Source of the DNA: Membranipora membranacea
Lineage: Eukaryota > Bryozoa > Gymnolaemata > Cheilostomatida > Membraniporidae
Direction: 5' to 3'
NCBI GenBank assembly: GCA_914767715.1
Contig: OU612067.1
Coordinates: 10,044,001 to 10,108,000 of the forward strand
Length of the DNA: 64,000 nt
Every line of letters starts with the position of its first letter. Within the stretch, counting starts at the first letter, position 1. This document shows, in pieces, positions 1 through 64,000 of this stretch. The position numbers and the translations under genes were made by a program. The notes under the pieces were generated by a model. That model saw only the letters and a list, made by a program, of their open reading frames with translations, was not told the DNA's origin and did not search any database.

Positions 1-120
1 TGGTTCATTCCTCAGTTCAAGACCAACCACTTCTAACTACGTATGTTGTCCCATCCCTTATGTAGATAAAAACCTTTAGAAGACTGAAGATTGTAAATTA
101 ATAAATTTCTTAATTTTCAG

Positions 121-244
121 AGCTGAAGACGAAAGGACCCTTGAAGAGGATTACTCTTCAGTGCTTGTGACAACAAAAACCAAGAAGACAAAGAGTTATC
201 CTGGAGTTACAGAGCTGGTAGATAATGACCTGTACGGTAGTTAG
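121..244 (+). CDS. Last exon of receptor-like gene 1 (5' part outside window)
   Basis: After a good acceptor (taattttcag) the exon reads in phase 2 for 40 codons to TAG at 242-244. It contains the tyrosine motif DYSSVL and ends TELVDNDLYGS. It matches the last exon of gene 2 (5360-5483) in length, phase and most residues (YSSVL, GVTELVDN.LYG), so the two genes are tandem paralogues. By analogy with gene 2 this is the C-terminal end of a cytoplasmic tail on a single-pass CUB receptor. Only this exon lies in the window, so the ectodomain is unknown. YSSV fits the YxxV/L form of phosphotyrosine docking sites; that role is inferred. Confidence 0.7.
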
Positions 245-1289
245 GTGACGGAACCTTTGACGAGTCGAAACAAGACTATAAATACTTTGGGTGTATGAGC
301 GCCTATAAGACATACTTTACTGAATTGGTTTTGAGATTGATTTCAATGTTATTTCAAATATTTCATATATTTTGATTTGATTTTATAATTGGTTTGTACT
401 TTCTTATCTATTCCAGTTTGATTAAGCCTTTGTTGCACACTTGTCAAAAATATGTCAATCTTGGAGTTATGCTCACCTAGAAAAGGGGAAGACAATCTGA
501 AATTTTATCGTGATCAATAACGGATATGTCTGGTTATCATTATCATTGACAATGTCTAAAACAGGATGACCACTGAGCAGGAAAATCCCAGCTGAACGAT
601 TCCTAGACATATGTGGATACCATGACTGTGCCTTTGAACTAATAATAAGGATATTTAACTCAGATGCTCAGATGGATGTGTTGACATGGAATGGATGTCA
701 TTGTTTTATTTTTGGTATCTAGCGGTAATACATATCGAGCACAGGCATTTACTCTCACATAAAAAGAGTATAGTTCCATATGATCATAACAAAAGCAAAA
801 AGCTGGATTACAATGTAACAGTGATAAACTTCAAGGAAACTACCTACTTCCCGTATTTTTTCATTTCTCTCCTATACCAATAATGCCAATTTCAACAATG
901 TAATTACATAGTCATTAATAGCTTTTGAATGCCTGAACGAAAAATGAGTTGGAGTGTCCGATTAAACAATTTGTAGATTTTCCATTGTATACTCTACTAC
1001 GAAAAAATTTTATTTATTTTTACTCCTTGCATTTCCCTAACCTCAAAATAATCCAGTAAAGGAATAAATAATAACCACAATTAGTACTATCAGAACAACT
1101 TCCTGTTTGCCATGAATCAGTAGCCTACAATTATAGAATCAACGATGAATGATATTATATCATTCTATTAAGTCAAGAGTTACTCACACTGTAAATATCG
1201 CATAAATTACATACCTCTATTCAAATTTGAACTTGATTAAACATGCGATTCCGCTGTAATGCTAATACTGTCTCACTGAATTTAGTAGA
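245..1289. other. Intergenic stretch between receptor genes 1 and 2
   Basis: Only short chance frames are seen here (for example 686-883), with no conserved motif or clear splice structure. It probably holds the 3' UTR of gene 1 and upstream sequence of gene 2. No repeat family was recognised. Confidence 0.4.
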
Positions 1290-1299
1290 ACTTTAGAGG

Positions 1300-1376
1300 A
1301 ACTTTCAATGGATTCAGATATGATGGATTTCTTGGCGCTCTTTGTGGATTAGCAAGCTTCAATATGCTGGTCTCAG
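1300..1376 (+). CDS. Candidate signal-peptide exon of receptor gene 2
   Basis: The stretch ends in a plausible donor (TCAG|gtaaat) in phase 1, the phase expected by the next exon at 1846. In that frame it encodes the hydrophobic run GFLGALCGLASFNMLVS, as in a signal peptide. That frame has no upstream ATG. An ATG at 1309 (MDSDMMDF) is in another frame that stops at TAG. Either a one-base indel separates start and hydrophobic core, or the true start is on another exon. Gene 3 has an analogous phase-1 signal exon at 7461-7575. Confidence 0.35.
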
Positions 1377-1845
1377 GTAAATTTTCTTGATATTACCCGT
1401 ACACACTCACATTAATCTTATAAAGTTATTAGGGTGGTATTGGATAAGACAGGCAGTCAACTGCAACAATCATTTTTATATTTTACTGGATGATTGGTCA
1501 CCGATGTGTGTGTGTGTTGCATTTTAAAAAAAAACAAAGTTGACTTCGATGTGACAAAAGGCCAGATGGGTTCAGTGTCTTGTGCTGGCTGCGTATCACA
1601 TCTGGATTTCTGTGTTATGATGCATTAATATAAGAACCTCACCAAGAAGAGGGATTAGAACACTGAAAAGATAGCCGGTCCTCCTGCAGATGGAATTGGA
1701 ATATGTTTAGGTCCTAGAAATGGCAGAAAAGTGTGTGAGATGCTTCAAAGGGATGTTGGCACACTTTTACACATACCTTTTATCATTCATCAATTGAAAA
1801 CTATTGCCAAATCACATAACAGCTCTCGTTTCTTTTGTCACACAG

Positions 1846-1993
1846 GAGCAACATATGAAGGAAATGCTGAAGGGGATCCCTGTCATCTCCCTTATAACTA
1901 CCAAGGGAACTTGTATTACACATTCTACGAGTTTCTCTACTTGTTCTACAACAGCTGACTATGATACTGATATGCGGTGGGGAAAGTGTACAG
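1846..1993 (+). CDS. Fibronectin-type-II-like exon with a frame break
   Basis: The exon lies between acceptor cacacag and donor ACAG|gtatga. The first half reads GDPCHLPYNYQGNLYYT, the classic FN2 opening (PC.FPF.Y.G..Y). The second half, one frame over, reads CSTTADYDTDMRWGKC, the classic FN2 close (C.TT..YD.D..WG.C). No single frame contains both, and the switch falls around 1921-1926. FN2 modules bind collagen or phosphorylated and glycan ligands; no ligand can be assigned here. Confidence 0.6.
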
Positions 1994-4900
1994 GTATGAT
2001 ACGATGATGATGTCTGGACGTTCCTTCTATTAACTGTCGTATGCTATCACACAAAAAAATGTGAATATACGCTGAAAGCTGTTGCTTAGTTGAGGATTAT
2101 TCTGAAACAAACTCCAAACTATGTTTTATAGATCTTAGCATGGAGCCTTTAGTTAGATAATGTATGATATGCTACCCAATATCAGTTAAGGTACTATGAA
2201 CCCAGACTTCGGACTAAATAACAAACCAAATCTCCTCTTGTAGCTACTTCAGAAGCTGAAAGTGGTGTATATGTGATGTTAGATGGTGGAGATCAGCAGA
2301 TGACACATCAGACAGGAATCATAATAAGTCACAGAGGATATCCACAGCAGAATTACCCTAACAGAGTTGCGAGTACACTAAAAATACAAGTAGACGGAGT
2401 TCTGTCAGTTGCTGTAGATGTGCTTTTCTTTGAGCTGGAACCTCATGGGAACTCCGGAGACTGTGACGATTTCTTTCAGATAAATACTGGTAACAACGTT
2501 ACTGTGTCATGTGGTACTGACTTGCAGGTTGGGGATAAGATGACTTATATCATAGCAAGTGGTGACCTGGAATTGAAATTTTCAACAGACTGGTTGGTGC
2601 AGAGCGCAGGATTTAGAATTCAGTACAAATATGCTGGTGAGTAAACAGTATACAGAGTTATTTTTGATGACATTTTGCGAAAATTTGTGTAAAGCTCATC
2701 ATGTGCAGGTTTGCTAGACGGGGTACTGGAATTCTGTCTGTCTAAGGATCACGGTACTTCCAGAAATTTCCTGACCGTCAATCAAAAATTATTGTCCGCC
2801 CATCCTTAGCTCTCCAGTACAAACCGTCTGTCCAACTGTGCCCAAAAAATGGATGGTCGCAGCCGGACACGAATCTGTACGACGGAAAAGTCCAAACACA
2901 CTTATGCTATTAAACTGGGATTTAGTCCAACAATCTGGAGTTATCTTCTCAGGGTGTGTTGAGCAAATAACTCCGTACAAAAACCAACCAAACCAAAACC
3001 TATCAGCCAATCGAAAGAAAACCGAAACACAAGCATATGGGTCCATAATGAAAGCCCCATTGTTGGACTGAATCCCAGGCTTGTATGCTATGATAATAAA
3101 TGATATCATTTGAGGTGTTGAATGCGCTGATGCAGTTCAGATGCAGGTATACTACTCCAAGTAGTGAATGGCTGGCCTGCTATATATTATATTGTAGCTT
3201 TGTTATACAACTACATACCTCCTAATTAACTCGTCGATATATATAGTATTCATAAAGATTTTTGTAGTTTTAGAGAATGAAACAACCATCCCAAGCAGTC
3301 CTCCCACTGGTACTGCGGTGACTGAAACATCAACATCAATACCAACAGAAGTCACACAACCAACAACTGGAACTGGGCACACCATATATATTGCGACGAC
3401 TTTAAAGTCAAATAACACAGGTAAGTATGTGATTAGGACGATGGCAGCTGCCAAATTCATGGGTTTATTAAAGCCACATTCATATAGTCTCATTACCCTG
3501 TGATACCTTGTGAGAAAATTTGATGATAGCTATTTTTCTGTATCAGTTTGTGTCTACAGACAGTATACTGTTGTGGCACAGGAGCATTTGAGGTCAGATG
3601 CCCTTCCTGGCATCACATGATCCGCCGGGAATCGAACACGGGACACTTGATTATGAAACCCATGCCCGACCCATCGCATCACGGCCACTCCCAACAATTC
3701 ATGTGTGTATGAGACCTAAAACCAGTAGTGTGAACCATTTTTCTCTTAATCAATCGGTTGAAGTCAATTATCATGATTTTTTGTACCTACAGAAAAGATT
3801 GATCTTCGAGTGCAGAAACCGAATAACACCCTAGCCTTAGGAGTTGGTATTGGCATATCAGCATTACTTATTATAATTGCTGTTATCATAGCAGTACTGA
3901 TGGTGAGCAGACGTCGTCAGGAACAATCTAAATGAGTCACAGTGCAAAAGAAAATTCAAAGGATATAGATTTTGAAGGTGTTAAACTTGTAACATTTATA
4001 ATCAATAAGCGTTAAATCATCATCATCTGGGCTGTACAAACAGTACAAGCTATGAGTGCTCATGAGGGCCAAGTTTAAACTCAGCTGAACTAAATTCTGA
4101 AGTTTGCATTCATCATTCTTATAGAAGAAAGCCAGATGAGAAGGGAAGTGTACCTGTATATGGATATACAAACGAATCTGCTGAACACATATTTCAACTT
4201 AGAATGTCAAATATACCTTCAGAACCAGGTATGTTTTTCAAGTGTTTATTTATTATAGCTTACAATTCAATTTGATTATGACATTTTCAGAACAAACTCA
4301 AGGCCATTCAAGTCCAGTCAGTACATAATAACTGATTATAAAAACATTCATCTTGTCGTGTAAGCTGTCAGCTCCGCTTCTCTAACATCTATTATCTATC
4401 CCAACATTCAGCTGTCTATTCTCCTCAAATTTGTTGTCACAATCATAAGACTTTAAATTTCATAACCATTATTGTATATGCAAAATCATTTATGCGTCCG
4501 AAATTTTTCTTCTTTGGAATCAATTTCAATTAAGAAGTAGCCACCTATTACTATGTCAGACACAGCCAGATTTGATATTATCACAATAACTGGTTACAGA
4601 GCAGTAACATCTAAGAATTGAATTTGATAAGGTGCTGGTGAAGCAGACTATGACCTAGCTGAGCAGGTGGACACAGGCGACATTGATCATTTAGCTGATG
4701 ATCATGGAACAAATTACTCAGATTACACATTGGCAGGGGAGGTAACTCCTAAGAGTACGGAGTGTGGTGGACATTCTCAGAGTATAGCTGCAGGTTATGA
4801 AGATGAATATCACCTGGTCGACTCAACGGCTGAGAATTATACCACCATAGAATCAATTCAGAGGTGAGATTAGCCAATGTGATTGGTTAATTTCTTGGTT

Positions 4901-5483
4901 TCCTCCACCAATCAATCAGAGCCAACACATCGGCAAATGTGAGACAACCAAAGTGTTCGAAATGCAGATCACATTCATTTGCTTTTCAACACAAAGCATG
5001 CACATAATGGTTGTTTGGGTAGCTGCTCAATGGGGAATATAAAATATATTGCAAATCTATATAGCAGTTCTCAGACACTGCTGGCATATTGACAAGGTTC
5101 AGTCTATGTATCAGTTATTTTTTTGATCTGGTTGGCGACGAGACTGGGTACCGAACTCGTAATGAAAATGCACAATGACCTTTGTGTATGCGAGGCAAGT
5201 GATCAACATTTCGTGCTATCAAAACTTTTTCTCATAAGTGCTATCAACAGCTGCTATTTTATTGTGTGGATTAATAGCTTTTGTTGATAGCATAAGTAAA
5301 CATGGCTATGATCTTAAATGATGAAAAGGAAAAAGGTTTTTTTTTTTAAATCATTACAGAGCTGAAGAAGAAAGGGCAATAGAACAAAATTACTCTTCAG
5401 TGCTAGCGGCAATGAAAACAAGCAAGCCCAACAGCGAATCTGGAGTTACAGAACTGGTAGATAATGAGCTTTATGGTACTTAG
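1846..5483 (+). CDS. Receptor gene 2: FN2-like + CUB + stalk + TM + tyrosine-rich tail
   Basis: Exons by splice signals and phase: 1846-1993 (fibronectin-type-II-like), 2244-2636 (CUB), 3274-3420 (Thr/Ser/Pro stalk), 3793-3902 or 3935 (membrane span), 4125-4228, 4632-4863 and 5360-5483 (tail). The product would be a single-pass surface receptor with a small ligand-binding ectodomain and a tail of about 150 residues carrying eight or more tyrosines, including YHLV, YTTI and YSSV. Phases agree at most junctions (1-1 through the ectodomain, 1 and 2 in the tail). Two places do not work: the FN2 exon needs a one-base shift near 1921-1926, and the membrane exon does not join the 4125 exon in phase. 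It could be a pseudogene, a gene with an unseen microexon, or a good gene with assembly indels. Its neighbours on both sides are paralogues. The ligand is unknown. Confidence 0.6.
2244..2636 (+). CDS. CUB-domain exon of receptor gene 2
   Basis: One exon, phase 1 in and out, encodes a full CUB domain of about 110 residues. Visible features are GIIISHRGYPQQNYPN (the GxIxSPxYPxxYPN opening), hydrophobic beta strands (VAVDVLFFELE), the DCDDFFQI turn, a second cysteine (VSCGTDL), and the closing GFRIQYKY. Only the second conserved disulphide pair is present, as in two-cysteine CUB domains. CUB domains are extracellular beta sandwiches for protein or glycan binding. The exon is paralogous to the gene 3 CUB exon at 7937-9390. 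Confidence 0.8.
3274..3420 (+). CDS. Thr/Ser/Pro-rich stalk exon of receptor gene 2
   Basis: Acceptor tagttttag and donor ACAG|gtaagt bound a 147-nt symmetric phase-1 exon. It encodes a mucin-like stalk (ETTIPSSPPTGTAVTETSTS and onward) with many potential O-glycosylation sites and one N-glycosylation motif near the end (NNT). It sits between the CUB and membrane exons, as expected for a spacer holding a binding domain away from the membrane. Confidence 0.65.
3550..3690 (-). repeat. tRNA-derived SINE copy
   Basis: Read on the minus strand, 3690 to 3620 has a tRNA-like head with a D-arm-like GATGGGTCGGGCATGGG and a B-box-like GTTCGATTCCCGGC. It is followed by a body containing CCAGGAAGGGCATC and the complement of GGCACAGGAGCATTTGA. 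Related bodies occur at 17060-17230 and 25585-25720. It lies in the intron between the stalk and membrane exons of gene 2. Confidence 0.6.
3793..3935 (+). CDS. Transmembrane exon of receptor gene 2, with in-frame TGA
   Basis: In phase 1 from acceptor tacctacag the exon encodes a short linker, a ~24-residue membrane span (ALGVGIGISALLIIIAVIIA) and a basic stop-transfer RRR, then TGA at 3933-3935. A strong donor (ATG|gtgagc) occurs at 3902, inside the exon just after the membrane span. Splicing there would remove the stop; reading through gives a tail of about ten residues. Joining 3902 to the 4125 exon is out of phase, so a microexon or an indel is needed for the long tail. Confidence 0.6.
4125..5483 (+). 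CDS. Three cytoplasmic-tail exons of receptor gene 2
   Basis: The exons are 4125-4228 (RKPDEKGSVPVYGYTNES...), 4632-4863 and 5360-5483 (stop TAG 5481-5483), with phases 2-1, 1-2 and 2-stop all consistent. Tyrosine contexts include ADYDLAEQ, NYSDYTLAGE, EDEYHLVDS, ENYTTIES, NYSSVL and NELYG. YHLV, YTTI and YSSV fit Yxx(I/L/V). The last two are 15 residues apart, looser than a canonical ITAM. Acidic residues precede several tyrosines, as in kinase substrates. An immune-type or phagocytic signalling role is possible but not shown. Confidence 0.65.
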
Positions 5484-5585
5484 GTAACAAGATGTCGAGG
5501 ACTTCGCAAAATAACCATCAATTATAAATTTAGGCCACAGTCGCTTGCTAAAGTTTTGTTTATTTTTCTTATGAAGATGTAACGT

Positions 5586-6673
5586 TTAGGGATTCCGGGT
5601 TATGGAGTCACCACATTAACTCTCTGCTACTGAGATCTGTGCTCACGAGCTCGGTATGATGATTCTCACTCTGTGATACTGACTTATTTACATGCGATCT
5701 CTCAAGAGCATGCCTTTTAATTCTTATCAAGTTTAACATCAAACGCAATTCAACTTAAACAATGCATGTCTTATTTCTACAAGTCATACTTTCTAGTCAA
5801 TGATGCCATGCATGTTAGATTTAATTCATTTAACTCAATTGGTTGATGGTATAGATAATCCAACCAAATGTTATACTGTGCCATTATTAAATAATAAGGC
5901 GAGTTCTATTTCCCTATTAATATCACTAACGTACAATAAATGAAAATATTATAATAATAACTCGTAAAACTTATATGTTTAAAAAAACTGACCTGTCTCC
6001 AAAGAAGTTGCAAACAAAGAGCGCTGCTTGTCGACCAGAGGGTCGCAAAACAGATCATGAACTTCAATAGACAACAATGTTCTTAAATACTATGAACCCA
6101 GACAAATTACAAAACTGCTGACGTCAATAAGCAAAAAAACAGGTTTTAAACACAATTTTCAATTACCGCAAAAAGAGGGTTGATCGGCCGCAAGAGTGGG
6201 TTGATCCAGGGTTGATCGGCCGCAAGTGTTGGTTGGTGTAAGTTAGACATCATGCTAATCCTGGATTATCTCTGTTGGCGCCACCTTCACTGCATTGTCA
6301 TGGTTGCCATGGTTCTGGCGTTAAGGTGGCACCGGTGTTAAGAATAGAATTTAGATTTGAATATACTTGCACATCTCCGATTCGAGGTGATATGCACCGG
6401 CTGATAACTGTGTGTCCTCAAGTCAAGGTTTGAGTGTACTGATGATGATGCTGGCAAAGATATTGGATGTTGTTATTGTGTCGGATGTTGGTATAGACAA
6501 TTCTTCTATTTGCTGCTGTGTATGCGACATCTGCACTCCCTTAGTTGCAATCGTCCTCGATTGTTATGACATGTTATCCGCTCCCTGCTATTGATGCGAC
6601 ATCTGCATTCCCTTAGTTGCAATCGTCCTCGATTGTTATGGCATGTTAGCCGCTCCCTGCTATTGATGCGACA
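5586..6673. mobile_element. Solo LTR copy 1 (1,088 bp) with 4-bp target duplication ACGT
   Basis: This shares about 1 kb of close sequence similarity with 8113-9137, from GGGATTCCGGGTTATGGAG to GATGCGACA. ACGT occurs immediately before (5582-5585) and after (6674-6677). The terminal dinucleotides are TT here and TG in the other copy, with CA at the 3' end of both, as in retrotransposon LTRs. An internal tandem duplication of about 75 bp (roughly 6522-6668) contains CGTCCTCGATTGTTATG twice. There is no internal coding region and no second LTR beside it, so it is a solo LTR. The superfamily cannot be set from the LTR alone. Confidence 0.7.
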
Positions 6674-6677
6674 ACGT

Positions 6678-7460
6678 GACCCTGATCAAATACTACTATC
6701 TTACAAACTTGTTCTAATTTTTTATGTTCAAATCAAACATTTATAATGTATTTAATAATTTGTGAAGAGGTTCTAACTATTTGTGAAGTCAAAACTGTTC
6801 CAGTGATGGCTATTGCCAAGTTGAAAGTTATGCTACCATACGAAAGAGAACACAATCTATAAACTGTTGAGATGGTAAGCACATGAAAATATTTTATTGG
6901 TTTTGGGGATACCATTACACATGATTGATTCTGAACACTAAATTTTTAATATTATTGCTGTAAATATTTGTCTTTTTATAAATTTTGTTGACGGTATTAG
7001 CATTACAAATAATCTGATCTTAATAATGTACTGGTAGAGTGGGTATACAAACTGTCCTGACAAATCTAGTCATTGTATTGAAAGCTTTTTATAAATTCAG
7101 CCCATGTTCTACTGCTATGATTTCTTTTATTAAAATTGGAAAATAATATTAACTTTACCCGACTTACGCAAGATGCAACAGAAACAATGAAAAAGTACAT
7201 TTGTTGCATGAACAACTGATTTGCAGTTGGTGTCTATATATGAAGGTCTGTATATGGTGCAAAATTACTGGCAACTATCTGCATTGCACATGATGCAGTG
7301 GCAGGAACAAAACTTGTGCAACGACAAGCCATAATTAGAATAACGCGCGAAACAAATTCATATTTGCTGCATCAGTGTAGGCACTGTGGGAGCAAGTCCG
7401 GTCTCTAATATTCGAAGCAGATAATGACAAGTCCAATTCTGTCTCCATTGTGGAGAGAGA
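6678..7460. other. Upstream region of receptor gene 3
   Basis: AT-rich sequence with no supported exon or repeat. It probably contains the promoter and 5' UTR of the gene whose signal exon starts at 7461; no clear core-promoter motif was picked out. Confidence 0.3.
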
Positions 7461-8112
7461 ATGAAGGAGACTTTTGAGAGGTTGTTAGTAGGAACAGGCT
7501 GGTTTGAGATCATAAAGTGCTTCACTTTTTTCACTATTGCTTGCATCGGACTTTTAGTTGTCGAAAGTATCACAGGCAAGTTTTTTAATAATGAATGGAA
7601 TCATGTAGTTCTTTGACAGAACAGTTGGATATGTTTATTATTGCAGTGTTTAGTATTGGAACCTGATAAAAGCTTACAAGGAAACAATAGCAATTACCTA
7701 AACTTGAGGACAAACTCTTACCATCTAGAACAGACTGACCACAACTGAAGTTCCCTTTTCTTAAGATTTGATTGATCGCATATCAAAGGGTAGAAATATG
7801 GATTGTGAGACTACAAAGGATAAAAGCATAAAAAAAGAAAGCAACTGCCTCATTACAGATTTGTTGCATAGATATTAAATGTTTCAATCTTTCTCAATCT
7901 GGTCACCTAATAGATGATTCAAATTTTCAATTGCAGGCACTGAGATCCCTGCAGTATTTGCTATATATGACTCAAACAGATCCCCTGAACAGGAGACAGA
8001 CCAGAAACAAGGATCTGTTTACAGTCATGCAGCATACTCCGAAGGTAACGTCTATCCCGATTACGTCAACTCATATTTGACTGTTACTAATCTGCGGGCT
8101 CAACAGATACTA

Positions 8113-9137
8113 TGTGGGATTCCGGGTTATGGAGTCACCACATTAACTCTCCGCTACTGAGATCTGTGCTCGCGAGCTCGGTATGATGATTCTCACTCTG
8201 TGACACTGACTTATTTACATGCGATCTCTCAAGAGCATGCATTTTAATTCTTATCAAGTTTAACATCAAACGCAATTCAACTTAACAATGCATGTCTTAT
8301 TTCTACAAGTTATATTTTCTAGTTGCCATGCATGCTCAATTTAATTCATTTAACTAAATTAGTTGACGATATAAATAATCCAACCAAGTGTTGTACTGTG
8401 CCATTATCAAATAATAAGGCGAGTTCTATTTCCCTATAAATATCACTAATGTACAATAAATGAAAATATTATGATAAAAACTGTAAAACTTTCATGTTTA
8501 AAAAAACTGACCTGTCTCCAAATGAAGTTGCAAACAAAGAGTGCTGCTTGACGACCAGAGGGTCGCCAAACAGATCAAATCAATCAAATCCAATCATGCT
8601 TTCCATTGGTGAACCATGCTCTTATATAGCATGGTTCCAGGCACATTAAAAAACTGCTGACGTCAATAAGCAAAAAAACAAGATTTAAACACAATTTTCA
8701 ATTACCACAAAAAGAGGGTTGATCGGCCGCAAGAGTGGGTTGATCCAGGGTTGATCGGCCGCAAGTGTTGGTTGGTGTAAGTTAGACATCATGCTAATTC
8801 TGAATTGTCTCCGTTGGTGCCACCTTTACTGCATTGTCATGGTTGTCACGGTTCTGGCGTTAGGGTGGCACCGGTATTAAGAATAGAATTTAGATTTGCA
8901 TATATTTGCCTGTCCCTGATTCGAGGTGATATGCACTAGCTGGTCACTGCGTGTCCTCGAGTCGAGGTTGAGTGTACTGATGATGATGCTAGCTATAATA
9001 TTGGATGTTCTTATTGCGTCTGATGTTGATATAGACATTATCCTGTTTGCTGCTGTAAATGCGACATATGCACCCCCCTGGTTGCAATCGTCCTCGATTG
9101 CTATGACAATCCTTTGATCTGATGTTTGGATGCGACA
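8113..9137. mobile_element. Solo LTR copy 2 (1,025 bp) inside the CUB exon, target duplication ACTA
   Basis: It begins TGTGGGATTCCGG, ends GATGCGACA, and is flanked by ACTA at 8109-8112 and 9138-9141. It is homologous along its length to 5586-6673. The interior shows two GGGTTGATCGGCCGCAAG repeats at about 8716-8765. Removing the LTR and one ACTA leaves an open CUB exon in one frame, independent proof of the ends. It is younger than the exon it splits. Strand is not assigned because no internal coding region remains. Confidence 0.8.
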
Positions 9138-9141
9138 ACTA

Positions 9142-9390
9142 TATATCAGATTTCGAACATTCCAGTTGTACTATAACCCAGGATACCCCGGCTGCCTCTA
9201 CGACTTTATGGAAATTACCGGCATATTGGATGATGAGGGGATTAGACTCTGCAGTGACCCGAACTATGAGCCTGAAATCAGCGTTGAGTATAACTATACC
9301 ATCTCTGGGTCTTCAGGTGGTTTCAGATTTATTATCTAATTGGTACTCAGGGAATCCCTCTGCAGGTTTCCACTTTGACTTCTCCAGTGC
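9142..9390 (+). CDS. 3' half of the split CUB exon of gene 3
   Basis: It encodes YIRFRTFQLYYNPGY, the acidic turn CLYDFMEI, and LCSDPNYEPEISVEYNYTIS, a typical C-terminal half of a CUB domain with two cysteines. After SGGFRF the frame stops at TAA, while the neighbouring frame continues the CUB close as SNWYSGNPSAGFHFDF. This implies a one-base indel near 9325-9340. The exon end (donor) is uncertain, about 9390. Confidence 0.6.
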
Positions 9391-10054
9391 GTACAATATG
9401 GTCAATCTATATTACATGTTTTATCATCTTTTACCACTTTGGAAACTAGTCGAGATGCTAAGCATGTTATGATGGTAGCAGATTGCACATTGCCTTGAAA
9501 CTCTCAGTCATCTTTTATTCATTTTCTGTCACCAGTTGATCAATGCATGTGTCACGCTTAGTTTAGATTGGTCTTAAAAAGTGTTTCCGATTATCAGTTA
9601 CAGACGCAGTACCCATCGAAGAACACTCAACGACACCCAGTATAGCTTTACCAGTTTGAAAGTCCAATGGTTACAGAAAAGGTAAGTCTCATCATGTAAG
9701 GACTGTTACAAAGTGACTACAATAACCCCCAGATAAGAAATTACTGAAATTTTTTGGAAAAGACGTTAACAAGAACGCTTACTATATATACATGGTTTTG
9801 AATGAGGGTGGTCGTTTTGAGTTGTTTTCTTCACCCACAATGACAAAGAAGGATGTTAAATGCAACTAGTGACCAGTCTTTATCACAAACTCGAACTAGC
9901 CCGTGGCTTTACTAATGGATGCCTAAAAAAGCAGTTAAGTCAATTAGTCCTTGTAACATTTCAATACTGATGGTCTTCTTCAATATCCTATATGTAGTAG
10001 AAGAGGGAAATCTGTCGCTGGTTTGGGTGGTCATTTGTATTAGAGGAACTTGCC

Positions 10055-10246
10055 TTGCGATTACAGTTACTAAAGAACCTGCAACCCGTCTGGATTGGCA
10101 TATAAGTTGATACTTTACATTCACTAATCATTTAGCAATATAAGATTGCTTTATAGCTTGTATTGCTAAACGATTAGTGAATGCAAAGTATTCACTTATA
10201 TTCCGATCCACAATGGTTGCAGGTTGTTTAGTAACTGTAATCGCAA
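10055..10246. repeat. Long imperfect hairpin, 86-bp arms
   Basis: 10055-10140 and 10161-10246 are reverse complements at roughly 85% or better, separated by 20 bases. Arms start TTGCGATTACAGTTACTAAA and meet near TTTAGCAATA. No target duplication is obvious. This could be a small foldback element or a structured transcript precursor. Confidence 0.6.
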
Positions 10247-10589
10247 TGAGAATTTAATTTCATGATTGATAAACTGAACCTGGTTTGCCATTATTCATAG
10301 ATCATTCAGGTTACTTTCTGTCGTATGATATACATAAAAAGTTGAAAAGTATATCATTCGAGCTGCTAATTTTCACACTATTTTGTTGAGAGCAAACTCA
10401 TAGAGTTAAAGGCTCCCTAAGGACCACAGCAATATATAGTCTGGCAGCTGGTTCTGCAGTAATTTTTTATTTATTATTATATTTAGAAAATTCCAAGCAC
10501 TTCTGAGTCAAAATTATGTATAGTGTTAGAAATTGTCCTCCCTTCTCATCTATGAGCTGTGAGGTATTTATGACCCCTAGTGTTGTGCA

Positions 10590-10640
10590 AACCTATTTGT
10601 ATTTGTATTTGTGTTTGTATTTGTATTGTATTACATTCTG
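10590..10640. repeat. TATTTG microsatellite
   Basis: Imperfect tandem units of TATTTG with one TGTTTG variant. No gene context. Confidence 0.8.
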
Positions 10641-11199
10641 CCATACTAAATATACATGTATACGGGATGATATCGAATGTACGTAAGTGTGGGTTAAAAA
10701 ACTGGTAGCTGCAAAAAAAAAAATACATAACTAAAAGGATATACCGCAGTTAGGTACGGTTAAGTACGATACACAAGACCATTATCATGATAGGTCATAA
10801 AATAGTTAAATTTTAATAGCCGACAGTCTATTACTTCAAAGCATATAAAAATGCTTTTTCTGATGTTGTTTGGCAATGACTGTGATAAATAAAGCTCTAA
10901 TTATTATAGGGCAGGAGACCATAGATAATCGGGTAGGCTTGATCATTCCTCTCTTATTTATTCAACTGTTTTCAAGAGATGGGATTAACTTCACTATCAT
11001 GATACCAATAAATAGAAAGTATGATGCCGTGCATAACAATCCCCATGTCACTCAATATAGTAGTCAGGATGAAATAGATCTGTAAACCCAGATAGACTTG
11101 CACGACAGGACTGCTCAGATTTTCTTAACATCTACGAGCGTATAAACACTTCTACATGCCAGATATGATATATCCTAAACGTATCAAATGATAGTTGTG

Positions 11200-13080
11200 T
11201 AGGTATGATCCTGAATAATGAATTTGACTAATAAGTAATAAGCATGGTGGGGGTGGGAAATTTTACTTTTGCTCCCAATATGCAACAAAACAAAATGATT
11301 CGGTTGTTATGATGTGTATATTTTTTGTGCTAAAACTATATGAATATACAGCTCAGAGATAATTAGTAATGAAATGCTGTTATATAAATAATAGGTAATG
11401 TAGAACCCTTACAACTTTGGTGAACAATTCACCACTGCGTTTACATTTTGCCACTCCGGATGTGGACCTAGCCCAAGGCATACTTCTTCCAGGGTTGCAG
11501 ACCCTTACCAGAAGTACTAGGTTTATTGATATATACCAGTGCAGAGAATAGTTAGATTGGTTATCAGACCCAAGAGGAGCATACCAGAGTGAAATGTCAT
11601 CTGAACTATATAGCGGCAGAGAATAGTTGGGTGTTCATACCTGAGCAGAGCATACAAGAGCCAGCATAATGTCATCTGACCTACACACATTTGCAGAGAA
11701 GAGATGATCTTCGACAAGAATAATGTATCATCATACAAAATCTGTACAAAACAATAATAAACAATTCAACAACAGAAACTTTTTGATATGAGTAATCATT
11801 CAAGGTATGCAAGTTTATCAGAAAAGTAATGGTAGTAGCAAGCTGGCTTGGCTTTTCTTGGCAACTGGCTTGGGCTATGACAGTTTCACTCAGCAGCCAA
11901 CAGAAATGTTAGACCAAATTGTCAATAAAATATTTCTCTCAGTATGAATCAGAATTGTCTTCCCTTGGAAAAAAGATGTCAAGTAATAATTTCTACCCCC
12001 TATGAAGTTGTTTTTCTGAGGAGAAGCTTGTCGTTTTTTTCTCTAATATCCAACAAAACAAAATGCTTGGGTGTTTGTGATGAGTGTATTTTATATGTAA
12101 AAACTATGAAAATATACTGTTCAGAGTAAATTGATTATGATAACATATTATTATAAAGATTATAGGGACATGGTACCCTACAGTTTTGGTGAACAATTCA
12201 CTACCGAGCTAAGATTTTAGGTATAGATCAGTGGAATTTTACCTCTCGAGATGTAGACCATAGCGAGAGAACTATTATGTAGGACATAGAGGTGAAATTG
12301 GCGCCATAATCCTTAAATCTTCTCCCCTTGCCACAACTTGCCAGTCATTTCTTTGCCACTTATGGCTATTGAATCCTCAATATGTTGGCTCCAGATTACA
12401 TTTTCGAGCAGTTTTATTTTCCCATACATAGTTTTCTGATGCCAGACTTATCTCTCTTAAAACCTCAATCAAATATTTTTCTTTGCAGTCTTTCAAATTT
12501 ATTTACTAGCCTTCCACAGCATGTCAGAGCTTGAAACAATTTGAAGGCATTTGTTAACAGATATTCATTTATTTCATGCCTTGGACATAATAATTTTTCA
12601 GTATTCAGCCGAACAATGTATGGCTTCCGTTTTCCCTCTTTTATTTAATTTTAATCAATTCACACATCACATTGGAAGAATATCATTAATGATGAAAATT
12701 GTTGTCAATAAATGTTGAATAAACAGAGGAAAGTTTTAAACTCCAAACAATTTTTGTAGATTCTCACCACGTAACCTTTGACCTGAGAGTAGCATCAGGC
12801 ATACAAAATTAGACGAGTAAAACCTAGCACCGCCCTATCGGAAAGGATGGGGTATAATGTGCTTTTTAATAATACCACAACATTGTAAGCATTTCTTCAA
12901 AATATGACGGAAATCTGAATCGCAAACATCCAAAAAGTCGGCCTGCCATTGGTAAGGATAAATGTTTCCTTATGCTTGCTCTAGGGCAGATTGATATACT
13001 TCTATGAAAGTTAATAATAATATATGTATCTTAGCAGTACAAGTAGAATGTTTGAATGAACAGAGTTTTTCTTCAATCGC
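11200..13080. repeat. Diverged direct repeats, no supported gene
   Basis: About 11265-11440 recurs at about 12010-12215 (shared CAACAAAACAAAATG and TTTGGTGAACAATTCAC). A segment around 11200-11260 recurs near 13536-13600. Within 11520-11710 there are about three degenerate ~75-bp tandem units with GCAGAGAATAGTT and ATGTCATCTGA. Near 12480-12730 a weak LINE-tail-like frame (LFTSLPQHVRA) is followed by TTGTCAATAAATG. Probably old repeats; no intact coding region. Confidence 0.4.
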
Positions 13081-13557
13081 CTAACCCTTATTTTTACGTG
13101 ACAGGCAATCAGCCAATGCTGTGGAGCTGTTGGTGACTTTGTCGTCTCACCAGGTCTCAATATAAGGCAAAAAACATACGAAAACAAAGCACAGGCTGCT
13201 GCGCCTACACATTCACCAAGACATATAGGAGCTGCCCAACACAGCTTTTTCAACATAGAGATAGCAACAGCTAAATTACACTTAGGAGCAGGGGGAGATA
13301 TAAGTATATTATTTGCAGAATTAGTTTCAGTAACGGCCATGTCATCCGCATTACAAGTGTCTGATAGCATAGATCTGCTGACGCTTAACCTAAGGCCATC
13401 AATCTTAGCCTTGGTAATATACAATTCCATGGCCGGAGCACTAAACATTGATTTTTCTTATATTCTATGCTGTCAGCATAAATCCCTGAGCTTTTTTCAT
13501 TCTTCAGTCAGGGTGGAACATATGTTAGGAGTGTCGATTAGGTACGACCCCAAATAA
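13011..13557. other. Region open on both strands, function unknown
   Basis: The minus strand is open for 145 codons (13448-13011) with a hydrophobic stretch ACALFSYVFCLIL. The plus strand is open for about 150 codons to TAA at 13557 (GDFVVSPGLNIRQKTYENKA...). The local sequence is less AT-rich than its surroundings. Neither product is recognised, and splice signals do not decide between them. It may be an exon of an unknown gene or an old mobile-element fragment. Confidence 0.25.
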
Positions 13558-14995
13558 TATTTGACTTATAAGTAATAAAACATAGTAAGAAACTTTTTCC
13601 TTGTTGTATTAGCAAAGTCAAAAATAATTATAGTGCGTAACTGTTTTTGCACAAATCTGAGCCCTAGAACAGGAAGAGGATTGTATGATTATGGCTTCCC
13701 TTAGCCACAGCACATTCCAAGCCAAACATGTCTGTCACTTTTGACACACAATTGTAGCAGCGCTTAATACCTACTGCCTGGACAGATTTCTACCCGTCTG
13801 TGCGCCTTTTACTCTCTGTTTGATGCCGAGACCTAGCGAGTCATGCCATGTTCCTTAATCACCTTCCCATCAGTTGCAGATGAAGAATATAGTTATATCC
13901 ACAGATTTCTTGATCATACATTCAAAATGTTTCAAGCATTCCAGCAATCCTGTGCCAGTGGGAGATTTTATTTTTCATGATAGGACCATCTGTCGCGTTC
14001 TGAATTTGAAACATACCTTACGAAACATGCGTTGAAATCTGAGGACCTTCTATTTGATTTGTCTGCCTCTACCTTGGCAAATTATCTGTGACAGTGCGTT
14101 TTGCATTGTTGAACCACAAAGAATTTTATGCGCCATAGTTCTCGTTGTTGTGGCACTTGTTTCTATCACTCTATTGGTATGGCTGATGCAACACTTTGTG
14201 TCAAAGGATGTTGAGAATCATCTTATTTTTCACATTACGTGAAACCAATGTAAATTGATGCAGAGATTAGGAACAGATCGATGATGATTTCTTGTATTTA
14301 AATTTTTCTGTTTGTATTTGGAGACTTATGTTGGAGCTTGTGACTAACGATCATACAAATTTCATATGGTCACAACTGGGTGTTCACCAAACTGTGGACG
14401 TCCTATGCTTCACCGAATCTTTTATTGCGATGAACAAAATATGCTCCTTGACTCCATTCCACGCAATGGGTAAATGAAATTATAGATCAATGTATAGATT
14501 TGCAGCCACTTGATTGTGTACAGCATGATCGGCATGAGAAGAGGTTTGTTTGCCTGTCATGCAAGTAAACAGTTGGAAATAAGTCCAAGAGCCTTCTCCT
14601 TCTGGAACAAAAACAGTACTCTGTGGAAAAGAACTCCATGCAGACGGCTTGTTGAAAGGTTATACGCATGATCTTGGGATAGGAATAGGACAGAAAACCT
14701 TTGGACGATACCATAGGACCCTCAGGAAGCTCAGAATTCAAATTTTTTTATGGCAGGCATGTTGCACATTAGGTACCTATTTTGCTCCTCACATTATGGG
14801 CATTCCAATGATAAAAAAAATTTACATATTAAAAGTCATTACTGAATCAAAATAAATATGGATTGGTCAACAATTTTGGTAATGATACACAAACCGCTTG
14901 TAAAACTCGCAGCTTGCCTGATTTCTAGATAGCTGTTTCTGGTATGTCAACGAACATTTGACATTGAAATTGCAAGATCTTTAGCTAGATCCAAT
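13558..14995. other. Unassigned sequence with one membrane-span-like frame
   Basis: The only notable frame is about 14090-14240 (+), which encodes a hydrophobic run ILCAIVLVVVALVSITLLVW. It is not placed in a gene. Nothing else in the stretch is supported. Confidence 0.25.
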
Positions 14996-15804
14996 CAAGG
15001 AGTTAGAGGGAAGGAGGGTGGTCACGTGACCAATCTAATGATACTATATATGACCTAACTACCGACCCACATGAAAAACAAAATGGCTGAACAGGATGAA
15101 TAATTTTAATTGCATATTGTGGCAGTAAACACATTAAGATAGCACATATTATCAAATAAAATATCCTCACCATTGGAAAAGACTTTACCCAGCTGAATCA
15201 CTGCCTTGTTAAGAGGATTATCATGGCCAAAATTGGAAAAAATCCTGAAATCACCCCATTTTCACCTTTGTACTCTATGGAAATCCCAACAAATGCACCT
15301 AGCACTTGTTTGTTGATATCATATAAAAGAGCAAACTCTGATTGGTTACCCAAACTAAATAAAATGAACAAACTATATTCAGGGGTAGTATGGATCAAGA
15401 TTTTTTTTTAGTTCTTTATAAATCAGCCATTAAATAGTCAAACTTTGTCGAAAGTGAACTTTACCTTAGTTACAGTGAAGATGGTAGTGCTTTTTTTTCC
15501 CAGAATGGTAAACACCTCATGATCACTCTAGACATTACCATTTTTCTTGGTTCTACCCCTGCTTTTTTGAAGTGGTGATTCTCTATTTGACCCACAAAGA
15601 TATCAGCCTTTCAAATTTGCTAACCTTAGCATGTACCTCCAAAAGCAGAGAGGTGTTAAAAATGAGTTATCCTCTCATATTAATTTAGTTTCGACCAATC
15701 ATATTGGGGAAATTTGTCACACCCCTATTTATGCAAATGAGGAAACAGTCTGAACATAAAATGCTTATTGCCACGTGACCACCCTCCTTCCCTCTAACTC
15801 CTTG
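14996..15804. mobile_element. Foldback/MITE-like element, 33-bp perfect TIRs
   Basis: The left end CAAGGAGTTAGAGGG... (14996-15028) and the complement of the right end (15772-15804) agree over 33 bases through GTCACGTG. ATCCAAT flanks it at 14989-14995 and 15805-15811, a 7-bp duplication. At 809 bp with only short internal frames it is non-autonomous. The CAAGG terminus resembles hAT ends, but hAT duplications are normally 8 bp, so the superfamily is open. Confidence 0.8.
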
Positions 15805-16480
15805 ATCCAATTACTGGCAAAGTTATATATTGATGGAATTACAACACAAAGTACCATACTAAATAATATCATTCCACCACCAATCCATTATTTACATAAT
15901 CTGAGTTGTTTGGAGTTATCAACCTTGATCATTTATATTTTTGTTTAGGCCATAAACAGCAAACCGATGAGAAACTGTGCAGAAACATATCCTTTGTTCC
16001 AGCTAACTTCAATTGATCTACTCATGACACAATCAGAAATTTTGTCCTGTATGCTGAAAGGAAAAAGTATATCCAAAAAACGTAACTTCGTTACGCCTAA
16101 AATGGAATAACAATATATTAAAATATAGAAACCTCATCAATTCAAATGCATTTCCGAGTCAGGAAGGGTGAGTTTATAAGCAGCTAAATCTGTTTGCATG
16201 AAAACTCTATTACTATATCAGCAATATTATTTTTATCCAATAATGTAGGTCAGCGTAAGAGGATTATAAATTATGCTCATTTCGTTTTTTATCTTCATTT
16301 CCCTCGCTGTCAGATCAAAAAGCGTGGTCTGATCCAAGTTTTAGCATATATGCAAAAGTTGGAAATCCATGGTCTCATCTGCTCAGCCATCTCTTTAATG
16401 AAGGACAGCTCCTGGCACAACCCACTTATTAACTCTAACTTAATCCTAATTGGGACAGACTATATTTAAATGACTAGTGA

Positions 16481-16810
16481 CGATAAACAATTTTTTGACA
16501 TCTCCATTTATATATAGAGGATTTCAAAACACTACCAAGTTCAATATTTGTGATTATCATTTACTTTTATATCATACTGACAATCTAAGATACAAAGTTT
16601 CTGTTACATAAAACTCTTCACCATTACACTTGAGATCTAAAGAGAAGTTCAGCTTATTTATAACATTACTATTCAACCATAAATATTATCAACTGGACCA
16701 ACATGGTTGAAGATATTATTTCCTTTCTGTTTTTATTTTCAATTTTTTTTCTGGCACTGAGTGCAAAACATTTCGAATGAGATTACTTTGAGTGCCAATA
16801 AAAGTTAAAT
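16481..16810 (+). mobile_element. 5'-truncated LINE 3' end
   Basis: This matches 62360-62700: shared TCCATTTATATATAGAGG, CTACCAAGTTCAAT, GATCTAAAGAGAAGTTCAG and the tail TGGCACTGAGTGCAAAACA, ending in TGCCAATAAAA. The coding frame is broken. Two copies with the same 3' end and different 5' truncations are typical of LINE insertion. Confidence 0.75.
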
Positions 16811-17059
16811 TGTGAATAATCTGTCGAAGTTGCTCCATCAATTGTTCGTTGCTGGCTTTGTTATGCAGACTATCTTCTCAAATATCAGGCTCATGGTAAT
16901 TATATCATTGATAGTATTGACATGGATGGAAATATTTGCATCACACGGTGAAGGTGGTTGTGCTTCTTCTTCATCTTACTCAATCATTCATTGTTTCAGC
17001 AATTAATAAACTCACCTCAATTTATAGACTCGATAACCTGTGTCACCCTGTGAGAGACC

Positions 17060-17230
17060 TTGATGTTGCTTGTTTTCTTTTATATCCGGTAGCAGTGCGG
17101 GTCTACGGAATGGATCCTGATGAGTCACAGGAGCATTTGAGGATGGGTGTCTTTTCTCAAACCACCATGATCTACCAGGAAACGATTACAGGGCCTCTCG
17201 TTTGAAAGAACCATGGCTTATACATTACAC
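17060..17230 (-). repeat. Degenerate SINE copy
   Basis: It shares CACAGGAGCATTTGAGG and the following body and tRNA-like head order with the copy at 3550-3690, in the same orientation. The tRNA head is decayed. Confidence 0.5.
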
Positions 17231-17803
17231 CACAGCAACCCTAATTTCAGCAATGAAAACTTTATATATTTAGCCAATACTGCTGTTGGCAGACTTAACT
17301 GTTTCCCACTTGACGCGAAATGAAAACCCGAATAGGAAAGAAAGAACACTATGAACTCTGACAGGTATAAATTATAAATAAATATAAAATCGCCCGATGC
17401 AACTATCATGGGTTTGAAACAGGAATAAATGAATGAACACTTGTTTCAGTGGATGTTTTGAGGTGATTGTGCTCCTTCCATGATTAGCTATTGCTCACAG
17501 TATGAATAATCATAAATTAATGTGTTAATCATACTTTTGGTAAAATTGAATTGTTTCCTTGTTTTCACAACCAGTCCCCTCCAGATTATCTCCTATACAG
17601 AATTAATCATTGATCAGTAATTACGCATGAGGAAGTTAAATGATTGATGTTCGAATGTTATGGTAGTCAAAATGCTAACACATAACTGAACCATGAATCA
17701 AAATCTGGTTGCTAGGGGAAATGAGCTTCCACTTGATTACTTGACTACTTTTATTTAATGCATGAGTCAAATTCATTCCAGCGCTCACTTCATAAGGCTG
17801 AAC

Positions 17804-18972
17804 ATGGGTAATGGAAAGGTAAGATACGTAAAAATTGTTCTGAAAATTAAATCAACAATCTTTGTTCAGATTCATTCACGTAGTATTTTTACCTTTGATT
17901 GTGTAGTATGCGGATACTATCACCTGATATCATACTTAAAATTATACAACATTGGATTAACTGATCTAGAGGCAGCAATCATTTAATAACTCGACCTGTA
18001 GGTGTAGCCTTCTGGATCACTTTTGCATTGATTTCAGATCTAATTTACATTTTTGAGTTCCTAAAACTTCCTTCATCCTGTCATTTTACTCATTCATAGA
18101 TGAACAAGATGACACCCAATAGACGACCGATATCATTTTACGTGTTCTTGACCCTCTGCTGCTTACTTATTGCTCTCATAAGTATCAATCTCTGGCTCTT
18201 ATTATCAGACAGGATAGATTTGTACAAATCTGAAGGCTTTCCCATCAAAACTAAGGTAAGCTGAGAAACATTGTGGAAAACAAGGAGAGGTGTAGATACA
18301 TATATTTCCAAACCTTAATACCATAATAACTAGCTATGACAGGAGCACACTCTGGGATTTGATATAACAGTTTGGTAGTCTAACAAAACAAGGCTTTCAA
18401 CTGAATCAAATTTCGCTCTACACGCCATTGGAATAAAAAATAAAAGCGATGAATACATGAATGATTCTCAAGCTGCTGATGCAAGTATTGAATAAAATCT
18501 TTTTTCAAACATCATTCATTTATTAGTAACTTCTGTAATCTATACTAGACCCATTGTGTTGTGTGGTTAGCTGTGTAAGTGGAAATGAATGGGTGTCTTT
18601 AATTTGCACTTCATAGCTATTGTATTGTCCTGTTTGATATATTTTTATGTTCATGGCCGAGTAAAATCAAAATGAATGTTTGTGTTCCACTTCCATCAGC
18701 AAAAAAGTTCGGTTATCATGGAAATATTCCCCTAGAAATGTAGACAGGTAGATTGTGATCTTAATGCTTGAAGAATACTTTCCCTTCACCATATGAATAC
18801 ATGATAGTCATACATTAGTCTACTGGATATATGATATAAGGTCTAAATTCTCAAATTTTCTATTTCCTAGGAGCTGCTGAGGATTGGAAATGTTGTCTTT
18901 ACCGTATGTTTTGGCATATCTCTCGCATTGGAAGCAATATTCAATAGTATACACTGTCATTTAAACACTTGA
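17804..18972 (+). CDS. Small membrane protein, copy A (two predicted membrane spans)
   Basis: Proposed exons are 17804-17818 (MGNGK, donor AAG|gtaaga), 18100-18255 (52 codons, donor AAG|gtaagc) and 18871-18972 (33 codons plus TGA), all joined in phase 0. The second exon can also start at its own ATG (18100). It carries a basic N terminus (NRRP), then a hydrophobic span (YVFLTLCCLLIALISINLWL). The third exon has a second span (VVFTVCFGISLAL). Total is 85-90 residues. Two paralogues in the window share the exon plan and the acceptor TTCATAG directly before exon 2: 19993-20560 (broken) and 57035-56499 (minus strand). The family was not recognised; a role in a membrane complex is only a guess. 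Confidence 0.55.
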
Positions 18973-19992
18973 AATGCTATGAATCCAAATATTTGGATTG
19001 ACAATTATGCGGTGACATCCTGAAACGCAACAGTTTATAAAGGACATTGTAAGCCTGACAGCATACACTGGTTATTGTTGTTAAAAGCGTGTAATTGTGG
19101 TTTAATTTGAGTGATATTAAAGATTAGTTTAAACTGCTCATCATGTAAACAACACTGAAAAACTTTGCTTACACATAGCAAGACAGAACTATATTATGAT
19201 AACAAAATCAACACAATTATCTTCGTTGGAAAAAAAGTAACATGAATTTTTTCAATCAGGTTGGTTACATCAGCAAAATATAATTGATTTGTCCGTCACT
19301 CTCAACTTGTTTCTGATCTGTGAATATTTCAAAACTAACCAAAAAAAAGAAAAAAATAACAAATCTTCAATACAGACAGGGGCCTGGAATTAACAAGATA
19401 AAGTGAAAATTTGCAGCAAAATCTGCTGGATAATGTCTTGAAGTTACAGTCTCAGGTATAATAATGAGATATCTCTAAACTCAGGTTTGATAATTACAGA
19501 CAATATTATTAATGGTGAAAAAGTTCACATGATTGTTTATAAAAAAACAGAGAAGCATGAAAAAAGATTGTGAAACTAAAATTCAGCTAATATTCAACAT
19601 TCATTAATCCCTATGTGCTGCATCCAGCTGTGGTTTGATTCTTTTATTTTTGTATTATTTTACAAACTTTTTCATAAATGACGTATGCTGAGGAGCTATT
19701 TATCTATTTATCAAAAAAGGAAATAACTCCTGCAACAAAGACGGCATGAAACAGTGAAAGCATAACAAATGTTGCCCAATACAAAATCCACAGCCATCAG
19801 TATATGCTGTTATGTATTTGGTTGATCTACACTTTTAGCGATATTGGCTAGGATCCTTTGTTTCGGAAGAACTAGAAATGTTGCTGCGGCCAAGCTCTAA
19901 GGCAATAGGTTAATAATTTGACACACTCCTTACAATTCAGCGTATCTGACAAAGACATTACTGATGTTACAGCGCCATATTAAGCTTTGCCC
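18973..19992. other. Intergenic, nothing supported
   Basis: AT-rich sequence between copies A and B of the small membrane protein. No repeat or exon was recognised. Confidence 0.3.
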
Positions 19993-20560
19993 ATGGACTC
20001 AGACAAGTGAAAGGTGAGTGTTATGATACGTTCTTTTTATTGTAGATAGAATGATTTAAATGAGTTTGAATATGAACACATTCATAGCCTTTCTGTTTGC
20101 AGCTGTTTCTTTTTTATTTGTGCAGTCTTTCAACCAGAATGAGCATGGTGGTCATCCGAACTTGGCCTGCCTAGGCCATCATATTCACACTGTCTACTGA
20201 CAGGGAATTGATACGATGTTCTGTTCATCAACTGGTAAAGAGCGATTCTCTTATAAATATTATCTGATGACATGGTCTTACATTTGAAATCCAACCAAAA
20301 GGTTTTGCAATGGGTTCTCAAGATTATGATTCAGAATTACCAAACATGGATGTTACTTAAAAGGCTTCATGTTTGGTACTTCTCTTTGTTCATAGATGAT
20401 TGACATTAGTCATGAGACGAGGCTGCTATCATATTATGTGGCCTTGATTCTGGGATGCTTGCTAATCGCTCTTGTTTGCATCAATCTCTAGCTTTCTCAG
20501 AGACAGAATAGATTTATATATAATATCTGAAGACTTTTCCGCTGAAACTAAGGAGAGCCA
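19993..20560 (+). pseudogene. Small membrane protein, copy B (broken)
   Basis: Exon 1 (19993-20013) reads MDSDK then TGA. Exon 2 from 20396 reads SYYVALILGCLLIALVCINL, closely matching copy C (YAALILGCLLLALVGVNIW), then TAG at 20489-20491 where copies A and C have Trp. The exon-2 donor seen in copy A (AAG|gtaagc) is here AAGgagagc. Two stops and a lost donor make it a pseudogene. The acceptor TTCATAG is conserved. Confidence 0.65.
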
Positions 20561-23500
20561 TATAAATCTCCAACTACAGTATCACAAATAGATTGTGTCT
20601 GAAAGCAGAAATAACGCCACCTCGATAACACAAGAGTCTGATTTCACCTGGTAAACGTGAATGTTAATGGGATGCTTTCCGATTCCCAAAATACGATTGA
20701 TATGATGTCACAGCAACAGCAACATTTGTTAGAATGTGTTAGAACTTGCCCTCCCCCCCCCCCCCTGCTCATCTATGGGATGATATATCAATGTATATAT
20801 ATGGTAGCCCTGTAAACTGCAAAACTGTATAGCCATAAAAGCTGAATTTCTTGAGGAAGGTTAATGGACAAAGTTATATTTTGTGCAGTGTCCTCTGACA
20901 TTGAAAATACGTTTATTTTTAATTTATGTGAAAAAGTCAGCGATTAAAAGTATAATGGGTGTGTACAATAAGTAGGAACGATTATTTAAAATACATTTTC
21001 ATAATAAATACAATACATTAAATACATTGTTTTGACCTGATGTGCTATGAACTAGGAGGTTTTCTTTTCTATTTCTGTGAGATATAACTCCTTGAATAAC
21101 CGACGACACAAGATGTATATGTGATGGCAAATCACCACTGGTAGTCAACGGACAGATCCCTAAAATGTGGCTCCGTTGAGGCGTTTCGTGATACGTGATA
21201 CAGAAAGAGAATATTTTGGTAGTAAAAGATTTAAATTGGGGGGCACACCTGAATCGGAGGGTTAAAGAGAGGAAACTTCAAATTTGTCAAAAATATACCT
21301 ATTTGCATTACACATCACAGAGAGTGTTCCTATCACAATAAATTTGGTTTACACAGTTATTTTAGATTAAAACATAGTGAGTGACATAAAAATAGTTGAA
21401 AAAACTTTCTTGGATTTTTATGCTGCCGGATATTTCGAGGGCACCAAAAAATTAGTGTGATTTGGTTATACTGTAGACGAAGACTTTTTTTTCGTTTTTC
21501 AGATTCTTCCAAAAAATGTACAGAGGCTAGATTCGCATGTTTGTTTCACTTCCTGAAAGTCTCAAAACTAAAACTTAAATATTTTTTAAGCTATGGTCAT
21601 TTCAAATATGAAGAATTTATTCGGAGTTGTCCCGACAGCGAATTACAAATGCATTTTCACTTGCCGATCTTTGAATAAAATTAATTTTCCAAATGTAGAT
21701 TTAGAATAAATCACTTGCTGCCACCCTTCTTAACATGGTTGAGTATAATCTTTTCTCTGCTTAACTTTAAATATGTCATTATTAATTTCCTTCACTATTC
21801 AATGAATGATGATTATTGGAACGATTTTTTGAAGATTAAGATTATTGTCTGATGTCACCTTGTTTCTAATTTTAAAAAATCGTGTATAAGAAAGTATAGT
21901 AACCTACTGTCATTATAAGAGCTTCAAAACGTAAAACAACATTTGTGATCGGACAAGGCAGTCCTACATCCTACACCGCTGAGATATGACCAAATTATTC
22001 TTGTGTCGATGTTTATTGAATTGTCTTGAAAGTTAAAATGCACAAGATCCCCCAGGCCAGCAGTTTAGTAACAACTTGATAGAGCACTGTCCCAAAAGGC
22101 CACTGAGCTACATTAAGAAATGCTACAAATAATACACAAGCAAGCAAACCGTCTCCAGGTTTGCTGACACAACAATCTCTTACATAGGGTGTGAAACGAA
22201 TGAACTGCAAGAGATGCGTCTTTGGTTGTCAGCCTTAACTTTTTGAGAGGCCAAGTGTATATTCTTCGTTGTCAACAAAATGAAAGTGAGTCGACAAATT
22301 TTTCAAGCGTCTATTAGTATGACTGAGGTTCAACAGAGAAACCAGATAGACGTGCGATCGTCATTTACAAGCACAGTCTGATCAGGATCATCTAGCTATT
22401 GAGGCACAATACAACAACAGCTGTCAGTAATACATAATGAAAAGAGTCTCACACCAGACTGCCTAGATCAGATAGTATATTATAAGTCAAGTAACCTATT
22501 CCTATACCAGTTTTTATATGGCAGTAAGATCTCACTAGAGCCAGGCATTAAAAAAGCAAGCGATTTATAATCAGGTTTCTCCACCGAACCAACAACACCC
22601 CTATCCTGTAGGTGAACATATTCTAATACATGCCTCAAAGATTTGGTATGTTTGTTTTCAACTTCATCGACGAATTAAAAATTTTGAAATTAGAGTGTAT
22701 TTGGGTGCGGCAGAGATAAGGCCAACATGCGCAATCAGCGTGTTAAGGCTTTTTGTTTTTTGAGGTACCAGTCCATACACCATACGAGATGTGGCAAAAA
22801 TACGTGATGAAAAAAGTCAGCACCTCAAGACAGGATGTAGCACCTGAGTGCCAAAGGTGGCCTGAGTCTTTTTGTATTCCAGGTTGTTGGACAGTTTGTT
22901 CCACAGGGCCGACATTTGATAGGAGGCGCACGGGTGTCGGTTTGCTAATGAAGTTAGATTAAATGAGTTAAATGTGCTCTGTGAGCAGATTAAAGTTTCA
23001 ATTTATAATGTTTGATTTCTTAAAAGGGTTTGGGATGAAGTTAATCTTTCTGATTTTTAAATAGTTATAATAACTTGTGCTGGCTGTATCTGCGTTGCCT
23101 GACATCTCAATAAGTTCCATATAATCCAAAAAACCATCACAGTTTCACACATTCCAAAGGCTGATAAAAAATCATGATACAGTTTAGCATAAACACACAT
23201 GGTTTTTGGCAATTTTTGAAAACAGTATATTTGTTATTCTGATTTTATCCCATCATTCTGTTACAGATAAAAGGGGCAGTGTAAATTCGAATTTAAGATA
23301 AATGGAGATAAAGTTGGACCCAGAACTTTTAAATAACTGAGGAACCCAATCGTTTATAGTACCTGCCTCAGAACATATTCTTATTGATCACCTAAATCTT
23401 TCTGTATTATGCAAGGCAGGACCTGAAGTGCTCAATTGAACATGGCTTAAACACATTTGGGATAATTCTGAGAGCAGGACATGTCGATGGAGGGTATCAA

Positions 23501-25584
23501 AACTCTGAGTTTCATTCACTCATGGCTGTCAAAACTTTGTGAGCTAGCAATGAGAGTACCTTATTGGTTGATATATATTCCCTTAACTGCAGTGCGCCAT
23601 CATTGAATTCAAAAGTTGAGTCGCAAAGGGTGGGGACTTGTCTTCTGATGCAGCTATGAAATAGGTCCCGAACAAGCTAACCATGTCATAGCTGCACTCA
23701 TTGGAGATGCCAAAAAAGACGCTCCGCCCGCGTGAAAAGCTGCTCGATCTCCCAAGAACGGACGGTCTTGATGGAGCTCATGTAAAGTGCTAAAAGTATG
23801 GCAAGACAAGCTTTTCTGGCAGAAGCAGCGAACAATAGCAAAGCAAAGATGTCTTCAATCATCTAATAACATGGCAGACGAGATACTATGCAATGCTGTT
23901 GCTTCGGTGCTTGAGTTGCATTTTATGTGAAATGCTTGAGTGGGAGGGGATAGCAAGGAGGGATAAAACTTGTGCCAGGTGGTTTGTTACATTTCACACA
24001 AGTTTTTTCATCACACATCGGCTGAACAAATTGGCTAATCATGAGTTGTCATTCAGACAAATACACAGGAGCGACTGCAAGTCAAAGTCATGCTAAGAAC
24101 TGCTCAATGGTGGCGTGGCATCATTGGAGACGGACAATTAAACAACTCAGCAGCTACCCAGTTTGTGCTAAAGCTGTAGTGCTTCGAGAGTAAATTTAGC
24201 GTTCTGACCAATTATTGCTGAATTTTGGGGTCAAGATATAGGTGATAATCTATATAAAATTCCTTGATGTAAGCTTTCTTTGGCAACCTCACAAAAATCT
24301 TATAATAATCAAATTAATGTACCAGGTTTCTATAAATGAAAAAAACCAAATTCAAGATCCAACGTAAATTTTCATCCTGTAGGGAGCTGCTCTGCACGAA
24401 ACGGTGGTGCAAGTCTCCTGCACCTAAAAATTATAATACCCTGCCATATTGTCTGTTAGACACCGACTATTCTCAGGGAAGGATGAACACAGAGGATACT
24501 TTCATCCTCTGTCTGTCTCTCTGACTATTAGGCAAGCGAATGGGAGATTGCCCAGCCAGAATAAAAAAATTGAACCATCTGTAATCAACGATCATCGGCG
24601 GGAGTTTACCGAAGCTGCCTGCAAGGTTGTATACACCGCACTACCCCTAGCTCTTAAAGATCTAGAGGAATTGACAGCGACCAACTAGCGGTCATCACAA
24701 TGCAGAGTGTAAGCCTGCAGCTGCCATATATGAAGGGGAACTCTTGCCGCAATCTTGTCGCTGTGGGTGCGACGTCTGCTTCGACTTTCGAGCTTAAAAC
24801 AAGGCTGTATATTCAGATTGGGGTGACTATGACTGCTGTACTTCTTCTGAGATATGGCAGATTGCTCATGACCCGTCTGTGTAATATTTGGTTGAAGTAA
24901 AACCTTGTTAAACTACAAAAAAGTGAAAAAAATCCGAAACAGGGGAGACAACTAACACTTTGCAAAAATTTACTTTGTTTAAGGGTTTTTTTGTGATTTT
25001 TTTAGAAATACAAAATTTACTTTTTAAACATGGATAAATATCATCTAAATGCATATTTTTGAGGCATTGGAAGTATATATTTATCATCCTGGGGAGAAAC
25101 AGGCCCAAAAAAGTCCAAAAAAAATTTGTTTTGCTTAAAAAAATGGCCGCCCCCCAAATTTTTTTCTTTACTACCTTGATATTCTTACTCAGGAGAAAAT
25201 TCGCTTCAATTTGATGTATGGTGTTGCTTTGTTCCTTCCGATATCACAAACCGTCAAAAAAAAGATGATCTGTCCGTTGACTATGGGGGGAAAACAATAA
25301 CAAGATTTTGCACCGCTTTAAATGCTAAGAAAAAAATGTGCTTCGAGTCTCTGAGCTCAATATTTTAACCAATCAGGCGTCCTTGTTGATATGCTGTCAG
25401 TGAGATCGAGTGTGAGATTATATTTCCAACTACCATTTGTGATTTGATCTCATTCACCGAAACTTTCACTTAAAATCTCATACCATTTGTCTATTGTCAT
25501 ATTTATTGCTGCTGAAAACGAACCACCTGTAAAACATATGAGAGTCGTATCGATTTCATATGGAATACAGTGTAAACAATAGAG
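20561..25584. other. Long unassigned region
   Basis: No exon with convincing homology was found. It contains a poly-C run (about 20749-20765) and A/T-rich low-complexity DNA. A less AT-rich block at about 23590-24900 has several mid-length frames (for example 24449-24688 and 24700-24900) that could be an old mobile element but match nothing recognised. Confidence 0.3.
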
Positions 25585-25720
25585 AGTGGTTGTGTTGCTA
25601 TGAGTAGGACGTGGGTGTTTAATTATGAGGTCCCCTGTTCTATTTTTAGTAGATCACAGTGGTGTCAGGAAGGGCATCCAACATCAAATGCTCCTGTGCC
25701 ACAATGGAATATAGTTTAAT
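25585..25720 (+). repeat. SINE copy, opposite orientation
   Basis: It has a tRNA-like head (GTGGTTGTGTTGCTATGAGTA) followed by GTCAGGAAGGGCATCCAAC and ATCAAATGCTCCTGTGCC, the complement of the body seen at 3550-3690 and 17060-17230. Confidence 0.55.
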
Positions 25721-25744
25721 TGATTAGAGGTTTTAAGGTTGTAT

Positions 25745-25865
25745 TTGGTAATTGGGTTAAGAGGCAATTGGTTAAGAGGCGATGGTTAAGAGGCAATTGG
25801 TTAAGAGGCAATTTTAGAAGGCATTTCGGTTAAAGACCGTGGACTTAAGCCAGAATGCTTTTTAA
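25745..25865. repeat. GGTTAAGAGGCAATT array and imperfect palindrome
   Basis: Four to five tandem units of GGTTAAGAGGCAATT are followed by the near-palindrome GGTTAAAGACCGTGGACTT. The same core, GGTTAAAGTCCATGGACTTTAACC, forms a perfect palindrome at 54510-54543 beyond the other end of the split gene. It is a candidate left boundary of an outer element. Confidence 0.5.
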
Positions 25866-26321
25866 AATGATCGACCGTAATTAAAACCCACTGTTGTGAT
25901 GTCATAACGAATCTTAGTTCAGAGGCGCCAAGGCTGTGACAATTGATTAATAACAAAGTCACTGCCTAGCACCCCTGGGCAAAGATTCCGGCGTTGGAAC
26001 AGAACACCCAACACTCTCCTGAGTGTGTATTTCCGGTTCTATCAAGATGAGACGATTGTTGATTATTGATGTTTTTTAGAGTCTTGTATTGTATCGCTCT
26101 AAAAATTGGGCAAAACCGCCCCGAAATTGAATAAATCATTCCAAAAAAATGGCAAAACCGCCCACGGAAAAAAAGGCAAAAAGGAAAAAATAAACAACAA
26201 CACAGCAGCACTTTTACATGTGTCGTCCCCAGATCTCGGGCGAACTCCATCACATATCTTGGACGAAGGTGACACCGCATCGCTACGCTGCGACAAAACT
26301 GGAGTTTCAGTGGGGATTGAT

Positions 26322-27024
26322 TTACAGTGTCGATCCAGAAGCCCCGGCCTGTTCATCATTAGCTGGCGCCTGAGGTGTGCCAGGGACCAAGGTACTGACG
26401 TACCTGAAGTACAGCTCAGTGTTGCTCCTGTTACGGAGCAACGGTACGTGGGAAGAACTATCTAGATAGTTCTTCCGGTCCAGGCTGAGCTGATTCCGGT
26501 ACTCCCTGGGGGGTTCACCCCAGCTGTACTGGCCACCAACACACCGCCAGTCAACCTGCCTCAGGGGACCAAGGTAACCTTCACTCCACTGCAACTCAAC
26601 AGCCCCACCTACATTCACAGTTCTGATGCAGTGCATTGATGAAATCCCTTTAAGGCTGTCAGTCTTAAAAGCACTAGTTGCTACCTGCTTCCAGTCTGAA
26701 AAGTCTCTGAAACTCAGCTCATCAACGATGTACTGGGCCCCAGATTTCTTTGCAGACTGGAAGACCTGGACCCAGTCACCCGGCGTGCCGATCTCTGCAC
26801 CCTCCGAGGCACGCTCAATGGAGGCATGCACAGAGTCGACATCCATGTGACTGTGCCCAGTCTCGAAAAACTTCAGCTCTACTATCCGGCCAGGTCGGCT
26901 GTTGTGGGCAAGATGGACCAAAGCAGCCACAACAGCTCTGTTTTTATTTTGACCTGGACAGCCATCACTGTAGAAAACTATGTGACCACTGTTTGCCAGA
27001 TAGGTCGAGAAGAATTTCTTCAAG
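26322..27024 (-). CDS. C-terminal part of the split RGSNEIATC/GQNKN-family gene
   Basis: The minus-strand frame runs from the insertion point (27024-27029) to the stop at 26322. It has the block HIVFYSDGCPGQNKN, then VELKFFETGHSHMDVDSVHA and SIERA, then a variable tail. This pattern (FSD.C.GQN.N followed by GH...D..H) is widespread in uncharacterised invertebrate proteins; I recall it as DUF7869-like but cannot check. The spacing of acidic residues suggests an RNase-H-like fold, which is inference. Its N-terminal partner lies 24.6 kb away at 51659-53829 and is in the same phase across the CAGGT duplication. Confidence 0.75.
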
Positions 27025-27029
27025 CAGGT
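27025..27029. repeat. Left target-site duplication CAGGT
   Basis: CAGGT lies directly before TGTAACGG at 27030 and is repeated at 51659-51663 directly after the right terminus. Confidence 0.9.
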
Positions 27030-28090
27030 TGTAACGGTCAGCAAATAGCATACCATGACTGATAACTATGACTTATCACATAAACAAATCCTAAAGCTAT
27101 CTCATGCAAAACTTCCTATTATAGCATAGTGAAAGCTTTCTTCATTGTTCAATTATGGGGAGCCCTTTGTAAAAATTTGTCATGTCAATTAGAGCATTGC
27201 ATATGTGATATGCCAAGTTTTATACATGGCATACCAACTTTTATATGTTGCATGTCATAATTTATATATTTATGCCCATTTTTCCATGTTATATGCCAAT
27301 TCTAATGTGTGTTGCATCATCATTCATATGCGATATGCTGACATTCATGCATGCTATTCCAACATACATCCATGATATGCCACCTTTCATACATGACATG
27401 TAATAATTTGTGTGTGATATGTTGAAATTCATGCATGTCACATCAATATTCATGTTTGCTATGCCAAGATTTCTATTTTTGTTGATTCATGTATCCCACT
27501 TGCTAGTTGTCTTCTCTCATTTATGTTATGCCAACATTTATATGTGATATGTCAACACAAAAATTTATGTGGCATCAAGAATTGTCAGCGAGTCAACATG
27601 ACAGACAATGAGAAGTTATCCTCACTTAGCAGAAGCCTGTGCTCCCACTATAAAGATAATTACATGTATAATAGAGAGAACGTTAGGTGTGCATCTTCCT
27701 CGTTCAGTCTCAGCACGGATAGTGTCACCCATTCATCAATTTCCTGCAGTGCCAATCAACAACTCCTTGCTTTGATAAGGCCATGACAAATCACTTTTAG
27801 GTTTGTGTCAGGGCCCTTGTGGTCTTTCTCATCTACCCATGATTTTTGTGTCAATTTTAACACCTTCCTGGTCAGAGTCCAATATGGTTGGTGTGATACA
27901 TATTTAATATTGTACTGTAACTACTGTTACTTACTGAGTTACTGTACTGGTATGATTTTTTTTAGTTGTTAACTCAGCTACCTCCCAGCTAGTACCTAAA
28001 GTGTGACTGTCATGGCCTAATGACATTAACACATATACCCCGCCACAGGCCCCCTGCAGCCCTGCCACACTCCCTATATGCCCACAGTCC
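27030..28090. repeat. Left inverted-repeat arm of the giant element
   Basis: The first ~120 bp match the type-A terminal modules ending at 49355 and 51354 almost exactly in inverse. From about 27150 to 28090 the sequence is the inverse of 47003-47890, including a matching open frame (27523-27786 versus 47522-47259) differing at few residues. The block at 27240-27480 is rich in CATGNNATATGCCA-like units. Nearby, 28041-28085 is itself inverted at about 28193-28245. Confidence 0.8.
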
Positions 28091-28518
28091 ACAGACATCA
28101 TTGATTTGATGAGTTGCAGCCTTGTGTGTGTGTGTGTGTGTGGCAAATCAAATCAAATGTTAATGTCAGTGACCTGCTGTCTGTGCACAGTCGGAATGTG
28201 GGCATCTAGGGAGCGTGGCAGGGCTGCAGGGGGCCTGTGGGTCTTGCCGTGTCAATCGATAATATAATTATATTATAATCACTGTATCATAATAGATTAG
28301 ATCTATGATTTCTGGAATTCTATTGGGAAAACCTTTAACAGTATTGGGCAGAGTTGAAGTGCTCATCAATTTTGTGTGCGAGTATCTCATCAGCAAGTAA
28401 TACAATCTTCACTTACCCCAATCCTATAAAACTGCACACATTTACAGTTGGAGTTATAGACCATAGTGTATCTAACTAAACCCAGTAATCCTTGTTTTGA
28501 TGGCTCCCTCAGGTCCCG

Positions 28519-31500
28519 ATGGCTGGTGCGTATAAGATTGATGTCAGCTATGATCAGTTGCTGCAGTTGCTTGACTGTCACACTACAAAGACGGAGATAG
28601 CCTGTTATTTTCAAATAAGTCGCCCCACACTGAACAGTATCATCACCGATTACGAGCTTCAAGATCTCAAGCAATGGTAAGTTACTTCACTTTGTTAATT
28701 TCAGCTCTGTGACTTTGGTGTGTCAGTTGTAACCACAGCCACTCCTTTCAAGCTTGTTCGGAGGTTATCGTGTCTGTAGGCGGTCATTTAGGGATGGCTG
28801 TAGTTTGAATTGGCCTCTTCTAACCTTACCAAAAAACTTACCCAAAGCGACAAAAGCCAGCAAACATTGGGAATAACCTCAAAAAGGGTTTTTTTCAACA
28901 GAAAAGAATTGAAATGCTTTTATTTTTCCTGTTGCAACTATGGAAATAATAAAAATAACTTGAAAGTAGCCTACGGTATTAGAATCTATAGGTTGTACAT
29001 TCAGGACTGACAGTTTTGTAATTTATAATGTACAGTGTAGTACAGTAGTTCAAATCCTGATAATCCAAAAACCCTGATATTTAGAACAAACATAGTCAGT
29101 CCAGGCCATAGACCTAATATAAAAATTATTTTATTTATTTATATTATATAAAATACTAGCATATATATATATAATATAAATAATTATTTTATTCATATAA
29201 GGTCTATTGTCTCGGCTGAGCACACTGTAATTACCATCGCTTACGTAAAACTTTCACCCATACTTTGAACATTTGACAGCTGACTTTTCAAAAACTAGCG
29301 AACAATTTCACATTTCTCTGAACAATCTTTCTCACCAGTCGGTAGTTGGCCCAGGGGGTCAACTCTCAAACATTCATACACCATGATCATGTTTATAATT
29401 CTTTTTATCCCCTACAACGTTTATGTGCTTCTGAAATCTACCCCCTTTAAGAAGAGTTGAGAGTCGTGATTGACCCCCTAAGAGGATGGTTGATGATCTA
29501 CGCAAATTTTGACCAATTATTTTCAATTTTCTTCTTGGCGAGGTTAGTGTATTGTATGGAAATTCAAAGACCAACAACAACTTCATGAAAAATTTGTCAC
29601 CAGGCATTTGAAGTTACATACTTTATACAGAAGAGAAGACAAGAAATGAAAGGTATATTGATTACTGCAGTGATTCGATCATGGATCCTGATCACTGGTT
29701 GCCATGACAGGGTAAGAAACCTAGGGAAATCTGGGATTGAATACAGCACCAACAATCAGAAAAACTATGGTAGTTTTTGCAGGTTATCGTTGTATTAAGT
29801 CCCAGAATTCCCTGTTTTTTACTCACCAGTAATCGTTAGTAATCGATTATGTAAAAATCTGCATCTCCCTTATCAATCAGTACAGTTAGGATATCTTTGA
29901 GCCCTTCATTGTGCCCATTCATATAGCCACAGAACTTAATCGCATTAGCGGATCTGGACATTGAGCTAGTGGTAGAAATATTCTGTTTTCCATGACAATG
30001 CGCGATCCTCCCACATGAATTACTATCCCCAATATCATGGCCTTCTGTTGTAAATTGGGAAGCATGTTGATTCTGAGCCATTTATGGTTTTCCAGCTTTT
30101 TCCCAGCAGCCTACCGCCGTAGTTGATTCTGCTTAAGTGATAACTCTTAGCAACAGAAGCAGTAAACCTGTAAAACTGTTCCATTGTTTCAGTAAAATCC
30201 CTGTGTAGATAAATTGCATTTTTTCATGTTTTCTGGCAGTTATCCCTTCAATATGATTGAGGGGATAATTCCTACAGAAAATTGGTTTCATGATTTTTTG
30301 AGTCCCCCTCTGGCCCTGAGGGAAGAGAGAGTCTATGCTCCTTAAATCTCAACCCCATATACACCACTAGTTGAACATATAGCATAACTCTAAAGAGAAA
30401 TTTCGATTTGAAGTGGAAAAATACCCCTACAAGTCAGCTATATGTGAATTACAACATTTTTACTTGTGAGTATTCTGAAAACTTATCCTCTACAACTCCT
30501 GCTAAGAGGAGTTCCAAAACGTTTTAGGGGGGTCCCCCCCAAAACGATCATAATAACATGATGATGGTGTATGATTGTTTGAGAGTTGACCCCCTGGGGT
30601 AGTTGGGTTCCTGGGCCATCCTACATGTAAAGTTTGCACTGCATTTGGATGGCAGGTTTATGAGTTAAATTGTTGGGTAATATGGCTGCGTGATTTTCTT
30701 TTACTTTGTTACCATGACAACAGATCTATCGGAGCATAAAAAATTTTTGTCTGTTGGATAATCTAAAAAAAAAAGCTCCCAGTGGGGATGCCTCTGCTCC
30801 TAACACACTTTCAACCACTGTTACACTGATCCTGTGCAAATGTTCATCTTTTATTATTCCATCTACCTGTAAGCATGGTTTGTTCGCAAAAAATACCAAG
30901 CATCATTGATATAGCTCAATTTTTAATCACTGGCTGGAAGCATTCTTCACTCACAGGATGTTTATAAATTAAGCTCCACTTTCCTAATGAGTGAAAGTCT
31001 AGGGTCATGTTGTTGCGTCATGCGCTTTGATGTCATGTTAAATTCTGCTAAATTGACAATACTTTTTCACAGACGTTGCTATACCTTAATGTGTGGTTAT
31101 GTTCCAGCTAGCATCAGAAGAGACTTAGACGCAAAGACTAGGCACCTGGTACCAAGTCTCCGTGCTCTCATTGTGATATCGTTCATCGCACCAGCATTTA
31201 GGTGCGCATGTGGTATAAAAGTTATCATAATGTGAACGCAGAGACTTCGCACTATACACATTATGTCTCTGAGCCTAAATCTGTACAGACTAGGTGGAAA
31301 ACAAATCAATCAAACATATCCATCCTTATGAAAATCGATATCTACACTGACACTCTCCAAAAGAGGAAGTGTAGTGCTAATTCTTATCAACTTTGACCCT
31401 GGTGTGAGACAGACTAACAAAACACCTGGATTAGTTGAAATGTGTGGAACTATTGGAACGTCTTGCTGGAACAGATATCATCAGCTGCATTCCAATGACA

Positions 31501-32864
31501 CGCTAATTGATGATTTTCAGATAAATGTTTGAGTTCTCTAGGCTCCCCATTGTGCTCTATATAAACTTGAGTGGAGGGCAGAAACTTGTCTGTTTTACTT
31601 AAATTGCAAGTTTCTCTCGCACAGTGTTAATTTTGGTTGAGTATCACCAACATTTTATTGTCATATGGAAACCCTGTAGATTCCCAAATTTGCAACAAAT
31701 TAATTTTTAAGCAGCATTTTTCAGTATGACTGTTGAACTGTACCTCTCATTGCCCGGAAAAGTGTCAAATTCAATATTTTACATTTTCATGTGCGATCGT
31801 AAGAGCACTAACCACATGCACATTCAAAACTCCCGGTTCTGTTATGGCATGTTATACCATAGACTATTTTCACATACTATTCACAACAATTTTGTTGCAG
31901 GGCAAGGCTAACTGATGCGGAACTAGACGACATTACTGAGAAAGCAATGGTGAAATTGCCGGGCATCGGAGAACGCATGCTTATGGGCCACTTCAGGTCA
32001 TTAGGTCACAGAGTGCAACGGCGCCGACTCAGGGAGTCAATTAAACGTGTTGATCCGATTGGTGTTGAGCAGCGCCGTGAGAATTTACAACGCAGGATCA
32101 CCAGGCGTGTTTACAATGTCCCACATCCTCACTATATCTGGCACATTGACGGCAACCACAAGATGAATCGCTGGGGCTTATATATCCATGGGGCTATAGA
32201 TGGTTATTCGCGAAGCTGCCTTTACTTGGAGTGTCATAGCAATAACCTGGCTGAAACTGTGTACCAGCTATTTGCAGAGGCTGTTGAAAGATTTAATATC
32301 ATTCCTACACATGTAAGATCTGATTACGGAACTGAGAATGTTCGAGTTTGGGATTTCATGAATGATATCTCAGATTTAACCGGGAGTCCAGCAGTCTTCC
32401 TCGGATCTTCTGTACATAATCAAAGAATAGAGCGGTTCAATCGCGAAATCAATAAAAACATACGTGACAAGTTTGGTGTGTTGTTCAGAATGTTGGAAAG
32501 TCGAGGAATTCTAAATGTTGAAGACTCGCTGGACATTTTCGCCCTCCACTATGTCTTCCTACCCCGAATAAACGAGTCACTCAGAATACTTATGAATTCT
32601 CACAACAACCACCCAGTCAGCTCGGAGGGAAACAAGACTCCTTATCAAATGCTTGCAACAGGAGGATTCGAAGTGCCATACAACAAAGAAAGTGTTGATA
32701 TGACACAGACATTTCGAAATAAAAATGAAATAGAGGAGCTTATTCCTCCTGAATACTTAGAACACATGATTAATACAGTACCATCATTTACAGCTGATAA
32801 TGATCATGGTTGTACCGTTTACGAGGCGATCAGGGAATTTCTACACGCATATTGTTATGAATAA
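28519..32864 (+). CDS. DD35E integrase-type transposase, two exons
   Basis: Exon 1 (28519-28676) starts MAGAYKIDVSY and has a helix-turn-helix (KTEIACYFQISRPTLNSII). The donor TG|gtaag joins in phase 2 to exon 2 at 31901 (WARLTDAELDD...). The protein is about 373 residues. The catalytic core is HIDGNHK (D136), RSDYGTEN (D194) and HNQRIERFNRE (E230), exactly 35 residues between the second D and the E, as in retroviral/IS3-type integrases. YIHGAIDGYSR is the conserved beta strand after the first D. This core is common in animal genomes as a free-standing integrase family (I recall it as rve/rva_4-like). It should cut and join the TGTAAC termini. No reverse transcriptase or gag lies nearby, so it is not part of a retroelement. 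Confidence 0.85.
29107..29208. mobile_element. CATAGACCTAATA foldback MITE, copy 1
   Basis: Begins CATAGACCTAATATAA and ends ATATAAGGTCTATTG with an AT-rich centre. Same family as 39179-39218 and 46897-46949. Lies in the integrase intron. Confidence 0.7.
29350..30599. mobile_element. Nested TIR element in the integrase intron
   Basis: The left end CCCAGGGGGTCAACTCTC and the inverse right end CCCCAGGGGGTCAACTCTC continue as a ~50-bp repeat with few mismatches (AAACATTCATACACCAT versus AAACAATCATACACCAT). TAGTTGG flanks it at 29343-29349 and 30600-30606. At 1.25 kb with no coding region it is non-autonomous, and it would be spliced out of the transposase transcript. Confidence 0.75.
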
Positions 32865-33538
32865 TTTTTTTTCAAGAGACTGACATGAATATACCTCAGT
32901 GTTTTACGACTGTGTGACCTCTGATGCTCTGACAAGGCTTTTCTTACCACCTGCTAAATGCTTTTCACTCTCAGGTAATATATACATATATAAATTGAAT
33001 TGATACATCCAATTTAAGCAGTAACACTAGTGAATACACTTGCAACGCGCTTCATATCCGTTGTGGAATATTATTTATTGCATGTACAATGTTTGCAATA
33101 TTTCAGATCTATGGAATTTAAATATCTGCCAGCATAACACAACCTTTATCTACAAACGCCCATGTAGAAAGCATAAAATAAAAATACAACATTAGCAAAA
33201 TACATACCATACAATGCAGTATAAACGCATGCATAGGCTTACAACAGAAGTTCCCGTTTAAAAGCCACAATTTTGAAATAATACGACAAGGTGTAATAAC
33301 TATTTCTGAAACTTGAAAATCCTTATATTGTCCTAGCCAACTTAGACATACAAGTACGGTACAGACTTTTTTGACGTACAGGTCAACAGTCATCAATACA
33401 ACGGTAATTAGACATGGTATTTAAAATTGGTTTACAGAGATAATTGCATCCTATCAGCAGTGGTACTGCAGTATGAAGGATATTAAACTTCAGACTAATT
33501 ATGTGCCGGTAACACACAATGTTTAGTTGGGTAATATT

Positions 33539-36500
33539 TTACATTGTTCCAAAGAGTTTTGTGCTGAATGCTGTGTCCATCAGCGCCATCAGCCTGGATT
33601 CAGCAGGATAACGAGTAGTCGAATCTGGTGGGATCGGCAAATACATCTGGTTAGCACATGTAGATGCTGTAGGCATCCAGTGCTCATGAGGACGGAAGGT
33701 TATAGTAGGCTTCATCTTGAAACCAAGCACGGGTTCATATCTGCTGCCAGTGGCGAATTCCAGAATATCTTCTGGTGTTATTTTTCCGTTAACTCCTTTT
33801 TGATTTCCACCTGAAAGCAATGACACTATTGAACAACATGTATGTTTTTGCATTAACCAAGGTTAGATTGCCTGAGGGAGGATTTCTCCGCTGTGACAAT
33901 ACTGCTAAGATAGGTCTTCTCATGGTTTCCACTAACAATTAAGAAAGAAAACTCAAGTTAAAGGTTTATAAAAATGACAAGCTGAAACCTATGGAGCGCT
34001 CTTGTTCAGTTTTGAATTTTTAGCAATGTTGACTGCATTTCACAAAGAAATAATGTGAAATAGCTGCATTTTACTTGATCTACCAAAGACAGTTTATCAG
34101 CAAATTCGTGTATGTCACTTTGCTAGTGTTTTAGGCTTGTAGCGGAGGGCCTGAAAAGTGACTTTGTAGCTATGAACTGTAAAGCTAAACTTATTTTTGC
34201 GCAGGAGTGTTCATCGACACCATGACTAACAAGACATAATTATAACATGATTCTCGCTTACCGAAGACGTCTCTGACATATTTATTGAACAGCCCGTAAG
34301 CTTGATCATGTTGTTTTCTCAAATTACTACTCTGGGGAGCATCAGATTGTGTGGTGAATATTCTGAGAAAACGGGAAGGCGTTTCGTGTTTTTGTTTGTG
34401 TGTCATCATCAGCTGTTCCACTTCTTTTATCTCCATCAGCTACAATATTACATTGGCATTAATCCAGGGGCGATTATGACCACTACGGAGAAATTGGCAA
34501 TGGGAGTTATCCTCCCATGAAAAAGAGGCAGACAATTAACATGTCTGAAAAATTGAAAACGGTCAAGTATGTCAAAACGGTTGAACATAGAGTTGATATA
34601 GGGGTTTTTTGGCACATTTTATTCAAATTTCCCAGCTATATCTTTCTGTTTTCTCTACTCCTTCAACGTGTTTTGAGCCCTTTCGGGTTGGATGAGGCAA
34701 CAGAAAGCTAGACTAGGCAGTAAACTTTTTTTTGCAATATACACCCCCTGCATCAATCTCACCTCACGTCTTTTTCAGTAGGGTATGGGAATGATGCCAG
34801 CATTCAACTAAAACAGCAGATTAAAACCTACCAGTTATTTCAAACTTGGAACCTACTACCCACCTTCCAAATGCCTGAGCGCTTCAGTCCACTCTTATAT
34901 TGCTCGTAATGCTCTCCGTCCTTCAATGGCGGTACCGTACATACAGGCCCTCCCTGTAGCACACTCATTCCTATTAAACGAGAATAAGATACTTACACCT
35001 CAATTTGAATACAGTTCATGTCTACTACAGGGTAAAAGTTTATGCGGAGTTACGATAGGAAGCATTGCTGCAATGTTGACAATGTACCAATATTTCCATC
35101 AGGGAATGTGACAATAAGGAAGTACCGTGATATCTAGCCTATAAGACACAGGCCTTTTAAGTGAATCGTCAAATCTGTCAAATTTTCAGGCTTTATCTCG
35201 TCCTAGAATAAACGTTGAAATTAGATTGATTGATTGATTGAGGGAAATATCCAGCTCTCGCTGTGGCAATTCATGGGAATGTGAAAGCGTTAGACTTAGT
35301 ACTACGTGCATGGTGGGGGTGAATCACAATTTTCCCTATAGATAAAGACATAGACATAGAAGGCATTGATAGGAGTTGGTCTAATGCGGGCAAGTCTTGA
35401 TGTAATGTCATGGCCCTAAAAAGATGTTTGCGCATTTAAGATTAAGAAACCATTTGGGAAAACCCGGTAATAGGTCACAGAAGATAACGATTTTTTGTGC
35501 ATGCAGAAGATATAGCTGGCTGGCTGTTGATGAATTTTGCCGCCGAATCTTTATCTGTAAAGAGTGCCGACATTAGGTCTAATTAGAATATGCATTGCCT
35601 TCAATGACACTTGCTTTAACCAGTCAATTGTAGGATGAGGAATGTTTAGCAACAACTGCTTGCTCTTGACAACTTTTGCATTACCCAGAGTGGCTCGGCT
35701 CTGTATTATCCAATATTTGCAAATGTGGCCTGGCCCTGTAAATATCTGGTCCATAGCTAATAAAGTGTACGACAAGACAGTCATGAAAGACCCAAAACTT
35801 CATCAACCAATCATTTTAAATATGTATTGTGGACCTATACGTTGAAAGCCTCCTCATTTTAAACTTTAGTACCTGTGATAAGGCCGTAAACATAGTAGAG
35901 CTGACTGTCAAAATGTCCCTTAATATACACTAGCTCGTTATCATCCTCTGTAAGCATCTCCCTCACTTCTGTGAGAAAAAGGTTGAAAAATTCCTTTCGT
36001 GGACCTCCGTAATCCTCTGCATCTGAATAATAAACAATAATTATGATAAATGAGTGTACAAGAAACCTACAAGTATGGTAAAGATGTGAGAGATTAATCC
36101 TAGACTCTACGCAGGACTCGGGGGGATGGGCCAGCAGAGGACAGGCTCCCTTCTCCCTTATGCACCAAGGAAGACCTAACCCTAAGTAATATAAACAATT
36201 TCCTCGTGATATTGAGGAGTTGTTCCCCCATTTACACTGAGAGAATAACTGCCATTATATTTGGTTTAACACAAATCTAACCAGCAATTTTTTTCCACCA
36301 AGGAATCGTTACTACATACATGAACTATTTTACTGTTTCATCTTCACATAGATTACTAGATCAGACAAATGATTTGTAAATAAGTACTCAGATATTTGCT
36401 GTCCAAACATCTCGGATCTGAATGCCCACTTGAGGCAGTGAAGTATCTGATCGGACAGTGAGTTAATATTCTCTACCTTCCAACCGGAACGAGACCTCTA

Positions 36501-39500
36501 GAGGTACCCTCGTGTCTAAACACTCTGTAACTCGATGTTGATCTGCATCGATTATCTCATCAACAGTTGAGCTCACTATATTGCTCCTAGAGATCATGAT
36601 TGGTACTGTTGCGCCCTCTATTACTTCAAGTGTTGAAGTCAGATCAAGCGGTCTAGCATCTGGACGCCATGCAGCCTCCCTGTAAGCTTGGAGAACCTTC
36701 ACCGCATCAGGCCTTGTGCAGCGACTGCTCACTCTAAAAACAAAGAGAAGACATTGGGGTAACTTGACAGAAACTACTACATGTCAGAAGTCATCTTTAA
36801 AACTGGTATTGATAAATTCTAAAGATCAAAAGCTTTCATGTGAGCTGATGTTCAATTCTCAAAACTCAAGTCCTAAGCGTTAGCCTGGCAGTGAAAAGTG
36901 GTCATGTTGGCAGTATTGTACATCAGGTCAGGACTTTTTTTTATATACGTCCACCATTGAAATATTCGAAGAGCCCAGATATCAGACGGCTAAGTTCAAA
37001 ATTTCTTATTTTAGTAAGCATAGGCTAATTTGAGACTGCCCACTACTGTTTTATTAGATATAATTTTAGGCCTAAATCAATTTGGGCCAGGTTTTATCCT
37101 GGAACGAGCCTCTTGGTTTTGGCTAGCAAAGGGCTGTCCTAGGCTAGCCTAGGTCAATATGTTGACTGCAAATGGATGGGATACTGGACAACCTGATAGT
37201 ACTGACTAGTAAGTTTTGGGAGGGGACAGATTTCTGGTTTGGTGACGTGGATAAGTTGATCGATCTGCTTACAGCACTGGTTTCCATCAGAGGGATTTGT
37301 TAATGGTATTCACTTGTAACAAGCCCCATTTGCAACATTATTTTTTGGTCGGGAGGGCATAACTTTATCAGTGATCTACATCTCTGAGTATATTACGAGT
37401 GTAGTATTTAATAAGTACTGACTTTTCATTGTGTTGATTACAACAGGCGAATAGCAAAGCTGGCAGCATGTACCTACATGCAGCTCTCACAATTAGCCAC
37501 CATTGACAAGTTAATTCCATTCCATATAAATCATACCAATGGGTGGGAAGAAATGTTCACAAGCCTGGGTGAATCGTCGCCGACGACGACGACCAGCCAG
37601 TATTCTATTACAAGACAGAGTTTTCAATTGTGGTCTTATCATGCTGAAACCAACCCTAACCTGACCAAACTGCCATGTTTTTTGGCGACTCTATCTCGCA
37701 TTGTGTTTGTGTTTCTAAGGCATGATACCAAATGTAGAATTATTGCGAAGTGTTTTCCATGACTTTAAATTAAAAATTTAATATACATACAGAATATCAA
37801 TCTGAACTCCTTTGCTAATTTCTTGATTATACAAAATACAGCTGTGCCCCTTATAATGAGCTGAGTTTCTCTTGTCTATTTATTAGCTATTATGGCTAGG
37901 AGGGTAATCATTTTCAGTTTCATGCAGGTTGATGTTTACATTCATGGTCATCATTATGGCAGTAAAATTTTAGCTTTTGGCACAGTGGGGGATGTGCAAG
38001 TCTGCATTTGGTTGTGTTAATGAAAAAAAATAACAACGCCAATTAGTACCGAAATGGTACCCGAATACCTAATGTTCATCATGGAACAGTTTAATATTGG
38101 TTAACGTACATGTACTACCAGTTTTCAAACTAGCCTTTTCTTAGTTAGACTTAGAGCTTCAAAATGATGGGAAATAATCTATTTACACGAAAAACATCTT
38201 AACAGGGCATGGTTTAACAATAGAACATACCACGCAACACTACCCAAGTCCCCTGTTTCCGCTGCTAGTAAATCGATGGTGTGAACAAGCTTGGGCCTAT
38301 TAAATCACACATATTTTGCTGCAAAAGGTAAGTAGTACCTTTTGGCCTCATTGAAGGCTATGAGAATTGATTTTTCCTCATTTGACAAATCTTCACTATC
38401 AGCTGATGGCGCTTGAAGAGACAGATTGGCAGCGACTTGTGTAGGAGGATCCGAGTTGCCAGATGTAGTGGCCGCTTGGTTGGAGACTTCAGTTTCTTGG
38501 ACTTCACGAGCTGTAAAACCATGGACACTGAGAGTGCCGGTACCAGAAGAGACTCTTGATCTGGTTGCGGCTGGTCTCCTGGATGTGCCGGTAGCTGCCG
38601 GTCGATTGCTGCTCCCTACCAGCTGCTCAGATACGACCTCTATATCCTCGTCACTATCAGCAGTACCTCTAACAAATATTAAATCAAGCATAAATCCAGC
38701 CAAATCTTGGGCGAATGAAGAGTGACACCAATAAAACTGCTGCCGATGTCGCAACATCTCGGCACTTTGGTCAAAGCACACTCATCAATTCATCATGAGC
38801 CAGTTGACATCAACGCCACTGCACACCAATACTAAATGTTTGGGAACAAAGCTGAAGCCCTTTTGATTTGACAGCAAATTAACACTTCAATCGACTCAGG
38901 GAATATGCCAGCACCATAAAAGCAATGAGTAAAAGTATGTGATTCTCTCAACACTAGTAGTTAATAATGGAATGTCAATGTTGAAACTGATTAGTGATCC
39001 TGATTTTTTTACATGTGTTTCAAAGGTTGTTGCTAAAAATAGCACCGTTGCTCCATTTTTTTATTAAAATTACAATAATTTCTCCAAAACTACCCAGCAA
39101 CCTATTTGCCCCAGGGGGCAGCTCTGAACAAAGCATACACTATGCTCAAGTCTTTCTTGATTTTCTACCACCTACAACCATAGACCTAATATAAATATTT
39201 ATTTATATTAGGTCTATGCCTACAACACATTCTCTGACTTCTGACAAAAGACCCCATACAAAGACTCAAATTCTGAGGACTGAAATATACCCCCAACAAG
39301 TCACCATAACGCATAATTATACCTAGAAAGGCAATTCGTTGTCAGTTACTCAAGCAACAATTATTAAAAGTCTTTATATGGCCTATAATATACATAGTAA
39401 ACCATAATTTGATTAGGAGTCTTCTACACAATCATATTGTGGAGACAACTCTTTAAAAACCCTAGAACTCCAATTGCTCTAGCAAATGTTGAGAGGCTCC

Positions 39501-42500
39501 TGAGAACAACTCCCTACAAAGATGACTTTGGAAGTGTATAGAACCTCCCTTAACATTGAGAAAGACCTGTGCGTAGTGTAGCATCATTTTGCATAATCCA
39601 ATGCCAGTTTGAGTTCTTTACTGAAGTGTACACTGCACCACACCATTGTTGGTTTGGTAGACCAGACTAGGTGAACGCCTTAGAGCAACATCAGCTTCAA
39701 CTAGAATATCAGAGAATACATTTATATAGGGCATGCCGATATCAATGTGAGACAACTCAAAATTTCACACACCTGGTATTTGTGGACTCTTCATTACCAC
39801 TCTCATTCAAGGAGATAGCTGGCAGGTCATCTCCTTCATCTTTTTCCTCACTGTAAAACATACAATTATACTGATGATACTGATGATACTAATGACTTTA
39901 TCAGCTTTGAATGTTACCACCATATCAGCAAACTCATGGGCTCCTACCTATCGGCAGCTTTGGTTCGTTGGTCTGTCCTGGGTCTTCAAACATCGGTTAT
40001 AATTAGTGTCACAATCGATGCCACTGGCTGAACCAGGCACTTGCATTCAGGTTGCTAATAAATCCTATTGAATAACTGCTTATACAATGAGCAGGGTTGC
40101 AAAGTATCTGATGACAGTCAACTCATCAGAGCTTTTCTAATATGCTAAAATTGGAATGTTCAGGTATATGACTAGGTAGATAGATATAATAATCTCCAAT
40201 CAGTTTGATATTCTAATAAGTTCAATTCAATACAAAATTTCCATACTATCCTTTGCAATTCCCGGTTCGACTTCTCTAAATTTTAAGTAAAAGCACAATA
40301 AATCTTCCATATACATTGTACGTCATTATCTCATTTTGACAATGAAAGTAATGTCATGTTTGGAATCAGCATGCCCAAAAATGTCTAAGACCAGTATTCA
40401 ATTATCACTTCCTGGTTGGGTCTACTGTGAGTTGTCCACCCCTGCACATGCAGAGATAAAAGAGGACAACTGACATTTTTTACTAAAAAAATTTTCTGAT
40501 TCATGATCGAAATTTCAACTGTTTATCATGTTTTATTCAACTCGATACCTCTAAAGCCTCATATTGATTCCTTGGATATTTTTAAGTCCTTACATGCAAA
40601 CCCATCAACATACATTGAATCAAGAGGAGAGCCTAACAAATACCTGCAAACAGTTGTGGCAGTTTATGAGTCAAAGTGACAAGTAAATTGTATGTGCCAT
40701 GTGTAACTGAAAGCTGCATGTTAGGCATTGACCTGTTCAATACATTTCAGACATGCCTATGCCTATCAAATCGATTGAAAATACGAACAATGCAAACATG
40801 AGAACAAGAAACACTTTGCCAACGGAACAGATTTAACTTTGACAACCAACCTTTTTGTGTCCTGTAAATATCATAAATGTTTATAATTACACAAAGGTCC
40901 TGCATGTACACTAATGTACATTTTTACTATCTTTATAAGATCATCGGAAATTAATGATCATAGTGACCAGGGTTTTCCTGGTGAATGCTAGACAAGTGGA
41001 GTGAATTGCCCAGAATTGATAATTATGCATTTTTCCAATAAGAACCTCTTTTCAAGGGTGATAAAGCTTGGGGGTTTGCCTTGGAATTTATAAAACAAGT
41101 TATCAAAATGCACAAAGCATGCTTACATCAAATAGTGATACCGGATTCAAGTTTTAAACTAGGCCTATGTAAGATTCAAACAGCAATGATCGGAAATACA
41201 TTAAGGGCCAGTGATTATTTTCATGATTTCAATATCCAATGAGGTGCTATCAGCATAAAACCTTGATAAAAAAAGCTAAGGTATGCAAAGCATTTAACTA
41301 GCCGACTCCTACTCAGCCAACAAGCTGTCATTCAAGTATCATGCATTTTTTCTCAGTCATTGCTTAATTGATTGGTAGCTGGTAGTTTTCTATCTGAACA
41401 GATAGCTCACCTGCACAAAGTAGCTGTCAGGTAGAGTCACTGCGTCGAGCTCTCTGCTGGGTAAGAGGTATATGTACTTAGACTGTCCGAGAACCTTTTT
41501 GAGGTTAAGAGCATTCAATGTCTGATCTGGTGGCAGATTCGGAGGTACTAGGTTTCGAGAGACATCTATCATAATCTGGGTAACACTAAAAATGAAATAA
41601 GGATGTCATTTAGTACGGAAATAATACTTTTTATAACTATCTGACTTTAAATGGAGTTACCAAGGCAGCTCATGTGTAGGCTACCGAGACATGGTATAAT
41701 AATATTTTGCAACTATTACATTACGTCTATGGTAGGATACAATTAATATACCAGACAAGGATTGCTTGCCCTGGATGGAATGCTAATTCAGCATTAAAAA
41801 ACCCCTCACTTCACGTGTGACGTGACATGTCGTGTCCAAAGATACTCAGTAATTTCTGTACATGTATAATCAGTGTTATATTGGAATGCATCATTAAATT
41901 TATATTTCATCTTAACTAGGTGTAATAAAGGCAAAAGGTATATGCCACAACATGCAGCCGTAAGCCTTCTTCAATGTATCGCCAAGATAGTCATTTAATT
42001 ATTTCAGCTCACATGACACAAACGATTCTACAGGGTGTTGTTGAGAGAAATTGTGAATGGAGATAAAAATTCGGGCCCGCATACGCTACTAGTATAATAG
42101 ATAAGGCATAGAGCTATTGATTGCGGGAATCTAACGAATTGCTAATAATATCTGACGGGCAGGTTTGAAGCTGTATTTGTGTAAAATAAGGTGGGAAAGA
42201 CCTATTTTTGACCAATTTTCTCTGCTTCAATTGGCAGTGTTGACTGTACCCCACATTTAATAACTCCACGCTTTATCTAGTAGCACATACAGCCCAAATT
42301 TTTAACTCCCCACCCAAAATTTGCTCCAAAAGGATCATTACTGTGCTAACAAGCTTCGTACTGAAATGTCCCGTGTATGCAATTTGAGTAGGGCTGTGGA
42401 GAAAAATTGAGAAAGAAATATGTGATATCCTCCGTGTGTGGTATCCATCATTCCAGATTTCATTTCTATGTTGTTGTGACCCATAGACTTAAAGGGGAAC

Positions 42501-45201
42501 ACAACAAAGAAAATTGATGTTGACTGAAAATGAAGAGTCTCTCAGCAGCTTTACCGGATCGGAAACAGAATTTGTCTATCATGCTTAGTTTCCAAGCAAA
42601 TTGAATTTGTATTATGCTTGGGATTTCCCAAAGGATTCCAAGGTTGAGAAAACCAGCAATGAAGCCTCAAAAAATCTTGCTTTCTATGTACAGTAGATCT
42701 CTGAATTCAGTGTCACATAGTTTATTAATAATTGCAGTAGCATAAAACAAGAGCTCGCGTCTTATGCCCTGCTCAGTCCAAAGATAGCATTTAATCGAGA
42801 TTATAAACAAATCAACTTCCTTTTTGTTGACGTCAAATCAAAAATTTCACACTGCTGTAAAATTGAATCCGGCGCACCTAAACAAGTCAAATTTTGTTTC
42901 TGTGCTCAACTACAGTTCCTCCATGAGATATGAGCATTTCAGCAAAATCTATTTTTCACTCCCCCTGTGTTGTGTTTAGCTTTAATTTAATATAATAAAC
43001 ATGGCATCAGTGTCTGTTCTGCTGAACAATTAATTCTATGTCGCAATGTCACAGAAATTCCAACAATATATGTCCCACTTTGGACTGTATAGTCTAAGTG
43101 AGGCACATATCAAGTCCATGATGTGACCAAATCTGACAAAAGGAACCCTTGTACAGTCCCCAGATTTGGAGACTCTCATTAAAGACACCCCCTCTGCCTC
43201 TTTGTGAAGAGGAGCTGGGTTAGCGGCGGGCATGGGTATAAGGCTACAGCAGAAACAAGAGCTTTGGCCAACTTTGTGAGGACTGCATTTCTATGAGTGC
43301 ATACAGGGTACTACTAACCTTGCACCTTTCAAAACACCCACAAACAGTTCATTAAACATCCTTATCATGTCCTGCTTGGTATATGAAAGGGTAATTTCAA
43401 CATTTCCATATGTATGTGCTTGAAGATAAAGTGCAAGTTTTTCCGCCCCCATGGGTACTTTCCTAGCAGACGGGGATGTCATCAGTGTGACTGTTTTTGC
43501 GAACATGCGACCTTGCATCATCCTTCCCCCACTCTGATCACCAGCCCTGTAATAGAAAAAAGTTGTTTATGCTTGGGGCCAGGAACAAGTTGTACAATGG
43601 CCAATTGGGAAACCTAAGGCTGGTCTGATGATTATAATCAAATTGTAGTTGCTGGAATAGCTGAGTACCAGTAGTAACAAATGGCATGTATTTAAATATT
43701 TGAGCCTTGAACATCTGTCAACATGGTGAAATACACTGTTACATACCATTAGGCCATTCAAAATTAATGTGTTGGTCCAGATATACACTTTGGGATCTGC
43801 CCTGGTGAGGGAGGAGGACTTTTATTTTAGGATTTTTGAGTATTTTTACGCTAATTGAGGCACAAAATTGATAACATCCTCTATAATTTGGATATCTGAC
43901 TTCTTTTTCAAGAAAAAAAGAATCAAATGTGCTCAATGTGAGAAGAAGGAAGGTGAGAGATGAGGTATTTTATTTCATCAGACCCCATTTCCTGTGGAGC
44001 TGGAAACTGCTAACTTACCCCCTTGTTAACTGGACCAACACATTAATTTGGAGTAGCTTTACGACGAATGGACACTCATCATAGGCCTACATAATGTTCA
44101 CTTGTTTGAGACAGAACAAAATGACCAAATGTATATACAAGTATTTTAAAACACTTGGGGGACCTGTGCCCACAGGACGCTTCACCCAGGGGCGTATTAA
44201 GCCACCCACGAGTCACATTTTTTCAGCGGGTGTCTCCCCAAAAGGGGATAACTCCCAAAGTGAAAAATTCAACAGATGTGGACAGACACTAGGGGTGATT
44301 GACCCTTCTGAGAAAAAAATCTGGCCTTATTTTTGCGCTAGGTCTACTCCTTACCTGTTATTTCAGCTTTTTTTGTTGAAAACCATGAAAAAATCAGTAG
44401 AACTAGTGGGTGGGATCATCAGTCAATGACACCCCTGGCGTCATTCGTCTGACTGGTTAATTTGGAGGTACAAAAACACATAGATAGTAGATTCTTCAAT
44501 AAAGGTTGCTTGTTATAAGCTGGATTATACAATTCAAACTCAGGGCTTGTCCTGCGGCAGTCAATATCTTCCTTACCATGGAGGAAATGATGAATTACAG
44601 TTACTGTAACACTATGACATGAATGTCGATGCATCAACGTAAGGCAACTATATATTGCCTTTGGAAATCAATTACAATCAATCAATTACAAATCGATTAC
44701 AATTACAACCAATCTTACATTGATGTTGTTGCTGTTACTGTGCGGGTCGTGCAATGGTTGAAAACCAATATACATGTAAGACTATTAGTTGCCATAATCT
44801 TCATAAGCCAGTGTGTAACAAGAACTAGCTGAGGATAGAATGTTTGCTGTATGACGTTACCCTCATTGAGAGATCTTCCATGAAATGGCTGGAAATCTAC
44901 CCATATTCTAGACCGTCAACACCAAGCTTAGGTCTAACTTCGACCAATACATTTGCCTTTTTTTATTTGGGAAGAGGAACATCCCAAAAAAAAAAAAGAA
45001 ACCAATGGATTTTGTCTAGTCTTACTGAACCGAATTTCCTATTTTGGGACCCTATTATTGCATGCTAATTGACAGGGAAATCAATTTTGGAGAAGCATGG
45101 TGTTCAAATGATAAATCATATTCATACCTTCTTCGGGTAGCTCTCCGTTGTGAGGACGGGGGAATTAGCCGGTTACGTAGGTCATTTAAGTCTGACATCG
45201 T
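33539..45201 (-). CDS. HECT-type E3 ubiquitin ligase carried by the giant element
   Basis: Exons with matching signals: 45201-45128 (start ATG 45198, MSDLNDLRNRL), 43546-43319, 41585-41411, 39850-39773 (acidic), 38668-38339 (Ser/Thr-rich), 36733-36477, 36022-35873, an exon ending 34262, and 33810-33539. Phases agree across 45128/43546, 43319/41585, 39773/38668, 38339/36733, 36477/36022 and 34262/33810. The HECT domain starts at YGGPRKEFFNLFL (36022 exon) and ends with MPTASTCANQMYLPI, the catalytic Cys at 33656-33658. The mid-HECT exons between 35873 and about 34444, and the 41411/39850 junction, are unresolved. HECT ligases take ubiquitin onto the cysteine and pass it to substrates. It resembles G2E3-like ligases. 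What it serves in a transposon is unknown; altering host repair or transposase stability is conjecture. Confidence 0.75.
39179..39218. mobile_element. CATAGACCTAATA foldback MITE, copy 2 (40 bp)
   Basis: Near-perfect 40-bp palindrome, CATAGACCTAATATAAATA mirrored to TATTAGGTCTATG. Shortest member of the family in the window. Confidence 0.75.
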
Positions 45202-46229
45202 CTGTAAAGTAAGATCACAATGAATGGATTAGCCTGCACGATGTTCAATTGATCTTATGGGAGCCTAATGGCTAGCATCCACGATCTTGGTTCCTTCTCT
45301 GGTATTGAATGTGTTTAGAACAAAAGCCTTTAGTTTGAAATGCCATGAGCAATGTTTGCTTGATAGTTAGCCTAATTGATATATAAAAAATGGTGAAATA
45401 AAGACAGCAGCACCAATTCGTCCCAATCTAGGCTGTTATGTGTCAAAAAGCATGAAAGTACATTGTTGTGCATCTATCTTTCAATGCCATTTCCCCAAAT
45501 TCTCAGTCCCAGATGTAGCTAGGATAAAAAGTAAAAACAGTTTTTGAAATGGGACAGTCTGGGTCATCCAGTCAGCTGGCTTTTGTGACCAAAATTCTTC
45601 TACTTTCAGAAACGCATAATAGTGCCTAAAATCCTAACTCGGTTGTCAGTCCCTCATATGGCTAAATACACTTCTGCAGGTCAAACTCCACTTTCTACAC
45701 CAGAGAGACACATCGTCCTGTGTTTTGAAGGCTTGGTTAAGCATAATATACTAGGCATAATGCATGTAGACGTAAACAAAATGATCCCAGTTGGTTTGAT
45801 CAGCAAAGAACAAACAAGCAAAGCAAAGCAGCGCTGCTGTGTTGGTCAAACATTAACGGGTGACAACAAGGGTTGAATTGACTACCATAACCAAAGCAAA
45901 CTCACTGGCAATAAACTATAATTAGTATAGTATTTTATAGTGTACCCTGTCACCTTGACACCTTGGGCTCACACCTGCTAGCCTCGGTTGAAGGGGTGGG
46001 GGCAATGGAGTAATATTTTGGGCAATTCAATTGGATGGCGAGTGACATACGTAATATAACATTCTTTTACATACATGTATATGAAATCAGGTGTGAGAAG
46101 CTTGTTCCTTTAAAGTGGGGCAATAAGTAGTCTAACTCATTCACACTCATCATAGCCCCATCTCATAGCATATCCTATTGTTTGAAGGGGCATCCACTCA
46201 ACCAATAAGTCAGAGAGAGTTGGCAAGCC

Positions 46230-46720
46230 TGCAGCCTGCCTAGCTCAGGCAGGCTGTTTCTCGTCTGGTCTGCAAAGTGGACTTTGCCCGGCAGGAGATT
46301 GTGCAAAGGGTCTACTTTGGCCCCATTGGACAGGCGAAAGTGCTTTTCCAGTGAACCAGTCCCGTTGTGGCAAAGTAGACATTTGCATTATCTCCTGCAG
46401 CGCAAACTCTACTTTTGTGACCGGATAAAGCCCCAGGGGGTTCACTCTCCAGAAACCCCCATAGCACTCTGTGAAAGAATTTCAGGGAGGTACCCTTTTC
46501 ACGTTCAACCTATATGAAACCAGTACCCTTTTTGTGAGTCTTTTGAGACAGCACAATGATGATAGATATTCATACCTATTATACTCTGTCCACCTAGGAA
46601 AAAGCACCCTATTTCTTTAAATCACTCTAGAGCACCTGTGAGCTTATAAAGTGCCCCTAAAACGTGGATTTCCTGTTGAGCCGTGTGGGTCATTTTGGTC
46701 AAGTGAACCCCCTGGGGATA
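46230..46720. mobile_element. Short palindromic segment and CCCCAGGGGG-ended MITE
   Basis: 46431-46452 (CCCCAGGGGGTTCACTC) is inverted at about 46702-46718 (GTGAACCCCCTGGGG), giving a ~290-bp element with ends like the nested element at 29350-30599. Just upstream, GCCTGCCTAGCTCAGGCAGGC (about 46232-46253) is a hairpin. No exact target duplication could be set (ATAAA occurs on both sides, offset by one base). Confidence 0.5.
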
Positions 46721-46896
46721 AATAAAGCCTGCCTGTGCTGCCTGGATCCCACTTCAATGTTGCTTTCCAAGCAGCACCCAACTACATGTATTTTCCCTAG
46801 GGCAGCACACTGATTTTGGGAAGCACTACCATAAATCAACTCAATCTTGTAATCAGTGAGCTAGGGTAGCAAAGATTTAATTCTATGAGGGTGGCC

Positions 46897-46949
46897 CATA
46901 GACCTAATAATAATATAATTAAAATATATATATGTATATAAGGTCTATG
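46897..46949. mobile_element. CATAGACCTAATA foldback MITE, copy 3
   Basis: CATAGACCTAATAATAA is mirrored by TATAAGGTCTATG with an AT-rich centre. All three copies in the window lie inside the giant element. Confidence 0.7.
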
Positions 46950-46978
46950 GGGTGGCTATTGCAAAAACAGTGCAGTAG

Positions 46979-47003
46979 AGTTACAAAAGGGCCTTTTGTA
47001 ACT
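46979..47003. repeat. 25-bp perfect palindrome at the inner edge of the right arm
   Basis: AGTTACAAAAGG and CCTTTTGTAACT flank a single G. It sits exactly where the inverted copy of the left arm begins. Confidence 0.85.
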
Positions 47004-47890
47004 CCGACTGTGGGCATCTAGGGAGCGTGGCAGGGCTGCAGGGGGCCTGTGGTCACACTTTAGGTAGCTGAGTTAACAACTAAAAAAAAATCATACCGGT
47101 ACAGTAACTCAGTAAGTAACAGTACTCAGTACAAAATTAAACATGTATCACACCAACCATACTGGACTCTGACCAGGAAGGTGTTAAAATTGACACAAAA
47201 ATCATGGGTAGATGAGAAAGACCACAAGGGACCTGACACAAACCTAAAGTGTGATTTGTCATGGCCTTATCAAAGCAAGGAGTTGTTGATTGGCACTGCA
47301 GGAAATTGATGAATGGGTGACACTATCCGTGCTGATACTGAACGAGGAAGATGCACACCTAACGTTCTCTCTATTATACATGTAATTATCTTTATAGTGG
47401 GAGCACAGGCTACTGCTAAGTGAGGATAACTTCTCATTGTCTGTCATGTTGACTCGCTGACAATTCTTGATGCCACATAAATTTTTGTGTTGACATATCA
47501 CATATAAATGTTGGTATAACATAAATGAGAGAAGACAACTAGCAAGTGGGATACATGAATCAACAAAAATAGAAATCTTGGCATAGCAAACATGAATATT
47601 GATGTGACATGCATGAATTTCAACATATCACACACAAATTATTACATGTCATGTATGAAAGGTGGCATATCATGGATGAATGTTGGAATAGCATGCATGA
47701 ATGTCAGCATATCGCATATGAATGATGATGCAACACACATTAGAATTGGCATATAACATGGAAAAATGGGCATAAATATATAAATTATGACATGCAACAT
47801 ATAAAAGTTGGTATGCCATGTATAAAACTTGGCATATCACATATACAATGCTCTAATTGACATGACAAATTTTTACAAAGGGCTCCCCAT
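47003..47890. repeat. Inverted copy of the left arm
   Basis: Reverse complement of about 27150-28090 with scattered differences, from GGCATCTAGGGAGCGTGGCA to GACAAATTTTTACAAAGGGC. It makes the outer inverted repeat of the transposon about 1.1 kb long when joined to a terminal module. Confidence 0.8.
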
Positions 47891-47892
47891 AT

Positions 47893-49240
47893 TCAATTGT
47901 ACACTGCCCACATATACCATAATGATTTCACTCTTTACCATGAGCTCCTCTGGCGCAGATCATCATCTAGCTATTAGCTCATGGCAGATTGTCACATACA
48001 AAACATTTAACCTTTACTTTAACTCAGCTGACGTAACATACTGTGTGCTATTAAGGCTAATAAGGTAAATAATTCTTCCAACATACTTGATTTTATACGT
48101 CCTACAATTTGATGTATTGAAACATTCTCTATTTTGTATGTTATTGCAAAGCTATTTCTCTGCTTTATGATGTGCCTTTTACAACATAACTTTCACTGTA
48201 CGTCAACTTACTTATCTTTCAACTGTTCTTTACAGTTATTACGAATCAACATGATCCTGTAAAACTACACCTAATAAACCACACACAGTAAACGTTACAG
48301 TAATAACTTATTAGCCTTAATAGCACACAGTATGTTACGTCAGCTGAGTTAAAGTAAAGGTTAAATGTTTTGTATGTGACAATCTGCCATGAGCTAATAG
48401 CTAGATGATGATCTGCGCCAGAGGAGCTCATGGTAAAGAGTGAAATCATTATTGTACATGTAGTCAATGTACAAATGAACAATGAAGAAAGCTTTCACTA
48501 TGCTATAATGCTATGCTATAATGGGAGGTTTTACATGAGATAGCTTTACGATTTGTGTACGTGTTTAGTCATAATTATCAGTCATGATATGCTCTTCGCT
48601 GACCGTTACGGTCAGCGAAGAGCATATCATGACTGATAATTATGACTGATGTTCAGCATGACTTTCCAGATGTCAGGGTGAGAACTGTCATTTCTGTGAC
48701 ATCACAGCGATCAGCACTGATGAGTAGTGTTCTGTTAACACACTGGATTCAAGATACCGAGGAACAGAGCTGAGCTGTAACTCCCTCCGTTGTAGAGTTG
48801 TAGCTCTCAGGTTGAGACTTAGTTATTACTGTAACGTTTACTGTGTGTGGTTTATTAGGTGTAGTTTTACAGGATCATGTTGATTCGTAATAACTGTAAA
48901 GAACAGTTGAAAGATAAGTAATTTGACGTACAGTGAAAGTTATGTTGTAAAAGGCACATCATAAAGCAGAGAAATAGCTTTGCAATAACATACAAAATAG
49001 AGAATGTTTCAATACATCAAATTGTAGGACGTATAAAATCAAGTATGTTGGAAGAATTATTTACCTTATTAGCCTTAATAGCACACAGTATGTTACGTCA
49101 GCTGAGTTAAAGTAAAGGTTAAATGTTTTGTATGTGACAATCTGCCATGAGCTAATAGCTAGATGATGATCTGCGCCAGAGGAGCTCATGGTAAAGAGTG
49201 AAATCATTATGGTATATGTAGGCAGTGTACAATTGAACAA
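47893..49240. repeat. Large inverted repeat, ~410-bp arms, within the right end
   Basis: About 47893-48308 is the reverse complement of about 48831-49240 (shared GGTAAATAATTCTTCCAACA and its inverse, and AGCACACAGTATGTTACG). The spacer holds one terminal module (48307-48608) and the palindrome at 48567-48647. Confidence 0.8.
48567..48647. repeat. 81-bp palindrome: two element termini head to head
   Basis: 39-bp perfect arms (from AGTCATAATTATCAGTCATG to CTTCGCTGACCG) flank TTA. Each arm is the outermost part of a type-B terminus (complement of CGGTCAGCGAAGAGC). This is two termini fused end to end. Confidence 0.9.
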
Positions 49241-51658
49241 TGAAGAAAGCTTTCACTATGCTATAATAGGAAGTTTTGCATGAGATAGCTTTAGGATTTG
49301 TTTATGTGATAAGTCATAGTTATCAGTCATGGTATGCTATTTGCTGACCGTTACACTCCCTCCGAAAACGGCTGACGTTTTCTAGTTATGAGGTCAGCAC
49401 TGTTGTAGTAGCTGCTAGTAGAGATGAGACAACTCCAAAGCTGCTGAGAGTAATTATTGCCGATGAGTTGATGCGATCATATCGTCAAACTCCCTGTTGG
49501 TGAACAAGCCTGATATGCAAGGAGTATTTGATCATGTGATGCGAGTCAATTAACAGTGTGTGGCGTGGAAGTTGGCTGTGAGACTTTCTGTCAATCATGG
49601 GCGAAATCCAAGCGACAGCTCGTTCTGTGTTTCACGAACTGACCTGCGTGTATCCTAGTGCGCTACCGTCCAAAAGACTGCAAATGATCCCTTTATTTAA
49701 ATCCAGTCAATGAATTTGCAGAACTAGGCAATGGTGATGACATTGTTAGTGGAGTTTGTTTGTGGAGTGTGTTGGTGTCACAGCTAAGTTTTGCACTAGA
49801 TAATAGTGACTGATGTTCAGCATTACTTTCCAGATGTCAGGGCGAGAACTGTCATTTCTGTGACATCACAGCGATCAGCACTGATGAGTAGTGTTCTGTT
49901 AACACACTGGATTCAAGATACCGAGGAACAGAGCTGAGCTGTAACTCCCTCCGTTGTAGAGTTGTAGCTCTCAGGTTGAGACTAAGTTATTACTGTAACG
50001 TTTGCTGTGTGAGGTTTATTAGGTGTAGTTTTACAGGATCATGTCGATTCATAATAACTTATTAGCCTTATTTGCACACAGTACGTTACGTCAGCTGAGT
50101 TAAAGTAAAGGTTAAATGTTTTGTATGTGACAATCTGCCATGAGCTAATAGCTGGGTGATGATCTGCTCCGAAGGAGCTCAAGGCAAAGAGTGAAATCAT
50201 TATGGTACATGTAGTCAATGTACAAATGAACAATGAAGAAAGCTTTCACTATGCTATAATGCTATGCTATAATGGGAGGTTTTACATGAGATAGCTTTAC
50301 GATTTGTGTACGTGTTTAGTCATAATTATCAGTCATGATATGCTCTTCGCTGACCGTTACACTCCCTCCGAAAACGGCTGATGTTTTCCAGTTATGAGGT
50401 CAGCACTGTTGTAGTAGCTGCTAGTAGAGATGTGACAACTCCAAAGCTGCTGAGAGTAATTATTGCCGATGAGTTGATGCGATCATATCGTCGAACTCCC
50501 TGTTGGAGAACAAGCCTGATATGCAAGGAGTATTTGATCATGTGATGCGAGTCAATTAACAGTGTGTGGCGTGGAAGTTGGCTGAGAGACTTTCTGTCAA
50601 TCATGGGCGAAACCCAAGCGACAGCTCGTTCTGTGTTTCACGAACTGACCTGCGTGTATCCTAGTGCGCTACCGTCCAAAAGACTGCAAATGATCCCTTT
50701 ATTTAAATCCAGTCAATGAATTTGCAGAACTAGGCAATGGTGATGACATTGTTAGTGGAGTTTGTTTGTGGAGTGTGTTGGTGTCACAGCTAAGTTTTGC
50801 ACTAGATAATAGTGACTGATGTTCAGCATGACTTTCCAGATGTCAGGGTGAGAACTGTCATTTCTGTGACATCACAGCGATCAGCACTGATGAGTAGTGT
50901 TCTGTTAACACACTGGATTCAAGATACCGAGGAACAGAGCTGAGCTGTAACTCCCTCCGTTGTAGAGTTGTAGCTCTCAGGTTGAGACTAAGTTATTACT
51001 GTAACGTTTACTGTGTGAGGTTTATTAGGTGTAGTTTTACAGGATCATGTCGATTCATAATAACTTATTAGCCTTATTTGCACACAGTACGTTACGTCAG
51101 CTGAGTTAAAGTAAAGGTTAAATGTTTTGTATGTGACAATCTGCCATGAGCTAATAGCTAGATGATGATCTGCGCCAGAGGAGCTCATGGTAAAGAGTGA
51201 AATCATTATGGTATATGTAGGCAGTGTACAATTGAACAATGAAGAAAGCTTTCACTATGCTATAATAGGAAGTTTTGCATGAGATAGCTTTAGGATTTGT
51301 TTATGTGATAAGTCATAGTTATCAGTCATGGTATGCTATTTGCTGACCGTTACACTTATTAGCCTTAATAGCACACAGTATGTTACGTCAGCTGAGTTAA
51401 AGTAAAGGTTAAATGTTTTGTATGTGACAATCTGCCATGAGCTAATAGCTAGATGATGATCTGCGCCAGAGGAGCTCATGGTTAAGAGTGAAATCATTAT
51501 GGTACATGTAGTCAATGTACAAATGAACAATGAAGAAAGCTTTCACTATGCTATAATGCTATGCTTTAATGGGAGGTTATACATGAGATAGCTTTACGAT
51601 TTGTGTACGTGTTTAGTCATAATTATCAGTCATGATATGCTCTTCGCTGACCGTTACA
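49065..51658. repeat. Array of four terminal modules and a 1,006-bp tandem duplication
   Basis: Modules of ~290-304 bp starting CTTATTAGCC and ending GACCGTTACA lie at 49065-49355, 50058-50361, 51064-51354 and 51355-51658 (a fifth is 48307-48608). Two terminal versions alternate: A (TGCTATTTGCTGACCG) at 49355 and 51354, and B (TGCTCTTCGCTGACCG) at 48608, 50361 and 51658. 49356-50361 and 50362-51354 are tandem copies at very high identity. Only the 51658 end abuts the target duplication. Confidence 0.85.
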
Positions 51659-51663
51659 CAGGT
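51659..51663. repeat. Right target-site duplication CAGGT
   Basis: Directly follows GACCGTTACA; identical to 27025-27029. Confidence 0.9.
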
Positions 51664-53829
51664 AGCAATTTCGTTGCTACCTCTTCCGCCTTCGACCTGG
51701 CTCCAACACATGCAGTAGCCCTGCTGTGTGTTCTTCACAAAAAAACAAAGGTTGTAATGTACCATTCTGGATTTGTACAATATTTGTTTGCTGGACCTCA
51801 GCTTAGGAAAAGGAAGAATTTGTTGGAGATTGAAGCTTACCACGACTTTAGATGGATCCTCTATGTCGAGCTGCCTGCTGAGAAAAGCTTCATCTCTCAT
51901 CATTATGTGGGCCTCGTACCTTTATGTCTCCTCCTCAGATGGATCTCTCTTATTGAGGTACATGACACCCTGGTCACAGCTGGAAGAAACAATAACAAAG
52001 TTTAGTTATCTGGAAGGAAAGAACCATGACCACTCAAATTTTTCAATTGGATAACCAACACAAAACATGGAACGCAAAATAATCACACAGGGTTGCTAAG
52101 CAATGGAAGATGTTCAACTTACTTATCACTTTTCGGCTTGTGGGTACCCAGATTGTAGTTGGTGCCACCGAAAGTGTAAAACCAGGTGTGGCTTGGTTTC
52201 TTCTCATCTTCTGTGAGACTCTATAAAAACTCTCTATAGAGGTCCGCCAGTTGAACTCCAGCATGGAGATATTGCCTTGTGCTGGAAGCGCGGCAGTAGT
52301 GGCTCCGCATCACCTGGCTCGCCTCTATCACCAACCGAACCTTGTCCTCCATTTCTGTGTCTTGTATTTATTGGCTGGTATTCCCCGGTACACGCGCTTC
52401 TCTCTAACTCCATTTATCGACCTCTGTTTGCTATTTAATCCCTGTTTGGATAAAATAAAATCGAATTGAATGCAGTGATAGTGAACAGACAGGAAGTCAT
52501 GAACCAACTACCCTTCTATCAAAAACTAAATGGCACAAATTTTGGTTTGAAGAGAGTTATAATTAAATCAAACTCACTGTCTTGCAGTTGAGGGCGAGGG
52601 TGCCGCGCCACATCCCAACACACACCCGCACATCCTGGCTCCCATCCAGAGGGAGGTAGTAGCGCGCACTCTTTGTGCGAGTGCGCCTCATCTCCTGTGG
52701 GACACCAGGCCTCTTCCTAGATCGTTTCACTTCATCCTAAAATTAAATGTGAAAGGTGAAAGTTACAACCTATACCTTTATGGGCACGGTAAACACAATT
52801 GTCATTTTTAAGGCAATAGTAGAAAGCAAGCAATGCAGCACAGCATGAGAGTCAATCCAGATCAATAACAACAACTTACTTCCTTGATATGGCTAGCATA
52901 CCAGTTCCACCTGCCCTGCTCAGAGCCGATTGACTTTCTTTGCTCCTGAGAGAGCAGGTGGCATTGGAAAAATCCACTGTCTGCGGTGTGATGGCACCTG
53001 TCACCAATGAGGACACCAACTGCCGTCTGGTGCCTCACACTCCTCCTCGTCCTCTGCCTATCCGGAATGTTCCTCAAGTTGTGGCGGAAACCATGGCCTC
53101 CATCAGTGTCTACAGCAAAAATGGTTCACAGTTTTCCATCACAGTAAGCAGTACTTCAGCTATTAGTGGAACATAGTAGAAGATCAGGCGAGACGAAGGC
53201 CAACCAATAATGCATTGCTAGAGAAGTCATTGGTGAACACTCACCTCCAAGAGTTTCCATGGCTGGATCTGGAATTTCGCTGATTTCGGCCAGGTCCCCG
53301 TCATCCTCATCAGCCTCAAGTAGAGCCTGCTCCAGGTCAAAGTGTGGGTATTCATCAGTATCGTCAGATTCATCTAGGAACAACAAAATGAGGGATATTG
53401 ACAAGTTATAACAGCAAGTACCGGGTAGAAAAATCAATCCTAGTAAACATTGCAACAGAAATAATGTCAATCAAGAGCTTACTTACCAGTGCTTTGAATC
53501 CTCTGGAGACGCACCACGAGCTCGTCTGTACTAGATCTGGATGGAATGGCTTGTTCTTGTGTAGTTTCTTGGGACTGAGTCTGTCTTCCCCAGGCTCCTG
53601 ATGACGACGAAACAGCTCCTAAAACACACAGGAGTCGAACATCATTTACACCAGCAACTTAAAAGCTCCAAGTGCACTCATCAAATTCACAGATTTGCAT
53701 TCAACATAGTACACAAGTGCACCTTCGTTGCATGCAAAAGCACCGCATTTTTATGACAATAAGATTAGTTCACACTGAATATAAATTATAACAATAAAAC
53801 TCACCGGTTCTTCCTCGACGTCTACCCAT
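51659..53829 (-). CDS. N-terminal and middle exons of the split RGSNEIATC/GQNKN-family gene
   Basis: Minus-strand exons: 53829-53805 (MGRRRGRT, start), 53618-53487, 53373-53245 (acidic), 53109-52880 (HNLRNIPDRQRTRR), 52736-52578 (RYYLPLDGSQDVRVC), 52220-52123 and 51979-51659. All junctions agree in phase (1,1,1,0,0,2). The last exon carries FNLQQILPFPKL, HYNLCFFV and GGRGSNEIATC, then meets the transposon. With 27024-26322 the protein would be about 600 residues. An in-frame TAA sits at 51924-51922. The first acidic position I recall in this family (FDLQ) is Asn here (FNLQ). So this copy may already be inactive apart from the insertion. The function of the family is unknown. Confidence 0.75.
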
Positions 53830-54135
53830 GATGTATAAGCAGTAACAGAGCAGCAGTGAAGGCGAATTAATAGCAAGTAAATAGGCAATAAAGAGGGAAT
53901 AAATAAGGGTATATAAGGATAATAAATAGGAGGAATGTAAATATCACAGAGTTGCACAAATATCACAGTAAGGTTGTAAAGGAAAGATTAAAGGTAAATT
54001 TTTGGCTTTTTACGTTACGTCATACTTACCTTCGCCAGGTGTGTTTTTCCATTTGCCGCGTAAATGATTAATTAATCAATAAGTAATTAATTGGACAGGT
54101 GACATAACAACACATCATCAGGCTGAGTACAGACA

Positions 54136-54530
54136 TTCCAATAATGATTCCGCTGAAACTCCGACCTCAAATTACATTTGGGGGAAACAACTCTCCCTAC
54201 ATGTTTCTCCATTCAATAATCTATAATAAGACTGCATGAGAAGTAGAGTAGCGTCAAAAGAACAGCAGTGGCGGGAATTTTAGATGGACTAGCATTGTTT
54301 AAAAGGGAATTTGGTTAAAGTCCAATGACTTTCTATGTGTCCATTATTGATTCTGCTGGAACTCCGACACAAAACTAAATTCGGGGGAGATAGCTCCCAC
54401 TACATGTCTCTCCATTCAATAATATATAATAAGACTGCATGGGAAGTGGAGTAGCATCAAAAGAACAGCAGTGACGGAAAGTTTTAAATGGGCTAGCATT
54501 GCAAAAGGGAATTGGGTTAAAGTCCATGGA
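54136..54530. repeat. Tandem duplication, ~190-bp units
   Basis: Two diverged units share CTCCATTCAATAAT, AATAAGACTGCATG, AAAAGAACAGCAGTG and AGGGAATTNGGTTAAAGTCCA. The second unit runs into the palindrome at 54510-54543. Confidence 0.7.
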
Positions 54531-54543
54531 CTTTAACCCAATT
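54510..54543. repeat. 34-bp perfect palindrome
   Basis: AATTGGGTTAAAGTCC is followed exactly by its reverse complement around a central AT. The half-site recurs at about 54562-54577 and 54697-54716, and in variant form at 25829-25856. Confidence 0.9.
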
Positions 54544-54721
54544 GCCTAATAATTCACATTAGACCAATGGACTTTAACCAAAATGCATTTGACTTACCTC
54601 CCCTTTCTCTTTCCCTATGGGAGTTGTGATCCCTGGTATATGAAAAAAGGGTATAGTGGACCGTAATTAATCAGAAAACTTGTATTCGGCCTGAGGTGGA
54701 CTTTAACCCAATTGCCTCTAA

Positions 54722-55137
54722 CCATCTGCTCAGAGGTTTCCCATCTGACCTGAGACAATGCAGATCATCTACAGACTGTTCGACAATCAGTTCTACAGCC
54801 ACTTCCGACGAATGAAGTACGATAAAAGTATGTTTATGGGGATAAAAACTTATAGGGGAGATAAATTTAGCCAAGATATAAGGTTATAGCAAGGATATAT
54901 TAAACAGAGTTGAAGATGGCATGCATGCATGACAAAGTATAAAGATTCAAAAGCAAGTACATAGAAAAACATAATTACACTAATCAAACTCACAGTATGT
55001 CAAAAGCGGAATTAAAACTAGAAATAATAAATTTTCTGCTCAGAGGTTTCCCATCTGACCTGAGACAATGCAGATCATCTACAGACTGTTCGACACTCAG
55101 TTCTACAGCCACTTCCGACGAATGAAGTACGATCACA
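54722..55137. repeat. Duplicated ~100-bp exon-like segment
   Basis: 54722-54831 and 55034-55137 share about 100 bp (CAGAGGTTTCCCATCTGACC to CGAATGAAGTACGAT) with about one mismatch. On the plus strand a TCTGCTCAG acceptor precedes a frame ending TATSDE and TGA. On the minus strand the same block is open (VEQSVDDLHCLRSDGKPLS). Near identity suggests a recent duplication or selection; the product is not recognised. Confidence 0.5.
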
Positions 55138-56498
55138 TACCACCTGGCAAAACCAATTAAATTAGATTTTTGATCAAGATGTAAAGGCATAGTGGCTTGG
55201 ACGTAGATTCAAGCACCATTGTCAGTTGGGGACACTTTTTATGTTCTCAAAATATGAAGGTTTAGGTGGGTGAGTGTCATGAAGTAGCCTAAGGTCAATT
55301 TGCAATACCCCTTTGAGGCTTGCAGTATTATTCTAAATAATAATTTAAGTCAATTTTTTATTGGAATTTTTCACTGGAGACTCTTGCAGGAAGTGAGACT
55401 AGTACAAAAGACAGTAGAAATAATCCATGTCAGGTTATTGGTGATACCAATCAGGTTATCAAAGTGGCAGACTCTATTACTTCATTTTATGAAAAGAAAA
55501 AGTAGCTAAAATTTGAAGACTGGCGCCAATTCAGTAGGTGAGGTAGTAGGAGTGGAATAGTTTACCTTCTAATTGTTTATGTAAGCCAAATAATATAACT
55601 GACCTCATGTCTTTCAACAGCATGTTTCGCATTCTGATCAGTCTACAATAAATCCATAAAAGTTAAACTAATTAGAGCATTTAACTCTTGTTAAGATTCC
55701 AGTTGCCACGGCATTCTTTAACATTTGGCACTAATCACTCTATACGGAATGCCTTCATATGGCTGTGATGGTTGTTGGCCATAGTTTAAAAAGTATGAAA
55801 TATAAACATTCTAGCTGTTGGTAATTTGCTATGTCTATGTACCGTCCATTATGTAAAAAGAAAAGAAATTTGAGCATCATGCTTTCCAGATAATTTTTAT
55901 TCAAGCAGTGGGAGGTTCCGATTTTGGTGTGCCTTGCATGACTGTCATAATTTTGTGATTAATTGTTGCTGCTATAGTGAGACTTAGTGCATAATCTTAA
56001 GATCAAGCAACAGTTAATCAGAGGTTTGTTTCCTGCTACCCACATTTAGAGCTCTGTTTCAGAGTTTGTTTGAGATCAAGTTTAGGTTGCACCTTTAAGT
56101 TCAACTTAACCTGACCAGCCTTATCTCAAATACTGGAGTCAGGTTTTCAGATCGATTTAATTTTACTCTGTCACTTTCCAAGAGCCTGACCAAGATGAAT
56201 ATCAATCAGATGTAAAAGGGAATAGCGCAAACATTTCTAGATTTTCAAGACGTTTTAAAAGTGACATGTTCTCATAAAAGAGTTCCCTTCATTGGATGTC
56301 TTATCATTGTGGCAACTGGTGTTGAGAGGTTTAGGTGGCAATTCAAAATTCAATTTTAGAGCTGTTGACCCAGGCGTAATCGCCTGTTCACACCTTTTCA
56401 GAGCTATGTTGCTTGTTGCATAAGATAATAATCTCATAGTTTTGAAAGGTTTGGTACCCGTAATGTTGCACCCACAGTTTCACACCACAGTAGCTTAC
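55138..56498. other. Unassigned; expected third exon of copy C not found
   Basis: This lies downstream (minus strand) of small membrane protein copy C. I searched for a counterpart of copy A exon 3 and saw none. Otherwise AT-rich, without recognised repeats. Confidence 0.3.
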
Positions 56499-57035
56499 CT
56501 TAAATCCTGCAGATAGTTTATCTGATCTGTGTAAATCTACCTCGCCAGTTGACAAGACCCAGATGTTGACACCAACAAGAGCTAAAAGTAAGCACCCCAG
56601 AATCAACGCTGCATAAAATGATGATGGTCGTCTCTCGCCCTTCATTTTGCTTAACTATGAACAAGCACACAAAAAAAAGCTGTTGTGCAAAACATATGGC
56701 TATTTATTATATCTTTTATGAGTTTGTGAACAGTCTCATGACCCAGTGGCAGACATCAATTGAAAGACAAGTTATCATCTTATGTGTCTAATATACCTAG
56801 CTATGATTGACTGATATCATGCATGATTTATTGTGTTGCTCACTGGTAGACAAAACATTGTATCATCAAATGTGAGCAAAATAGCATAGAAAAACGAATC
56901 TAGCAACAGTTGACACAAGCATCCATACTTTGTCCAATTAAATATAGCCATGTTTCAGACTTGAATGCAGTGATTGAAGCTGAAACTGGTTCTTATTAAA
57001 TATATCACTGCACTCACCTCAGTTATGTCTGTCAT
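56499..57035 (-). CDS. Small membrane protein, copy C (5' exons)
   Basis: Exon 1 is 57035-57018 (MTDITE, donor GAG|gtgagt). Exon 2 is 56654-56499 (LSKMKGERRP..., donor AAG|gtaagc), phase 0, with the same TTCATAG acceptor as copies A and B. It has a basic N terminus (KGERRP) then a membrane span (YAALILGCLLLALVGVNIWVL), then EVDLHRSDKL as in copy A (RIDLYKSEGF). A third exon with the second span was not located, so the gene is incomplete here. It is inverted relative to copies A and B and lies on the far side of the transposon nest. Confidence 0.55.
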
Positions 57036-58264
57036 CTTGTTGCAAAACTAACTGACACTGACATCTAATCTCAATAAACATTTTTTGTCAGTGGCGTTTG
57101 AATACAATGAGACTGATGCCAAATATTTGGACATTGACCTATTCACCTAGAGCTGTGCCACAACACACTTTTATTGCCTATCAGAGGCAAGACATAAAAT
57201 TTTAATGCATCACTGGCATTATTCAATCTTTTCAAACAAAAAATAACCAAAACCTATTGTACTGCACACTGCAGGTCCAGCATTTCATCATATCCCAAAC
57301 CATAATTAGGAAGATCAGGTATTTCGCGGAAATTTATGGGCTATGAACCCTTATTATAAGGGTCTTGTCTTGTCTTGTCTTATGAGGGGGACTGAGATAG
57401 AATGGAATAAATCAGTCAGAATACAGGCGATATATGGCACCCATCGTATTCAGAGGCCCCGGACAAATTTGATTTAGCATATATTGGTAGTAAAATAATT
57501 ATTATGAGGATATCATTATCGTGTACACTGCTGTATACACGGAGTACCCAATGAAACAACATTTTTTAAGAGTATCACTGTGATTATCGTGATCATGATG
57601 CCAATAATAAATTCCATATATTATTTATTTTAGTAGTGCACATCCCTAGATTAATTTGAAATGATAACATCAGGCATCATGTTTATATTAAAGGGCAACC
57701 AGGGTTTCAAACAACTTCTCATTGGCCCTCATTGATTAATAGCAGATTGCATCTTCTGCAGAGGGAGAAAGACAAAATCTAATTCAGATGATTATTCAGC
57801 CAAAATTCTTCTGAAACATTTCATCCATCAGGTACTCAAACTCAGCTGAAAATAGAATACCACAGAGCAGTTTCCTGTTCCTGTTATTATCAAGCCTGTG
57901 CTCTATCATCATTACAGCAATGTCTTGGAACCTCCCCTAAACCGAAGTGTTACCCAGCTTAGAGTCAGCAACTAGTTTGAGTTTTGCATCGCGTAATGCA
58001 CAAAGCTGATGCTGCCTAGCACATTATTTACTACCCATTAATGCATTGCTGCGAAACCTTGGTTGCCCTTTAAGATATCGATGTCATGTCTTGTTTCGTC
58101 ATCATTTAATCATTCTTACTCGATGAGGAAAATTCTATTCAAAAACACCCAACATCTGTTATCTATCATTCTTTTTTGAGTGATATATTTGAAACGGTTG
58201 ATGACAGACTACTGATATCCAAAAACCTAAACAAATTTTGGATGTCCTACATGGTAGGAATTAT
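57036..58264. other. Intergenic, nothing coding
   Basis: Contains a GTCTT pentamer run at about 57361-57381. No exon or known repeat recognised. The 5' part of the LINE may begin near the end of this stretch. Confidence 0.3.
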
Positions 58265-58376
58265 GTCCTTTTATACACAGAGAAATGACTGGCCTGCACC
58301 TGGGGCTACTGGCATTAGCACAGGGCGCTAGGCCTCTTCTGAGCTCATCAGACCTAGCACAGAACAAAAATCCAAT

Positions 58377-61031
58377 ATGGACGGAATCCAACCAAACAAG
58401 TCCCTCTCAGTTATGTCTTGGAATTGTAATAGCATTGCTGGAAAATCCCATCATCTTGACTATATGATCTACCTACATAAGCCAGACATCACAGCTCTAA
58501 CTGAAACCAAGCTAAACCCAAATATTTGCGATTCAGAAATACTTTCTAATTACACTGTTTGCAGACGTGATAAATCTACAGGTCAGGGTGGTGGCGTTCT
58601 TATGGCGATATCTGACCCATTAAACATTAAGGTTATAGACTACTATGTAGATACACAAAATGAAATAATCTCTCTTGAACTCGATTTTTGTGGATACAGT
58701 TTTGTTATTGCTTGTTATTACAGACCACCTAATATTAAATCTGTCACGGATATAATTCACTGGCACGAAAAACAATGTAATCCAATCGATTGGGATTCTA
58801 AAACATTGAAATCAACTCGGGATTCACATATGCATGGTATGTTCTTGGATTTTCTATGTGTTAACGACCTGCCACAGCTAGTTTTAGAGCCCACCCACAA
58901 GCTAGGTAACATACTCGATCTGGTCGTAACCAATATGGATATGGACACTTCCGATCATTCTACTGTTTTTGTTAATGTTAATGTACCATTCGAAAATGTT
59001 CCATTAGACACCGGGATCTCCAAAACATATTAGAAGTTTGAAGACGCAAACCTAGAGTCTCTTACTACAGAGTACAGAATTTAGAGAATCTCATTTCCTT
59101 GCAAATTCATAAAAGATGAAACGATTGATACAGTCTGGAATACATTCAAAACCATGTTTACCGAAATTACTAAATCTAATATCCCTAATTACCCTGTAAA
59201 ATGTCGCAAAAAGCATTGGATTACTAGGCGAACAATTACCCAAATTAACAAAAGAACGCGAATGAAGAAAACTCTTAGGCGCCATTACTTCCTATTTAAT
59301 GCCCAAAAGCTGGAAGACCAGAGCGATAACTGTAAAAAGCTTGTAAATGATGACTACAATGATTACATAAATGTGCATATTTATGATAGACTAGCTCAGG
59401 GAAATTCAAAACCACTTTTCAAATTTATTGCAAACAAAAACGGCCAAAACAACACAATAAAATGTATTGAGAATTCTAAAAATTACCAGGACCTAGCTGA
59501 GAAATTTGTTGAGGCTTTTACTTCTGTCTTCACTTACAACGGTGGCTTACTTCCTACCCTCCAGGCTACCCCTCATCAACAAGATAAACCCATATCAGTA
59601 ACTGAACAAGGCGTGTTAAATTTACTCATTAGTTTGGATCCAACAAAAGGAGCTGGTCCAGATAATTTACCACCTGCTCTATTGAAATTCATGGGACCTT
59701 ACATTTATAAAGTAATTACAGCGTTTTTCAACTTTTCTCTAGCCAAACAGTGCGTGCCTACAGACTGGAAGACAGCCAATGTCGTTCCTATCCATAAAAA
59801 AGGTGCCAGAAATGTTGCTCTCAATTATAGACCAATTTCTCTAACCTCAGTTCTGTGCAAAACCATGGAACATATTATAGGCCACAATATTCATAGTTAT
59901 TTAAATGAATTTAATATCATTTTTAAAGATCAACATGGATTCAGGCCAGGACACGGATGTGATACTCAGTTACTTAATACCATATCTGATTTCATAGAGT
60001 CCTTTGACTCCAATATTATAAGTGATCTCATTGTTCTTGATTTTTCGAAAGCCTTCGATGTTGTCTCACACCCAAAGCTCATCCACAAACTAAAATCAAT
60101 ATGTATTCACTCTCAGACAATAGGTTGGATCAAACACTGGTTGTCAAATCGCACTCATCAAGTGACAGTAAAGAGTGTTACTTCAAACTCGCATTTAGTT
60201 ACTTCTGGTGTGCCTCAAGGTTCCGTCCTGGGGCCCCTGCTCTTTCTCATTTACATAGATGACATGCCTAACTCTGTTCTTAATTCCAAACTTAAATTAT
60301 TTGCTGATGATTCTTTACTCTATAACAACATTAAATCTGACTCTGACATGCTTAATCTCCAACTCGATCTTAACAGTCTGGTGTCTTGGTCTGAATCCTG
60401 GCGAATAAAGTTTAATGGTGACAAGTGTGAAACAATGCGTATCAGCAGATCTGAGAATATTTCAAACACGAACCCCTCGTGCCATATTGAAAAAGCTAAA
60501 CTGACATCAGTAGAACAAATTAAATACTTAGGTATTAATATTGATAACCAATTAACATTTGATACACACATTAAAGATATTTGCCGCAAAGCATCGAATC
60601 ACCTGCACATGCTCATGAGATCTCTAAAAAGAGCCAACACTCGTACTAGTATTACAGCATATTAAAGCATATGCCGTCCTATTTTGGAGTATGCCACCAT
60701 TGTATGGTCACCTCATAAACAGAAACTGATTAAATTATTAGAGGCTGTGAACCGTAAGGCGTTTAGATGGTGCTTGAAAAGACGAAAATATGACTTTATA
60801 TCTCAACTTATGGCTGAGGCGGAGTGGCATACTCTAAAAAGCAGACGTGAGATAACAGATACGAAAATGTATCATAAGATTATGTCAGGTTGTGTTAACA
60901 TTGATGTAGATAGATTCAGTCTAAACCAAAGTTGCTACAACACCAGAAAAGGTGCCTACCACCACTCAATTCAAACCAATGTCCAGCGCTACTCCTTTAA
61001 ACACCGGATATTCAGGAAGCTTAAGAACTAG
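58377..61031 (+). mobile_element. LINE (non-LTR retrotransposon) ORF2, decayed
   Basis: One frame (all parts in frame 0) encodes an APE-type endonuclease then reverse transcriptase. Endonuclease motifs are MSWNCNSIAGK, ALTETKLN and SDHSTVFVN. The GDFN-containing block expected before IDWDSKTL is missing, an in-frame deletion. RT motifs are GAGPDNLPPALL, NYRPISLTSVL, FRPGHGCDTQLL, LDFSKAFDVVSH, GVPQGSVLGPLLF and FADDSLLY, followed by a thumb region ending near 61031. In-frame stops are at 59031-59033, about 59081 and 60663-60665. It resembles CR1/Rex1/Jockey-type LINEs. Dead copy: three stops and a lost endonuclease motif. Confidence 0.85.
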
Positions 61032-62129
61032 TAAATTGTCATTGCGCACTGTTTTGTTGCTCATTCCTTTACAGATACTTACAAAAACACTCACACTCAG
61101 ACAAGACCAACTCCAATCTTCATACCTCTCTTAAGCCCTCTGCTCCTGTTCTGTCTGCTCTGGAGTGGTTGTCCTTACAAGACCCTGGGCTCAGTGCTAC
61201 TGAACTGCTCTAACTTCTCTCAGCCCGTTTTATTGTACAATTATAACTAGCTACAATTACAAGTGCTCCTGCCCATTCACTTCTCACATACATGTTATCG
61301 CAATGATTTTGCCATTAACTATTGACCTTTAAACTGTAACTTGTGCTGTCCTTTTTTACTCCTTCGCAAAGACGTGTATTTCATCTCAGCACAGTTGTAT
61401 GTCAACAAACCTCTACCACAGGCCAATCCGGGTGCAGAGGTAAGCCAGGACACTGACACTGCAAGGGAGGGAATATACAGCCAAGTCAACACCAGTCGGT
61501 CTGTATAACACTGCCATTCACTCGTCTTCAAAATTTCAAATTCAAAAGTAAAATACTGTTATAACCATGCCGTTGTCTACTACAGCACATCGCTTATAAA
61601 GACCTCGTAGACGGCGATAAAGAAGACGAAGACGAAGAATGTATTAGTCAGTTCTGAAAGGACACATTGACCAGTTGCTGGCAACGGGTGCATGAAGACT
61701 GATAAGAGGTACTGTGGGGCAATCTTCATACACTTAGTGACTGTCTTGAGACGTTTCACTATAGTCATAAGTAATTGTGAGACATTGTATGCAGTCTAAA
61801 TGCCCAAAAGAGTTGTATTCCGGCTGTCAATACACCCAAACCTTTCATTTTCAATGATCCAATGTTATTTACCTAGAACTGGTTTAATTTTGTAATGAAC
61901 CATTATTTACAGCGCTGTTTAGCTATAGTCAGAATGGGATTTTATTTTGAGGGGAGGTATTACTTTGGTTCCTAAAATTCTTGTGGTTTCCTAGATCATC
62001 ATCGTTTCCATCCAGGTTTTTTCAACAATATATTTTTAGCATGGATGCTGTTGGCATTTTTATTGCCAGCTCATATTTAACTGCAATGATTTTACTTCCA
62101 GTTTATCATTTTTTAATTCAGTTTAAACA
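61032..62129. other. Between two LINE fragments
   Basis: Possibly the 3' end of the first LINE (to about 61250) followed by unassigned DNA. A minus-strand frame (61768-61580) with a hydrophobic end (FFVFVFFIAVYEVFI) is not convincing as a gene. Confidence 0.3.
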
Positions 62130-62700
62130 TTTTACTTCCAGTTTATCTATTGTCACCTTATATATGGTATCCATATCATTGGCAACTTGTCCTGCAATAA
62201 TGCCCTCAATAGATTATTTTTGTTGCAAAAACGGGCTTTACGCATTATCGCCAATGTGCATTACATCCCGTATTATCTCATTTCAACCGAATCCATTACA
62301 CAATCATTACAACTCCTACCTCTTCCTAAGCTTGTTTGTTATTTCACTTCACCTTTTGCGCATAAGATAAACAATTTTTTAACACCTCCATTTATATATA
62401 GAGGATTTAAAAACACTACCAAGTTCAATTTTCGTGATAAACATTTACTTTTATATCATACAGACAATCTAAGATACAAAGTTTCTGCTACATACAATTC
62501 TTTACCGTTACATTTGAGATCTAAAGAGAAGTTCAGTTCATTCAAAACTTTACTTTTCAACCATATATTATCGACTTGACCAACATCATTGATGATATTA
62601 TTTCCCTTCTGTTTCTCTTTTTTTGTTATAAAAAAAAATTGTTTTCTGGCACTGAGTGCAAAACATTTCGAATGAGATGACTTTTGATGCCAATAAAAAG
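62130..62700 (+). mobile_element. 5'-truncated LINE C-terminal region and 3' tail
   Basis: The frame 62187-62579 encodes the typical C terminus after RT: LFLLQKRALRIIANV, LPLPKL, YKVSATYNSLPLHLRS and FKTLLFNHI. The 3' tail has TGGCACTGAGTGCAAAACA and TGCCAATAAAAAG then a TA microsatellite. Same family as 16481-16810, different from the LINE at 58377. Confidence 0.8.
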
Positions 62701-63176
62701 TATATATATATATGATAATAATGAAGGAATTTGATTTCAGTGTTTACTTTTATTCACAACTCTCTTTTTTTTTCCCCCAACTACAGTCATCTACTTGTGT
62801 GATAACAGATATTATTGTTGAGATAAAAAAAGGAGTCTTTGTAATCTAGACAATCAAAAACGAATTTGAATGAAAGGGTCTTTCAATCTGTTTCCTCTAA
62901 TGCACTTAACACGACCATGCTATTTATCCACAAACAGGTCGGCATTGAACTGTACAGCCACTGACTATATGTGAATTTTTACCCAAAAGATCCTGCAAAT
63001 AAAAAAATTGGTTTGTTAGGTTGCACACTTTAATATATCAGGGAATTAGAATCGCACCAGAATCAGTGGTTGGGTTCCACACGAGCCTCTAATAGAGGAG
63101 AGTTAGCCTTGTCATGCGGCCACGGGCTTTAATTTTTGGATTTTTTGGTGGCCTTGTATATCTCTGTATAGTATCA
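62701..63176. other. Unassigned AT-rich spacer
   Basis: TA repeat at the start (LINE tail), then nothing supported. Confidence 0.3.
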
Positions 63177-63184
63177 GTAGTTGT

Positions 63185-63684
63185 TAGTGATGGCAACGAG
63201 ACGGGACAATTCCCGGTCTCGCGAGACTTGTCTCCTCGGGACAGTATCTCGTCTCGTCGAGACAGACAACTCTTACTACAGGTCGAGACCACTTGCATTG
63301 TAAATGGTAGTAGCTGGTCAAAACATTGCCTTCACCCAGACTCGAACCAGTGACCTAGTGATCAGCAGTCAATGCTCTTACCCACTACACCACGGTTAAT
63401 GTAATTCTGACTATGATATAATGGAATGATAGTTATTAGTCATGCTTTTGCTGCAAATATCCTTATTGCTATAGATCATAAGTTACAACTTGAATCAAAT
63501 GTACTATAAGCTGATTGCACTAGTGATAATGAATGAATATCCACCATTCTTTTAAATTGTGATATCTGAAGAATGTTTTATCGGCATCGTTATATGTCTC
63601 GGTCTCGTCCCGGTCTCGTCCCGAATTTTCTTGCTGTCTCGGTCTCGTCCCGTCTCGCCAAAATCTGACAATTTGCCATCACTA
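63185..63684. mobile_element. hAT-like MITE, 500 bp, 8-bp target duplication
   Basis: Ends TAGTGATGGCAA (left) and its inverse (right), flanked by GTAGTTGT at 63177-63184 and 63685-63692. An 8-bp duplication and a TAGTGATGG terminus fit the hAT superfamily. Subterminal GAGACGGGAC/GTCTCGTCCC repeats occur in inverted orientation on each side (63198-63270 and 63597-63656). No transposase. Confidence 0.85.
63330..63395 (-). repeat. tRNA-like sequence inside the MITE
   Basis: On the minus strand it reads GTGGTGTAGTGGGTAAGAGC (D arm and A box) and, after an anticodon-arm-like section, GGTTCGAGTC (T arm and B box). Acceptor ends pair poorly. Most likely a tRNA-derived SINE head or pseudo-tRNA. Confidence 0.55.
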
Positions 63685-63692
63685 GTAGTTGT

Positions 63693-64000
63693 GTTATGCT
63701 TGTTTAGCTCTATTTTAGACCACTCTGAGCAAGGAGTTTGAAAAAGAAGTGGAAACGGCCTCTCATTTCAAATTGTTGTTTGTCTCGACTGGTAATTTTC
63801 CATGACCACAGCCAATCAGAGCAGAGACTGCAGAGAGTGCCTTCCTGCCAAAAAGAAATACAACTTGAATTGCAGTAATAATTTTGATGAACTGTCCAAT
63901 CAGCAAGAGCATAGTTGTTGAATCCCATTTATCAAGATGGGCTCTACCACAAATTTCCTAAAGTGTTTGAACCTCTTGAAAAGAAACTAAACTAAGTAGC
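63693..64000. other. Window end, nothing supported
   Basis: A minus-strand frame (63928-63710) shows no recognised motif. No repeat identified. Confidence 0.3.

What the first reader, a model, noticed from the sequence alone, without database searches (positions are those of the whole stretch)
27030..51658. Giant (24.6 kb) cut-and-paste transposon pairing a DD35E integrase with a HECT ubiquitin ligase
The ends are exact: TGTAACGGTCAGC inverted termini, a 5-bp CAGGT duplication, and a host reading frame in phase on both sides. Inside, only two genes are recognised, both spliced and convergent: an integrase with an intact D-D-E triad and a HECT ligase with its catalytic Cys. A transposon that carries its own ubiquitin ligase suggests manipulation of host proteins or control of transposase turnover. 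I recall related integrase/HECT pairings in animal repeats, but the full-length architecture and size here may be undescribed.
Basis: partly seen in the sequence, partly recalled or inferred. Interest (0 to 1): 0.9.

Follow-up and report, generated by a model that had tools for sequence, protein, structure and literature searches.

The report
Jumping gene carrying ubiquitin ligase, nested
What looked like one 24.6-kb jumping gene is two, one inside the other: the outer is a small gene-less element, and the inner is a 20.7-kb transposon whose integrase and ubiquitin-ligase genes occur together at several other places in the same animal genome.

Summary
The raw observations hold: TGTAAC ends, CAGGT duplication, restorable host frame, DD35E integrase, HECT ligase. 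The boundaries do not. The TGTAAC ends belong to a separate, short, gene-less foldback-like family: 0 of 35 hits outside the window lie within 0.9 Mb of an integrase, HECT or inner-repeat hit. Both genes sit in another transposon nested in it, 27154-47891 (20,738 bp): TATGGGG..CCCCATA ends, 830-bp inverted repeats (816/828 identical), 6-bp duplication TTCAAT; relatives of the outer element show the empty site. TA..TA ends, 6-bp duplications and an IS481/IS3-like integrase point to the IS3EU/GingerRoot superfamily. Other insertions of the inner family (C4, C7, C8) have the same repeats, integrase and HECT, 15.6-31 kb long; the C4 copy keeps six HECT exons open. Two divergent loci (integrase 53-54% identical) keep the tail-to-tail order. 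Ten library searches listed no paper on a HECT gene in such transposons; Repbase could not be searched. The ligase's role is inferred.

The parts
27025..27029 (.). CAGGT, 5-bp target duplication of the outer element (left)
27030..27153 (+). left piece of the outer, non-autonomous TGTAAC element (its last 6 bases are the inner element's left duplication)
   Evidence: 27030-27154 matches 49231-49355 and 51230-51354 inverted at 100%; 41 genomic hits
27148..27153 (.). TTCAAT, 6-bp target duplication of the inner element (left)
27154..47891 (.). inner IS3EU-like transposon, 20,738 bp, TATGGGG..CCCCATA
   Evidence: inverted repeats, duplication and empty site; other copies
27154..27983 (+). left terminal inverted repeat of the inner element, 830 bp
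   Evidence: 816/828 identical to the right repeat
28519..28677 (+). integrase exon 1: ATG and helix-turn-helix-like N-terminus
   Evidence: sequence and phase; weak HTH hits below cut-off, best E 0.017
29350..30598 (.). 1,249-bp element nested in the integrase intron, 8-bp duplication GTAGTTGG
31902..32864 (+). integrase exon 2: DD35E rva_4 core to stop codon
   Evidence: AlphaFold2 mean pLDDT 84.4, best PDB matches retroviral integrases
33539..33810 (-). HECT last exon with catalytic Cys and stop codon
34262..34439 (-). HECT exon
34864..34970 (-). HECT exon
35873..36022 (-). HECT exon (AEDYGGPRKEFF)
36477..36733 (-). HECT exon
38339..38691 (-). HECT gene, first exon found (5' limit uncertain: ATG at 38691 or acceptor before 38668; exons further upstream not found)
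47062..47891 (-). right terminal inverted repeat of the inner element
47892..47897 (.). TTCAAT, 6-bp target duplication of the inner element (right)
47898..51658 (.). right part of the outer TGTAAC element: shuffled, tandem and inverted copies of its ~300-bp end module
51659..51663 (.). CAGGT, 5-bp target duplication of the outer element (right)
51664..51921 (-). disrupted DUF7869 reading frame, part before the insertion
26325..27029 (-). disrupted DUF7869 reading frame, part after the insertion

Best explanation
Shown by sequence: three layers. A DUF7869 reading frame was hit by a non-autonomous TGTAAC..GTTACA foldback-like element (5-bp duplication). That element was later hit, 124 bp from its left end, by a 20.7-kb DNA transposon of IS3EU/GingerRoot type (TA..TA ends, 830-bp inverted repeats, 6-bp duplication) that carries a two-exon DD35E integrase and, tail to tail, a multi-exon HECT ubiquitin ligase. 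The inner transposon is a family with several insertions in this genome, and integrase and HECT recur together inside it. Inferred: the integrase binds the long inverted repeats through its helix-turn-helix-like N-terminus, cuts the ends and joins them to target DNA with a 6-bp stagger. Inferred more weakly: the HECT protein is an active ligase acting in trans for the transposon, most likely by ubiquitylating host chromatin, repair or silencing proteins (my estimate 0.35); otherwise it sets integrase turnover or helps dismantle the strand-transfer complex (0.3), or it is cargo without a role in transposition (0.35).
For: Nesting: the two flanks of the inner element, aligned to 11 loci of the outer family chosen out of 15, match at 260/290 to 293/295; 10 of 11 have a single gap and L020 three, and in each the aligned columns fall 6 short of the span, as one extra TTCAAT predicts. 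A 22-base uninterrupted junction (up to 3 mismatches) is present in 15 of 15. No inner sequence in any of the 15 with the low-complexity filter on (blastn E<=1e-3; tblastn E<=1e-2); with it off, one 55-bp AT-rich match in L019. Outer family has its own 5-bp duplications: 6 of 15 loci gave an element with matching flanks, 545-1683 bp. Inner family: 32 hits of the inverted repeat; of 8 end pairs compared, 6 have identical 6-bp flanks (four distinct sequences: TTCAAT, CACAAG, CCGTAA, AAAACA), C4 5/6, second C8 pair 4/6. 7 of 7 integrase copies at >=91% identity lie between these repeats, or for the two halves of one split copy beside one, and each of the 7 has HECT exons next to it. C4: six HECT exons, borders and frame intact. 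Integrase: IS481 E 1.2e-11, IS3 E 4.9e-5, both below the curated cut-off. Two divergent integrase loci (53-54%) have a convergent HECT C-lobe 1.4 kb away.
Against: No named IS3EU or GingerRoot protein was at hand, so placement rests on termini, duplication length and IS481/IS3 similarity, not on a tree. The C7 copies share flanks and look like duplicates of one insertion, the two C8 copies share a left flank, so independent full insertions number about four (window, C4, C7, C8). Three C5 HECT loci have no integrase hit at >=91%. 7 of 11 divergent integrase loci show no HECT hit within 3 kb, and in two of the four that do both hits are on one strand. Between window and C4 HECT genes 9 of 16 differing codons are non-synonymous: no sign of strong purifying selection. 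The HECT 5' end is unresolved. The residue after the catalytic Cys is Ala where AREL1 has Phe. No ends were found for the two divergent loci within 10 kb. No expression, excision or ligase data.
Confidence: 0.88

Rival explanations
1. One reading: one 24.6-kb TGTAAC transposon with a 5-bp duplication that encodes integrase and HECT.
For: Exact TGTAAC inverted ends, CAGGT duplication, restored host frame.
Against: 0 of 35 non-window hits of the TGTAAC end lie within 0.9 Mb of an inner-repeat, integrase or HECT hit (coordinates; one search scored 40 of 52 candidates; 26 of the 35 also read as sequence judged by coordinates only). The genes recur with TATGGGG ends. Exact 6-bp duplication and empty site at the inner junctions.
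Confidence: 0.03
2. The HECT gene is captured cargo that rides with the integrase but plays no part in transposition.
For: Three C5 HECT loci lack a close integrase; 9 of 16 differing codons between two copies are non-synonymous; five weak HECT hits (C5:27.911, C5:26.920, C2:6.456, C2:25.804, C10:11.570 Mb) have no integrase hit within 3 kb.
Against: 4 of 11 divergent integrase loci have a HECT hit within 3 kb, two of them convergent, so the association is older than this family. The C4 HECT exons are all open. Exact 12- to 14-base seeds between 32865-33538 and 38692-47061 gave no ends of a separate HECT element, only one AT-rich inverted match.
Confidence: 0.35
3. The HECT protein serves the integrase itself: it ubiquitylates integrase to limit its dose or to help dismantle the strand-transfer complex.
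For: The two genes are adjacent, and two divergent loci keep the tail-to-tail order. [quoted passage not shown]
Against: No direct evidence; substrate unknown.
Confidence: 0.3

Closest known systems
IS3EU/GingerRoot DNA transposons (PMC10045372; passages and section 3.3 read)
   Same: TA..TA termini, usually 6-bp duplications, DDE transposase of the IS3/IS481 group
   Different: this one is 15.6-31 kb with 830-bp inverted repeats and carries a HECT ligase; no tree with named members was possible
Fungal TET+ IS3EU families (PMC12730594; passages read)
   Same: 6-bp duplications, TAYGG..CCRTA ends (here TATGG..CCATA), inverted repeats over 30 bp, a second enzyme gene in opposite orientation to the transposase
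   Different: second gene there is an alpha-kinase, with a TET/JBP dioxygenase between; here a HECT ligase in an animal genome
Ginger1 and Ginger2/TDD (PMC2836005; passages read)
   Same: integrase-like transposase; Ginger1 transposases carry OTU or Ulp1 protease domains, also ubiquitin/SUMO-related
   Different: TGTNR ends and 4- to 5-bp duplications; the protease is a domain of the transposase, not a separate ligase gene
HECT E3 ligases (AREL1, E6AP, NEDD4 family)
   Same: GGPR region and C-lobe with the catalytic Cys; profile match to AREL1 E 8.5e-14
   Different: 26-33% identical to the ten relatives found in two searches (one search scored only the 7993 candidates sharing most words); encoded in a transposon

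Membership tests
IS3EU/GingerRoot | TA..TA termini | tested here: met
   TATGGGG..CCCCATA in 8 of 8 end pairs, which were picked by that motif; variants TATGATGGGG in L046 and L050 and CCTCATA in L054, no terminus found in L056
IS3EU/GingerRoot | usually 6-bp target duplication | tested here: met
   exact in 6 of 8 pairs (four distinct sequences), 5/6 in C4, 4/6 in the second C8 pair
IS3EU/GingerRoot | IS3/IS481-like DDE transposase | tested here: met
   17 of 17 members of alignment A1 hit the IS481 and IS3 models at E<=0.01; the window protein scores below the curated cut-offs
IS3EU/GingerRoot | no HHCC zinc motif upstream of the core | tested here: inconclusive
   no zinc-binding Pfam domain in the 373-aa spliced protein; motif not looked for residue by residue
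IS3EU/GingerRoot | clusters with named members in a tree | not testable with these tools
   no named IS3EU or GingerRoot sequences held
Ginger1/Ginger2 (inner element) | TGTNR termini with 4- or 5-bp duplication | tested here: not met
   TATGG termini, 6-bp duplications
Ginger2-like (outer element) | TGTNR termini, 4- to 5-bp duplication | tested here: met
   TGTAA ends and 5-bp duplications in 6 of 15 loci; 9 of 15 gave no matching pair in the stretch read
Ginger2-like (outer element) | cognate transposase | not tested
   no search was made for the outer family's own transposase
HECT E3 ligase | HECT domain with catalytic Cys | tested here: met
   PF00632 31.3 bits, cut-off 23.9; Cys400 invariant in 9 aligned proteins
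HECT E3 ligase | ubiquitin transfer activity | not testable with these tools
   needs biochemistry

The most novel reading that the evidence does not exclude
An old animal lineage of giant IS3EU-like transposons has a two-gene core, integrase plus HECT ligase in tail-to-tail order, in which the ligase is required for mobility: a transposon-owned ubiquitin ligase that reprograms host proteins or its own transpososome.
Probability: 0.4. Interest if true: 0.8.

Novelty: new variant of a known kind. Interest (0 to 1): 0.62.

Why it matters
A ubiquitin ligase that moves with its own integrase as a linked pair, with the same tail-to-tail order kept at loci whose integrase differs in almost half of its residues, would be a natural test case for how transposons use the ubiquitin system. 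The case also shows how nested ends can mislead: the visible outer ends were not the ends of the gene-bearing element.

Tried and rejected
Rejected: TGTAAC ends as the ends of the gene-bearing transposon. Rejected: HECT inside a further nested element, as far as exact seeds of 12-14 bases show. Not supported: the ORF at 43291-43566 as a HECT 5' exon. Led nowhere: integrase alignment against viral contigs, 20 pattern matches, 0 relatives; genome contigs gave 3 relatives in 6 pattern matches, all short contigs filed under a sponge-symbiont MAG, with no HECT at E<=1e-2; a scan of the two divergent loci for TA ends with a 16-base inverted repeat and 6-bp duplication gave no candidate in 10 kb. Ten of ten literature searches used: by title and abstract start, no listed paper describes a HECT gene in an integrase-type DNA transposon; some lists were cut (15 of 5,947, 20 of 73, 15 of 17). 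Repbase and Dfam were not available. All 35 papers holding 'IS3EU' were seen as listing only, except the two cited.
Full report
Observation. That frame matches DUF7869 (PF25273) at E 1.5e-8, residues 77-206, across the junction. But the same 13-mer also occurs exactly at 49343-49355, 50349-50361 and 51342-51354, and 47892-51658 is a tangle of tandem and inverted copies of a ~300-bp end module. The long inverted repeat does not start at 27030; it runs from 27154 to 27983 and pairs with 47062-47891, 816 of 828 aligned positions identical.

Two elements, not one. In the own genome (339,339,785 bases, 18 contigs; window = C3:10044001-10108000) the first 125 bp gave 41 hits, 6 of them in the window (40 of 52 candidates scored, so a lower bound). 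I read 15 loci covering 26 of the other 35 hits. They consist of the same module as 47892-51658 and the first 125 bp. With the low-complexity filter on, none has sequence of 27154-47891 and none encodes integrase or HECT; with it off there is one 55-bp AT-rich match in L019. Six of the 15 show an element of 545-1683 bp with identical 5-bp flanks; three of these six (L014-L016) share a flank or its reverse complement and may be one duplicated insertion; nine gave no matching pair in the stretch read. The remaining 9 hits were judged only by position: none of the 35 lies within 0.9 Mb of a hit. So the TGTAAC family looks short and gene-less here. Its sequence runs without a break across the point where the window has 20.7 kb: the junction 22-mer is present, with up to 3 mismatches, in 15 of 15 loci, and the two flanks of 27154-47891 align to the 11 loci that I chose at 260/290 to 293/295, 10 with one gap and L020 with three, the aligned columns falling 6 short of the span in each, as one extra TTCAAT predicts. 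The inner element thus begins TATGGGGAGCCC, ends GGGCTCCCCATA, and is flanked by TTCAAT on both sides.

The inner element is a repeated family. Its 830-bp repeat gave 32 hits, which pair up at C4:27002518-27029394 (26.9 kb), C7:6379130-6410268 (31.1 kb), C7:6627094-6650916 (23.8 kb), C8:10601222-10616871 (15.6 kb), C8:10469778-10486348 (16.6 kb), a short derivative at C11:2394771-2395986 (1.2 kb), and a C7 copy split between 6118252 and 7010267; other hits on C5, C6 and C11 were not resolved into elements. Six-base flanks agree fully in 6 of 8 pairs compared, the window included, 5/6 in C4 and 4/6 in the second C8 pair. The C7 pairs share CACAAG and are probably duplicates of one insertion; the C8 pairs share a left flank.

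The two genes occur together. Integrase copies at 91% identity or more number seven: window, C4, three on C7 (two whole, one split in two at about residue 82) and two on C8 with in-frame stops. All seven lie inside these repeats, or beside one for the halves of the split copy. Four are open over the whole exon. HECT exons at 74-98% identity are found at ten places: beside each of those seven integrases, and at three C5 places 5-17 kb from hits of the repeat but without a close integrase. In C4 the six HECT exons align at full length with borders and frame kept, 16 codons differing from the window (7 synonymous, 9 not). In the C7 copy read (one of three) the last five exons are whole with AG/GT borders and the first is cut by the edge of the stretch. 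The two C8 copies have a gap in two exons (L058) and one exon (L060); their first exon lies at or beyond the edge of the stretch.

Divergent relatives. Eleven other integrase loci (33-56% identity) are listed; four have a HECT hit within 3 kb: C8:20.757, C3:24.726, C5:26.636 and C5:27.439 Mb. In the first two the genes are convergent with 1.4 kb between; I did not test whether these two loci are one family. In the two C5 cases both hits are on the same strand. Seven of 11 show no HECT hit, and five weak HECT hits have no integrase within 3 kb. So linkage is common but not universal, as far as this sensitivity shows.

Proteins. Integrase: exon 1 28519-28677 joins 31902-32864 in phase, 373 aa. 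D82, D140 and E176 (numbering of the exon-2 protein) give DD35E. The AlphaFold2 model of exon 2 (17 sequences, mean pLDDT 84.4) finds retroviral intasome integrases first in the PDB (best E 3.8e-4; TM-scores by query length 0.29-0.44 in the first twenty, so partial matches). NCBIfam: IS481 1.2e-11, IS3 4.9e-5, both below cut-off. HECT: six exons, PF00632, profile match to AREL1 E 8.5e-14 and E6AP E 8.9e-10. Ten protein relatives over two searches, among them one from Dreissena polymorpha and one from Paramuricea clavata.

How it probably works. DDE chemistry with a 6-bp stagger follows from the triad and the duplications (inference from established integrase biology). Excision was not shown. 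The ligase's substrate is unknown. I favour action for the element because the gene order persists at divergent loci and an intact second copy exists, but the codon differences between two copies show no strong constraint, and cargo is a live rival.

Known or new. TA..TA ends, 6-bp duplications and an IS3/IS481-like transposase are the published marks of IS3EU/GingerRoot (PMC10045372); fungal members carry an alpha-kinase in opposite orientation and TET/JBP genes (PMC12730594). Ginger1 carries OTU or Ulp1 protease domains (PMC2836005). A HECT gene in such an element was not among the papers listed by ten library searches; Repbase and Dfam were not searchable. I rate it a new variant of a known kind. 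The host is an animal by its gene content (my inference); its species was not identified.

Noticed in passing
29350-30598: 1,249-bp element with 44-bp inverted ends CCCAGGGGGTCAACTC and exact 8-bp duplication GTAGTTGG, nested in the integrase intron.
   Followed up: partly
46431-46717: 287-bp stretch with similar ends (CCCCAGGGGGTTCACT, 16 bp exact inverted); no clear duplication.
   Followed up: partly
47892-51658: Outer element's right end is built of repeated end modules in both orientations, with two end variants (125 bp identical to the left end, and 86-88% alike).
   Followed up: partly
58332-61031: Non-LTR retrotransposon-like reading frames; reverse transcriptase PF00078 E 6.2e-36 in 59085-60665.
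   Followed up: no
2222-2644: CUB domain frame (PF00431 E 1.1e-6).
   Followed up: no
G000 C7:6118252-6123293 and 6991495-7010267: One inner-family copy is split between two places about 0.87 Mb apart at integrase residue 82; its outer flanks still share CACAAG, which suggests that a rearrangement broke it.
   Followed up: partly
L001-L003: Three contigs of a Cycloclasticus symbiont MAG (host sponge Poecilosclerida) encode relatives of this animal-type integrase, 37-43% identical; perhaps sponge DNA in the bin.
   Followed up: partly
L048 (G000 C11:2394771-2395986): 1.2-kb derivative with the inner family's ends and exact AAAACA duplication.
   Followed up: partly
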